From: Cymbidium sinense
Lineage: Eukaryota; Streptophyta; Magnoliopsida; Asparagales; Orchidaceae
Length of the DNA stretch: 64,000 nucleotides
Assembly: GCA_021442155.1 (NCBI GenBank)
Contig: CM038214.1
Location: 27,528,450 to 27,592,449, forward strand
Direction: 5' to 3'
Below are positions 1 through 64,000 of this stretch, piece after piece (the stretch's first letter is position 1; the number at the start of each line of letters is the position of its first letter). The notes under the pieces were generated by a model. It did not search any database, was not told the DNA's origin, and was given only the letters and a program-made list of their open reading frames with translations. The position numbers and the translations under genes were made by a program.

Positions 1-649
1 TTTTAGGTTTAGGTTTAGGTTTTTATTTTAGGTTTTTATTTTAGGTTTATTTTATTTTAGGTTTAGGTTTTTTAGTTTATTTTATTTTATTTATTTTAGG
101 TTTAGGTTTAGGTTTTTATTTATTTTAGCTTAATTTATTTTAGTTTAGGTTTAGTTTTATTTTATTATTATTTTAGGTTTAGGTTTTTTTTAGTTTAGGG
201 TTTAGGTTTTATTTTATATTTATTTTTAGGTTTATTTTTTATGTTTAGATTTTTATTTTGTTTTTATTTTATTTTATTTTTATTTTAGGTTTCATTTTTA
301 TTTGATTTAGGTTTTTTATTTTTAGTTTAGTTCAAGTTTTTATTTATTTTATTTTAGTTTAGTTTTTATTTTTTATTTTATTTTCTTTATGTTTAGGTTT
401 TAGTTTATGTTTTATTTTATTTTGATTTAGGTTTTAATTTATTTATTTTTAGGTTTTATTTAGTTTATTTAGGTTTTAGCTTTTTTTGGTTTAGTTTGTT
501 TTTTTAGTTTAGGGTTTGTTTGTGGTTTATGGTTTAGGTTTATTTTAGATTTAGGTTTATCCTTGGGTTTTACTATTTAGGGTTTATGGTTTAGGGTTTA
601 TGTTTTGGGTTTAGAGTTCAGTTTTAGTTTAGGGTTTAAGGTTTATAAT
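1..649 (+). repeat. Degenerate telomere-like array 1
   Basis: The plus strand is built from TTTAGG, TTTAGGG and G-poor TTTTA/TTTATTTTA words with almost no C. Towards 500-640 the seven-base plant telomere word becomes commoner. It is not a perfect telomere; unit length drifts constantly. The G-strand runs left to right, so a telomere in this polarity would lie to the right, not at the start of the window. No gene is visible. Confidence 0.85.
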
Positions 650-910
650 AAAAAACAAATTCAAATTCAACATTTCTTCTTTTCAATTTCATTAACAAAG
701 TAACCCACTAAATTTTCTAAGACATAAGTGACGACATAGATCAAAATAGAGAACACATAGAGCAAATCAAAAACCCTAGATAACTAGAACCGTCTCTATT
801 GTAAAGGCATAGTTCCATAAGTAGCAGATCGGATTGGCATCCTTTAGTTTCTTTAGTTCCCATCAGAACCACCCTGGCCTCTCTAGTAGTAGGATCCACC
901 ATCATATCTT

Positions 911-950
<40 letters not shown>

Positions 951-1112
951 ACCACCACAGGTGTAACCTCCATCCACTGCATCCAAAACCTCCACTACTC
1001 CCGACCACCCCTATATCCATTAGCACCTCTAGAGCCCCACAACACTATGATAACCTCCACTCCACCTCCACCCCATATAGCCCGGTTGGTGATGTTCCTA
1101 GCTACCCATTCT
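650..1112 (-). pseudogene. Glycine-rich RNA-binding protein 3' end, module copy 1
   Basis: Read on the minus strand, this is a remnant of the last coding part plus 3' UTR of a glycine-rich RNA-binding protein (RRM followed by a Gly/Tyr/Arg-rich tail). The same block recurs at 2,318, 10,492, 15,687, 28,752 and, truncated, at 40,121. The 3' UTR signature is strongly conserved: on the plus strand it reads CAACATTTCTTC, then TTTCAATTTCAT, then AAGTAACACACCAAGTTTT in the consensus. This copy carries a TC microsatellite inside the Gly-rich part. Frames are broken and no RRM core is present, so it cannot encode the protein. The family assignment rests mainly on the better-preserved copy at 28,752-29,197. 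Confidence 0.6.
913..947. repeat. (TC)n microsatellite
   Basis: An uninterrupted TC/GA dinucleotide run of about 35 bp inside module copy 1. The other module copies lack it, so it expanded after the copies separated. Confidence 0.97.
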
Positions 1113-2317
1113 TAGGTTTAGGTTTTTATTAGGTTTTAGGGTTTATATTTATTTTTTAATTTATTTAATTACTTTAGGTTTAGGTTTAGGGTTTGGGGTT
1201 TAGGGTTAGGTTTTAGGGTTTAGGGTTTATGATTTTAGGGTTTATGGTTCAGGGTTAGGGATTAGGGTTTAGGGTTTAAGGGTTTTTAGGTTTTAGGGTT
1301 TAGGGTTTGTTTATTTAGGGGTTTAAATATTTTTTTTAAATTAAGTGGTCGGTTTAGTTTTATTTAGTCTATTTTTTATTTCTTTTAGGTTTATTAATTT
1401 TAGTTTAGTTTTTTTTTAATTTTTTTTAGGTTTAGGTTTAGGTTTAGGTTTTTTTTTTAGGTAAGATTTATTTTTGGTTTATATTTTAGCTTCAGGTTTT
1501 ATTTTTTTATTTTTAGGTTTAGGTTTTATTTTTTATTTTATTTTTTTAGGTTTTATTTTGGTTTATTTTAGGTTTTATTTTCAATTTAGGTTTAGGTTTA
1601 TTTTAGTTTTATTTTATTTAGTTTAGGTTTAGGTTTAGGTTTAGTTTATTTTAGGTTTAGCTTTAGGTTTTATTTGAGTTTATTTTTTTGTTTAGGTTTA
1701 GGTTTATTTTATTTTATTTTAGGTTTAGGTTTTATTTTAGGGTTTAGGTTTCAATTTTTTTTTTTATAGGTTTTATATTTAGTTTTATTTTAGGTTTGGG
1801 TTTTATTTAGTTTTTATTATATTTTATTTTAGGTTTATTTTATTTTTTTATTTTACATTTAGTTTTATTTTTTTAGATTTATTTATTTTTAGTTTAGTTT
1901 AGGTTTTATTCTATTTTTTGATTTAATTATATATTTATGTTTAGGTTTTTTATTTTATTTATTTATTTTATTTTATTTAGGTTTTATTATTTATTTTATT
2001 TTAGGTTTTATTTAATTTAGGTTTGAGTTTTAAGTTTTAAGATTTTGGGTTTATGGTTTTTTTTTAGGGTTTAGGGTTTAGGGTTTAGGGTTTAGGCTTT
2101 AGGGTTTAGGGTTTATGGTTTAAGGTTTATGGTTAGCTTAGGGTTTAATGTTAGTTTAGGGTTTAGGATGGTTTAAGTTTAGGGTTTTTAGGTTTGGTTG
2201 GGGTTTTAGGGTTTAGGGTTTATGGATAAGTTAGGGTTGGGTTTATGGTTTAGGGTTTAGAGTTTAGGTTTAGGGTTAGTGTTTGGTTTAAGATTTAGGG
2301 TTTAGTTTTTTATTTTT
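1113..2317 (+). repeat. Degenerate telomere-like array 2
   Basis: G/T-rich plus strand. 1,170-1,320 and 2,040-2,300 are rich in TTTAGGG. The middle, 1,380-2,030, is G-poor TTTTATTTTA-type DNA. No coding sequence is seen. Confidence 0.85.
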
Positions 2318-2750
2318 AACAGAGAAAAATTCAGATTCAACATTTCTTCTTTCAATTTCATCAACCAAGTAACACACCAAGTTTTGTAAGACACAGGTGA
2401 GGACATAGATAAAAAATGAGCATGCATAGAGGAAACTAAAAGCCCTTGATAACTAGAGCCATCCCTATTGTAAAGATACAGATCCAGAAGTAGTAGAATG
2501 GATCGGTCGTTCATCAATTTCTCTAGTTCCCCGAACCACCCCCCGCTTCGAGTAGCGATCCATGATCATATGCCGATCTCTCGCCACACCACCATGGTTG
2601 TAACCTTCATCATCTCTTGCCTCCATAACCACCACTGCTCACCATCACCTCCATATCCACTAACCCATAGATCCCCACCACCGCGATAATCACGCCTCCA
2701 ACTCGCCATCAAGACTAAGCTTAGTTGATGATGATGTTCCTACGTCCATT
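2318..2750 (-). pseudogene. Glycine-rich RNA-binding protein 3' end, module copy 2
   Basis: Second copy of the minus-strand module. The conserved 3' UTR part lies at about 2,320-2,450 and the degraded Gly-rich tail at 2,480-2,690. The 3' side is preceded on the plus strand by a T-rich tract (about 2,305-2,317). The high-coordinate side ends at the same module boundary as the other copies, at a CCATTC word, and telomere-like DNA follows directly. Stops and frame changes make it non-functional. Confidence 0.6.
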
Positions 2751-5700
2751 CCATTTTATTAGGGTTTAGGTTTTATTTTTTTAATTTATATAGTTACTTT
2801 AGGTTTAAGGGTTTATTAGTTAGGGGGTTTAGGTTTAGATTTAGGTTTGGTTTTTTATGCTTTAGTGTCGGTTTTTAGGTTTTTAGGATTTAGGTTTTTT
2901 AATTTTGAGATAGGTTTATGTTTATTTAGTATATTTAGTTAATTTTTATTTATTTTAGTTTATTTATTTTTTTATTTATTTATTTTAGTTTAATTTATTT
3001 TAGGTTTATTTATTTTATTTTATTAGGTTTAGGTTTATTTTTTTAGTTGAGTATTATTTTATTTTATATTTTAGGTTTATTTTATTTTTATTTTTTGTTT
3101 AAGTTTTTTACTTTATTTTTAGGTTTAGATTTTAGGTTTTATTTTAGGTTTTATTTTAGTTTAGTTTAGGTAATTTTAAGTTTATTTTATTTTATTTAGT
3201 TTAGTTTAGGTTTAGGTTTAGCTTATTTTAGGTTTTATTTATTTTAGTTTAGGCTTTATTTCATTTTGTTTATTTTATTTTTATTTTAAGTTTTTTTTTA
3301 TTTTGTTTATTTTTATTTATTTTATTTATTTTTAGGTTTTATTTTTAGGTTTATTTTATTTTGTTTATTTTTTTTTAGGTTTTGGTTTTTTAGTTTAGGT
3401 TTAGTTTAGGTTTATTATTTAGGTTTTATTTATTTTATTTGCTTTTTATTTTATTTTATTTATTTTATTTTATTTTAGATTTAAGTATTTTTTTTGTTTG
3501 GGGCTTAGTTTTTTTTTAATTTATTTTTAGGTTTATTTTATTTTGTTTATTTTACTTTTAAGTCAGGTTTAGGTTTTTTTTTAGTTTAGGGTTTAGGTTT
3601 TATTTTTTATTTATTTTTATATTTTATTTTAAGGTTTATTTTTTTTAGGTTTTATTTAGTTTTATTTTAATTTATTTTAGGTTTATTTTATTTTATTTTA
3701 TTTAGGTTTTATTCTTAGGTTTATTTTATTTTTAGTTTAGTTTAGGTTTTTATTTATAGTATTCTTTTTTTATTTTAATTTTAGTTTAGTTTTTTTTATT
3801 TTATTTTATTTTATTTTAGGTTTAGGTTTATTTATTTATTTTAGGTTTATTTTAGTTTTTAGGTGTAGAATTCATGATTTAGGTTTAGGATTTGTGGCCT
3901 AGGGTGGGTCAGGGTTTAGTGGTAGGTAGGGTTTAGGGTTTGAGCCTGGGTGGCTCAGTAGAGTAGGGCCTCAGGTTAGTTTAGGGTTAGGGTTTAGGGT
4001 TTAGGGCCTGAGATTTAGGGCCTGGTCAGGGTTTAGAGTTGAGGATTTTGGCCTGGGTTTAGGGTTTAATGTTATACAACCCAGTCAAAGCCTGGGAGGT
4101 CAGTGGTAGTTGGTGGGGTAGGTTTTAGGGTAGGGTTTAGGGAGAGGTTTAGGATTTTTTTTTTAAAAAGCAAGTGTAATTTTATAATTTAGTTTTATTT
4201 TTATTTTTAATTTTAATTTATTTTATTTTATTTATATTTATTTTAGATTTTAATTTTAGTTTATTTTTAGGTTTAGGTCAGGTTTAAGTTCATTTTTTTT
4301 AGTTGAGTTTTTTTTATTTTATTTTTAGGTTTAGGTTTTATTTTTTATTTTAGGTTTAAGTTTAGTTTTCATTTTATTTTTTTAGTTTAACATATGTTTT
4401 TTATTTTAGTTTATTTTAGGTTTTATTTTTAGTTTAGGTTTAGGTTTACTTTTAGTTTATTTATTTTATTTAATTTAGGTTTAGGTTTAGTTTATTTTAG
4501 GTTTTATTTATTTTTAGTTTACTTTATTTTAAGTTTAGGTTTAAGTTTATTTCATTTTGTTTATTTTATTTTATGTTAGGTTTAAGTTTTATTTATTTTA
4601 TGTTTTATTTTTAGGTTTATTTTTCAGGTTTAGGTTTTTATTTAGTTTTCATTCTAAGTTTATTTTATTTTTATTTTGTTGAGTTTTGTTTTATTTAGGT
4701 TTTTATTCTTAGGTTTATTTTATTTTAGTTTAGTTTAGGCTTTTATTTTATTTTAGTTTATTTTATTTTATTTTATTTTATGTTTAGATTTTAGATAAGG
4801 TTTTTTTATTTTATTTATTTTATTTTTATTCTTAGGTTTAGGTTTTTTATTTAATTTATTTTAGGTTTTATTTAGTTTATGTTTAGGTTTTAAGTTTTAG
4901 GATTATGGGTTTAGATCCGTGGTTTAGGTTTGTTTTAGGGTTGGGTTTATGGTCTAGGTAGGGTTTTAGGGTAGTTAGTAGTATTTTGGGTTTGTGGGTT
5001 TAGGTTTACTCATTTTAGGTTAGGTTTTTATTTTTATTTTTTTTAAATTAGTAAGAAGTTTAGGTTTATTTTGTTATTTTTTTATTTATTTTAGTTTTTT
5101 TTTTTTTTTTATTTTATTTAGGTTTATTTTTTTATTTTATTTTATTTTATTTTATTTTATTTTATTTATTTTATTTTTATTTAGGTTTAGTTTTTATTTT
5201 CTTTTTTAGGTTTTATTTTGTTATTTAGGTTTTTTTTATTTAATTTTAGTTTTATATTTTTTATTTTATTTTTTGTTTTTTTATATTTTTATTTTATCAA
5301 TTTATTTTATTTTGTTTTTGATTATTTATTTATTTACATTTATTTAGTTTAGGTTTAGCCTTTTTAGGCCTAGTTTAGGCTTAGGCCTGTTTTAGGTTTT
5401 GAATGAGGGTTTAGGGTCAGGTTTAGTTTAGTTTAAGGCTCAGTTTAGTCAGGATCAGTGGTTTAGTGAGCCCAGGGCCTGGTAGGGCCCAGGTGTTTTA
5501 GGTAGGTAAGGGTTTAGGGCCCAGAGTGGTTTAGGGTGGCATGGGTTGTGGTTTAGTTTGGCTCAGTAGTAGTGAGTTAGAGTGGTTTATTTCATGGTTA
5601 TTTTTTTATTTGTATTTAGGATCCATGTAGTGTAGGAGTTTGGGTTGGTGGGGTGGGGTTTAGGAGGTGTGAGTTTAGAGTTTTTTTAAAATCAAACCCG

Positions 5701-6563
5701 GTAGGTTTTATGTTTATTAAATATTTAATTTATTTTATTTATTTTGTTTATTTTATTTTATTTTATAGGAATATTTTTTTATTTTATTTAGTTTAGTTTA
5801 TTTATTTTAAGTTTATTTATTTTCTTTAAGTTTTATTTTAGTTTATTTTAGGTTTAGGTTTAGGTTTATATTTATGTAGTTTAGTTTTATTTTATTTTAT
5901 TTTATGTTTTATTTTTATTTTTTTAGGTTTAGGTTTTGGTTTTATTTTATTTTTTTAGGTTAAGGTTTAGGTTTTATTTTAGGTTTATTTTAGGTTTTAT
6001 TTTTTTAGTTTAGGTTTATTTTGGTTTATTTTATTTTATTTTAGTTTAGGGTTTAGTTTTTGATTTAGGTTTAGGTTTTATTTATTTTAGTTTAGTTTAT
6101 TTTAATTTAGTCTTAGGTTTATTTATTTTGTTTATTTTAAGTTTAGTTTTTTTAGTTTATGGTTTAGCTTTTTTTATTTATTTTTAGGTTTTATTTTTTT
6201 GTTTATTTTTTAGGTTTAGGTTTTTATTTAGTTTTTATTTTATTTATGTTTATTTTATTTTTATTTGTCATTTAGTTTTTATTTTATTTAGGTTTTTTAT
6301 TTTTAGGGTTATTTTATTTTTTTAGTTTAGTTTAGATTTTTATTTATATTATTTTAGTTTAATATTGATTTTTTATATTTATTTATAGGTTTATGTTTAG
6401 GTTTAGGTTTTAGTTTAGGTTTTATTTTATTTTATTTTTTATTTTATTTAGCTTTTGGTTTTATTTATTTATTTTGGTTTTAGGTTTTATTTAGTTTAGA
6501 TTTAGGTTTTTAAGTTTTTGGATTTAAGTTTAGGGTTTAGGGTTGTAGGTTTTAGGGTTTAGG
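2751..6563 (+). repeat. Degenerate telomere-like array 3 (3.8 kb) with G/C-richer islands
   Basis: Mostly G-poor TTTTA/TTTATTTTA words with scattered TTTAGG. Three islands differ: about 3,870-4,150, 4,895-5,000 and 5,350-5,700. They carry TAGGG words mixed with CAG, GGCC and GTGG motifs, and C appears where the rest of the array has almost none. The array ends in TTTAGG plus a 10-T run at 6,564, the 3' junction of LINE A. No gene is seen. Confidence 0.85.
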
Positions 6564-6573
6564 TTTTTTTTTT

Positions 6574-7917
6574 AAAACTAAAAAGAATTTATTGCTCAGG
6601 AAGAAAAAAAAAGAAACAAGAGTCCTTATTAGAGACTAAACTCAAAAAGAAAAAAAACTACTGCTCAAATGAGCTATAGGAGAATCTTAAGGAGTTTAGT
6701 CCCTAAACTAATACATTAAAGAGTAATAAAGAAAAAAAATAAGGAAAAAAGAGAAAAAGCTGAGCAAAAGGCAAAAAAGGGGAAGAATCCACGGAGCTCC
6801 AAAAGAACCTCCAAAGAGACGAAGAACCAAAGGAAAATTAAACCTGCAACTGTAGACAACTCTAGCCATCTAAGAAAGAGGAGACCATCAATAAGACACC
6901 AACTCCCTCCAAGAAGAGGAAGAGACCAACTGAAAATGAGAATCAACAACCTGTAAGAAATCTTAGCTAGAAGGAGATAAAAAAACATTAAGAGAAAAAA
7001 CTCAGGCTCAGATATGAGGAAAGAAGGATAATCACAATAATGAGGGGCATCAAATCCTAAGTGTATCCAGCTTCAAAGATGGGTTACAAATAGGAAAAGT
7101 CACCAACCATAAAATTATCAAAGGAAAAAAAATCATCATATCATCATAGCCATCCTATCCAAAGAAAAATACAAACCTATCATAATTGCCACCCAACCAA
7201 AGAAAAAGTGGAGCTAAGGAAACAAAAAGAGAGAGTAAAGCAACATAAAAAATTAACATAAGGCATTCCCAACAAAACCAAATATGAACACCTCTTAAAA
7301 AGTGGGAGAAAAAAAACTAACATCCTAAAAAAAAATGAGCCCTCAAAGATAAAGCCAGAGCCCACAATAACACCAATCCAAAGCCACCAAGGCACCAACC
7401 AAAGGAAAGGAAATAGCCAATAGAGTAGCCACACAACAGAACACCCAAGAAAAATAGCCCAGGAAAGAGCAAGAAAGAAAACCAACCAATAGAAAAAAGA
7501 AGGCCAGTAATAGCTAAAATAAAAAGCTAGAGAAATAGCCAACCAAGGGACAAACCACACCCCAAGGACAAAAAGCCCAACCTACTACCATCAAAGAGAG
7601 CAAAAGCACCAAACAAAGAGAGGCAAGCCAACATGAATGAAGCCACTACCACAGAAAATAGAGAAAAGAAGAAACAAACCTGCCAAAGGGCACCAAAAAA
7701 TCCCAGTGAACATGAAGCCAAAAATACCAAGCAAGAAGAAGAAAAATTAGCCAAGAAGCCAATACTCCAGCTAGCAAGAAAACACATAGAAAAAACTCAA
7801 CCAACATAGATAAAACTAGCCATAAGCAAACACCTCCCAAAGATAAGAGATATTATTTCCAAGAAGCTTTATAATGAGTAACCCTCGACAAGTGAGGAGG
7901 GGCATAAATCAGAACAC
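6574..7917 (-). other. LINE A 3' region, sense strand rich in GGTTGG-type motifs
   Basis: The plus strand is rich in CCAACCAA, CCAAAG and CAAGAAG words, so the sense strand is rich in TTGGTTGG and TTGG. The long minus-strand open frames here are Trp/Leu/Phe-rich low-complexity translations and are not credible proteins. Similar regions lie downstream of ORF1 or ORF2 in LINEs B, C and D, so this belongs to the family's 3' UTR. Confidence 0.65.
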
Positions 7918-9680
7918 TTTTTTCCTTTTTCTTCTTGTAAATAGTTTTATAACCATTACTTTTCTCCAAAAAATCTCCAAGAAAAAATGAATCAGTGTTG
8001 TTATAAAAGGCATGGGGATCAGCAGAAAGCTATCAAATTCAAAGAAGAGCATTCAGAAACATCCACAACATTAGATAAAGGAAAATAAAAAATAGTATGC
8101 ATTTCAGAATTAGAAGTGAATAAAGGAGCCTAAAGAGCATTATTAAGAAGGAAATTATTAAAATTTTCACCTTCCAACAAAATCTGAAGAGTATCCTCCC
8201 TGTCTTCATTTGTAAAAGAATCAAGAGAAGCAAAATCCAGATTTTCAGTACAAACTTCATGTAAGGGATTAAAATAAGATTCCAATCCCTTAGAAACACA
8301 TAGCATATTACAAAAATTTTGAATAGAATTACCAGCGGTAGAAAAGCCATCATTTTGAACCGAAATAGAACTATTAATAATGAGAGAATTGTCACGTATC
8401 TAAATCTTATTTTTAAAAGAAGGATCACCAATATTAAAAAAGATTATCGGACCAAAAGTTAAAATATTAGAAATAAGAACAATCTTTTCACCGCAATTCT
8501 CAATCAAAGAAGGAAAATAAATATTCTCTTTCCCATGATCTAAAGCATACATAAGAGAATGAGAAACAATATCTAATTGATTGGAAGAAATGGTGTTAGC
8601 ATCAATAATATTCTAACCATCATCATGAAAGGACTTATGCACAACATCCAAACCAATAGAATCATTAACCACAACCTCCAAAGTCTTCCCTTAACAGAAT
8701 CATCAAAAGAAACACTTAGAGCATGATTATTAATTAAAACTTTTTCAAAAACATCAAAATTACCTTGTGCATTAGAAAAATGATTAATAGGTAAAAATTT
8801 TTTCAGAAGATTTAGAAATATGGTTTTGCAAAATATTAGAATTTTGAAAATTAGAGTTCTCTTTATCCAACTTGAGAGAATCATTAGTTTTTTCAACAAT
8901 CAAATTCTTACTGGTGATTTTCTTCCTAAGAGGGGGATATGCAACAAAACATTCAGAAATTTCATGCCCATGAATCTTACAATGATTACAAAAATTGGGA
9001 AAGTTCTCAAAAATAACTTTTTGAAAATAACCGCAATTCTGCGAACCTAACCAAATTTCTTTTGGATATTTTTTAGTAATATCAATCTCTACAAAAATTC
9101 TAGCAACATACAGTCTAGAAAAAGTAGCTGTTGCTTGATAAACTTGCAAAGGCCGACCAAAATTTGACCCAATAGCATAAAGAATATGATTAAATAGATG
9201 AATGGTAAGTTAAGAAAAGAAATCCAAATGGGAATAATAAGAGACTCTTCATTAACATTAAACATACCCACTTTAATACACATTTGACATTTAAAAATAT
9301 AGTAAGAATGCCTACAAAAAATTCTTCCGTAAATAAGATCATTAGAAAGTTTAATCAAAACATGCCTCACATCAATCAACCTAATAGAAAAAGAACCAGA
9401 TAAATTTAAGCTGTGAAAAAAAAGAAAGAATGTCTTCCATATTAAGCTATTTGAAGGAAAACTTTCCAATCAAAGAAAAAATAAAAGGCTCAGCTAATCT
9501 TTCAATATCAGCATCTGAAATCATAATCATCGGAGTACCTTTAAACATCATATGAACCAAATTTAGAGGAGGCTTGGTGGAAGAGTTCTTACTAGCTAAA
9601 GCATCTTTGAAAGATTTAGTAAAGAAATTTAATCTAGAGGTATTACCCAAAACTCGATGCCCTAGCAAATCCATCACCAT
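7918..9680 (-). pseudogene. LINE A ORF1 (DUF4283 and CCHC zinc knuckle), frameshifted
   Basis: ORF1 of plant L1 elements encodes an RNA-binding protein that packages element RNA. The minus strand shows the DUF4283 lead-in (SFKDALASKN; ERLAEPFIFSLIGKF) at about 9,450-9,620. The middle of the domain (GSFSIRLIDVRHVLIKL; PIWISFLNLP) is in another frame at 9,200-9,400. The end (ARIFVEIDITKKYPKEIWLG) lies at about 9,045-9,100. A perfect CX2CX4HX4C knuckle (CNHCKIHGHEISEC) is at 8,949-8,990. A long, poorly conserved C-terminal part runs down to about 7,920. At least two frameshifts (near 9,450 and 9,160) and later stops break it. Confidence 0.8.
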
Positions 9681-9862
9681 GGGATTTACCCCATGGATTG
9701 GAAGAAGTCAATGCCATGAGTCACGGTGCCGCGACCAAAATATGTCAATATCATCAAAGTTGGGAACCCAAGAGAAAAAAAAATGTTCAAACACTAACCA
9801 AGAAGCCATGGGATATGAGGAATCCAAAAGAAGTTTTAGTAAAAGGGGGGTTTCCAAGTTTT

Positions 9863-10491
9863 TTTAGTTTTCTATTTAATTTTAGTTTATTAGTTTTAGT
9901 TTTTTAATTTTTTTTAATTTTAAATTTTTTATCTTTTTAGTTTTTTAATTTTTTAATTATTTTATTTTATTTTATTTTTTTATTTATTTTATTTCATTTT
10001 TTAGGGTTTAGGGTTTAGGGTTTAGGTTTTAGAGTTATTTTATTTTACTTTAGGATTTGTTTTATTTTATTTAGGCTTTTATTTTATAGTTTAGTTTTTT
10101 ATTTATTTTATTTTATTTTAGTTTTTTTAGTTTAGTTTAGTTTAGGTTTAAGTTTAGGTTTTAGTTTATGTTCTTATTTTATTTTATTATTTTATTTTAA
10201 TTTAGTTTTAGGTTTTATTTATTTTATTTTAGGTTTTATTTAGTTTATTAGGTTTTAGCTCTTTTTAGGATTTAGTTGGGTTTAAGGTTTATGGTTTAAG
10301 GTTTAGGTTTTTGGGTTTATGGTTTGGCATTTAGGGTTTAAGGTTTAGGGTTTAGGGTTTAGGTATTAGGGTTTAGAATTTCGGGTTTAGGGTTTTAGGG
10401 TTTTTATAGTTTAGGGTTTAGGGTTTAGGGTTTATGTTTTAGGTATAGGGTTTAGGTTTTAGTTTATGGTTTAGAGTTTTTGGTTATTTTT
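9863..10491 (+). repeat. Degenerate telomere-like array 4
   Basis: T-rich DNA with TTTTATTTTA words (9,863-10,250), then denser TTTAGGG words at about 10,260-10,480, just before module copy 3. No gene is seen. Confidence 0.85.
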
Positions 10492-10938
10492 TAATAGAGA
10501 ACAAATTCAAATTCAACATTTCTTCTTTTCAATTTCATCAACCAAGTAACACACCAAGTTTTATAAGAGACACGTGACAACATAGATAATAAATGAGCAC
10601 ACATAGAGCAAATCAAAAACCCTAGATAACTAGAACCATATCCAATTTAAAGAGTTCCATAAGTCAGATCGCCCATTCTTCTATTTCTTCTGTTCCCATC
10701 AAAACCACCCTGGCCTCTTGAGTAGCAGGATCCACCATCATATCCCCGATATCTCCCTCTGCCACCACCACAGTTGTAACCTCACACCTCCTACTTCCAT
10801 AACCACCATTATTGACCACCACCTCCATATCCACCAACACCTCCTGATCCCCACCACCATTGTGATAATCGCCTCCACCTTCGCCGACCACCGATCTACT
10901 AAGCCGGTTGACGGATTTTCTATAGTTTTGTTTCATTC
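10492..10938 (-). pseudogene. Glycine-rich RNA-binding protein 3' end, module copy 3
   Basis: On the minus strand a Gly-rich frame is readable at about 10,690-10,860: GGYGGGG, then after two stops NCGGGRGRYRGYDGG and SRGQGGFDGNRRN. This matches the Gly/Tyr/Arg tail of plant glycine-rich RNA-binding proteins. The conserved 3' UTR block follows at 10,495-10,640. The copy lacks the RRM and has in-frame stops. Confidence 0.65.
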
Positions 10939-11640
10939 TGGGTTTAGGTTTATGTTGAGGTTTATTAGGTTTTTTTAGGTTTTATTTTTTTTTATTTGTA
11001 AGTTTATTTTAGGTTTAAGTTTTATTGTTATTATTTTATTTTATTTTCAGTTTATTTTAGGTTTATTTTATTTTATTTTACATTTAGTTTTTATTTTTTA
11101 AGTTTTTATACTTAAGTTTATTTAATTTTTTTTATTTTAGTTTAGTTTTATTTATTTTATTTTATTTTTAATTAGTTTATTTTATTTTAATTTTAGGTTT
11201 ATGTTTAGGTTTAAGTTTAGGTTTTATTTTATTTTATAGTATTTTATATTTAGGTTTGGTTTTATTTATTAATTTTTATTTTAAGATATTTAGCTAGTCA
11301 GTCCTGGATTTTAGTAGGGTTTAGAGTTTAGGTAGAAGGGTGGCTGGAGAGCCCAGGTCAGGCTTTAGGCTCAGCATAGGGTTTGATTTAGGTCATGGCA
11401 GAGAAGTGGCCTGGTGGTAAGGTAGTTTTGTGGTATGGTATGGTTGGAGGGTTAGGGTGGTAGAGGGAGGGTTAGAGCCAGGCCAGGATTTAGGGAGGGT
11501 CAGGGTGTGGGAGTGTAGTCAGTGGTTTAGGTCAAGTTTTGGTTAAGGGTGGGTTTGGGTTAGGATTAAGATTTAGTTTTATGGTTTAAGATTTAAGGTG
11601 GAATAGTTTAAGGTAGGGTCAGGATTATTTTAGGGTTTTG
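10939..11640 (+). repeat. Degenerate telomere-like array 5 with a G/C-richer island
   Basis: 10,939-11,285 is G-poor TTTTATTTTA-type DNA. 11,290-11,640 is an island mixing TTTAGGG words with GGTCAGG, GGTGG and CCAGG motifs, like those at 3.9-4.1 kb and 5.4-5.7 kb. It runs into the 3' end of LINE B without a clean T-run. Confidence 0.8.
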
Positions 11641-13125
11641 AGGAAAAAGTTAGAATTTTACCATAAAAGGAAAAATACAATGTCCTTAAAGAGATAAAGC
11701 TCTAATTTATATTGCCACAAAAACCTAAAGAGCTAAACCTCATCTAAGTACATTAGAAGAAGAAAAGAAAACAATGGTGAGTAACATTAACTAAAATGTA
11801 TAACTAAAGCATGAGAGCAAAAGACATTCAAATAAAATAAAGCATGAAAATAGAAAAAGGTCAAGACAATTCATGATTCCTTTAAAAAAGCAAGATAAGC
11901 AAGCTCCATAGCAACAACAGTAGGGATGACTGAGAAATGACCAAGCCTTCAGTAAAGTTTTAACCTATTAAAGAATTCTGCAAAAAACACTACCAAGGCA
12001 AAAGTCATAGCTAAAAGGATAAGGATAAAGAGAGCAAAAGGAGAGAGCAGAGAAAGAAAAGGCTCTCTAAGTTAAGATCATCTCAAGGAAACAATGCATA
12101 TGAGCATCCAAACTTCATAAGAAGTGTTACAATCATATGTAAAGCTACAAACCAAAGAGAGGGTGAGGTAACATCAAAGCTATCATAGATAACGATATAA
12201 AGACCATCCAAGGCAAGTACTCCATAGTGATCCAGTACTACACCAAACAAATAGAGAAAACAACCAGCCAATAGCCATTTAGTAGCCAACCCACCAACTA
12301 AAATCCATAATAGGCCAATCACATAAAGCCAACAACATAGAAGTTACAATAGGATCATTGGCCAAGCTAATGGAACCAAGCAGTAACACCAAGATACCTT
12401 AATAAGCCAACAACTAAGACACACAAAAGGAAGCCAAAGGACCACCAACCACCATAAACTAAAATCCCAAGGATCAGCAAAGGTTCGGTCAACATAGCAA
12501 AAGATTATAGCAAATTGGCCAAGAAGAAGAAAAAATCAACAAAGAGAAAGCCAACCAAAATTCCAAGGACAACTAAAAGTCCTCCTACCAAAGTAAGTAA
12601 AACATCCATAAGGTACCAAAGAACAACCCATCATTAGTAACCAACAAAGGAAAGATCCCCATTAGCTGCAAAAGCATAAAACCATCAAAACACCATAATA
12701 GAGAAACAACCAACCAATCAACCACCAAAATAGCCTCCTAGCCAACCACCATGTAAAACCAAGTGAATGTAAAGACCAATAGCCATCAAACCAAAATCAC
12801 CCAAGATAGCTAGAAAATAAAGCCACCAAAAGCTAAAAACCCAAAATAATAACCAAACCCAAATTACAACCAAGAGAGAGAAAGGCTAAAATAAAAGGAG
12901 GACAAAACCAAAACCAAAAGAAACAAAATAGAATCAGTAAAACTGACCACCAAGCCCCAATCAACAAGATAGAGAAAGTAATAACCAAAAAAACCCCCAC
13001 CATTCCAAAATAAAGCCATAACTATACCACCAACAGTTCCCTAGATATGTCACCAACAGAAGAGGAAAAATAGCCAAAATGTTAACCAATAATGAACCTA
13101 ACCAACACTTAACCCAACCCACCAT
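11641..13125 (-). other. LINE B 3' region
   Basis: C/A-rich on plus, G/T-rich in the sense direction, with many CCAACCA and CCAAAG words as in LINEs A and D. No credible coding sequence; minus-strand open frames here are low-complexity. Confidence 0.6.
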
Positions 13126-13134
13126 CAAAACCAC

Positions 13135-14357
13135 CTATTCAACAATCGGAACAATAGATCCAAAATAGGTAAGTGAGCAACTGTAAATGAGGCAAAACCC
13201 ACACAAGAGAAAACCAATAGTAGATGCCATAACCCAATAAGAGGTTATCAAAATAACCAAGGAAAAATATGGTAAAACTAAACTAGGTAGATAGAAAAAC
13301 TTGTATAACATGATTAACATATCCAAGGAATCAACTTTAATAATAGCCTTCATACCATTTTTAGGATTGAGGCCAATTTTGAACAAAAGTAAGTATCTAC
13401 GTAGGAACAACATTCTCTTTAGAGGATTTAATTTTTTTAAGTGGGATGGAAAATAAAACATTCTAAATTGTCATGATTATGAATTTTATAGTGGAATAAA
13501 ATATTGGAAGTTTCTCCAATTCAACCTTTGGGAATACCCAAATTTTTCGAGCCCATCCAAACTTCCTTAGGGTATTTTTTTAATTATGTCTAATTTCATG
13601 AGGTGAGCCATAGAAGGATTAAATCGCTTAGTGGTCACTTGGTTTAGTTGCAAGGGTGACAAAATGAATGTGCATATTAGGAAGAGATAACCACATAGGG
13701 ACATTAGGAGATTCCCTTATAATATTAAAAAGGGGTGACCACTTCAGGAAATTCATTTGATAATTAAAGAAGAAATAAGAATGTCACAAAAAACATGTGA
13801 ATAATCCAGATCGTTAGAAAGTTCAATAAGACCAATCAAGAAAGAACCTGTAAGCTTGAGATTATGGAAAAAAGAGTGATCTTATCCAAATTCGTGACAC
13901 AAAGCAAATTTATCGACAAGAGAAAATTCAAATGGTTTTGCCAACTTTTCAACATCCACATCAGCACATTACTAGACAAATAGATCAAAATGAGATTAGA
14001 ATCAATAGAGGAGAAGTTTTACCAGATCGCTAAAAGATTTAGTATAAGAAGCGATTAGTGCCAAGCCCTAAAGTGTCAAATGCCCTAAGCATCCATAATT
14101 TGAGGTGGAGCCCAAGCAATAAAACTCACCATGGTATAACTTTTCAATATCCACATCGAGCACATTATGGATAAAACCTCTAAAAGACATCAAAATGAGA
14201 TTAATCAATAGAGGGATAAGTTTTACCAGAGTGCCTCCTTAAATGATTTAGTATAAGAAGTAGCATTAGGGCTGCCAAGCCCTAAAGAGTCAGATGCCTT
14301 AGAGAAAGCATCCATAATTTGAGGTGGAGCCGAAGAAATAGAACTCACAGCAGCCAT
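13135..14357 (-). pseudogene. LINE B ORF1 remnant
   Basis: The minus strand gives pieces of the DUF4283 and zinc-knuckle region: YPKEVWMGSKNLG-like sequence near 13,530-13,580, spread over frames, then HYKIHNHDNLECFIFHP near 13,450-13,500. There the first two Cys of the knuckle are gone, while His and the last Cys remain. A TKSFKE lead-in lies near 14,235-14,250. Multiple frameshifts and stops are present. The upstream part contains a tandem duplication (separate entry). The domain order matches LINE A. Confidence 0.65.
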
Positions 14358-14358
14358 G
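13946..14358. repeat. Tandem duplication, about 195 bp, inside LINE B ORF1
   Basis: Two consecutive units, 13,946-14,134 and 14,141-14,358. Both begin with TTTTCAAYATCCACATC and end near CTCAC...CCATGG. Both contain the lead-in TTTAGTATAAGAAG and the block CCATAATTTGAGGTGGAGCC. The two units differ by substitutions and short indels, so the duplication is old. Confidence 0.85.
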
Positions 14359-14515
14359 GTTAATGATGAAGCATCATGCAAATGGCCAGATGCCATTCAA
14401 GCCTTTGAATTTGATCAAAACCAAGGCCAAAGCCATAGAAATCCCCAGTTAGGGATGCGCCACAAAGAGGGATTCAAAAATCACCAAAGAATGAGAGAAC
14501 CTTGGGGGTTAGTTT

Positions 14516-15686
14516 TTAAAACTTTAAGGTTTATGGTTTAGTTAGTATGGTTTTTTAGGGTTTGGTAGGGTTTAGGGTTTTGGGAGTTTAGGTTTAGGGT
14601 TTGGGGGTTTGGGTTTAGGTTTAGTTTTTAGGGTTTAGGGTTATGGTTTAAGTTAAGAGAAAAGGTTATTTAGGGATGGATATAGGGTTATTTTTTATTA
14701 TTTTATTTTATTTTATTTTAGTTGGTTTATTTATTTATTTTAATTAAGAAGGCAGGTTTATGGTCATTTAGTTTATTTTATTTATTATTTTTATTATTTT
14801 TTATTTAGATTTAGGTTTATTTTATTTTTATTTAGTTTATTTTATTTATTTTAGGTTTATTTATTTTATTTAGTATTTTAGTTTATTTTAGGTTTAGGTT
14901 TATTTTAATTTAGTTTTATTTTATTTATTTTTTTAGGTTTATATTTTATTTTTATTTTTAGTTTACATTTAGGTTTTTTATTTTGTTAGGTTTAGTTTAT
15001 TTTATTTTAGGTTTAGTTTTATTTTATTTTGGCTTTTATTTTTAGGTTTATTTTATTTTATTTTAGTTTAGGTTTTTAATAATTATTTGGTTTTTTTTTT
15101 ATTTTTATTTAGTTCATTTAGTTTAAGTTTATTATTTTTATTATTTAGTTTAGTAGGTTAATTTATTTTAGGTTCATGTTTTTTAGTATGATTAGATTTA
15201 TTTATTTAGGTTTATTATTAGGTTTTATTTTTTTTATTTATTTTATATTTTAGGTTTATTTTATTTTATTTTAGATTTATTTATTTTATTTTAGTTTTAT
15301 TTATAGTTTAGTTTTTTTTATATTGTATTAATTTTAGTTTTTTATTTATTTTTTAGTTTTATGTTTAGGTTTATGTTTCGATTTTTAGTTTGTTTTTTAT
15401 TATATTTCATTTTAGTTTAGGTTTTATATTTATTTTAGTTTTAGGTTTTATTTAGTTTAGGTTTAGATTTTAAACTTTTTGGTTTAGGGTTACTTTAAGG
15501 TTTGGGTTTTAGGTTTTTTTTTAGGTTTAGAGTTTAGTTTAGTCTTGGGTTTAGGCCTGGGTTTTTTAAAGTTTTAGGTTTGTGGATTTAGGAGGGCTTT
15601 TAGGGTTTAGGGTTTAGGGTTTAGCGTTTAGGTTTTCGGTTTAGGGTTCAAGTTTTTGTTTTGGTTTTAAGGTTTTTGTTTTTTGT
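14516..15686 (+). repeat. Degenerate telomere-like array 6
   Basis: TTTAGGG-rich at 14,520-14,650 and 15,480-15,660, G-poor TTTTATTTTA-type in between. No gene is seen. Confidence 0.85.
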
Positions 15687-16146
15687 TTAACAAAGAACAA
15701 ATTTAGATTCAACATTTCTTCATTTAAATTTCATCAACCAAGTAACACACCAAGTTTTCTAAGACACAAGCAACAATATAGATAAAAAATGAGCACACAT
15801 AGAGCAAATCAAAAGCCATATATAAGTAGAACCATCTCTACTATAAAGACACAACTCCATAAGCAGAAGATAGGATCGCCATTCTTCTAGTTCCCATCAG
15901 AACCACCCTCGCCTCTTGAGTAGCAGGATCCACCCTCATATCCCTAATCTTTCTCTCTGCCACCACCATGGTTGTAACCTCCGTCACTCCTCCCACCTCC
16001 ATAACCACCCCTGTTGTTACCACCACCTCCATACCCACCAGCACTCCGGATCCCCACCACAACCACGACAAGCCGCTTCCACCTTAGCTTGTTAGATCTG
16101 GGACCGAGTGGTTGAGAATGTTCTGGCCAAGGTTCTGCCCATTCAT
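15687..16146 (-). pseudogene. Glycine-rich RNA-binding protein 3' end, module copy 4
   Basis: The minus strand at 15,880-16,060 contains a readable Gly-rich tail: GGYGGGGNNRGGYGGGRSD, then GGYNHGGGREKD, then after a stop GYEGGSCYSRGEGGSDGN. This is the composition of the C-terminal tail of plant glycine-rich RNA-binding proteins. It is followed by the shared 3' UTR block (15,690-15,840). The upstream end (about 16,090-16,146) is a degraded form of the RRM tail seen in the 28.7-29.2 kb copy. Frames are broken. Confidence 0.7.
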
Positions 16147-19100
16147 ATGGTTTTGAGTAGGTTTTTTAGATTTAGATTTATTAGGGTTTAGGGTTAGGGT
16201 TAGGGTTTAGGATTTAAGGTTTAGGGTTTAGGGTTTTTTAGGGTTTAGGGTTTAACAATTAGGGTTTATGGTTTTGTTTAAATTAAGTAAACCTGTTGGT
16301 TTAGGTTTATTTAGTTTATTTTTTTTAATTTTTTTGGTTTAATTTCTTTTAATTTTTATTTAGGTTTATTTTTTTATTTTTATTTAATTTAGTTTATTTA
16401 TTTTAGTTTAGGTTTTTTATTTTAGTCAATTTTTTAGGTTTAGGTTTATTTAGGTTTATTTTTATATTTTATTTTTTATTTTTATTTAATTTTTTTATTT
16501 TATTTTTTATTTTTTAGGTCCACGTTAGGTTTTATTTTATTTATTTAGGTTTAGGTTTTAGTTTTTATTTTAGGATTATTTTTAGGTTTTATTTTTTAGT
16601 TTAGGTTTAGATTTATTTTAGTTTATTTTATTTTATTTAATTTAGGTTTAGATTTAGATTATGTTTATTTTAGGATTAGGTTTAGGTTTTATTTATTTTA
16701 GTTTAGTTTATTTTAGTTTAGGTTTAGTTTTATTTTATTTTGTTTTTATTTTGATTTTAGGTTTAGGTTTTTTTAGTTTAAAGTTTAGGTTTTATTTTTT
16801 ATTTTAAGGTTTATTTTCTGGGTTTAGTTTTATATTTAGTTTTATTTTATCTTTTATTTATTTTATTTTATTTTAAGTTTAGTTTTAATTTTATCTATTT
16901 TTTTATTCTCAAGTTTATTTTATTTTTTTTTAGTTTAATTTAAGTTTTATTTATTTTATTTTAGTATTGTATATTTGATTTTGGTTTTAGTTTAGGTTTT
17001 ATTTCATTTTATTATTTTATTTTATTTAGGTTTAAGTTTCTATTTATTTTATTTTAGGTTTACCTAGTTTTTGTGTTTTAAGTTTTAGGTTTTTTAGAGT
17101 AAGGTGGGGTTGTGGTAGGTCCATGTAGGTCCACAGAGAGGGTTTATGGTTTAGTTCCAGCTTTTGGGTTTAGGATATAGGACTAGTTAGTGTAAGATGA
17201 GTTTAGGGTGGTTTAGGATCTGCCTGGGTTTAGGTCAGTGAGGTTAGGGCATAGTTTGGGTTAGTGGTTAATTTTATGGTTTAGGGTTTAGGTTTAGAAT
17301 TTAGGGTTTAGTTATAATTTAGGGTTTAGGTTTTTTTTAACATTCAAACCATTAGGTTTAGTTTATTTATATTTTTTTTATTTATTTTGGTTATTTAGGT
17401 TTTATTATTTAGTATTTATTTATTTCAATAGGTTTTAATTTTAGTATTTTTAGGTTTAGATTTTTTTTTTAAGTTTTATTTTATTTTATTGTTTAGTTTA
17501 TGTTTTTATTTTAGGTTTAGGTTTAGCTTTTATTTTATTTTTAGGTTTAGGTTTATGTTTTATTTTAGGTTTATTTAGGTTTTATTTTAGTTTAGTTTAG
17601 ATTTATTTTAAGTTTATTATATTATTATTTATGTTTAGTTTATTAGTATATTAGGTTTAGGTTTAGATTTTATTTATTTAGTTTAGTTTATTTTAGTTTA
17701 GGTTTAGCTTATTTTATTTTGTTTATTTTATTTTATTTTAGGTTTAGGTTTTTTAGTAGGTTTTATTTTTTATTTATTTTAGGATTATTTTTAAGTTTAG
17801 GTTTTAAGCTTTTATTTTATTTTATTTAGGTTTATTTTATTCTTATTTTAGGTTTTTTTTATTTCATTTAGGATTTTTATTCAGGTTTATTTTGTCTTTT
17901 AATTTAGTTGCCATTATTTTATTTTAGTTTATTTTTTCCTTTTATTTTATTTTATTTTTAAGATTACATTTAGGTTTTAATTTAGGTTTTTATGTTTTTT
18001 TATTTTTTATTTTATTTAGGTTTATGTTTATTTATTTATTTCATTATTAGGTTTTATTTAGTTTAGTTTTTCAAGATTTGTGGCATGGACTTAGGGTTTT
18101 TTAGGGTTTGGTAGGGTGTGGTTAGTGTATGGTTTTAGTGGTTTAGGGTTTAGGGTTTGAGGGTTTAGAGTTTGGGTTTAGAGTTTAGGATTTAGGATTT
18201 AGGGTTTATGATTTTTAGTTTAAATCAATAGTTTAGCTTTGTTTAATTTATTTAGTTTATTTTTTTTTTATTTTAGTTTATTTTATCTTTTATTTATTTA
18301 GTTTATTTTTATTTTAGTTTTATCCATTTTAGTTTAGGTTTTATTTTAGTTTAGTTTTTAGGTTTAGGTTTATGTTTATGTTTTAGTTGAGTTTATTTTA
18401 TTTTTTTTTTAGGTTTAGGTTTTATTTTTATATTTAGTGGTTTATTTTTTATTTTAATTTTTGGTAGGTTTTAAGTTTAGGTTTTAGGTTTTATTTTACA
18501 TTTTATTTTTAGTTTAGGTTTTGGTTTATTTTAGTTTATTTTATTTTTTAGTTTAGTTTTAGGTTAAGGTTTAGTTTATTTTAGGATTATGTTTAGGTTT
18601 ATTTATCTTTTAGCTTTTAGGTTTATTTTTTTATTTTATTTTATTTTAATTTAGGTTTAGGTTTTTTTTTTTAGTTTAGTGTTTAGGTTTTAATTTTTAT
18701 TAAATTTAAGTTTTATTTTAAGATTTATTTTTTAGGTTTAAGTTTTTATTTGATTTTTATTTGATTTTGTTTTTATTTTACGTTTAGTTTTTATTTTATT
18801 TAGATTTTTTGCTTAGGTTTATTTTATTTTTTAGTTTAGTTTAGGTTTTTATTTATTTTATATTAGTTTTATTTTTATGATTTTATTTTATTTCATATTT
18901 AAATTTTGGTTTAGGTTTTAGGTTAGGTTTTTATTTTAATTTATTATTTTATTTTATTTAGGTTTAGGTTTTATTATTTAGTTTATTTTTTTATTTTATT
19001 TAGTTTTAGTTTAGGTTTTTAGGATTTTATTATTTTTGGTTTAGGGTTTAAGGTTTAGGGTTTAGGGTTTTAAAGTTTAGCATTTAGTGTTAGGGTTTAG

Positions 19101-19244
19101 GGTTTATTTTAGTTCAGGATTTAGGGTTTTAGTTTTAGGTTTTATTTAGGGTTTAGGGTTAATGTTTAGTTGGGCTTTAGGGTTTAGGGTTTATGCTTTA
19201 GGGTTTAAGGTTTTTACAGTTTAGGGTTTAGGGTTAGCTTAGGG
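16147..19244 (+). repeat. Degenerate telomere-like array 7 (3.1 kb)
   Basis: Starts TTTAGGG-rich (16,170-16,280), then long G-poor TTTTATTTTA DNA with islands at about 17,090-17,330 and 18,070-18,220. It becomes TTTAGGG-rich again at 19,040-19,244. It ends TTAGGG directly against a 13-T run, the LINE C 3' junction. No gene is seen. Confidence 0.85.
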
Positions 19245-19257
19245 TTTTTTTTTTTTT

Positions 19258-22200
19258 GGGGAAACCCCATGATGCGGGGGTATTTTATTGCCACAAAAAA
19301 AGGGTTATAAGGTCCTTAAAGGGGATAAACTCAAGCTCAAAGAGCTAAGGAGTAAATCCCCATCTAAGTACATCCAAGAGCAAAAGAAAACATTAAAGCA
19401 ATCAAAAGATACAAGATGATTAACATAATAGCTAAAGGAAGGTTATAGGCCAATGCGATGGTTGTAAGAGTGCTTGGTAATATGGAGCAAACCCAAAGAA
19501 GGAGAATCACTACAAAGTTATAATAAGAGGAAGATTAGAACAAAAGGCATGACAAAAGTTAGAGGAAAATAACATAATATGAGTATAAAGGAATTGTGAT
19601 AGAGAAGGCGCTCAATCACATCCCTGCTATGAGCATCCAAACTTGATACATCACATGAGCTACCAACCAATAGGAGTGAGATCATAACACCATCATAGCC
19701 AACAAACGTGAGAAGGAAGCACCCTTGTTGATATTCTTGTGAGCTTTATTACCTTCAAACCTAAGCAAAATCATATTTAAAATATAAAATTGCTAAGAAA
19801 GGATAAGGAGTTTCATTCAAGAAAAATATCATCAATAAAGTCATCTTGACATGAGAATACATAAACATAATTGAGTGAGCCATCTAGCTGAATCTCATGA
19901 ATAGTCATATTCAAGAAAGAAATTAGTTCGATATAATCCTCCATAAGAAAATAGGAGAGAACTTGCTAAAACCTATTAAATAAGTCAATGAGCTTATACT
20001 TAACACCATCCCAATCACATGATATGTAAATGAATCTTTTAGTAAAACAACCGTGAAACAATCCCTTATTAATGTCTGAGAAAGCAATAGTAAAGGAAGA
20101 TAGCATAGCTCAACAGGGAATGAACTGCAACCAACCAAGCACCAAAAAATAGTTAGAGCATCAGAAGATTCGTGGCCACCATTCAGATAATCCAGATCAA
20201 TAATCAATCCAGAGAACAAGGCAACAAAAGGCAACAACATCCAAGATAGAAAGGGACTAAACTAGCCATAATACCATTCTTTCAGAATAAACTGCTCATA
20301 AGACTGCACCAACCAGTCAGAAACGAGGTAACAGGTGATACAGATAAAAAAAAATAGAAGATAAATTGTACGGGCAATCAGAACACCAGCCCTAACAGCC
20401 AAACAGCTAATACAACATTGGAACTTGCCATAATAAAAATCAACAAGTGAATTGAAATGAGTCTCAACATTAAAATTAAAATAGCAATGTAAGATAAAAC
20501 ATCCAAGATAGGAAGATACAAGAATTGGCCATAAAACTCCTCAATATAGACAAAAAATAGATAAACAAATAAATAAAGCATAAAAATAGTTATCTGAAGG
20601 CAAATCATAGAATCACCAAAACCCTCACCATCAGACAATGTCGTGAACTTTTCGAGGAGACCCTAAAATTCTACAACCAACAAAGAAAGAGCCAACTCGG
20701 CTGACAAGGTAAAACAAAAAGGTAAATCTCCAAGACAAGAGACAACCAAAATAGCAAAAACCAGTTAGCTTGCCATGATGCCACTCATCCAAGATAATCA
20801 AAATAATATACAAGTTTGACAAAAAAGGATGACAAAGATGTAAAAGGTAGATCAATGAATTCCAATGATAGTAAAATAAACCAAGAAGGTGGTTCAAAGC
20901 AAAATCTACCAAGCAATCAAGAACTTCAATAAAGACTTGGGACAAAATAATAAAGCCCGGGAGGTGGGTATTGATCCGTGATCGCCCAACCAACAAGGCA
21001 AAAACCATCAAGTCGCCCAAGATTCCACCCATAAACATATATCGAAGGAAAGGATAGATAATGAATGACTCCCCACCATATATCCAAGTGACATTCGAGA
21101 AATCGAGTGTCGATGCTTATTAACCATAACCCACCGCCAAGGATAATGACAATAATGGTTTGTCAATAACCCAATTATGCATATAAGAGAAATCATTGAT
21201 TAATTCCAAGCATAACAAAGAAATGTGCTTCAAGTTGTACATCTTCCAATCATAGCATGGGAGAACAACAACAAGGAAAAGCAACATCCTGTGTTAGCAA
21301 ATCAAGTAAAATAGTTGGACAATTTTATAGAGTAAGCAGTGCCCACAATCTCAACAGATGCACAATGATAATCCCTTGAAAAACTCCAAACCTGCTGAGC
21401 ATGGGAAGCAAGACTAGAAATAGCAAGACTAGTATTGAGAGAAATAACACAATTCCATTTCTACAAGGTGGGATATCCTAAACAAGAAAATAAATAAGAA
21501 AATTAAACAAGAAAAGTGCTTAATAGAATAAATAGTAGTAGAATTGCTTTGTCACATTAAGCCGATGGGATATTGACAAATCATAATCAAGAGTATTAGG
21601 GTAGACCATTGGTTACATGTGTAAGAGTAGAATGGTCTTCAGGATTTTCATGATCTCCTCAAAACATGAAGGGTGAAAACAATTGTAATAAAGTCGAACA
21701 TCAACCCAAATGTTAACAACAAAAGGAGAAAATGAAACATAAAGAGGAGGGTAAACACAGTAAGAACCAAAAGGAGCAGCCAACAAGGAAATCCATTCTA
21801 GGGGATAGAAGAAGACATCATTACTAAGCAGGAATTTTAAGACAATAAAGGTCCAAAACCACTAAAGAAGTGTGAAAGATGGAAAAAAATAGGAGGAAAA
21901 CTGGAGAAGAAATAAAAAATATGCAAACAACCCAAAGAGATTAAAAAACCAAATCAACAAACAAATCAACAAACAACCATGGTAGCAAACCTCCAAAACC
22001 CAAAAAGTAATTAAGCCCAATCCATTCCAGTACAAGGATTTCAAACCAAAATAACCATTAAAATGACAAGAATATTACAATTTCTTCCCTTGCAGGAAAG
22101 CATGCTGAGGTTAGGCATTATATAAGCAAGGACTATCCAAAGTCCAAGCCCAACAACCAAAATCCTTCAAAGATAAGTGTTGAAACCTTTATGAATTAGG

Positions 22201-22795
22201 CCTTTAAGGAGGAAAGAGTCCCAAGGAATGTAAGGAATGTAAGCATCACCAAAGAAATACTATAATCATCAAAATAAAATTGCAACCAAATAATGCACCC
22301 TAATTCATTGCCTAGCAACATAGGTAGTATAATGCTCCAAGCCATATGAGAGAAACGGTTAAAGAAGTTAGTACAAAATCTAAGCCCATCAAAATAGATA
22401 ACTTCCTCCAAAGAATGGTTAATTCTCAGTTTAGAAATGAATGTATAAATGAAATTAAAGTCCTGGGATTGAAAGTATAAAACCAAAATGGTAACACAAG
22501 GCTCAACTGGGTTCCAATTCGATAAAGATGTGCATAAAGTTCAACATCTCCCATAATATTGTAAATGCCAAAAATAGAATTCTTCCAACTAAAGGAGAAG
22601 TGGTAAAGGCAGCAAGTCATGGCAAAGAGCACAAGACAACAATGATATCTATGTGGAGTATCCATAAAGAACACAAGGAAATAGAAAACTAGAAAAAAAG
22701 GGAGACGAAGAGGAGAATTAGATTCTGAGGTAAGGAAGCCCAGAATTGTCCAAGTTAACCAAACCACGCAAGTATTTGGGTAATGTAAATTGATC
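19258..22795 (-). other. LINE C 3' region, about 3.5 kb
   Basis: No recognisable domain. C/A-rich on plus. Several minus-strand open frames of 60-135 codons exist but are Leu/Phe/Ile-rich low-complexity sequences. The terminal block at 19,280-19,400 matches LINE B's 3' end. The region is more than twice as long as in A, B or D, so it may contain an unrecognised insertion. Confidence 0.5.
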
Positions 22796-22799
22796 AAAG

Positions 22800-25700
22800 A
22801 AGATGATACTGTCTAATCTCACACCCAAGTTTGCAAGACAGCATTACCTTCACGCCAAACATGAGTGATGGTAAAATTGAGAGAGAAGAGCCCTAGTTTT
22901 TGAGGAGGTAGTACAAACAAGCATTGCTCATATTGGTAGAAGTCAAAAGGTCATCAAGAGAAGAGCCACCTCTATCCAAATATTGAGCCGACCATTTTGA
23001 TGGCAAATTTCTAGAGCTTCGTGGACTGCCATAAGCTCAGTATAAGGGACAAGTGGTGGAAATAAGGGATAAGCAAATGCACATAGGACTATACCCTTAG
23101 AATGAAAATGCCTCCACAACTAGAGCCATTATGAGAGAGAGCCATCAATATTAATTTTAATAATATGATCAAGAGGTTTTTCCAAAAACCATTCTATCAT
23201 TTTGATAGTAAGGTCGTCTGAAGGTTGAGGCCCGCTTATTATTATAGATTTACAACCTTTAAAATGTTTGTGATGAATTAAATTGGCTTTAAACAAGTCA
23301 CAAATTTTATTTTAGTTCTAGCAATAATCCTCATGTGATTCATACAAAATGATGTTTATTTTCATTTCCCATCCATATGAACCAAATAAGAGTAATGGCG
23401 ATTATGATTTTAATATGACCTTTAATTGCATTGTCAAAGTAAACTTCAAGAAGTTGATATAAAGTAAAAGAACAATTAAAATTGACAAGTGTTGAATAAA
23501 TCGTCATACCAAATCCAAATTTTAGAGGCAATAGCCCATTAACAAAACATGGTTAACATTCTCAATATGTGAACAACATTGACATTTAGAGGGTAAATAA
23601 AACCCTTTACCCCACAACAAAGAGTCAACAGAATAAAGTTTTTAGATACCAAGTTAGAACGTAAGAAGTAGAGGGGATATTGTTATTCCAAATTTTGGAG
23701 AACATAATAGAAGAATCGAGTGTCTTTAGTGTGAAGCCACACATTTTAAGGTTGAAATCCCATTATGAGATAGCTTAAAGATAACTGATCATAATTGTTA
23801 GAGTGATAGGAATATTAGTAATCATATTTAGAAAGTGGAAGGAATAATCAAGAATCTTACTAGTGTTCCACTTGTGGTTTTGCCGAATGAATTAACTAAT
23901 AGCAAGTGGAGTGAGTGTAGTAAGTCATCAATGGATCCACAACCACTCAGCTTGTCTTGCCAAAAGAAGGAATTGCCGAGTTTATGCCCCAAAAAATTAA
24001 GGATTCTGCATCCCATTTGACGTAACAAAGTCTTCTCCACATAAGAGAATCACGATTTAAAGGGACAAATGAGAGGATGTTTACCCCGCAATATTTAGAA
24101 GTCATGAAATTTGCCCAAAGACTATTTGCTCCTAAAATTCCACCAAAGTTTGTGGAGAAGGCATTGATAACTTCTTTGATGGATTTACATCCCACCCCCC
24201 TCTTCAAGAGTACCACAACTTTTAGACCAAGATGACTAGTGCATTCTTGAGGAGGTATTGGTTCCCCAAAAAAATTTGTTTAAGAGACACTCAATTCTAT
24301 TGATGGTAGAGTTGGTAGGCACAATGGTTTGAAGAAGGTATATAGGCATGGAATTTAGAGTGCTCTTGATCAAGGTAAGCCTACCACCGAAAGAGAGTAA
24401 ATGAAATTCTCAAGCCAAGATTTTGTTAGAAATTTTTTGAATTAGATCATCAAAAAGGTGTGATCTTTTTTGTCCTTTAAAAAGCGGAGCCCCAAGGTAA
24501 TTAAGAGGTAGTTGATTTTGCTTAAAGTTAATTGATATTTGGTTAAGTCTATTAGAAGGAATCTTAGTTGAAGGAATAAAGCGCATTTTCCTTCATTAAG
24601 AAAAAGACCACTAACTTTACCAAAATCATTTAGAGGTTCTTAATGGTTTTAACATGTTGAAGGGAGCCGCTGTAAGATAAATGAAATCATCTGCAAAGCT
24701 AAGATGAGAAATAGGGAAACCTCCATGAGTTTTAAAAGACATATTAGGATTACAAAAAAGATCGTTAAGGCTTGACGTATTCAATAGCGATGATAAAAAA
24801 GAAAAGGTGATAAGGGGTCACCTTGCCTCAAACCATGGCTAGAAGGAAAGAAACCTATGGACTCACCATTCATGATAACCAAAACCATACATTCATGATA
24901 CACCTTTTATAATCCGTAAAACTATCGAAAACCAAATAAATTCGATTTGAAAGAGAAAATCCCATGAGAGATTGTCAAAGGCTTTAGCGATGTCAAGTTT
25001 GAATAGGATGTTGCCTCCTCTAGAAGGGACATCAATGTCATGAACCAGCTTGAGCAAGAAGAATATTATCCGATATTGCAGGTTTAACAAAACCAATTTG
25101 GTTTGGGAGAGATGATTTTAGGAAGCAAAGGGCTCCTTATTATTTATTAATTTAGCAATGAGTTTTTGAAAAAAGGTGCAAAGACTAATCTCTAAAATCG
25201 CCCCAAGATTCAGGATTATTAGTTTTGGAAATAAGGACAATAGAAGTGCTTGAAAAGTATTTTGGAATAGGATTGCCATCAAAGAAATCAATAACATCAA
25301 TTAGGATTTTAATAAATGGCCAATAATGTCAAAGAAGTGGGTCGATAAAGGTGGCACAAGTCGTTGTTCATGTTCTTAAGAGTATTACTAATCTCCTTCT
25401 GAAGGACACATAGTGAGTAAATGATTATCCTCACGTTTAATCATAGAAGGGATAAGATGGGTGTTTGATAAAGTTCCCAACAACAGAAATTTAATAAAGT
25501 TTGGAAATGATGGATGATAATCCTAATATCATATCTGCTATCCATTCACCATTAGAGTTCTTAATTTTCTTAATCGAGTTTAAGGCTTTCCGCTTTATTA
25601 CAAATGGCATGAAAACACGGTGTTTCCACCATCAATATGTTTGCTTGCGCTTTTGATGCCAATAGGTTTCTTCCATGTTTTGATAATTAACCAAGTTATT

Positions 25701-26640
25701 CTTGGCAATGTTCAACTCCTCAAGTTTCTGGGATCGCTTGAGATGACCTCTTCAAGAGAGAAAACCTCTTGTTCCATAGCTTTAAGATTTGTGAAAAGGT
25801 TTTAAAATGTGTTTCCAGAATTGAGATTTTGTTTAAGTCTTTGAGCTTAAGCCAAAGATGAGTCATACCTTTAACATAATTATCCGAGAAAATAGGGGCC
25901 ATCCAATTAGTGAGAGCGACATTGATGAAGTCACTATGTTGGGTCCACATATTTTGAAATCAAAAGAGGGAGTAGACGGGTTAGGGGATTTTGAAGGAAA
26001 TCAAAAGAGGAGCATGGTCGACAAAGTTCTCAAATGCTCAACAATGGTAGAGCCACCGATTGATCCAAAGAGAATTAAAGAGGGTCCTATCAAGACGCGC
26101 CAAAGTCTAGAGTTGTGCCACGGAAGTTAGACCCAAGAAACCAATGTCGCATCGATTGCAATCAAGGATCATATTTGAGAAGTCCTCCATGGAATGAAGG
26201 TTAGGAGAACATCCTCCCCTTCTTTCCGAACTAGCTATGATAGTATTGAAATCACCTCCAACCAACCAGGAAGGTTAGCGAGGAAGTGAAGCGTAAGTGA
26301 TTCCAAAGGATGTTCCTACCACTCTATTACAAGAAGCATAGATAAAGAGCCAAAAGCCGATAAGTCACCTAAGGAGATTTTGACATTAACCAATTGGTCA
26401 AGATCATCAATGATGGAAATGGTGATGGAGTTGTGCCAAAAGCACCAAATTTTATTATTAAGATTGAAGAAGAAATTATGAAAACCAAGGGATCTAGCAA
26501 AAAGCAATCTTAGAAGAATTAATGAAAGGTTCAATAAGAACAAGTAACGATATTATGAAAACAAAGACTCTAACACGATTCATGTGTGAAGAGACCCACA
26601 ACCGATATTCCAAATAAGAAAATTAATCATAAGGGGACAA
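22800..26640 (-). pseudogene. LINE C ORF2 (endonuclease, reverse transcriptase, RNase H), broken
   Basis: ORF2 nicks target DNA and reverse transcribes the element RNA. Minus-strand motifs in order: LIWNI at about 26,620; VLIEPF near 26,530; intact VGGDFN near 26,250; FVDHAPLL near 26,010 (consensus SDH, with DH kept). Reverse transcriptase motif A, FKLDIAKAFDNLSWDFL, lies at about 24,950-25,003 with its catalytic Asp. FADD follows intact at 24,686-24,697. The connection/zinc-finger part is at 24,216-23,830. An RNase H start (INIDGSLS) is near 23,150 and its Glu motif (ELMAVHEALEI) near 23,010-23,040. Motifs fall in different frames with stops between them, so no full protein is possible. Confidence 0.85.
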
Positions 26641-26899
26641 CCAAAAGGGAAAAGGAAAAATTAAAGGAAAGAGAGGAGAAAATGATGACACATTACTTGT
26701 GTGGGTGGAAGAAGAGCAGTGGTTCTAGTGAGGTTATTATTAGAAAATTTTACTTTGTAGGGTTTTTGTGTTTAACAATTTGAAAGGGTCTATCTAATCC
26801 AAATTATCTCATCGAAAAGTGATTGATTTTTGGGTTCCAATAGTAGAAGAATCTATCAATGTATTAGAAGAGGGATTTCACCTTGATCGGATGAAAGAG

Positions 26900-28020
26900 A
26901 AAATTCAATTGATTATCACTCAAGGGAAATAGATGGGGAAGTCACCATTCGTAATACAAATATCTTTGTCCATATGTTCGAGGCCATATCATTTGGTCCA
27001 ATATATGATTCCTATTCAAATTATTTAATTGGTGTCCAATATAAGGCTACCATTCAGATTTTCAAGAGGATTTAAAGGAAAAAGAACTATCAAACCGTGA
27101 CATTACTAGGGGTGAGGTTAGGTAAATTGGCATTGGTATCACACCCCTCAATGGCTATTTTAGTACCAAGGTCGAGTGTTTTCCACTTGACAGACGAGAG
27201 GAGGTGTAGGGAGGAGAGGTTCTTTTTAGTATTTTTAGGCACATATGCTAGAGTAGTGGTTTTCCGGTTCCATTAATGGTATTCATATTCGTGGTAAATT
27301 TTTTCGAGATTAGGATGAAGCATGAAGCATTCTCAGTGATCGTGTCGTGAATCTTGCAAGAGTGCAAAAGACAGAAAATTTTGAATTGACTTTTGACTAT
27401 ATCCAAATTTTTGGAGCCTATCCAAACCTCTTTGGGATATTTTGTGATGTCTATCTCAACGAGAATACGAAAGTGATGATGGCCTAGATCTAGTGCGCTT
27501 GGTCTATTTGGAGAGGCCTACCAAAAGGCAACAAGAAACAAAACTTGATGAGTGACATAGTGTATTAGATGTTAGGAAAAGCAAGCCAAAGAGGGACAAT
27601 GGGAGATTCCTCTTGACATCAAAGAGGAGACCATTTCAATAGCCGCATTTGACAATTATGCATGAAGTAAGAACGACGAACAAAAACTCGTGAGTAATCT
27701 AATCATTTGAGAGTTGAATAAGAATGTGACGGATCGATCACGATAGAGAAAGTACATAATTTTAAACTATGAAAGAAAGAGCAATATTATCAAGAGTTGC
27801 CTAAGGAGAATTTACCCACCAAAGGAAACTCAAGGGCTTAGCAAATTTCTCAACATCTCAACACATTAAATCCATGATAAGATGTAAATGAGATTAACCA
27901 AGATTCAAGAGATCTTACCGTGATAAAGCATCTTTGAATGATTTAATAACAAGTGCATTAGCAGGTGCAATCAAATCCAGAAAACCTATGGAGTTGGAGA
28001 GTCACAGTCGAGAGGCAGAT
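26900..28020 (-). pseudogene. LINE C ORF1 remnant
   Basis: The minus strand reads RILVEIDITKYPKEVWIGSKN at about 27,410-27,470, the conserved end of DUF4283. It is followed by a damaged zinc knuckle (CKIHDTITENASCF, near 27,310-27,350) in which the CXXC spacing has been altered. The upstream DUF4283 region up to about 28,000 is present but frameshifted. It is collinear with ORF1 of LINEs A and D. Confidence 0.65.
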
Positions 28021-28165
28021 TTCTGAGACCAGCCTCGCCATTGTGCTAATCCAAGGATGTCACATCTGGGAGCCGATACATGCCCATGAAGAGAGAGAAG
28101 CGAAGAGAACGAATCCAAGGGGAACTCAAAATCGCTAGAGGGAGGAGAGGAGAGGAGGTTTTTTG

Positions 28166-28751
28166 GCTTTGATTAGCTGGTTTAAGGTTTAGGTTTTAGG
28201 GTTTAGGTTTAGGTTGGGGTTAAGGTTTAGGGTTTAGGTTTAGGGTTAGTTGAGTTTAGGTTTAGGGTTAGTTTTAGGTTTAGGGTTTAGGTTTTGGGAT
28301 TTATTTTTTTAAAAAAAATTAATTAAACTAGCCTCTCTAGGTTTATGTAGTTTATTTTATTTTTTAATTTTATTTAGTTTATATATTTTTTATTTTTATT
28401 TAGTTTAGTTTTTATTTTTTATTTTTATTTAGGTTTTTATTTTATTTTATTTTAATCAGGTTTTGATTATATTTATTTATTTTATTATTAGGTTTTATTT
28501 AGTTTAGGTTTAGGTTTTTAGTTTTAGGGTTTAGGGTTTAGGGTTTAGGGTTTTGGGTTTAGGATTTAGGGTTTAGGTTTGTAGGTTTTAGGGTTAGGGT
28601 TTATGGTTTTAGGGCTTAGGGTTTAGGGTTTAGGGTTTAGGGTTTATGATTTAGGTTTATGGTTTCAAGTTTTTAGGATTTAGGATTTAGGGTTTAAGTT
28701 TTAATTCTAGGGTTCAGGTTGTAGTCTAGGGTTTAGGGTTTTTGGTTTTTC
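28166..28751 (+). repeat. Degenerate telomere-like array 8
   Basis: TTTAGGG-rich at both ends (28,180-28,310 and 28,510-28,740) with a short G-poor centre. No gene is seen. Confidence 0.88.
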
Positions 28752-29197
28752 TTTAAAGAGAGAACAAATTCAGATTCAACATTTCTTCTTTTCAATTTCA
28801 TCAACCAAGTAACACACCAAGTTTTATAAAACACAAGCAACAATGTGAGATAAAAAATGAGTCGATAGACCAAATCAAAACCCTAGATAACTAGAACCTC
28901 TCTGTAAAAGACAGCCCATAAGTAGTGATCGCCATTCTTCAATTTCTCTAATTCCCATCAAACCAATCTCGAGTAGGATCCACCAACATATCCCAATCTC
29001 CACCACCACCACAATTGTAACCACCATCACTCCTCCTGCCTCCATAACCAACACTACTTCGACCACCACATCCAAATCCACCAGCACCTCCTGATCCCTC
29101 ATCACCACTACAATAATGCCGCCTTTGCTTCCACTACCAAATCTAGACTGAGCCTGTTTGACGGTGATATTCTTGCCATCAAGATTCTGCCCATTCT
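28752..29197 (-). pseudogene. Glycine-rich RNA-binding protein RRM tail, Gly-rich tail and 3' UTR, module copy 5 (best preserved)
   Basis: This copy identifies the family. The minus strand from 29,197 downward reads NGQNLDGKNITVKQAQSR, then FGSGSKGG. That is the conserved end of the RRM of plant glycine-rich RNA-binding proteins (consensus NGxxLDGRxITVNxAQSR) running into the Gly-rich tail. A Gly/Tyr/Arg-rich stretch with frame slips follows, then the shared 3' UTR. RNP1 and RNP2 are absent. The 5' edge falls at the same base as in other copies, either an old exon edge or the ancestral capture point. It cannot make a working RNA-binding protein. Confidence 0.75.
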
Positions 29198-31093
29198 TAG
29201 GGTTTATGTTTATTAGGTTTTAGAGTATAGTTTTATTTTATAATTTATTTAGTTACTTTAGGTTTAAGTTTAGGGTTCGAGATTTAGGGTTAGCATTTAG
29301 GCTTTAGGCTTTAGGCTTTAATGTTTAGGGTTTCAGGTTTTATGCCTTTAGGGTATTAGGGTTTAAGGTTAGGGTTTAGGGTTTTAGGGTTTAGGGTTTA
29401 GGGTTAGGTTTTAGGGTTTATGGTTTAAGGTTTAGTGCTTAGGTTTTAGGGTTTAAGGTTTAGGGTTTATGATTTAGGGTGAGCTTAAGGTTTAGAATTA
29501 GTTTAGGGTTTAGGGTTTAAGCTTTAGGGTTTTTTAAGGTTTAGGGTTTAGGGTTTAGGGTTATGATTTAGGGTTTAAGGTAGGGTAGTGGTTTTAGGGT
29601 TGGGGTTGTTGTTGTTTTTCAGTTTTTGGTTTAGGGTTGTTTAGGTTTATGATTTTAATTAAGCAAACCCATAAGTTTAGTTTATTTAGTTTATTTATTT
29701 TATTTATTTATTTTAGTTTATTTTATTTTTATTTTTATTTAGGTTTATTTTATTTTATTTAGTTTAGTTTTATTTATTTTAGGTTTTATTTTCATTTGGT
29801 TTTATTTTAGTTTATTTTTTAGGTTTAGTTTAGGTTTATGTTTATTTATTTTTATTTTATTTTATTTTATTTTAGGTTTTATTTTTAGGTTTAGGTTTAG
29901 GTTTTATTTCATTTTTAGGTTTAGGTTTTAGGTTTATTTTAGGTTTATAGTTTAGGTTTAGGTTTATTCTAAGTTTATTTTATTTTATTTAGTTTAGGGT
30001 TTAGGTTTTAGTTTTAGGTTTTAGGTTTAGGTTTTATTTATTTTCATTTAGTTTATTTTAGTTTAGGTTTTTATTTTATTTTATGTATTTTATTTATTTT
30101 ATTTATTTTTTTTTAGTTTAGGTTTTTTTTAAATTTTTAGGTTTATTTTAGGTTTAGGTTTTAATTAGTTTATTTTATTTTATTTTAGGTTTATTTTCTT
30201 TTATTTTATGTTTAGTTTTATTTTATTTAGATTTTATTCTTGACTTTTATTTTTTAGTTTAGTTTAGGTTTTTTTTTATTTTTTTTATTTTTTTTAGGTT
30301 TAGGTTTAGGTTTTAGTTTTGGTTTTTATTTATTTTATTTTATTATTTTATTTAGGTTTAGGTTTCTTTATTTATTTCATTTTTAGGTTTTATTTAGCTT
30401 AGGTTTATGTTTTTGAGGTTTATAATTATTTTATGATTTTTAGTTTTAAGTTTAGGGTTTAGGGTTTTAATGTTTAGAGTTTAGAGTTTTGGATTGTTGG
30501 TTCAGGGTTCAGCGCGTAGGGTTAGGGTTTTTTTTTAAATTTTTTTAATGTTTCTATCCTTTTTAAATTAAGTAAACTGGTACGTTTAGGTTTATTTAGT
30601 TTATTTAGTTTGTTTTCTATTTATTTTAGTTTATTATATTTTTTAATTTTGTTTTATTTAGTTCAGTTTATTTATTTTAGTTTAGGTTTTTTATTTTAGT
30701 TTATTTTAGGTTCAACATACAGGTTTATTTTTAGTTTAGTTTAATTTTTATTTTATTTTTTAGGTTTAGGTTTTATTTTTTTATTTTTAGGTTTATGTTT
30801 AGGTTTTTATTTTTTTTTAAGGTTTAGGTTTTAGGTTTTTATTTTATGTTTATTTTTAGGTTTTTTTTTTTAGTTTAGGTTTAGTCATTATTAGTTATTT
30901 TATTTTATTTGGGTAGTTTAGTTATTTTATTTTAGGTTTAGGTTTTTTATTTATTTTAGTTTAGTTTATTTTAATTTAGGTTTAGGTTTATTTTATTTTT
31001 ATTTTAGGTTTAGATTTTATTTTTTTTAGTTTAGGTTTTATATTTTATTTATTTTTAGGTTTATTTTTTAGGTTTAAGTTTTTATTTAGTTTA
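29198..31093 (+). repeat. Degenerate telomere-like array 9
   Basis: 29,260-29,660 is TTTAGGG-rich. From about 29,660 to 31,093 it is mainly G-poor TTTTATTTTA DNA, with a TTTAGGG patch at 30,440-30,530. It runs directly into the RTE element's 3' end. No gene is seen. Confidence 0.85.
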
Positions 31094-32820
31094 AGTGGAA
31101 CTTTTCTATCACACAACAGGACAAATGCATTCCTCCACTTCAACGATCCAACTTGAATTCTACTAATAACATCTCCATCTATTTCACCATCATTTTGAAC
31201 AATAGAGCCTAAATATTTGAATCATTCTCTTATTAATAACTTGTTCACCTAATTTCCAACACTACCATAAGAACTTCTACAACTAAAATTACACTCCATA
31301 TATTTAGTTTTAGATCTACTTAAATGAAAACCTTTAGACTCTAATATTGACCTCCATAATTCAAGTTTCTCTTGGACTTCTCTAGTCTTATCAACAAGAA
31401 GAATGTCAAAGAAAAGCATACACCAAGGTACATCTTTATAAATGCTTAGTAAGAACATCCATAACTAAAGAAAGCAAAGATAAGGGCTTAAAGCGATCCT
31501 TGATGTAATCCAATTGAAATGGAAAATATTTTGTCAATCCTCCTTGTGTTTGGACAAAAGTAATGCTCTAGTATACATATCCTTAATGACTTGAATATAA
31601 CCAATATTAACTCATTTCTATTCTAGAACTCTCCAAAGAACATCTCTTGAAACTTTATCATAAGCTTTCTCTAAATCAATAAATATCATATGTAAATCCT
31701 CCTTACTTTCTCTATACTTCTCCATCAAACCTCTTAAAAAATGTATAGCATCCATAGTAGATCTACCTGGCATGAAACCAAACTGATTGTGAGAAACTTT
31801 TGTATCACATTGTAACCTATGCTGAATTACTCTCTCCCATAATTTTAATGTATGACACATTAACTTAATTCCTCTATAATTTGCACACTCTTGTGCATCA
31901 CCTTTATTCTTAAATATAGGAACCAACAAACTCTTTCTCCACTCATCTGGCATCTTTTTATTCTTTAAAATAATATTATAAAGATTTGTAAGCCAAGAAA
32001 TTCCATGATCTCCTAAACATTTCCGCACTTCTATTGGAATATCATCAAGTCCTACTACTTTTCCACATTTCATTTTCTTTAAAGCTTCTCTAACTTCATA
32101 TTTACTAATACGATTACAAAAATAAAATTTCTATTTTTTTTTAGGGTATTAAGGTTGCTAAAATCAATTGTACATTCAGATCCTTCATTGAAAAGTTTAT
32201 CAAAATATCTCATCCACCTATTTTCAATATCCTTTTCTAAGAAAAGTACTTTATTATCTTCATCCTTAATACACCTCACTTGAACTAGGTCTTTACTTTT
32301 CCTATCTCTTTGATTGGCTAACTTATACATACATCTTTCACCTTCTTTGGTATCTAATCTATTGTATAAATCACTAAAAGCTAAATTTTTTGCATCATAT
32401 ATTTCTTTCTTAGAATCTCTATAGGCCACTTTATAACTTTCCCAATTCTCCAAGTTTTTATATCTAAACCAAGTTTTATAACAATTCTTCTCATTTCTTA
32501 TCTTTTCTTGTACACTCTGACTCCACCACCTACTATTTTTATTAAAAGAAGCTTTTCCTTTCGATTCTCCAAGCACATTTTTAGCAACTTTCTTAATTTC
32601 ACTTGCTACTTTTTCTCACATAACATTAGCTTCTTTATGAACATCCCAAATTCTAAGCTCTTGTAGTTTGATCTTAAAAATATTTTTATTTGTGTTATTT
32701 AAGTATCCATATCTAATCCTAGGACAATAATTTAATTTATTTTTCCTCTTCCAATCTTTCATCTTAAAATTTAAAACTAACAATCGATGTTGGGTACTTA
32801 AACATTCACTTGAAAAAACT
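31094..32820 (-). mobile_element. RTE-type LINE, 5'-truncated
   Basis: A non-LTR retrotransposon of the plant RTE clade, different from the L1 copies around it. It contains the end of the endonuclease domain, the linker and most of the reverse transcriptase. It lacks the front of the endonuclease, so it is 5' truncated at about 32,820, where LINE D's 3' region begins. The 3' side joins telomere-like DNA near 31,094 without a clear poly(A); RTE elements often end in short tandem repeats instead. Orientation is the same as all other inserts to the left of the gap. Confidence 0.85.
31249..32812 (-). pseudogene. RTE ORF (endonuclease end, reverse transcriptase), broken
   Basis: On the minus strand, TQHRLLVLNFKMKDWKRKNK near 32,730-32,795 is the endonuclease C-terminus. 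The linker runs about 32,080-32,576 (ASFNKNSRWWSQSVQEKI). The reverse transcriptase core follows at 31,618-32,073: [72 protein letters not shown] and motif [14 protein letters not shown]. The catalytic FADD box is damaged, reading MLFFDILLVDKT near 31,390-31,420. ESKGFHLSRSKTKYMEC follows near 31,290-31,345. Stops and frameshifts separate the pieces. Confidence 0.88.
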
Positions 32821-34063
32821 AAGACCAAAAAGAAAAAACACAGGAGTTCATGTCTTCCACAATCAAACAAGAAAGGCAGCAAGGCTGTCACCCAAACTAG
32901 AAAAAGGGAAGTAGTAGCAGCCAAGAGAAGGAACCATAGGAAGAGCAGGCCAACCAACATGACACCAATGAAGTAGGAAAGAAAGGCCAAAATAGCCACC
33001 CATCCAACCAACCAAGCCATCCAAAATAACCAGCCAACCCAGCTAACCAACATAGCCGGCCAGCCAACCACCACAGCAGTAGAAAATCCAAATCAATGAA
33101 AAGACCAACAACATCCATCATGCCAAAACTACCTAAGACAACCAGGAAAATGGTAGAAGTAAACATCAGCATCCACCAAACCCAACCAAAGCATCAAAAA
33201 TTCTAATCTAGGTGAGGTGAATATCCAGCCAAAAACAAAATGGAGCAAAGACTAGTAAGACAGACTAAAAGCCATCCATCAGGAGCAACAACAATACAAT
33301 AAGAACACCACCAAAGCCAACTGCAAAAAGGAAGAGAAATATCAATGAGTGCAAGCATCATAACCATAGCCAAGTTAGGCACCAATACACCAAACCAAGT
33401 CACCAGATCCCAAAGCAAAACAACAAACTACCAAGCATCAACCATCCAACCCAAAATAATAACAAAACAAAGCTATAACCAAGAGAGGAAGACCATTATA
33501 AGAAGAGGTTGAAACCACAACCAAAAGAAATAAACCCAAACTAGCAAAACTGACAACCAAAACCCAATCCACAAAAAAGAAGAAATAATAATTAATAAAT
33601 AACCTCCACCTTATGAAATACAATCCAAAATTAAGCCACCCCGATCTGCCACCAACTGAAGTGGATAAACTAGCCAACAAAGCTAGCCAGCCAACAACCA
33701 ACAACCAACACAGCCAGCCCACCCAGCCAACTGCCATCGCAGCAAAAAAATTCAACTCAATGAAGCAACTAGCCTGTGGATATGGCAAACCCCATATAAA
33801 AAAATAGTAGCCACCACCCAAATGAAGGTCACAAAATAACCAAGCTGCAAACAATAGGGATGAAAAAAAAACCAAACACTGGAAGAAAAGATAAGAACAA
33901 CTAGGTAGCAACGACCAAGCCAACCCTAAAGCAAGAGCTCAAAACAAAACCAAACCCAAAGAGTGAAAATAAGCAAATGGCCACAACCTAAAGAGTATTT
34001 AACAAAAGGGAACCAAAAGCAATGGTTCATAAAAAACCAACAGAAAAAACCAAGCCAAGAAAA
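32821..34063 (-). other. LINE D 3' region, GGTTGG-rich on the sense strand
   Basis: The plus strand is packed with CCAACCAACC, CCAGCCAAC and CCACCAAAG words. 32,960-33,080 and 33,680-33,740 are the densest parts. The sense RNA would carry many GG pairs separated by two or three bases. Long open frames on both strands are low-complexity and not credible proteins. Confidence 0.6.
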
Positions 34064-37000
34064 TTATAATCTCAGATAAGGTAATCTAGTGTTATCCTGA
34101 TTGACCAAACCCCTTAAAAGTTTAGGCAAATTTTGATTGTCAAATAAAGTGAAATTAGTTAAGTTGGCACCTAAAGTAGCCAAGAAATCAGCACAAGCAT
34201 TACCTTCATGAAGGATATGGGAAATTTTATAACGAACTTGAGAAGAAAGATTTTTAGTATGATTGAGAAGATAAAATAAATCAGCATTTCCTATTATATT
34301 AGAGTTTAGCATGTCAAGAAGCAAGAGTGCATCAACTTCAATCTAGATGTTGAGGAAACCTTTATTCAAATAAATTTCAATAGCTTTATTGATAGCCATA
34401 GACTCAACATAAATAACAAAATGGGCTTTGAGAGGATAGGCAAAAGAACAAATGATAGTACCTTTAGAATACCTAAGAATACCACCACAGCCATATTTAT
34501 TGGAAGCAATAGACTCATCAGTATTCACTTTAATCAAATTTTCTTTGGGTTTGATCCAATGGATAATCCTAACACTTTTATAAGAGTCAACATCACGCAG
34601 AATGATACCTAATTTTTTATCCATAAATTTATAGCCTCTAAAATGAATGTTCCTAATAAGATTAGCATTAAACAAAGCATGAATTTTTTCTTTGGTTATA
34701 GCTAAGATCATTTTATGGATCATAGGAATACCATGATATTTATCATCATTTCTGTACATCCAAATGAACCAGATAAGGGTAATAGCAACTAGAACTTTGA
34801 TATGACCTTTCATAGTTTTTTTGAAACAGACTTCAAGAAGTTGATATATGGAAAGAGAGCCATGAAAGAAGTTGGTATTAAATAAATTATCATACCATAA
34901 CCATAATTTAGAAGCAATAGCACCATTGACAAAAACATGAATAAAATTTTCAATATGGAAGTAACAATAGCACTTTGAAGGCAAATAAGACCCTTTATTC
35001 TAGAGCAAAGAGTCCACAGGAACAAAGTTATTCAAAAACCTCCAAGCTAAAACCAAATAAGAAATGGGAATAATATTGTTCCAAAGTTTATTGAAAACAT
35101 TAGAGGAGTTTTGCTTATCTCTAATAAAATTCCAAACCTCTTTAAGAACAAAATCATCATTATAAGAAAGCTTAAAGAGAATTTGGGTTTGTTAGAGAAA
35201 ATAAGGATATTTCTAAAGTTATCTAAAAGAGAAATATGGATATATTCTCAAGTTTGTTTTCATTCCAAGTGTTATTATAGAAAGAGTTTACTTTGATAGG
35301 TAGAGTTGGTAGATAAAAGGGAGTCAATAAAGCCATTGCCAATCCAATTGTCTTGCCAAATGAAAGAAGAACCTGAATGAATACCCCAAGATTTTAAGGG
35401 TTCAGCAACCCATTTAATGGAGTAAAGCCTTTTCCAAACTGGAGAGTCACCAACTTTATAAGCACAAATAAGAGAGTGTTTACCTTGGCAATATTTTTTT
35501 ATCATAAAATTAGCCCAAAGGCTATCATTCTTTTTAAAATTCCACCAGAGCTTAAGAGAGAAGGTAGTCATAGCTTCACAAATCAGTTTGCAACTGAGAC
35601 CATCTTCACCCAAGGGACCAAAATTTATGCCAGGAAGTCCAATGCATTCTTTATATAGAATTATTGGATCCCCAAAAATATTTATTAAGCAAGAGATCAA
35701 TTCTGATAAGAGTAGCATTAGTGGGGATAATAATTTGAATCAAATACAGATGCATTGAATTGAGAGTGCTTTTAAGAATAGTGAGCCTGCCACCAAAGGA
35801 AAATAAATGATATTCTCAAACATAAATTTTATTTAAAATTTATTGAATTAACTCATCAAAAGGATGGGATCATTTCAGAGCTTTAAAAAGAGGTGCACCA
35901 AAGTACTTAAGAGGAAGGTGTTGATGTTTAAAGTTAGTGATATGCAAGATTTGATTAATTTCATTATTGGAGATGCTTAAAGAAGTAATAAAATAGCTTT
36001 TGTTATCATTGATAGATAGACCACTTTCTCTACCAAATTTATTTAAAAAAATCTTGAGATTCTTGATATGATTAATAGAAGCATTGTAGAAAATAATGAA
36101 ATCATATGCAAAACTTAAATGAGAAAAAGGAAGACCACTAAGAGTTTTGTAATACATACTAGGATTGTTTAAGAATAGATCATTGATGCTCCTAGATAAG
36201 TACTCAACAATAATAATAAATAAGGCAGAAGATAGAAAATCCCCTTGTCTTAGGCCATGGGAAGAAGGAAAGAAGCCTAAGGCTTCCCCCATTAAGCAAA
36301 ATAGAAAACAAGGCATTATTAATACACATTTTAATAAGAAAGGTAAATTTATTAGAAAATAAATTCAATATGGATAAGGAAATCCCAAGAGATATTATCA
36401 AAAGCTTTGGTAATTTCTAATTTGAATATAATGTTGCCACCTCTAGTCTTAGCATCTAAATCATGAATTAATTCTTGAGCAAGCAGAATATTATCAAAAA
36501 TAGATTACCTCTAACAAAATAAGTTTGGCTTAGAGAGATAATCCCATGAAGTAAAGGACTAAGACTGTTGGTTAAAATTTTGAAAATAAGGTTATTGAAA
36601 AAGGTGCAAAGACTAACAGTTCTAAAATCACTCCAATAGTCTAGATTATCTTTCTTAGGTATGAGAATAATTGAAGTGCTAGAAAAATATCTAGGAAAAG
36701 GATTACCATTAAAAAAATCAAACATAGCCTCAACCAAAACATTTTTAATAATAAACCAGCATTTTTGAAAAAATTGGGTAGTGAAACGACCAACAATAGA
36801 ATCTATGTTCATGCTATTAAGAACTTTAAAATTTACTCTTTATTATGTACAATAGTAAGCAACTCATTGTCATTATTGTTTATAATAGAAGGAATCAAGT
36901 GTGATTTAGAAATAGCTTCATAAGACCAACTCTTATTAAGCATATTTATAAAGTAATTAATGGTCGAATCCTTATTATGATTATTCTCCATAATCCATTC

Positions 37001-38130
37001 TCCATTGTTATCATTAATTTTTTGAATATTATTTAAAGATCTCTTTTTATTAACTAAAGCATGGAAATATCTAGTATTTCTGTCACCATCCATAATATAT
37101 TTGCTAGCAGGTTTTGGTGGCAATAAGACTCTTCCATATATTAAAAATTAACAAGTTTATCTTTTGCCTCAGTCAAGTCCTTAATCTTAGTAGGACCGCA
37201 TAATGAGACTTCAAGATCATAAATCGATTTTTTTCCATTTCTTTGATATTAACAAAAAGGCTTTTAAAATAATGCTTGTTCCACCAACCTAGATTTTGTT
37301 TAAGTCTTTTAAGCTTAAACCAAAATCTATTCATCCCCATAATCAAATTGTTAGGATGTAAGGGAGCTTTCCAATTATTAGCCACAATATTAAAGAAATC
37401 AATATGCTTAATCCACATGTTCTGAAATCTAAAATGAAAGAAATTTTTTAATCTATTAGAGTTATCTTTAATAGAAACCAAAAAAGGTGCATGATCCGAT
37501 AAAATTCTGCTTAAATGATCGATAAAAGTAATAGGCCATTGAGTAATCCATTGAGTATTAAAAAGAATATGGTCCAACATTTGCCAAATTCTTGAGTTTT
37601 GCCAAGTAAAATTTGAACCCTTAAAGCCAATATCAATCAAATTGCAACCAAGGATCATATTGGAAAATTCTTCCATGGAATGAATATTAGGAGAGCAACC
37701 ACCTCTTCATTCAAAAGAGAATAAAATAGTGTTGAAATCCCCACCAACAAACTAAGGTTTATTGACAGAGGTAGCAAAATTCCTCAAACTTTTCAAAAGA
37801 ATATTTCTACCAGATCTATTACAAGATGAATAGACAAAAGAGCCCAAAACACAATAGTCACCATAAGATATTTTAGTGTTGACAACTTGTTGAAAATCAT
37901 CAAGAATAGAAACCTCCACAAAATTATTCCAAAAACACCAAATTTTATTACTAATATTAGAGAAAATTTTATTGAAATCGATAATTCTAGCAATATGGTT
38001 AATGTTGTTTGCATGAATAAGAGGCTCCAAAATAATAAGTAAAGAAATATTATGAATATGATAAAGGTTTTTAATACGGTTACAAATAGAGAGGGTATCA
38101 ATCCCTCTAACATTCCAAACAAGCAAAATA
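34064..38130 (-). pseudogene. LINE D ORF2 (endonuclease, reverse transcriptase, RNase H), broken
   Basis: Endonuclease: LVWNVRGIDT at about 38,120, IILEPLI near 38,030, VGGDFN near 37,720 and SDHAPFLV near 37,495, so the main catalytic motifs survive. Reverse transcriptase: SIILIPKKDN near 36,660. Motif A reads FKLEITKAFD with Glu for the catalytic Asp (codon 36,415-36,417). LRQGDFLSSALF is near 36,240, and FAYDF replaces FADD near 36,095. The RNase H at about 34,130-34,545 keeps Asp (NTDES), Glu (YVESMAINKA), Asp (IEVDALL) and Asp (NACADFLATLG). One TAG, where the family usually has Trp, splits the RNase H between GFLNI and IEVD. Several frame changes lie upstream. It cannot be active. Confidence 0.9.
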
Positions 38131-38239
38131 AAACATAAGGAAGTAAAAGAGGTGTTAAGAAAAGGTTAATTAAGAGAGGAGTGGGAGGCCGCAGTAGATC
38201 TAGTGTTATTGTACCATTTGGGAGGGATGTTTTTAATAA

Positions 38240-39600
38240 TTTTTTTTTTAGCATGATAAGTTTGGGAACCATTTCTTTTTTCCCATAGAATCATCATCCG
38301 AGAAGGACTTAGCAATATTAGTCATAGATTTAGGGAAGTCTCTTATATAGAAGTGAGTTCTCCTTCTTACAAGCCATTAGAATTTATTAAAGTTAAATCA
38401 ATATCGGGTATAAAAGTGGAGCAAATAGATTTATTAAGAAGGCAAGTGTGAACATCCAGCCCTTCTTCTTCAATAGTCAGATTATTAGACAACCAAATAT
38501 GTTTGAGAATTTAAATCATTAACTAAAGTATAGTTTTTTCAAACTTGAGAAACCAAATCATATTATCCATTGAATTCAAATGATTCATAACATTGATATC
38601 CTCATTAATATTTTCAATTAATGCTTCATTTTCATCAAAAAAAAAAATGGTAAGGATACGGGGATCGACTTAGAGAAAAAAAGAATTATCATCCAAAAGT
38701 TTAGAGATATTATTATTTTTCACATTAGAAACCTTCAATTGCACAAAAGAAATAAGAGGTAAAACAACCTTATTAGGAACATTCAATGAATCCTTTTTTT
38801 AATTAACTTTTTGATATTTATCAATGGTCGGCCTAGGGTTAGGAACAATAGTTTCCTTAATAGGAATTTCCTTTTTTAAGGTGAGGATGCAGAATGAAAC
38901 ATTCATAATTATTATGCTCGTGGATTTTACAATGAGAACAAAAGAGAGGGAAATTTTGAAAATCAACTTTATGCATATAACCATAATTTTTAGATCCCAA
39001 CCAAATTTCTTTGGGATGTTTCTTGGTAATGTCTAATTCTACAAGGATTCTAGCCATATAAGATCAAGATTTCATAGCCATTGCATGATCAATTTGCAAT
39101 GGCTGACCAAATAAAGCACCCACAAGAAAAAAGAATTGATGATTAATGAAATGAATTTGCATATTGGGAGAGAAATCCAAACTAAAATGATTGGGGATTC
39201 TTCCCTAATATCAAATAGTGGAGTCCATTTCAGTAACCTCATTTGGCAATTGAAAACAAAATAAGAATGATGAGCAAAACCATGCGAGTAATCCAAATCA
39301 TTCATTAACAATCAAATCAAAATGTGGGGATTAATTAAACTAATCTTAAAAGCACCTGAAAGTTTCAGACCATGATAGAAAGAGTGAATGTTTTCTAAAT
39401 TCTATCTATGAAGAGTAAACTTTCGACCAAAGTAAATTCTAATGGATTAGCAAGCTTTTCCACAATCGATCGAAACATAACCAGACATGCCTAAAAAAGT
39501 CAAAATAAGTTAGAGGGACACACTTGAACAACTATCCTTACCAATGAGGACATCTTTAAATGATTTTGATGCAACCTAAGCCAAGGTAGTTGATGCCCTA
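38240..39600 (-). pseudogene. LINE D ORF1 (DUF4283 and CCHC zinc knuckle), broken
   Basis: The minus strand shows SKSFKDVLIGKD near 39,540-39,580, then DUF4283 pieces in several frames, e.g. HVLI-type and PIILVWISLPI sequence at 39,090-39,300. ARILVELDITKKHPKEIWLG follows at about 38,995-39,054. A perfect CX2CX4HX4C zinc knuckle (CSHCKIHEHNNYEC) is at 38,899-38,940. The variable C-terminal part runs to about 38,240, shortly before ORF2. Frameshifts and stops interrupt it. Role by family: nucleic-acid binding protein of the retrotransposition particle. Confidence 0.8.
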
Positions 39601-39828
39601 GTTAGATCCAATGGATCTATCGATTTCCCCCATGGAATCATTAGGGAAGATGCCAAGCAATGGTGTCACTCAAGTAAAACACAAAGCAGCTAGGAGCCAT
39701 CGATTCCAAAAGGAATCCAATGAGAATCATGCCAAACAACTATCAAGCAGTGGCTAGAAAGCCAATAATGAGAGGGAAAAAGGGGAATCGCCAGAGCATT
39801 AGGTTAAGGGCTTGGGCTACAATTGGGT

Positions 39829-40120
39829 TTAGGTTTAGGTTTTTATTCCTTTTAGTTTAGTTAATTTTTTATTTTGAAGTTTATTTTAGGTTTATTTTAT
39901 TTTAGGTTTAGGGTTTAGGGTTTGGAGTTTATGGTTTAGGGTTTAGGGTTTAGGGTTTAGGTTTTAGGTTTAGGGTTTAGGTTTTAGCATTTTAGGGTTT
40001 AGGGTTTAGGGTTTAGGGTTTAGGGTTTTTAAGGTTTAGGTTTAGGGTTTAGGGTTTTTAGGTTTTAGGTTTAGGGTTCAAATTTTAGTTTAGGGTTTAG
40101 AGTTTATGTTTTTTTTTGTT
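39829..40120 (+). repeat. Degenerate telomere-like array 10
   Basis: Rich in near-perfect TTTAGGG units at 39,900-40,100, one of the cleanest stretches in the window. It ends in a T-rich tract before module copy 6. Confidence 0.88.
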
Positions 40121-40181
40121 TTAACAGAGAACAAATTTAGATTCAACATTTCTTCTTTTTGATTTCATCAACCAAGTAACA
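40121..40181 (-). pseudogene. Module copy 6, truncated to the 3' UTR end
   Basis: Only about 60 bp of the module's 3' UTR remain: AACAGAGAACAAATTTAG, then CAACATTTCTTC and CAACCAAGTAACA. The match to the other copies stops abruptly at about 40,181 and unrelated DNA follows. This is a clean breakpoint between the telomere-like mosaic and the giant inverted repeat. Confidence 0.8.
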
Positions 40182-43100
40182 GACTATTAACCTCACTTTT
40201 GGAGTGAGTTCTCAACCTCCTCTTCTTAGACCTAAGAACCTTCTAGACACTAAGGTTTCTTTAGTCATGAGACACTCCTACAGATTAGGTGAACACTTAG
40301 CCTAAGTGTAGAGACTTTGAAGTGTTAATCATAGGATTAGGCCATGCCTTAGGGACTTGGAAAATCACCTACCCTATAGCCCAAACCCAATCCGTGTACA
40401 CATTCTTAACTTCAATTCAAATCCAAATTTCCAACCACACCTCAAACTCAATTTCAAATCCAAATCCAAGTCCAAACGCAATTCCAAATGATTGAAACCC
40501 AAGATCAAATCCAAACTTGAAAACCTTCCCTAGCCCTTTAATCAACCTTCAAGAACTTAGCCAAATTTCCATCCAATTCAATCCAAACTCAATTGATTTT
40601 TTTATAAATCAATTGTACCTTTAGTTATCTTCTCAAATATAAATGAAATATAAATTCAAATAGCCAAAATAAAATCCAAAATCAAATCAAAACCCAATTT
40701 AAACCCTTTAAGACATTTCCTTCAACTTGGCCAAAACCCATCTAAATCAAGCCAAAATTTACAAATTTTCTTTTGAATCAATCATTCCTTCAATCATCTA
40801 TCCAAATATAAATGAAACCTACAGTCATATAGTCAAACCAAAATCAACCCAAGTCAAACCCAACCTAGCCCATTTGACTTGAAATATTCAAATGAACTAA
40901 AACTCATTTGAATCCAAACCAATTCTAATTGAATTTATATATCAATATTAAATTCATATATAAACTCAACTAAATAAAACTAAACCCAAAATCAAGCCAA
41001 CTAAATCCAATTGGTTCACTTGACCCAAAGTGGCCAATTTGACCTACATGAACCAAAATCCAATTCAATCCAAATCAAAGTGAATTAAGCTAATCCAAAT
41101 TTTATGTCATGATTGTTGATCACCTGATGATCAATTGATATAAATTAGGTCAAACCAAGTCAACCTAGCCCATTGACCTAGTCAACCCTTTAGCCTATAT
41201 GAACCCAAACTAGCTAAATTACAACCTAAGCTAAATCCATTGAAACCAATGATTCAAATCAACACAAAATCAACATTTAAACATGACTTGGCTTTCAATT
41301 GAGCCAAACCTAGCCCAATTAGCCGTCTTGACCCAAGTTGACCCTTTATGTCAATTTGAGTCAACTTGGACTTAATTTGGATTTAATTTGATTTGATCTA
41401 ATTTGAACCTTTATGTCAATTGACCCAAATTGATATAATTTGAACCTTTATGTCAATTGACCAAAATTAAATCCAAATTAAATCAAACCAAAGCATGCAA
41501 TGCTCTCCAAATAGTCATATGAACTTGACCTAACTCTTGGTTTGACCCAATTTGACCAATTGGTCAACATAACCCATTTTGATCCAATTTGACCCAAATT
41601 GGTAAAATTGAGCCAAACCTAACCAAATGAACTCCAAATGACATGAAATTTGGTCCAACTCACTTTTGACTCATTTCAAATCAGCCTAAATCAAATTAAA
41701 TGCTAAATGACCACTCTACCCTTGGCCACTTATGTAAATATTCATTTCTCTTCCTTGGCCACTTAGCACTCATCCATAGGTCCACTAAGGCTCCAAGAAC
41801 ACTGTCCAACTTGATACAAGAGGTGTTTGGGTCACCATGACTCATGGGAGGGAAAATCACCTCCCCACCCCATTGGAAGACTTAGCATGAAGGACCTCCA
41901 CTTTCCTTTGCTAGGACACCCATATCCTTCATAGCAACCACCTCCATGCCTTGAAAACCAAATTAAGCCACCTAAGGAGAATCCCAACCACCCCAAGGCC
42001 AAGGACACCCACTTGGAGCCAATAATCACCATGAATGAGGTCATTTTTGGCCATTACAAGGAGATAGAGGGCAAAAACTCCTCACACACTCATTTCAGTC
42101 TTCAAAAGCTCCCAAACCAACCAACCATTCCCACTTGGTTTTGAGCAAAATCTATCAAAATCAAGTGGATTCAGATAATGAAGCGGTGACCATTGGTGGA
42201 TACATTATTTTGAAGTGAAGTAAGAGCCGAAACCCATTCCAAAGCTTCTTCTATCCTCAGGAGCGTGCTCGGATCATCACCACCACCAAAAATCATCCTC
42301 GGTGAGGTAATTTTCAACAACCATAGTTGGCCTTAGGTTCTTTTGTTTGTGATAATTTTTGCTCAATTTTAGAAATTTCCTTTAGCATGGGTTAATTAAT
42401 GCTTAAATTGATTGTCTTAACATGATTTTATTATCCTTAGGAATTAATTTAATTTCTTGAAATCACATGTTTATGATTATTCATTTCTTTCTAACAATGT
42501 CAAATGATGTATGTCATTTAAAATCATACATTCATCTTTTCAAAATTAATTAAATCAAATGATTTTCCTTTATATCAAGCTTGCATGTGTTGATTTATTT
42601 TAAAATATATGTTATTATCACTATTAAATCCAAATGTATTTTCCAAAGCTTAGAAATGAATGGTTACATATGCTATGAATGCTAGTTATAAATACATAGG
42701 AGATGTATGTGATTATAGCTTAAATGTAAAGTGAAGCTCCTTTCCTTTTATTCATTTTTGATTTATATAAGTGAGAATGTTAATGGGTATATAGTCCGAC
42801 ATCCTGAATACGAAGCTTTAGTTAGCCCCAAAGAAGTCATTTTATTACCTCACTTCCCTGGTTTAACAATGGCATATACTCCATTTGCTTTGAATCTTCT
42901 GTATTTCAATTCTAGAATTTGGATTAGGCTTTAATTCATATACATAAATGATTCAATTAAATTAAATATCATTTTTTGCATGATTTTCATTCTCCAAATT
43001 ATGAATACATGTATATCGGTATATAGTATGGACATCCTAGGAATGCGAGGCTTTAGCTAGCCCTAAGGAGGACTTTGGACTACCTCATTTCCCTGGTGGT

Positions 43101-45960
43101 TTAACAAAGGCACATACTTGCTTATGTATTTTATACATGCATGTGTGTATTTAATTAGAGATTGGCAATCCTTCCTTTTTAATAAAAATACATGCATTTG
43201 CAATTGTTCTAGTGATTGAATTAATTGATTATGTGATTTGGAGCTCTCTTTTTATGTTCATGCATGTAAATTTACATATGGTTTGAATGCAATGGTATCT
43301 AGTCTGGACAACCGGAATATGAGGCTTTAGCTAGGAGGAGGTCATTTGATTATCTCACTTCCCTAGTTAACATACATGTTTAATGTTTATCCCTATGTAT
43401 TTTTTTTGTATAAGAATTTAGATAGAGCCTTAAATTAATATGATAAAATAGTTCAATCGAGGGAAATATAAAGCTTCAAATGTACATACTCACATCCATC
43501 ATTCAAGTGTCCTAAAAGATATATTGTATGTGTAGGTATACTTAAGACTTAATCATATGCATGTTACATGTGATGAAATTAAGCATGTGTCATGTGATAG
43601 TATTTTGATTAGATTAATCTTGAGAAGCCTTCACATTGAATAGAATTATTTAAAGAGAACCTAAACTTATCATTAATCTAAAATGTGTAATAAGCTATTC
43701 ACTAAAGAGAACTAAATAAAAATAACATGCTTTAGAAAGTGGTTTAAGGTGGTGATGAAAGAGGGTAACCTCTTTTCTTCTCTTTACAACACTTAGTTGC
43801 TAGCTGTAGGTCATATGAAACAAAAGAAAACATAAATCAAAACTTGCAAATCAATTAAAACACTTGAAGTGAAACCACCCTTTAAGTTGAATCTTTTTAC
43901 ACTTAGAAAATCTTAACTTTAAAGCCTAGTTAGGACATACCATACATGCCCTAATACACACACATTAGATTAAGTCACCACTTTAGCCTTATGTTAGGAC
44001 GATGCATGGTGTGATGTATATTTTATTTTGAAATGTATTATTTTAGATTAGATGTTAGGGTGCATGTTTTGTAGACTGGATGGTATGCTATGATTAGCTT
44101 AATCATGTTTTCTAAGGGATTATATGTTAATGGGCTACTTAAAAATAAATATCAATGCTCTCTGGTTGCTTATGCCTCTAAGCATAATCCAAGTTAAGAA
44201 CATGTGGATTTTGTTACCCATGTGTAGGTGCTAAGTCCAAATTATAAATATAATTGCTTGGGTTGTATGTGTTTTAGCTAACACTGTCTTGTAGGTGTAG
44301 TAGATTTACTTTTCTCAATTTTAATGTAGTTTTAAATTAAGAATTAGGATTAGTGCTATGATATAAGGATGAGCATTGGCTAGAAGGCTTTGTCCTAGGA
44401 GGCCATGTGATGCCTTTGAAGTGGAGAAACCAAATCAAAGGAGGAAGATACATGAAGACATGAAGACTTGAAGACCCCATATCATTTATCATTTGTAAAT
44501 TGCAAATTATTCTTTTATGTATATAGGGTAGAGCTCTACCATTTTATTTTCAAGTTGTATGTACACACCCTAGCCTATTATTATTCTTTTACGTTAGCTA
44601 TAAAAATGGTTTGATGTTGTGTTTAAAGTGCACATTTAGGATGACTTACTTTTCTTAGTTTCCTTATATGTTTGATGTTTGAATGTGTGGCCTAGAATGT
44701 GATTAGGCTCTTAGAAAAAAAAATTAACCTTTCTACCCAACTATAACTCATAACTAAAGTTTTAAGCAATTCATAACCTCACATAAAGCCTAGGACATAA
44801 ATTAAGATAATTAAAAGATTTAGCAACCCCTCAACAATGAATACCAACAACATGCACATCATATTATTTCACTCATGAAAATAGGATTTCTATCCTTTCA
44901 TGATAGTGGAATTCTTGACTTGTGAGGGCATCCCTTGTGTTGGAAAACACCCTTTTCTTACTGATTTAGCTAACAACCTTATTTCATCATGCATGTAGGC
45001 ATCAAAAACCAAAATCCTATGTCAAAATGAAGTGTCAAAATAAATAAAATTTGAAAAGATTTTGCACTAGACTAAGCCATATGCTCATACCACTCATGCT
45101 CTAGTCTCTTAGGGAGTGTGTTTAAGAACCTTAATTTCTTTCTAATTAAATAATAGCCTAACTAATCTTACAAATCATATGACCAGACTTCATGGATTTA
45201 AAGCATAGGAGGTGTTAGTGGTGCCACCCGGTTGTACAAGCCAGTGTTTTATCCTCTTATGGAGTTAAATCATATGCCCATTTTCTCTTAGATTTAGGTT
45301 GTGCTTTGGCTTATGCTAAAGCTCTATATATTTAAGATCTGATATGGTTGTTTCTTTTAAGCTACAAGCATAAATTGTCACCTCTTAGGCATCTCCATAA
45401 TCTTGTGTTGTTGGATTACAAGTCCTAGCTTTCTAATGAAATGTCAACTTTAACACTATTGATCTTCTCTTTAATTTCAAAATTATAAAGCCAAATTATA
45501 GGATAGGTTCAAATGCTCACTAGGTTTCCTATATAAAGAGCATTCTACTCATTTCCTTTGGCAATAAGTCTTCTCTTGGGTTTCCCACTTGATTTTCCAA
45601 TACAATAAATCATTTGATAGTCTAGCTTCAAATCATTGAAGACTTTAATTGATACTTTAATAAAGAGTATTCATAAGGGATTCACATCCCTTAAGATGTA
45701 ATTAACAATGGAGGCTAGCCTCCATAGGGAACTTAATGAACTTTAATATAAACCCTACTTTTTCCATGTAAAGTTGGGGAAAGATCTTTAGTACATTCAA
45801 AGACCCATCATGCCTTATTAGGTGATTATGTCCATTATAGGGTGATGATTTCTATCTTTGAGATACTGCATCTTTCCTTAATGTCATCATCATTTTAATA
45901 AGTACCCCTAAGATCTGGTGGTGTCCCACATCTAAAATAAACACCACATTTTTCTAGCTA
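40182..45960. repeat. Giant inverted repeat, left arm
   Basis: Blocks match the reverse complement of 47.5-55.1 kb in mirrored order. Examples: ATGACCACTCTACCCTTGG near 41,710 against 53,000-53,028; 44,190-44,260 against 49,330-49,400; 44,690-44,840 against 48,690-48,840; 45,285-45,330 against 48,200-48,245; 45,690-45,800 against 47,700-47,820. The match is imperfect, with substitutions and indels. No convincing gene. The outer 2 kb is low-complexity AAATCCAA/GGTCAA-type DNA. Confidence 0.85.
42788..43375. repeat. Three tandem copies of a block of about 230-280 bp in the left arm
   Basis: A recurring block with words like GACATCC, GAGGCTTTAGCTAGCC, CTCACTTCCCTGG and TTTAACAA begins near 42,790, 43,022 and 43,298. 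The right arm has one clear counterpart (about 50,190-50,270, reversed), so the multiplication looks specific to the left arm. Confidence 0.7.
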
Positions 45961-47519
45961 CTCCACCGGGAGGGTTCCTCTCTCTCCATCTCTAGTAGCT
46001 TGGACTTATCTGACATCTCTCCATCTCTAGTGGCAATTATTGTCTCTAAACATCTATAATGGACTTATATTTTATATTATTCCAAGACTATCTTTCTTTT
46101 CATTGGCACTTAGCCTATTATTTCCTTAGGTTGAGCTAGCTAACATCCTTTAGCTTTTAAGACCTCACTCCATGTAAGTCTTAAAAGCCTTATTAGGTCC
46201 CCCAATAGGTAAATAAAAATTTTAATTAACTAAAGGACATGACTAAAAATTTAAAACCTCTTTACCATTTCTTGGTGAGGCAAGGTTCATTTCATACTTA
46301 ATAAATTAAACTCTTTGGAAAAAATATATAATTTCATATAGCACTTCTCAAAATAAAATTCAATTGACAAAATATCTACATTTGAAGATAACCAAACCTC
46401 TTGCAACAATATCCATGATTGTTACATGGAGGTTCTTTTAAAAATTTAAAATCAAATAATTTTAAAATCCTTTTGAAAAGCACATATTTCAAAATAGTAA
46501 TCTCCATTCAACACACCTAAGCTTGTTGAATGAAGATTTTATTTTCAAACAAGATCATGACATAAAATTGAAATTTCATTTAGCACATCCTACATAAGTT
46601 GGAATTTCTTTTCAAAAGCAACATCACACAAATATCCCATCTTTGAAAATCAAAAAGAAAAATATAATTGATTTCCATTCAACATACCTAAATTTGTTAA
46701 CAAGAAGTCCCCTTTTCCAAAATTACTAAAAATTAAACACATTTAAATTCCATTTGACATACCAAATTTGTCAAATGAGAATTCTTTTCAAAATCAAAAT
46801 CAAATTGGACTCTGCTTAACATACCCACATTTGCTAAGTAGAGTTCCCTTTTTAAAATCACAAATAAATCAAACACACTTGAACACCATTTAACATACCC
46901 AAATTTATCAATGACAGTCCTTTTAAATTAAAAATAATTTGAACTTTATTTAACATATTGAACTTTATTTAACATACCACATTTGTTAAATAGAAGTTCT
47001 CTTTTTTCAAAACAAAATGAAACTAACTCATCAAACACACTTAATCCCTACTTAATATGCCGAGTTTGTTAAGTCTCATTTTTCAAAATCAAATCAAAAT
47101 ACATCAAAAACATTGGGCATCACTTAGCATACCAAAATCTTCTAAGTAAGGGTCCCATTTTCAAATCAAATTCAACAAATCAAACACATGACACACATCA
47201 TCGTAAATAACAAAAATGCATTCAAAAATTATTTTCAAACATGCACTTGTATCTCATTTAGCATACATTTACTAAGTGAAGATTCCAAAATCAAATCCAA
47301 AACAAATTCAATTGACCCTCCATTTAGCATACCCAAATTTGTTAAATGAGGGTTCAAAACATAAAATCAAATTCAATTGTGAGCTAATGGAAGCATCAAT
47401 TAAGAGCCTCCAAAACATTTGAACCCCATTTAATATACTAAATTTGTTGAATGTGGGTTCTAAATTTAAATCAAATTCAAAGTCACTCCTCTGGTGAAAA
47501 ATTTCTAATATGGGAGTCA
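45961..47519. repeat. Centre (spacer) of the giant inverted repeat
   Basis: The mirrored match stops near 45,960 and resumes near 47,520. The first part (45,961-46,300) is unique, with one strong dyad: GCTTTTAAGAC at 46,153-46,163 pairs with GTCTTAAAAGC at 46,178-46,188. The rest is an array of short hairpins (separate entry). No gene. Confidence 0.7.
46501..47460. repeat. Tandem array of about 12 diverged hairpin units
   Basis: A unit of roughly 65-100 bp recurs. Each has two short arms of opposite sense around a core: CATTTAGCATACC, then AAATTTGTTAAATG. Arms start near 46,505, 46,577, 46,676, 46,749, 46,813, 46,885, 46,945, 47,040, 47,124, 47,253, 47,323 and 47,427. Changes in one arm are often matched in the other (CATTTGAC with GTCAAATG; TGCTTAAC/GCTAAGTA; CACTTAGC/CTAAGT), which keeps base pairing. 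Confidence 0.7.
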
Positions 47520-50500
47520 CCTTTCAAATCTATTGGGAGAAATAAAGAGGCAAAGCATAGAAATTCATCTTTTAAGATTCCACATAGATCCATATATGTA
47601 CTTATTTAGGTGATGCAGTCCATCAAGAAATAGTATACTATCTTGAAAGATAGAAGTCACCCTTTAATGGACCTAATCACCTCAATAAGGACTCCTAAGG
47701 ATGATGGATCTTGAGATTCTTCCCTACTTTACATGAAAAGTAAAGTGGGTTTATTTTAAATCAAGTTCATTAAGTTCCCTATAGAGGCAAGCCCCCATAG
47801 TTAATTACATCCTAAGAAATGGGGATTCCTTAGGAAAAATCTCGATTAAGGTAAATGATTATTATCTTCAAAGATTTTAATAGGAAAGGACTATCAATCA
47901 ATTGGTTCATTTCTGATGATCAAATGGGATTGATCAAGGGGGGGGGGGGAGGTTTATTATTGAAGCCAAAATGAAAGATAGAAAAGAGATGCTCATGAGG
48001 TTATGAAACCTAACAAGCATCTCAAATTATCCTATAGTTGGGCTTTACATTTTTGAAATTGATTTAGTTTGTTTGAGTTAAATTTTTCATTAGAAATTTA
48101 GGACTTATAATTCCTTAACACAAGATTAAGGAAATTCCTAAGAGGTGAGGAATTAAGCTTATGGCCCACAAAGGGGAGAAGCAACCTCAGAACCTAAATC
48201 TATGGAGCTTTGGCAAGGGCTGAAAGCACAACCTAAATCTAAGGAGAAAAATGGATATTTGGTTTGTCTCCACAAAAGAAGACAAACCACCCAACAGCTT
48301 GGACTTACAACACAGGATGCCAACTAACTCTGAATATATGTAGACAAGTCTTTATGCTTATGCAAGATAGCTAGTTAGTTATTTAGAAAGAGACTAAGTC
48401 CTTAAACTCACTCCCTAAAGAGACTAGATCATGTAAAGGGCATGCTTCAAATGACCTAAATCTAATGCAATTCAAATTTCATTTTATTTTTATTTTTACA
48501 ATTATCTTGACACAGTATAGTAGGATTCATATGAGTAATGCATGAGAAAGAAGGTTATTGGCCAAAATTAGAAGGGAGGAGGTGAGTTTCCACCATGGCT
48601 CTCAATGGTCAAGCCAAGTTTCTGAAAAAGTGGAAGCCCTCTAATCAAGAGTGAAATAAGATGCATTTATGCATGATATTAGAAAATAAATGCTCATCCA
48701 GCTAAGGGGTTGCTAATTCTTTTATCTTGATTTTAAACCTAAGATTTAGATGAGGTTATGAGTTGTTTCATTTTAATTTGAGTTATTAAGTTGGGTAAAA
48801 GATTTATTTTTTCTAAAGAGCCTAATCCACATCTAGGCCATACATAAAGCAAGAAAGAAACTAGAAAAAGCTTGCGACTTAATACACAAGCTAAATAAAT
48901 CATCATCCAACTTTTAAAGCTAATCAAAAAAGAATAAAGGTCATTGTGGTGGGCACCACCACACAAACAAAAAAATATCAAATGTGGGTAGCCAAGCTCT
49001 ACCCTTATACAACTTAGATTACAAATGAATTAAATTACAATTTAGCAAGGAATTCATTGTTTATGGGGGGTCTTCAAGCTTTATTTCTTCTTTCTTCTTT
49101 TCTTCTTTCTTCTTTGGTTTCTTATTTTGGATGGTTGGAAGGTAGATGCTCCAAGACTTCACATGGTGCATAAGATAGGATCTTATGACCAATGCTCATC
49201 CTAATCCCCATAATAATCATTCCACAACCCTAATTGCACAAATTTACATGAAAAGTAAAAGTGAAAATCTAACTAACACATGCAAAATAAAGGTTAGCTA
49301 AAATAAACCACACAAATCCCAAGCATGTATATTGGACTTATCACCCCACACATGGGTGACTAAGTCCACCTAGCCTATGGATTATGCATTTGGGTATAAA
49401 GCACCTACAAGTAAAAGCATTTATATTTTTATTTATGATAGTGCCCCTTAAGCACAAACCCCTATAAAAAAGAATAGTTAGACTAAGAACGTCCTACCAT
49501 TCATTCTATAAGCATACATCCTAATATCTAGTCTAAAACATATATCACAAAACAAAACAGACATCAAACCATGCACCAACCTAACTTAAACCTAGAAGTG
49601 GTGACTTAGGCTAATATGTGTGCTTTGAAGGCTTGTGTGGTATGGTTATTTATGGCTTTAGGTTCAAATTTTCTAAGTGTGAAGAACATGCTCAACTTAG
49701 AGGAGGGATACATTTGAGTTGTTTAATTGTTTTGGATTGATTTTATTTCATGTTTTTATTTATTTTAAGTGCATCCTACAATTAATTACTTCTCTTTCCT
49801 TCCCTAACCTAAGTAATTTCTAAAGTAGATTAATATTTTAGTTTTGTTTAGGTGAATGTTTGATTAAATCTTTTAATTAATCTTAAGTTTAGAATAACTC
49901 TAAACAATTATATTCAAAAAGAAAGGCATTTTAAGATTAAATAAAATGAATCAAAATTCACATAACACACATTACTTCATTTCTTTCCCAACATATATAA
50001 TAGGCATATGGATGAACCCTAAGCATATCTATACATACAAATGAGTATTTAACACACTTTATTGCATGCTAAGTAATCCATTTAAGGAAATTTAGAAGTT
50101 GAATATGCATGATTTTTCTTAAGTAAAAGAGATTTCCTTATCCAAATTTTCACATACACATGAAAGTAAGAAAGGCATAAGTGAGTACAACAGCCATTGT
50201 TAACTAGGTGTAAGGTACAAGACCTACTTAGGCTACTTAAAGCCTCACAACCTTGGGTTGTCTAGACTAATAACACTTTCTTAAATACAAACATATGTAT
50301 AAAAGAAATAAAATAGAAAAGGTGAATGCAAAAAATTGTTTAATAGATTCATTTTTGTTTATACAATTATGTATGCAAAGTATAGGTAACCTTTCTTAAG
50401 TGATAGCATAGGGATGAATGGGGTATGGAATTAAGTAAGTGTTGGGTTCTTTTCAAATGAACCCTACTTCTTACCAACTCCTATTCTAAAATATACCAAC

Positions 50501-52021
50501 ATAAGAAAGAAAGGAAACATATGCTAAGCATGCCTTTATAATATATCACATGCAAACTCATAATTAAAATATATAAGTAGCATTTTTTATATTTGGTATT
50601 TGATTTATGTATTTTGAAAATAATTTAGATTTAGTAGTGATAATAGCCATTCATATTTCTACTTTAGCCAACACATGCAAACTTGACATAAAGTAAACAA
50701 TTTCATTTTTAAATTTGAATTTGAAAAATATGAATGCATGAAACCACATGACATACAAATTTAACATGTTGGGGAAAGATTAAAAGCAATGAAAGCATGT
50801 AAACAAGTTCATTTCACTTAAATCCTAAAGACATTCTTATAGAATAAGAAAATTTAAATAAATCAAAGTGAACTCAAAGTGATTTTGTTAGTTTGAAGTT
50901 TGATTTAATTTTGAAAAGGTGAGATTGTGTATTCTAACCCATTCCCACATGTGTTTGATATTTTTGTTTAATTTTTAGATAATTAGATCCATTTTATGCA
51001 TTGATTAGGTTAAGGTATGAATTAAGTAACTTAATTAACCCTTACCTACACCACCTTAGAACAATTAACCAAATAATTATGAGCCAATGAGATGACATAA
51101 AACTCACAAGGAATTTAAATTTGCAATGCACCTAATAAGAAAGAGGCCTAATTTGGCTCACAATTAAAAGTTAATTAAGCCAAGGGGTTTAGCTTATGTA
51201 ATTTCAAAGCACCCTTCCACACATGAAAATTGGATTTTGAATTCCTTAATTGAACTTAGGCTATTAAGCATCTACCCAAGGTATATTAATTAAGATTTTG
51301 AACTTTTTAGAATTTTTAGAATTAAGGGATAATTAATGAATTAACCCCTAATTAAGAGGAGATAGAAAAAAGGGGTCTAGGGAATAGGATAAATAAATGC
51401 CACAAAAATATTCTATAAGCCTCTTACTTATTGAATCTGACCTTAATCAACCCTAATCATGGGTTAAAATCATTAAATACACATTAATTATCCTTAATTA
51501 CATAAGGAGGGTAATTAAGAAATTCATGTGTGATTCTTCTAATCAAGCATTCAATAAATCCCAAAAAAATTAGGGAAGGTAGAAGTCATCCCTAAAACAT
51601 ACCTAAGAAATTTAGGATTAATCATTGGCCTAATTAAAAATAATTAGCAAAATAAATTTTCCAATAAAACCCAAATTTAGGGAAAAGGATAATTCAAAAC
51701 CAATTAAAATTAATTTTAAAATATTCTAGATTTAATTATCTATCCATAAAATTTTATTTCATATATATTTTAAATTTTTTAAGGGAGCTATGAATTTTAG
51801 AAGATCTTTAAGTCAATTAGAAATTAAGTAAGCATTTAACTAATCCCTTGGCTCACGGTATGCATGCGTGGTGTGGCAGTGCTTTACATGCATCGCAGCA
51901 TGAGGGGGTTACTTAAATAGTCAAATCCCGATGGTGGTTGCACAGTTTGATCCTAGATCAAAGATCGACTGTGGATCTCCTCATTTTAAAATAAATAACA
52001 AATATCTCAACGTGCGAAATT

Positions 52022-52113
52022 ATCTCAACCGTCCATCTAAAATGTGCAGATGGACGACTGAGATCTCCCAAGTTATTCCCCTTGATCAATAGAGACCATC
52101 CATGATCAAGGGG
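52022..52113. repeat. Two adjacent stem-loops in the right arm
   Basis: Stem 1 pairs ATCTCAACCGTCCATCT (52,022-52,038) with AGATGGACGACTGAGAT (52,048-52,064), 15 of 17 positions matching, loop 9. Stem 2 pairs CCCCTTGATCA (52,078-52,088) with TGATCAAGGGG (52,103-52,113), a perfect 11-bp match, loop 14. I see no counterpart in the left arm. Confidence 0.85.
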
Positions 52114-54229
52114 AAGATCCAAGCTCAATCTAGCATGGATCCAAATCAAAGACAACCCACACCATCTAAAGCTAAAGAGGAAAATCCAATGGTCAAAAAT
52201 CAATGGGGTAAAAATTTCTTTCACAAAGCTCCACACCACATTGAGTTTAATGGCCAAAAAATCACATACCTCACTAGAGGTGATCACCACACTCGATTCC
52301 CTTGGAGAAACTTCGTCAGGTTAAGATGAAGCCTTATTAAAGTTTTGAGCATTTGAGGTTGAGTGGATCTTCCTATGGGTCACCTCCTCCTCAGCTTAAG
52401 CTCAGCTTTGATCCAATTCAACTAGTCCTTACTGTGAGAACTCCAAAGGAAGCTTAGGTGCACTCAACTTAGCTCTTGATGAAGTATGCAAGAGCAATTG
52501 GTTAGAGATTGGAAGAAGTTAGCTCTTCAATGGACATCCCCTATTTTCAAAGTCTAAAAATTAAGAAATGGCTTTTTCAAATCCTCTCTAAGAAGCTGAA
52601 TACTCTGATGCTCGAGTTCCTTAGCTTCAATCGACAAAGGGGAAGTGAGAATTGAATTGAATTAGGGGGTGTATATCTCCCCATTGAAGGATCGGTCGGC
52701 CGATCATGCTCTTGCTATTTTGATCCAATTGATCATAGTGGGGTTGTTTGATCAAATGGTGCACATGGTTGAGCCAAGGAGTGGATTTCCAACCTCCCAT
52801 GTGCTTGAATTTGAGGGAGTTTGAATTTTGCATTTTGATTTATAGGGTCGGGTTTGGTCTAGGGACCAATTGGGTGACTCAAACCCATTGGGTTGGTTGC
52901 ACCACTCTCCCTTAGGTCCCCATGAGCTTTTAGGAAAGCCTTAAGTGAATGTGAAGAGGGTATGACCAAATTACCTATGGGTTAAGCCAAAAATTTGTTC
53001 TATGGCCTAAGGGTAGAATGGTCATTTTTCTATTTTTCACTTTGGGTATGTTGGGTATGTTGAGAAACTAGGTTTGGCCAAGTTTCATGAGATTTGGAAT
53101 TCATTTGATAGTGTTTGGCTCATGTTGACCCATTTAGGTCAAAATGGGTCAACTTAGGTCAAGTTGACTAATCGGTCAAATTGGGTCAAACCAAGGGTTG
53201 GGAAAAGTTCATATGACCATTTGAAATGTTTTGGTGACTTTGGTTTGATTCAATTTGGTATAGTTTTGAATTTGGCTCATATGACTTCATTTAGGTCAAA
53301 TGGGTCAAGTTAACCTATTTGACCCATTTGACCTATTTGAGGTAAGTCAAGGGTAGGTTTAGGTTTGGTTAGTCATATGGAGTGGATTGGTATCTTTATT
53401 TCCAATCAATTTTAGCTATGTTCAAATTTGGCTCGACATTACCCCTTTAGGTCATGTTGGGTCTAAGGTCAATTGGGCTAGGTTAGGTCAATTGAGGCTT
53501 TGGTCAAGTTCCACAAGTGATTTGGAATGGACTTGACCCATTGGTTTGGATCAATTTGCTTAGATCAAGTTTTGACACATTTTGACCCCTTTAGGTCAAA
53601 ATGGGTCAACAAGTGGTCAATTAGGTTAGGCTCAAATATTGCTTGGTGAAGTTCAAACATAAGTCATGAGTGAACTTAGATCAATATTTCAATCAATTTG
53701 GCCTATGGTGAAATTTGTTTATGTTAGGTTTCATTTTGGTTAAGTGTGACTTGGTCAACCCTTAGGTTTTGACTTGGTTTGACCCAATTTGATTGATTGA
53801 TCTTCCCATGATGATTGTTGATCATGATGAGGGATATATGAGTTTGGTTCAATCAATTTGGTTAGGATCAAAATTTGGCTCATAAGTACTTTAAGTCACT
53901 TTGGGTCAAGTGAGCCTAAGTGGGTCAAATGGCTTGGCCAAAGCTTGATTGAAGTTGGTTGATCTTGTATATGGACTCATGATTGAAATATAAATCCATT
54001 TACAAGTGGTTTAAAGTCAAATGGGTTTTGATCCATTTGACAATTTCATATTCAAAGGAAGAATATGAAGGGTTTTGGGTTTGATTTTTGACTTGGGTTT
54101 TGATTGAGTGATTGAAGTTTGGATTTATATATGAGCTCATGATTGTAGGGTTGATTGAATTATTAGAGAAAATCAAGAGTTTGGCTTGATTTGAAGTTGA
54201 TTTGGCAAAGTTCAAGATTTTGACTTGTA

Positions 54230-55000
54230 ATGCTTAGATTGGATTTTGAGTTGATTTGAGTTTGATTTTTGGAATAGGTTTTGATTATTCAAATTTATAT
54301 TTCATTTATATATGTGAATATAAATGAGAATATATAAATGGATCATGAGAAAATTTCAAGGATTTGAAGTGGTTTAAGCATGATTTGGGTTAAGTCCATT
54401 AAGAAGGATTTAAAGGACTTAGGAAAATTTGGAGTAAGGTTTTGAATTTTTGAATTTTGTTTGATTGATTTATATTTATATTTCATTTATATATGTGAAT
54501 ATAAATGAGAATATAAAAGAATTATGAGAAAATCCCATGACTTTGATATGGTTTGATCAAGATTTAGGCTGAGTTTGTTAATGGAAAATTAATGACTTAA
54601 GGAGATTTTAAATTGGAAATTTAATTTTTTTCCTTTGATTTGATTGATTTATATTTATATTTCATTTATATATGTGAATATAAATGAGAATATAAATGAT
54701 TTTTGTGAAAATATCATTAGTTTGAATTGATTTGAACAAAGTTTAGGCTAAGTCAATTAATGGAAAATTAAGGGGGACTTAAGAAAATTTCATGAATTGA
54801 TTTGGAAATTTGAGTTTAGTTTGATTGATTTGAATTTATATTTCATTTATATATGTGAATATAAATGAGAATATAAATGTATTATGAGAAAATCTCAAAG
54901 ATTTGATTTGATTTAGATCATGATTTTGGTTAAGTCCTTGAGGGAATATTAAGGACTTGGGCAAAATTTGGACTTAGAGAAATTTATAATGAATTTTGAT
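54230..55000. repeat. Tandem array, period about 183 bp, four clear units
   Basis: The block TTTATATTTCATTTATATA, then TGTGAATATAAATGAGAAT, recurs near 54,293, 54,476, 54,657 and 54,838. Each block is itself a dyad (CATTTATAT against ATATAAATG). Between them, words like GATTTGA and TTAAGTCCATTAA recur. The left arm has only two weak counterparts (near 40,645 and 40,808), so the expansion is specific to this side. Confidence 0.85.
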
Positions 55001-55107
55001 CATGGGTTTCAATCATGGATTTCAATCATATGGAGTTGATTTCAATTTGGAGAAAATCAATTAAGATTGATTTAGAGTTTGACTTGAAAGAAGGAAAGTG
55101 AGGAATG

Positions 55108-55207
55108 NNNNNNNNNNNNNNNNNNNNNNNNNNNNNNNNNNNNNNNNNNNNNNNNNNNNNNNNNNNNNNNNNNNNNNNNNNNNNNNNNNNNNNNNNNNNN
55201 NNNNNNN
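55108..55207. other. Assembly gap, 100 N
   Basis: Exactly 100 consecutive N, a size commonly used for gaps of unknown length. The DNA on the two sides may not be adjacent in the genome, and the outer end of the giant inverted repeat is lost here. Confidence 1.
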
Positions 55208-56050
55208 TTGATGGGTTGAAGGAATACATTGGATTGTTAAAGAATGCATTCGCTTCAACTCCATCTGATGATGGGCCATCAGAGTCTCACTAATGTGAAG
55301 GCACATGGCCCAAATAAGTACTTGGGGGAGCAAAATGCCAGGCACTTAGAGAACTTCATAGGAGACATTGGGGTGTACTCTTGAAGCAAAGAAGTTCAAA
55401 ATTGGGTTGAGCTTCATTGGTGAGAATGCTAAAACTTGGTTTTGTAGCAATCAAGATGCCCTTGCTAATCCATAGATCATTAGTTGGGAGGGACGATCAA
55501 AAAAGAGAAATGCGAATGCAATTTTTCTCTGTACGAACGTATCATGGTAGGGTAGAGAAGCTTTGCATAGACTGAGGTAGACTAGGTCCATGCGAAAGTA
55601 TGCTAAGCATTTGCAGTCATTGATGATGAAGATAGGGAACATGGCAAAGAGCTACAAAAATGAAATCTTTGGGACCTGGCCTCAGCAATTCAAGTAGTAG
55701 AAGGCTTATATGGGTAAAGTTCATCAACCACTAAGAAAAAATTAAGAAGGATACTTTTTGCCCTATTGAGAAGGAGTAGGGTGGTGATGATAAAAGAGAG
55801 ATTGCTCCAGCCAAGAAAACCTTTTAAGGTAGACTCAGGATGCTTCATCAGTTGTGGGCCGCATCTTGTTGTGATTGCCCAAAGAAGGAGAAACTTTCTA
55901 CTCTTATTGCTGGGGATGAGTAAGTTGAACCCTCTAAGGTGAATCCCCTATAGCTTCTCAATGCCATCCTACATGAGAAGAAGTCTTCCATTAATGGGTT
56001 AATGTATGTAGATGTCATGGTGAATGGTGAAACCCTAGCATATGGAGAAA
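55208..56050 (+). pseudogene. Ty3/gypsy retrotransposon gag-protease fragment, broken
   Basis: Plus-strand frames show pieces of a plant gypsy polyprotein in order. GPNKYLGEQNARHLENFIGD (about 55,305-55,365) resembles the start of the gag domain. ENAKTWF (near 55,420) corresponds to the gag DAKLWW motif. SMRKYAKHLQSLMMKIGNMA follows near 55,590-55,650. A zinc knuckle (CFISCGPH, then after a frameshift CPKKEKL) lies at about 55,841-55,910. LMYVDVMVNGETL near 55,995-56,035 matches the start of the protease region. Many stops and frame changes. No LTR, reverse transcriptase or integrase was found, so this is an isolated piece, possibly cut by the gap. Confidence 0.7.
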
Positions 56051-56439
56051 GGGTGCTTTAAGCTCCACTCCTTTCCTTCTGCTTGAAGCTATCAAAAAAG
56101 TCTGATTCTAGCCATTATCAATCAATTCCCTTTGCTTTGGACTTCAATTTTGAACCTACCTTTCTCAAGCCAAGTCTTTTGCCTCAATTTGAGCAAAAAA
56201 ATGTAATTTATGAGGAATCCGGGCAATGAGTCAACCCTCTGTCATTCAATAAAAAAAGAAATCAGTAGACAATAGTGTAGTGAATATGCCTTCATCTGAG
56301 AATTGATAATGCTAGCTCTATTGAGACTACCTTGGCATTCTCCCTCTCACTAGAAGGCCCACAAAAGCACAAATGAGAGATATACTAAATCGGTGCTAGA
56401 TAGCAATGTTGGAAAAGTTAGCTACTAACCTTTGTAGGG
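56051..56439. other. No recognisable feature
   Basis: Unique-looking DNA after the gypsy fragment. No protein match, tRNA or repeat was recognised on either strand. Confidence 0.5.
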
Positions 56440-57110
56440 CACAAAATCCTAACAAAATCAATAACTGGGATACCCAATCACATGTTTAGCAACTTCAAGC
56501 TTCCTATCTACACAATCAATCAAATTGAAGTCTAGTAATGTGACTTCCTTTGGTCTCAAGGTAAAGTACAAAAATCCATGTGATGAATTGGTGGTCCATC
56601 TACCAACCCTGGCAGGAGGGAGGCCTTGCCATTCCTTCTCTTGCACTCAAAAACTTAACCTTCCAAGCTAAATTGCTATGGAAACTTCTCACATGTACCG
56701 CAACTTCATTTGCCAAATAATGAAACAAAAGACTTTCCCAAGAGATGTTGTCCACTAGATGTGGGGCCTAAATACTTGGCCTACTCTTTCGAGAAGTCCA
56801 TTTATGCCAAAAAGCATATTCTCTAAAGTGGAATAGTATGTGTCATAGGTGATGGCAAGTACACCAACCTATGGCAATATGCTTGGCTCAATGGTTATCC
56901 CATGTGTGACCAACTAGCCAGGATCACTCCTTGACAAGAACCTCCCTCCTAATCTATGTTGGTCCATGGGTCCAATCAATGAGATAATTCACTTACTTCA
57001 CATATGGAAAAAGGCGCATCACTAGAATTGCTATGTAGGCTTTTGTAAGTTTCAATCCATCCCTTTTTGTACCCACATCAACACCTAATTCACAAACATT
57101 AATGACCTCC
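56440..57110 (+). pseudogene. 3' part of an L1-type LINE reverse transcriptase region, plus strand
   Basis: Pieces in several plus frames match the region after the catalytic core of plant L1 ORF2. IPNHMFSNFKLPIYTINQIE lies at about 56,469-56,528 and DFLWSQGK near 56,540. GGLAIPSLALKNLTFQAKLL is near 56,620, the box usually read as EGGLGI. GDGKYTNLWQYAWLNGYPMCD follows near 56,850-56,910, the zinc-binding reverse transcriptase C-terminal box. All are broken by frameshifts. Its sequence differs from LINEs A-D and its strand is opposite to every insert left of the gap. Confidence 0.7.
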
Positions 57111-58856
57111 ATGTATCAAATAAACAATGAATAGGATGGAAAAAGACAAGCAAAACAAGTAGAATCAAATCATATTTCAAGAATCCTTTTGTTACCAAAG
57201 ATATGAGGAAAGTTGTTCACCTCTCTTACGATCTTCTATATATGATAAGTAGTGTTTCTTAACTAGTTTCCCTTTTTGAGGTCACACTAGGGAGGTAAGG
57301 AAACCAACCAATTTTCAAGAAGTCAAAGTTCCAACTCCAACTATTTCAGATGTGGGAGATGTAGTATAATAGAAGGATGCACAAGTTGGCGGCAATGAAG
57401 CCTCTAGGATGGATGTAGATTTGAACACAGAGAGCCCCCAGACAATGCTACGAACAAGGTCCCTGATGACAGACTCTATCTCAAGATAGGGAAGAACCAA
57501 CCCTCGGTAGACGCTGCTCTAGAGAAGATTTTGGTTGAGAATGAAGCTTCCTTTCAAGCAGAACATCAAAATGAATTGGAGCTACTTTAAAGATTCCTCT
57601 TATTTATTTTGAAGTCACTATGAAGCACTGAGCAGCTCGAGAAGGTCACTCCCAAAGAAAGAAAGACCCTTTAGCCTTATTCTTTGGTTGCCAATGAAGA
57701 GGTCGAAGAATACATCTATGGAGCACACACTCAGTGCAAAGAACTTTTCCTTTCAATTTTCTACTTTTTCCTGGCTCTAAGGTAAGATTTGGTTGCAAAT
57801 GAATAACCACTTCTAGTGGAAAGAGGCAGAAAGTTTGAAGAGATTCAAGCTAAACTAATACCTCTTGGATTCCTTATGTGCTCCTAGGTGCTGACATGCC
57901 ACATGAGATTTCTCATCTCATTGTACTTGGAATTTTGGAAGATGATGGAAAGCTTGTCTTTTCAAACTGCTCCCAAGGCTCATGATCTGTAAACAGGATT
58001 TTGCAAAAAATGTGACACTGCCACCTAAAACTGGAGAGAAAGTAGTGGCTAAAGCTTCATCTTTTTGCCTTGCTAGTCTTCGAGAGAATGTTGCCCTCAC
58101 CTCATCCAAGCCCCTTCTCCCACTTCAATTCAATGAACTGAATCTAGTTGTATGAAAGTAGAGTAGAATTCATCCCTTTCACTTTGAAAGTCAAGGTGCT
58201 AGAGAGAAGAAGTTGGTAGTTTACATCGATTATATTCTATAGTAGGCTTTGTCAAAAGTAGGTTTTGCTAAAAGGCTAGCCTTCCCTTTTCTTCTTGACT
58301 TGAAGAATCAAACTACTACCTTTTCTTTTGGACCATCTAGGAAAGTCAAAATTTTTGTTTCTATCATAGAAGCCTCTTGAAGATCCTTATGTATCAACAA
58401 CCTATACCCTGACCTTTACCTTAAACTAGTACATCACTCATAAGCAAGAAAGAGGCTGTCCCTTAGCAACTATCGGAACTAAAACTGTTGAAGTGAAGCT
58501 TGAGAGTCTTTGCTTGGAAACCCAAACACGAAAATAATTGAGGCTATGAAAGAGGTCTTCCTTAGGCCCAGTTACCGAGGTTTATCATATGAAGGAGACT
58601 TTCTTTGGACCAAAAAATCTTTCTATATCAATTCAATAGCTTTTTTTATTGTTGCACATTTATTGTTACCAGCAGGTTTACAAAGTTCAGAGCCTAGCCC
58701 AACCTTCAAGATAGCATAACTCTAAAATGGATTTTTCTATTCTCTCCACCCTATAAGTCACCTTCCCTTTATCAACATTTTTTACTTCATATGGGATTGA
58801 ACACATTATAAGCCCCAAGAATTATTGAACATAAATCTATGCACGAACCCAACATC
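57111..58856. other. Unassigned, possibly mitochondrial-like spacer DNA
   Basis: No gene recognised. Short open frames exist (e.g. 58,510-58,719 on plus) but match nothing I know. The base composition and mixture of short words (CTTTCCTT, AAGAAAGAAAG) recall plant mitochondrial spacers, and plastid-derived DNA follows directly, so it may be organelle-derived. This is inference only. Confidence 0.3.
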
Positions 58857-58930
58857 TCATTCTTAGTTCAGTTTGGTAGAACGCGGGTCTCCAAAACCCG
58901 ATGTCGTAGCTTCAAATACTACAGAGTGTG
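58857..58930 (+). pseudogene. trnW-CCA: Plastid-type tRNA-Trp(CCA), degraded
   Basis: The D-arm and anticodon arm match plastid trnW: TTAGTTCAG...GGTAGAAC, then GGGTCTCCAAAACCC with the CCA anticodon. The segment is 74 nt. The acceptor stem is damaged (5' TCATTCT against 3' AGAGTGT no longer pairs fully) and the top T-arm pair is lost (GTAGC/ACTAC). It is probably not a working tRNA. It lies on the strand opposite petG and petL, as in plastid genomes. trnP, its usual plastid neighbour, is not seen. Confidence 0.85.
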
Positions 58931-59040
58931 ATTTTGTTTATGTTATATCGAATTACAATGGAAGAACTTCACAAAGCAAAGTAGAATTGCAACTTCAATT
59001 TGACCTCCTTCAAGGAGGAGGTCAGTAAGAAAAATAGATC

Positions 59041-59094
59041 TTACTTAATAAGAATTAGACCTAAGATGATTCCAAATAGAAAAACTTCAATCAT
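59041..59094 (-). pseudogene. petG: petG, truncated (cytochrome b6f subunit V)
   Basis: From ATG at 59,094 the minus strand reads MIEVFLFGIILGLILIK and stops, 17 codons instead of the usual 37. The start matches PetG, a one-helix subunit of the thylakoid cytochrome b6f complex. After codon 16 the reading runs into what looks like the petG-trnW spacer, so the second half was probably lost by an internal deletion. Spacing to petL (about 190 bp) and trnW (about 110 bp) fits plastid gene order. Non-functional, plastid-derived. Confidence 0.85.
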
Positions 59095-59284
59095 TTTGAT
59101 TTATTTTAAGGAATAAAAAGAGAGGTAAGATATATCCTTAAATATGAATCTAAATTATCCATGAATCTCAATGACCATGAATTGGCAATTGATGCGGGAA
59201 GAAACCTTAGAATACCTGAAATGAAATATGTTGAGAGGCTTTTATTTTGATTTTTTATCAATTGTTTATTGAATTTCATTTATT

Positions 59285-59380
59285 TCAAATAAGTTGTATC
59301 TTGTTCAAACCAATAAATAGAGCTGGGGTTATAGTTGAAGCAGCTAGTAAAAAACCAAAATAACTTGTTAGAATAAGCAT
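59285..59380 (-). CDS. petL: petL, intact reading frame (cytochrome b6f subunit VI), plastid-derived
   Basis: Minus-strand frame from ATG (59,378-59,380) to TGA (59,285-59,287): 31 codons, the usual PetL length. It begins [16 protein letters not shown] and ends GLNKIQLI, and is a single membrane helix. In plastids PetL is a small stabilising subunit of the cytochrome b6f complex. Here it sits in transferred DNA next to a truncated petG and a degraded trnW, so it is very likely not expressed. The frame is complete, probably because the insertion is fairly recent or the gene is short. A diverged second copy starts at 63,970 on the other strand. Confidence 0.9.
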
Positions 59381-60865
59381 GAAAGAGCTAAATTAGATAT
59401 GTTCTTTTACCACATATATGAATAAAACATTTACCTAAGTTTCAATCTAGATACGATGGTAAGAAAAATGAATTGAAAGAATTCTTTAAGTTCCAATTAA
59501 AAATTCTTGATTCATCAAACATTATAGATGGACACTAAAAAAAGGAAAACCTTGACTTTTCCAAAAAAAAATGAAAATTATTGAATATTTTCATTTCATC
59601 TTTATTTTCTTTCTTTATTTGAATTCAATTTCAGGCCATCTAGATTCAAAGGAGAGTAACTTCTATTACCCTTTTATGTTATATATTACTTATGTATTAA
59701 AGAATCTCAACTTTGTTTTGTATTGTAGTTCCATAAGGAAAGAACTATTTATGAAGTCTAATGTAACAATAGTTGCATCACGAATATGGATTGTTCCAAC
59801 GATCTATTTTCTTTATTTTTGCAACTGAAATAGATAGGGGTAGTAATAATAATTTTAATTTAGAATAGTGAGAATAGCTTCCTTCAGTTTCTAAGTGAAG
59901 TGAAAAAGTTCAAAGTTTAATAGTCGGTCTTATATGAATGAACAATTACTAATTACTTGAATAAAATGAGAGGATTTAAAAAAAGAAAATATGAACCAAA
60001 CTAGGTTTATAGATTTCACATAACATATAATAGAAATGTAATAGAAACTAGTGAGGAACATCCCTTTTCCATATCCGCTTCTTGGGATCAAATTATTGAA
60101 AGAGCTAATGATCTTAGAACTCTCATGGTGATACAAAGTCGTTGATCAGAGAGTTTCAGTTGCATCCATCTTTTTCATTCTTTTGGGCACCTCGTGGATT
60201 GATCATTTTCCTTTTTCATATGAGATGGTAATGTAAGAAGTCAGAAGGTAGCAAGTCCAAATATCTAGAAATCTGACTAAATTCTAAATATGGATTGTGA
60301 ATTTTATGGATGCTATGAAATATTTTCATTTGAAGATATGATGAATGTGAAATGAAGTAGAGTTTTCCCTAAAACAAAAGTAGTAGGCTAAGAGAAAGTT
60401 GGTTCTTGGGAAAAAGGTTTGACTGTTCAAGCATGGAGTGATGACACGCCTACTTTAGTCAACCCTCTGAGTCTAAATCTCAAGTCAACAGACCATTTAG
60501 AAGTGTGAAGTTGGACACTACCCAAAAAAAATCCACTTTTTGTAACAAGTGGCAAGTTTATGGATAAATTAGGATAGCCCTTATACCCAAAACTTCTTTT
60601 TCAAATATGATGAATACATGGCATATCATTTGATCTATCATAATTTGACATAGGTTAGTAAGGGCTCTGCTTATCTAGCGCCTTGTGATGATTTTTCAAT
60701 CCCCAGACTTAGGCTTTTCATTGGAATAGTCAAATAGTATCAATCGGAAAATCCAATTTAGATTGGCTTTAGGTGGCGCATTAATGTTGATTTAGCACCT
60801 ACTAATCAAGCAAGCCTTTTTAGAATTCAACGGTTAAGTTTTATCTAGTTAGTCTATTATCTAAC
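59347..60865. repeat. Organelle-like inverted repeat, left arm
   Basis: Reverse complement of 62,486-64,000, with scattered substitutions and small indels. It starts inside petL and covers its upstream flank, which in plastid genomes is the petL-psbE spacer. It ends at CTATTATCTAAC (to 60,865), where the two arms diverge. The true outer limit is unknown because the right arm runs off the window. It contains a frame also present in the other arm (59,966-60,145). Confidence 0.9.
59966..60145 (+). other. Frame shared by both arms, unrecognised
   Basis: From ATG at 59,966 the plus strand reads MRGFKKRKYEPN, a stop, then VYRFHITYNRNVIETS and WDQIIERANDLRTL, ending at TGA. The other arm (minus, about 63,208-63,399) has the same frame with a Lys codon instead of the stop, but a 14-base insertion near its end. 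I do not recognise the protein. It could be chance openness in a conserved spacer. Confidence 0.4.
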
Positions 60866-62485
60866 AATAGGTGTAATCCGGCCTTATTACAATTTTGAAT
60901 TCAAAAAAATTCTACAATAGGTGTACACTTCTTTTGCTCCAGTAAAGTATTATATAACGTCATCCTTACTAACAATAGAAAAAAAAACAAATGCAATTTA
61001 GTCCGTAGAAGCCCATGAGAAATCCTTAGAATTAACCCATATTCTTACTTCACTTTCACTAGTTATAATATGAATATGGTCATCATATTACTATCTCTTT
61101 ATCTTTTAGAGTTATTTCATACCTATCTATTAAGAACCAAGTTGCTTATCTATATTCTCATATATATAATTCTTTTCTAGCCTTTATAAGTGCCATTAAT
61201 CAAGTATGAGTCTTGGATAGGATATGGCGAATAGAGAGGGAGGGTGCCTTTTTATGAAAGCAATCTTTACCCTTTTAATTTAGTTCCAAGTCCAAGTGTA
61301 AGCTAGCAAGTGATATTTACTAGCTTTTCATACTTAAAGAATATAGAGTGAAAGAATCTTCTATGCATTTTCAGTTTATCCGATTGAAGTGTTGTTTCTC
61401 TTTCGAGATGTGTTTCTAGTCTTAGAGAGAGACAAGCTTGAAAAAGAAGGACTTATGGAGGGTAAAAAAAAGCATGAGCCTATTTAAGGGAATCTCAATG
61501 CCTATTAATGGAATTGGAAAAAAAACACTAGGCTTTAGAGCTATATCCTCTCACATTGATGAGGACTCTCCTAATTTAAGAGAAATTATGTTCTATTCAT
61601 TATATGATTGTGGTCCCAACAATATCTTTCTTCAATAGAGCCCAAAAATTTGTGATTCCTTCATACTCTAGGTATGACTACTTTCTTGTCTTTTTCTTTT
61701 TTATTGGATAGCCAGTTTCAGTCCTCAAGCAATCCAAGCAGAGAGGGTGTAAGGGAGTATTGAACTCAAGGTTACGGGGAGGGCAGAAGACTTTAATAGG
61801 GAAACTAAAATTCCAATAGCTTTAGTGGGGAAGTAGAATAGGCAGTAAAATGAAATAGATATATTTAGAAAATATCCCCTCGATTACAAATTGCTTTAAA
61901 AGAAGCACAAAAAAGGAAACAACAAGGAATGAAATTTCCAAGAAAATTTTGAGCGACGAGCACTTCAACTGTCTATTACAAGAAAGAAAGAAGCATTCCA
62001 CTTCCTAGGTACTTACCACTCACATCACGTGAAAGCTCGTGTGTGAACGCCCACTTCCACTTGATAGTATGAAAAAAAAACACTAGAAATAGAAGGACTA
62101 AGCTAAGGATTTCACTTGATGGCAAAGAAGATGATATGCTTAAGACAAGATCTAATTACACTACTACTCTTATAATTGGGACTTCTACTTTTTATGGGCC
62201 AATAAATTTTCCTTAACTTAACTTTATGTGGAAGATTGTGAAAATAAACTAGTGCCTACTAGCTTTTCTTTATTCTTTCTTCCAAAGCTTTGCTTTACTT
62301 ATATTTTTTGTCTTTTTCTTCTCACTTCCAATGCCTGCAAATAGGAATTCTGGTAGCAAGGTAAAATCAAACATAATTTCTAGAAAACTTGATTGCTGGC
62401 TAGCCTTTGCAAATTTTAAGCCTTTCAGAGACTAGGTTTTTTTATTACTTCATATGAATATCTAAGAGTATGACTATACAAGTGA
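60866..62485. other. Spacer between the organelle-like inverted repeat arms
   Basis: About 1.6 kb with no recognised gene. Open frames such as 61,438-61,638 on plus resemble nothing I know. The style of sequence recalls plant mitochondrial spacer DNA, but no mitochondrial gene is identifiable. Confidence 0.4.
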
Positions 62486-64000
62486 GTTAGATAATAGAGT
62501 AACTAGATAAAACATAACTATTAAATTTTGAAAAGACTTGCTTCATCAGTAGGTGGTAAACCGACATTGATGCACCACCCAGACCCAATCCAAATCGGCT
62601 TTATTGATTGCTACTATTTGACTATTCCAATGAAAAGCCCAAATTTAGGGAATGAAAAATCATCACAATATGCAGACTTAATATCCTATGTCAAATTACG
62701 ATAGATCAAATGATATTCCATGTCTTCATCCTATTTGAAAATGAAGTTTTGGGTATGAGGGCTATCCTAATTTATCCATAAACTTGCCCCTTGTTACAAA
62801 AAGTGGATTTTTTTGGGGTATTGTCCAACTTCACACTTCTAAATGGTGTCGTTCCCTTGAGATTGAGACTTAGAGGGTTGACTAAAGTAGGAATTTCATC
62901 GCTCCGTGCTTGAATAGTCAAACCTTTTTTTTCCAAGAACCAACTTTCTCTTAGCCTACTGCTTTTGTTTTAGGGAAAACTTGGCTTCATTTCACATTCA
63001 TCATATCTTCAAATGAAAAGACTTTATGGCATCTATAAAATTCTCAATCCATACCTAAAACTTAGTCAGATTTCTAAACATTTGGACTACTACTTTCGAC
63101 TTCTTACATTACCATCTCATATGAAAAGGAAAACGATCAATCCACCAGGTGCCCAAAAGAATGAAGATGATGGATACAACTGAAACTCCCTAATCAATGG
63201 CTTTGTATCACCATGAGAGTTGGCTGGTTATTGTTCTAAGATCATTATCTCTTTTGATAATTTGATCCGAAGAAGTGGATATGGAAAAGGGATGTTCCAC
63301 ACTAGTTTCTATTACATTTCTATTATATGTTATGTGAAATCTATAAACCTTGTTCGGTTCATATTTTCTTTTTTTTTTAAATTCTCTCATTTTGTTCAAC
63401 TAATTGGTAATTGTTCGTTCATACAAGAAGACTATTGAACTTTGAACTTCTTCACTTCACTTAGAAACTGAAGGAAGCTATTCTTACTATTCTAAATTGA
63501 AATTATTATAACTATCCCTATCTATTTCATTTGTGAAAAGAAAAAAAAATAGATCGTTGGAACAATCCATATTCGTGATGCAACTATTGTTACATTAGAT
63601 TTCCTGAAGAGTTCTCTGATTATGGAACTACAATACAAAACAAAGATGAGATTCTTTAATACATAAGTAATATAAAACATAGAAGGGTAATAGAAGTTGC
63701 TCTTCTTTGAATCTAGTTGGCCCAAGATCGAATTCAAATAAAGAAAGAAAATAAAGATCAAATGCAAAAAATTTAATAATTTTCAATTTTTTGAAAAAGG
63801 TAAGGTTTTTTTTAGTGTCCATCTATAATGACTGATGAATCAAGAACTTTCAATTGGAACTCAATGAATTCTTTCATTTAGTTGTTCTTACTATCGCATA
63901 TGGATTGAGACTTAGGTAAATGTTTTATTCATATATGTAGTAAAAGAACATATCTAATTTAGCTCTTTCATGCATATTCTACCAAGTTATTTTAGATTTT
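62486..64000. repeat. Organelle-like inverted repeat, right arm
   Basis: Mirror copy of 59,347-60,865, continuing past the window end. It is the more changed copy in petL (next entry) and has several private small insertions, for instance 14 bases near 63,220-63,235. Confidence 0.9.
63970..64000 (+). pseudogene. petL: petL, second copy, partial and diverged
   Basis: Starts at ATG 63,970 on plus and reads MHILPSYFRF before the window ends. The complete copy reads [10 protein letters not shown]. Three of ten codons changed, including Gly to Arg in the membrane helix, so this copy is decaying. Confidence 0.75.

Follow-up and report, generated by a model that had tools for sequence, protein, structure and literature searches.

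One-way insertions of an L1-type retrotransposon in an interstitial telomere-like satellite of Cymbidium sinense

When retro-derived sequences embedded in telomere-like DNA all face the same way, is their direction fixed by priming from a chromosome end or by the strand on which an endonuclease finds its cutting sites? This question is raised by a window of 64,000 nucleotides (G000:C1:27,528,450-27,592,449), which is interstitial, lying 27.5 Mb inside a 376.8-Mb contig. The initial annotation of this stretch had reported that four L1 copies, one RTE-type LINE and six glycine-rich RNA-binding protein (GRP) modules were all on the minus strand, antisense to the telomere-like G-strand, and that the G-strand of every array was on plus; both statements were confirmed in the window (Table 1). 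In the 14,040 bases of array blocks, delimited by the analyst's own block list, TTTAGGG occurred 153 times on plus and never on minus (mean of shuffled sequences, 4.2), and TTTAGG occurred 511 times and 0 times, respectively. The junctions TTTAGG plus ten T at LINE A and TTAGGG plus 13 T at LINE C were also read as claimed, while LINE B is joined through TTTT only and the RTE fragment without a T-run.

Table 1. Positions and strands of arrays, LINE copies and GRP modules in the window
Feature	Position	Strand	Remarks
Telomere-like composite array with modules M1 and M2	1-6567	+ (G-strand)	TTTAGGG-rich blocks alternate with TTTATTTTAGG-rich blocks
GRP module M1	647-1113	-	3' part of glycine-rich RNA-binding protein gene
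Junction word	1335-1375	+	G-block to T-block transition; HMM built from three window copies, E 7e-4
GRP module M2	2318-2767	-	
L1 copy A	~6568-9860	-	ORF1 with DUF4283 and CCHC-like motif; T10 join at 3' end
Array with module M3	9862-11640	+	
GRP module M3	10493-10930	-	
L1 copy B	~11641-14519	-	Similarity in ORF1 only
Array with module M4	14520-19243	+	Junction words at 14738, 16276, 17345
GRP module M4	15689-16153	-	
L1 copy C	~19245-28160	-	ORF1 and ORF2 similar to D; T13 join at 3' end
Array with module M5	28160-31087	+	Junction words at 28316, 29651, 30559
GRP module M5	28755-29205	-	
RTE-type LINE fragment	31088-~32815	-	RT domain; RTE label from initial reading
L1 copy D	~32816-39825	-	RT (PF00078), ORF1 with CCHC-like motif, weak endonuclease match
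Last array block, with module M6	39826-40186	+	
GRP module M6	40123-40186	-	Truncated at about 40,186
Region with diverged inverted arms	40187-55107	none	After cut module M6

The features of plant L1 LINEs, namely ORF1, ORF2 with a reverse transcriptase (RT) and a poly(A) 3' end, were present in the window, with the RT in copy D and the ORF1 and ORF2 similarity between C and D. The RT piece of copy D matched L1 ORF2 structures, and a protein search with this piece returned 46 candidates, none at E 0.001; the DUF4283 score of the ORF1 of D was under Pfam's cut-off, and copy A matched neither the ORF2 pieces of C nor those of D. In locus L027, a stretch of 1,727 bp aligned to the RTE fragment with 90% identity. 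Beyond the last array block, aligned pairs of inverted arms were found between 40347-45905 and 47598-55100, the right side meeting an assembly gap; this region probably represents a single inserted element, with equally putative limits.

The five LINE inserts of the window alone yield p = 0.06 (two-sided), and the solidity of the one-way polarity comes from genome-wide counts, which cover a single L1 3' end, that of the L1-C type. Among the 201 ends of this type, CCTAAA was found within 30 bases upstream in none, so that the coexistence of both orientations, named beforehand as a refuting result, was not observed. The claimed polarity thus holds across the window and, genome-wide, for this L1 type. 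TTTAGG lay near L1-C 3' ends in 150 + 79 matches genome-wide, within 30 bases of the end in 79 of the 92 minus-strand ends if one site is assumed per minus match, as among the matches listed, and it preceded the end in 70 of the 85 distinct ends among the matches listed by both searches. Taking TTTAGG within 30 bases as the proxy for a satellite location, L1-C ends were mostly in satellite (70/85 listed and 79/92 minus), while arrays made up about 12% of the sequence in 20 arbitrary 10-kb stretches, a share to which isolated 60-base windows, spread over 13 stretches lacking a clear array, contribute about 1% of the sample. Two kinds of opposite-facing candidates were rejected: matches of LINE B in L011 and L018 (58-59% identity), inside A/T-rich array, were dropped as composition matches, and one RTE piece in L027 adjoined a T-rich block of 293 bp whose sequence, when read, proved not to be telomere-like.

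The distribution of potential cutting sites offers a direct account of this polarity. TTTTA sites in the window arrays numbered 857 on the G-strand and three on the other, and TTTTAA sites 83 and three, whereas in 23.8 kb of the window outside arrays the strands were nearly even (87:82 and 34:23, respectively); four other array-dense 10-kb loci had 454-632 sites on one strand versus 3-11 on the other. With such an excess, cutting by an L1 endonuclease would yield the observed polarity, which supports the second model of the initial annotation, nicking at T/A sites offered by the T-rich strand only. It is very likely, therefore, that the L1s entered an older interstitial satellite on repeated occasions through target-primed reverse transcription, and that nicked T-rich/A sites of the G-strand set their direction; the examined type most likely faces one way because nearly all cutting sites are on the T-rich strand. 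A degenerate telomere-like interstitial satellite would have existed before the insertions, the L1 endonuclease would nick T-rich/A sites, and, these being virtually all on the G-strand, a 3' T end would be freed there and prime on the poly(A) tail, leaving a copy antisense to the G-strand with its poly(T) abutting telomere-like words.

The nicking enzyme and its site are putative, and the ends themselves fit them in part. The T-runs of the 70 listed L1-C-type ends comprised 6-19 T, six being required by the search pattern, and AGG or AGGG was joined directly to the T-run in 34 of them. In 41 of the 70, the T-run was immediately preceded by GG, the other contexts being mixed, as compared to 25% expected for random breaks (p 3e-9) and to 519 of 678 (77%) at TTT/A sites of the window arrays (p 0.001); the latter difference implies that some cuts fell elsewhere or that flanks were altered. 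Moreover, the endonuclease match of copy D was weak (E 0.033, under Pfam's cut-off), which counts against nicking. Target-site duplications, proposed beforehand as a check, gave a divided answer: direct repeats at L034 and L043 surpassed every one of the 19 mismatched flanks, that of L043 being a 19/19 repeat that ends in TTTT before A, but those at L038, L045 and L048 did not. Local alignment gave no signal of duplication at the four window inserts tested, and a permutation of eight flank pairs gave p 0.15, with an unreliable row for copy A, whose left flank was wrongly cut and extends past the T-run. That direct repeats are no general feature also counts against nicking.

The absent or unclear repeats at three of the five short inserts would be accommodated if no endonuclease were involved and broken G-strand 3' ends in the T-rich satellite annealed to poly(A) tails; the polarity is no different when an internal break supplies the free 3' end. 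Such break priming is nevertheless unlikely, given the 19/19 repeat at L043 and an excess of GG over random breaks, although annealing could itself favour T ends.

Priming at a chromosome end, the first model of the initial annotation, fares worse. It supposes that a G-strand 3' end primed reverse transcription, that telomerase added repeats and that the block was later internalised, in the manner of HeT-A/TART; it predicts the same polarity and would suit the direct TTTAGG and TTTAGGG joins to T-runs in the window, as well as the AGG or AGGG abutting the T-run in nearly half of the listed ends. However, L1-C ends were scattered from 0.35 to 375 Mb along the 376.8-Mb contig, deep inside it, and the arrays, abundant in arbitrary stretches, are a dispersed composite satellite of degenerate telomere-like repeats along the chromosome interior. 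The distal flanks, where read, were also satellite. The array resumed past the LINE 5' end in five of the 20 fetched sites, the sequence of the other 15 falling short of the far flank, and the satellite's own non-telomeric junction word lay 156-423 bp past the 5' end at L034, L043, L048 and window copies B and C; it was not found in the fetched distal flank of L038 and L045 (present in three of five testable sites), and a scan allowing five errors was uninformative. At L043, the same local array word flanked both sides. Terminal priming is accordingly very improbable.

That a single insertion was duplicated to give the entire mosaic, with its LINEs, is a reading that suits the GRP modules and is refuted for the L1s examined, retaining a negligible probability overall: the ORF1 pieces of copies A-D were only 38-67% identical where aligned, 21 L1-C 3' ends were 65-98% identical, the truncation points of five short copies differed, and no 20-mer before the T-run was shared among the 20 fetched sites, so that the sampled copies do not all derive from one insertion by duplication.

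The GRP modules behave differently. Further copies throughout the genome have this polarity as well and, for the most part, share their ends; the eleven inserts of the initial annotation share one polarity, as stated, but are not eleven events, and its suspicion that the modules could be duplicates is probably right, duplication of one insertion fitting all six. Most probably, they go back to one 5'-truncated retrocopy that multiplied together with the satellite. A single short-tailed mRNA copy may have been made in the same way as the L1 insertions, presumably by L1, and later carried along as the satellite was amplified and dispersed; both the L1 authorship and the single origin are conjectural. 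In 58 of 78 pairs, the left satellite flank in register did better than any of 14 shifts, as did the right flank in 22 of 78, a result not taken as proof because it is partly an effect of block composition.

What is new is a plant-type L1 concentrated in an interstitial telomere-like satellite. Comprising 70 or more distinct ends for this one L1 type, it is an extensive natural collection of insertions made in one direction into telomere-like DNA, and so a direct test of the extent to which a strand bias of cutting sites is by itself enough to set where, and which way round, a retrotransposon inserts. In addition, a telomere-like composite satellite carrying a gene-derived module fills roughly an eighth of the sampled sequence, and the polarity found here is a warning that orientation next to TTTAGGG should not be read as a sign of priming from chromosome ends. 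A broader view, tentative and somewhat doubtful, is that a land-plant L1 lineage became specialised on telomere-like satellite DNA as a plant counterpart of TRAS/SART that shifted to an interstitial telomere-like reservoir, with a GRP mRNA retrocopy captured likewise and amplified genome-wide.

In the context of known systems, HeT-A, TART and TAHRE of Drosophila lie at chromosome ends, with a polarity set relative to the chromosome 3' end. This polarity is the likeness; those elements, however, are added to the very end without an older target beyond, unlike the L1s described here, which occur all along a contig with array resuming past some 5' ends. Telomeric-like repeats also occur interstitially in seed plants (PMC8621592), whereas here they form part of a composite satellite that also carries a gene-derived module. 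The statement that no plant example was established has to be softened by two near precedents, Zepp and a Cuscuta satellite. Zepp of Chlorella, from a green plant lineage, is listed among elements in telomeric repeats (PMC10088271), and Zepp or Zepp-like clusters have been reported from the centromeres of further green algae (PMC11005252); Zepp is telomeric in Chlorella, as opposed to the interstitial L1s here.

The nearest known cases are Cuscuta L1-CS and TRAS/SART. L1-CS LINEs of Cuscuta europaea were reportedly repeatedly inserted into the CUS-TR24 satellite, frequently in reverse orientation, probably from several master copies and at sites likened to TTTTAA, and 91% of the lineage was associated with this satellite (PMC8091179). 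Both are plant L1s residing mostly in satellite and often facing one way, but that account does not describe CUS-TR24 as telomere-like and gives it two defined monomer sites, whereas the T-rich sites here are dispersed. TRAS and SART of Bombyx and relatives are non-LTR elements inside telomeric repeats with a polarity fixed per family, the poly(A) of SART abutting TTAGG repeats (PMC7265360), and are listed as R1 families of true telomeres (PMC10088271). An RT of the R1 clade and an endonuclease that targets a single position within the telomeric unit characterise them, and the two families face opposite ways; here, the elements appear to be of L1 type by the RT of copy D and an ORF1 with DUF4283, the context before the T-run is GG in 41 of 70 listed ends and otherwise mixed, and the insertions face one way in an interstitial satellite. 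Insertion with fixed polarity is what they share; here it concerns a single L1 3' end and repeats that are telomere-like and interstitial.

The first 40,186 positions of the window consist of telomere-like DNA with its G-strand on plus, broken up by non-array inserts. In the array blocks, counted over a list of 14,040 bases that we drew ourselves, TTTAGGG was found 153 times on plus and 0 times on minus, against a mean of 4.2 after shuffling of the same bases, and TTTAGG 511 and 0 times; their base make-up was T 60%, A 19%, G 19% and C 2%. TTTATTTTAGG-rich blocks alternate with TTTAGGG-rich blocks, and the block passages bear a non-telomeric, TTTAAATTAAGTAAACC-like junction word. An HMM built from three window copies of this word recovered it elsewhere in the window and, at E ≤ 0.01, detected 34 more copies in 12 of 44 other loci, all on the G-strand. 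The window array is a composite satellite, not a telomere. In the assembly (3.526 Gb, 2,174 contigs), where the window occupies G000:C1:27,528,450-27,592,449 of a 376.8-Mb contig, (TTTAGGG)3 had 186,744 forward and 206,468 reverse matches, and the reversed pattern had none. Among 20 arbitrary 10-kb stretches, seven held more than 800 bases of array, and the array share reached 12% of the 200 kb sampled (G-strand plus 8.0 kb, minus 16.2 kb), including scattered windows amounting to about 1% of the sample that may be noise. Array matches are spread through arbitrary stretches, which makes the telomere-like DNA an interstitial, dispersed repeat. Their amount, about 393,000 (TTTAGGG)3 matches and a satellite share of about 12%, merits separate study, dispersal included.

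The inserts comprise four L1 copies (A to D), whose pieces match one another on the minus strand, and one RTE-type fragment. L1s with DUF4283, the domain found in ORF1 of copy A, are typical of plants. In copies A and B, nothing matched the ORF2 pieces from C and D; the two are possibly ORF1-only, non-autonomous L1s. Another locus (L027, 6378-8070) carries a 1,727-bp RTE match, 90% identical to the window RTE and spanning nearly the whole of it, which would suggest from sequence a common truncated or short form. At the right of the satellite, the remainder of M6, the sixth module derived from a glycine-rich RNA-binding protein (GRP) gene, is out of sight because the inverted-arm region beginning at its cut runs into an assembly gap.

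Features of the window
Feature	Position	Strand	Observation
L1 copy A	6568-9860	minus	ORF1 region kept
L1 copy B	11641-14519	minus	ORF1 region kept
L1 copy C	~19245-28160	minus	
L1 copy D	~32816-39825	minus	RT domain PF00078, 2e-11; RT also matches LINE-1 ORF2 structures
RTE fragment	31088-~32815	minus	PF00078, 1e-14
Junction word, HMM sources	16276; 29651; 30559		
Junction word	1335; 14738; 28316		E ≤ 0.0013
Junction word	17345		E 0.026
GRP module M6	40123-40186	minus	truncated
Inverted-arm region	40187-55107		~15 kb; diverged arms, aligned pairs 59-70% identical; right side meets gap
Assembly gap	55108-55207		
tRNA gene match	58857-58930	plus	Rfam RF00005, 56.7 bits
Inverted pair	59350-60865; 62486-64000		87% identity, extends to window end; may be an inverted duplication or the two termini of a single element

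The single polarity reported for the window by the initial annotation recurred elsewhere. In fetched stretches of three loci (L010, L012, L013), all six L1 segments beside arrays had the window polarity, a count that excludes LINE B matches in L011 and L018 (58-59% identity, opposite to the array), treated as composition matches. The 17-mer of the copy-C 3′ end, TTTTTTGGGGAAACCCC, occurs 201 times genome-wide (109 + 92). Within 30 bases upstream of this end, CCTAAA was found 0 times genome-wide and TTTAGG gave 150 + 79 matches, the 150 on plus including overlapping starts and not representing distinct sites. Among the matches listed by both searches, TTTAGG preceded 70 of 85 distinct ends (minus 37/38, a higher share than plus 33/47), located from 0.35 to 375 Mb of the window's contig and on into a second contig; on the minus strand it preceded 79 of 92, each match counted as one site, as among the matches listed. 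The copies sampled are not duplicates of a single insertion: no pair among 20 fetched sites shared the 20 bases before the T-run, the truncation points of five short copies all differed, 21 copies compared over their first 400 bases were 65-98% identical (median 84.5%), and aligned ORF1 pieces of A to D were diverged (38-67% identity).

TTTTA was taken as the core of an L1-type cut. In the window arrays the G-strand carries it 857 times and the opposite strand three times, and in four other array-dense loci the counts are 454-632 versus 3-11; in the 23.8 kb of the window outside arrays, the strands carry 87 and 82. An enzyme nicking at these sites could therefore hardly insert the opposite way. 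Moreover, TTTTA density is 61/kb in arrays versus 7/kb in those 23.8 kb, so that, by our calculation, about 54% of sites are expected within arrays at a 12% array share, and much of the L1 concentration there is explicable without special targeting. The observed array-side share of copy-C ends (82-86%) is above this baseline; therefore, some added preference beyond site density is possible. For TTTTAA, given as the mammalian L1 site in PMC8091179, the expected share is about 26%.

The initial annotation had weighed priming at a G-strand end, with repeats added later, against endonuclease nicking. Twenty plus-strand copy-C sites were fetched with 1.5 kb; all 20 had a telomere-like left flank, as expected from their selection, and five reached array again within that distance while 15 did not. 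The junction word lay 156-423 bp past the LINE 5′ end in three of these five (L034, L043, L048) and in window copies B and C, and was not found in the fetched flanks of L038 and L045; the word marks satellite, not fresh telomere. In L043, TTTATTTAATTTAGGTTTT stands on either side of the LINE (19/19), with A next on the far side; L034, like L043, exceeded all 19 mismatched flanks in the direct-repeat test, and L038, L045 and L048 did not. Insertion of the L1s into pre-existing satellite is therefore well supported; between nicking and break priming, the former is favoured, though not proved. GG preceded the T-run in 41 of 70 distinct joins among the matches listed, a proportion that departs both from the 25% expected for random array breaks (p 3e-9) and from the 77% expected if all cuts fell at TTT/A (p 0.001).

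The six GRP modules of the window are all on minus; a 26-residue piece best matched the glycine-rich RNA-binding protein 4c7q (E 0.0013). Taken together, this module, the TTTAGGG motif and the DUF4283 L1s suggest a plant genome. Of 14 more matches in the 20 arbitrary stretches, 12 were array-associated, every one with GRP sense opposite the G-strand; L015 carries a 45-bp match outside arrays, and in L011 (1-93) a 93-bp piece on the margin of an array is inverted, which points to inversions taking place now and then inside the satellite. Three of four array-dense loci yielded nine more modules, all of the same polarity, and none was found in the fourth, L029. Read by eye, CCATTC or CCAATTC (codons NGQ...) marks the 5′ edge in 10 of 14 listed copies and a T-run of at least six the 3′ edge in 11 of these 14; within the window, any two modules are 79-92% identical. 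Because truncation point and tail are shared, the modules look like one retrocopy amplified later, which begins far 3′ in the gene.

In the literature searched, with subscription journals thinly covered, no land-plant L1 in telomere-like arrays was described, a silence that is weak evidence of novelty. PMC10088271 lists Zepp in Chlorella. Insect telomeric repeats take TRAS and SART insertions, with a polarity particular to each element, and SART reportedly does not work at the very chromosome end (PMC7265360). Among plants, the closest parallel comes from Cuscuta europaea, where the CUS-TR24 satellite is the target of L1-CS LINEs, which often lie in reverse orientation, their insertion sites being likened to TTTTAA (PMC8091179).
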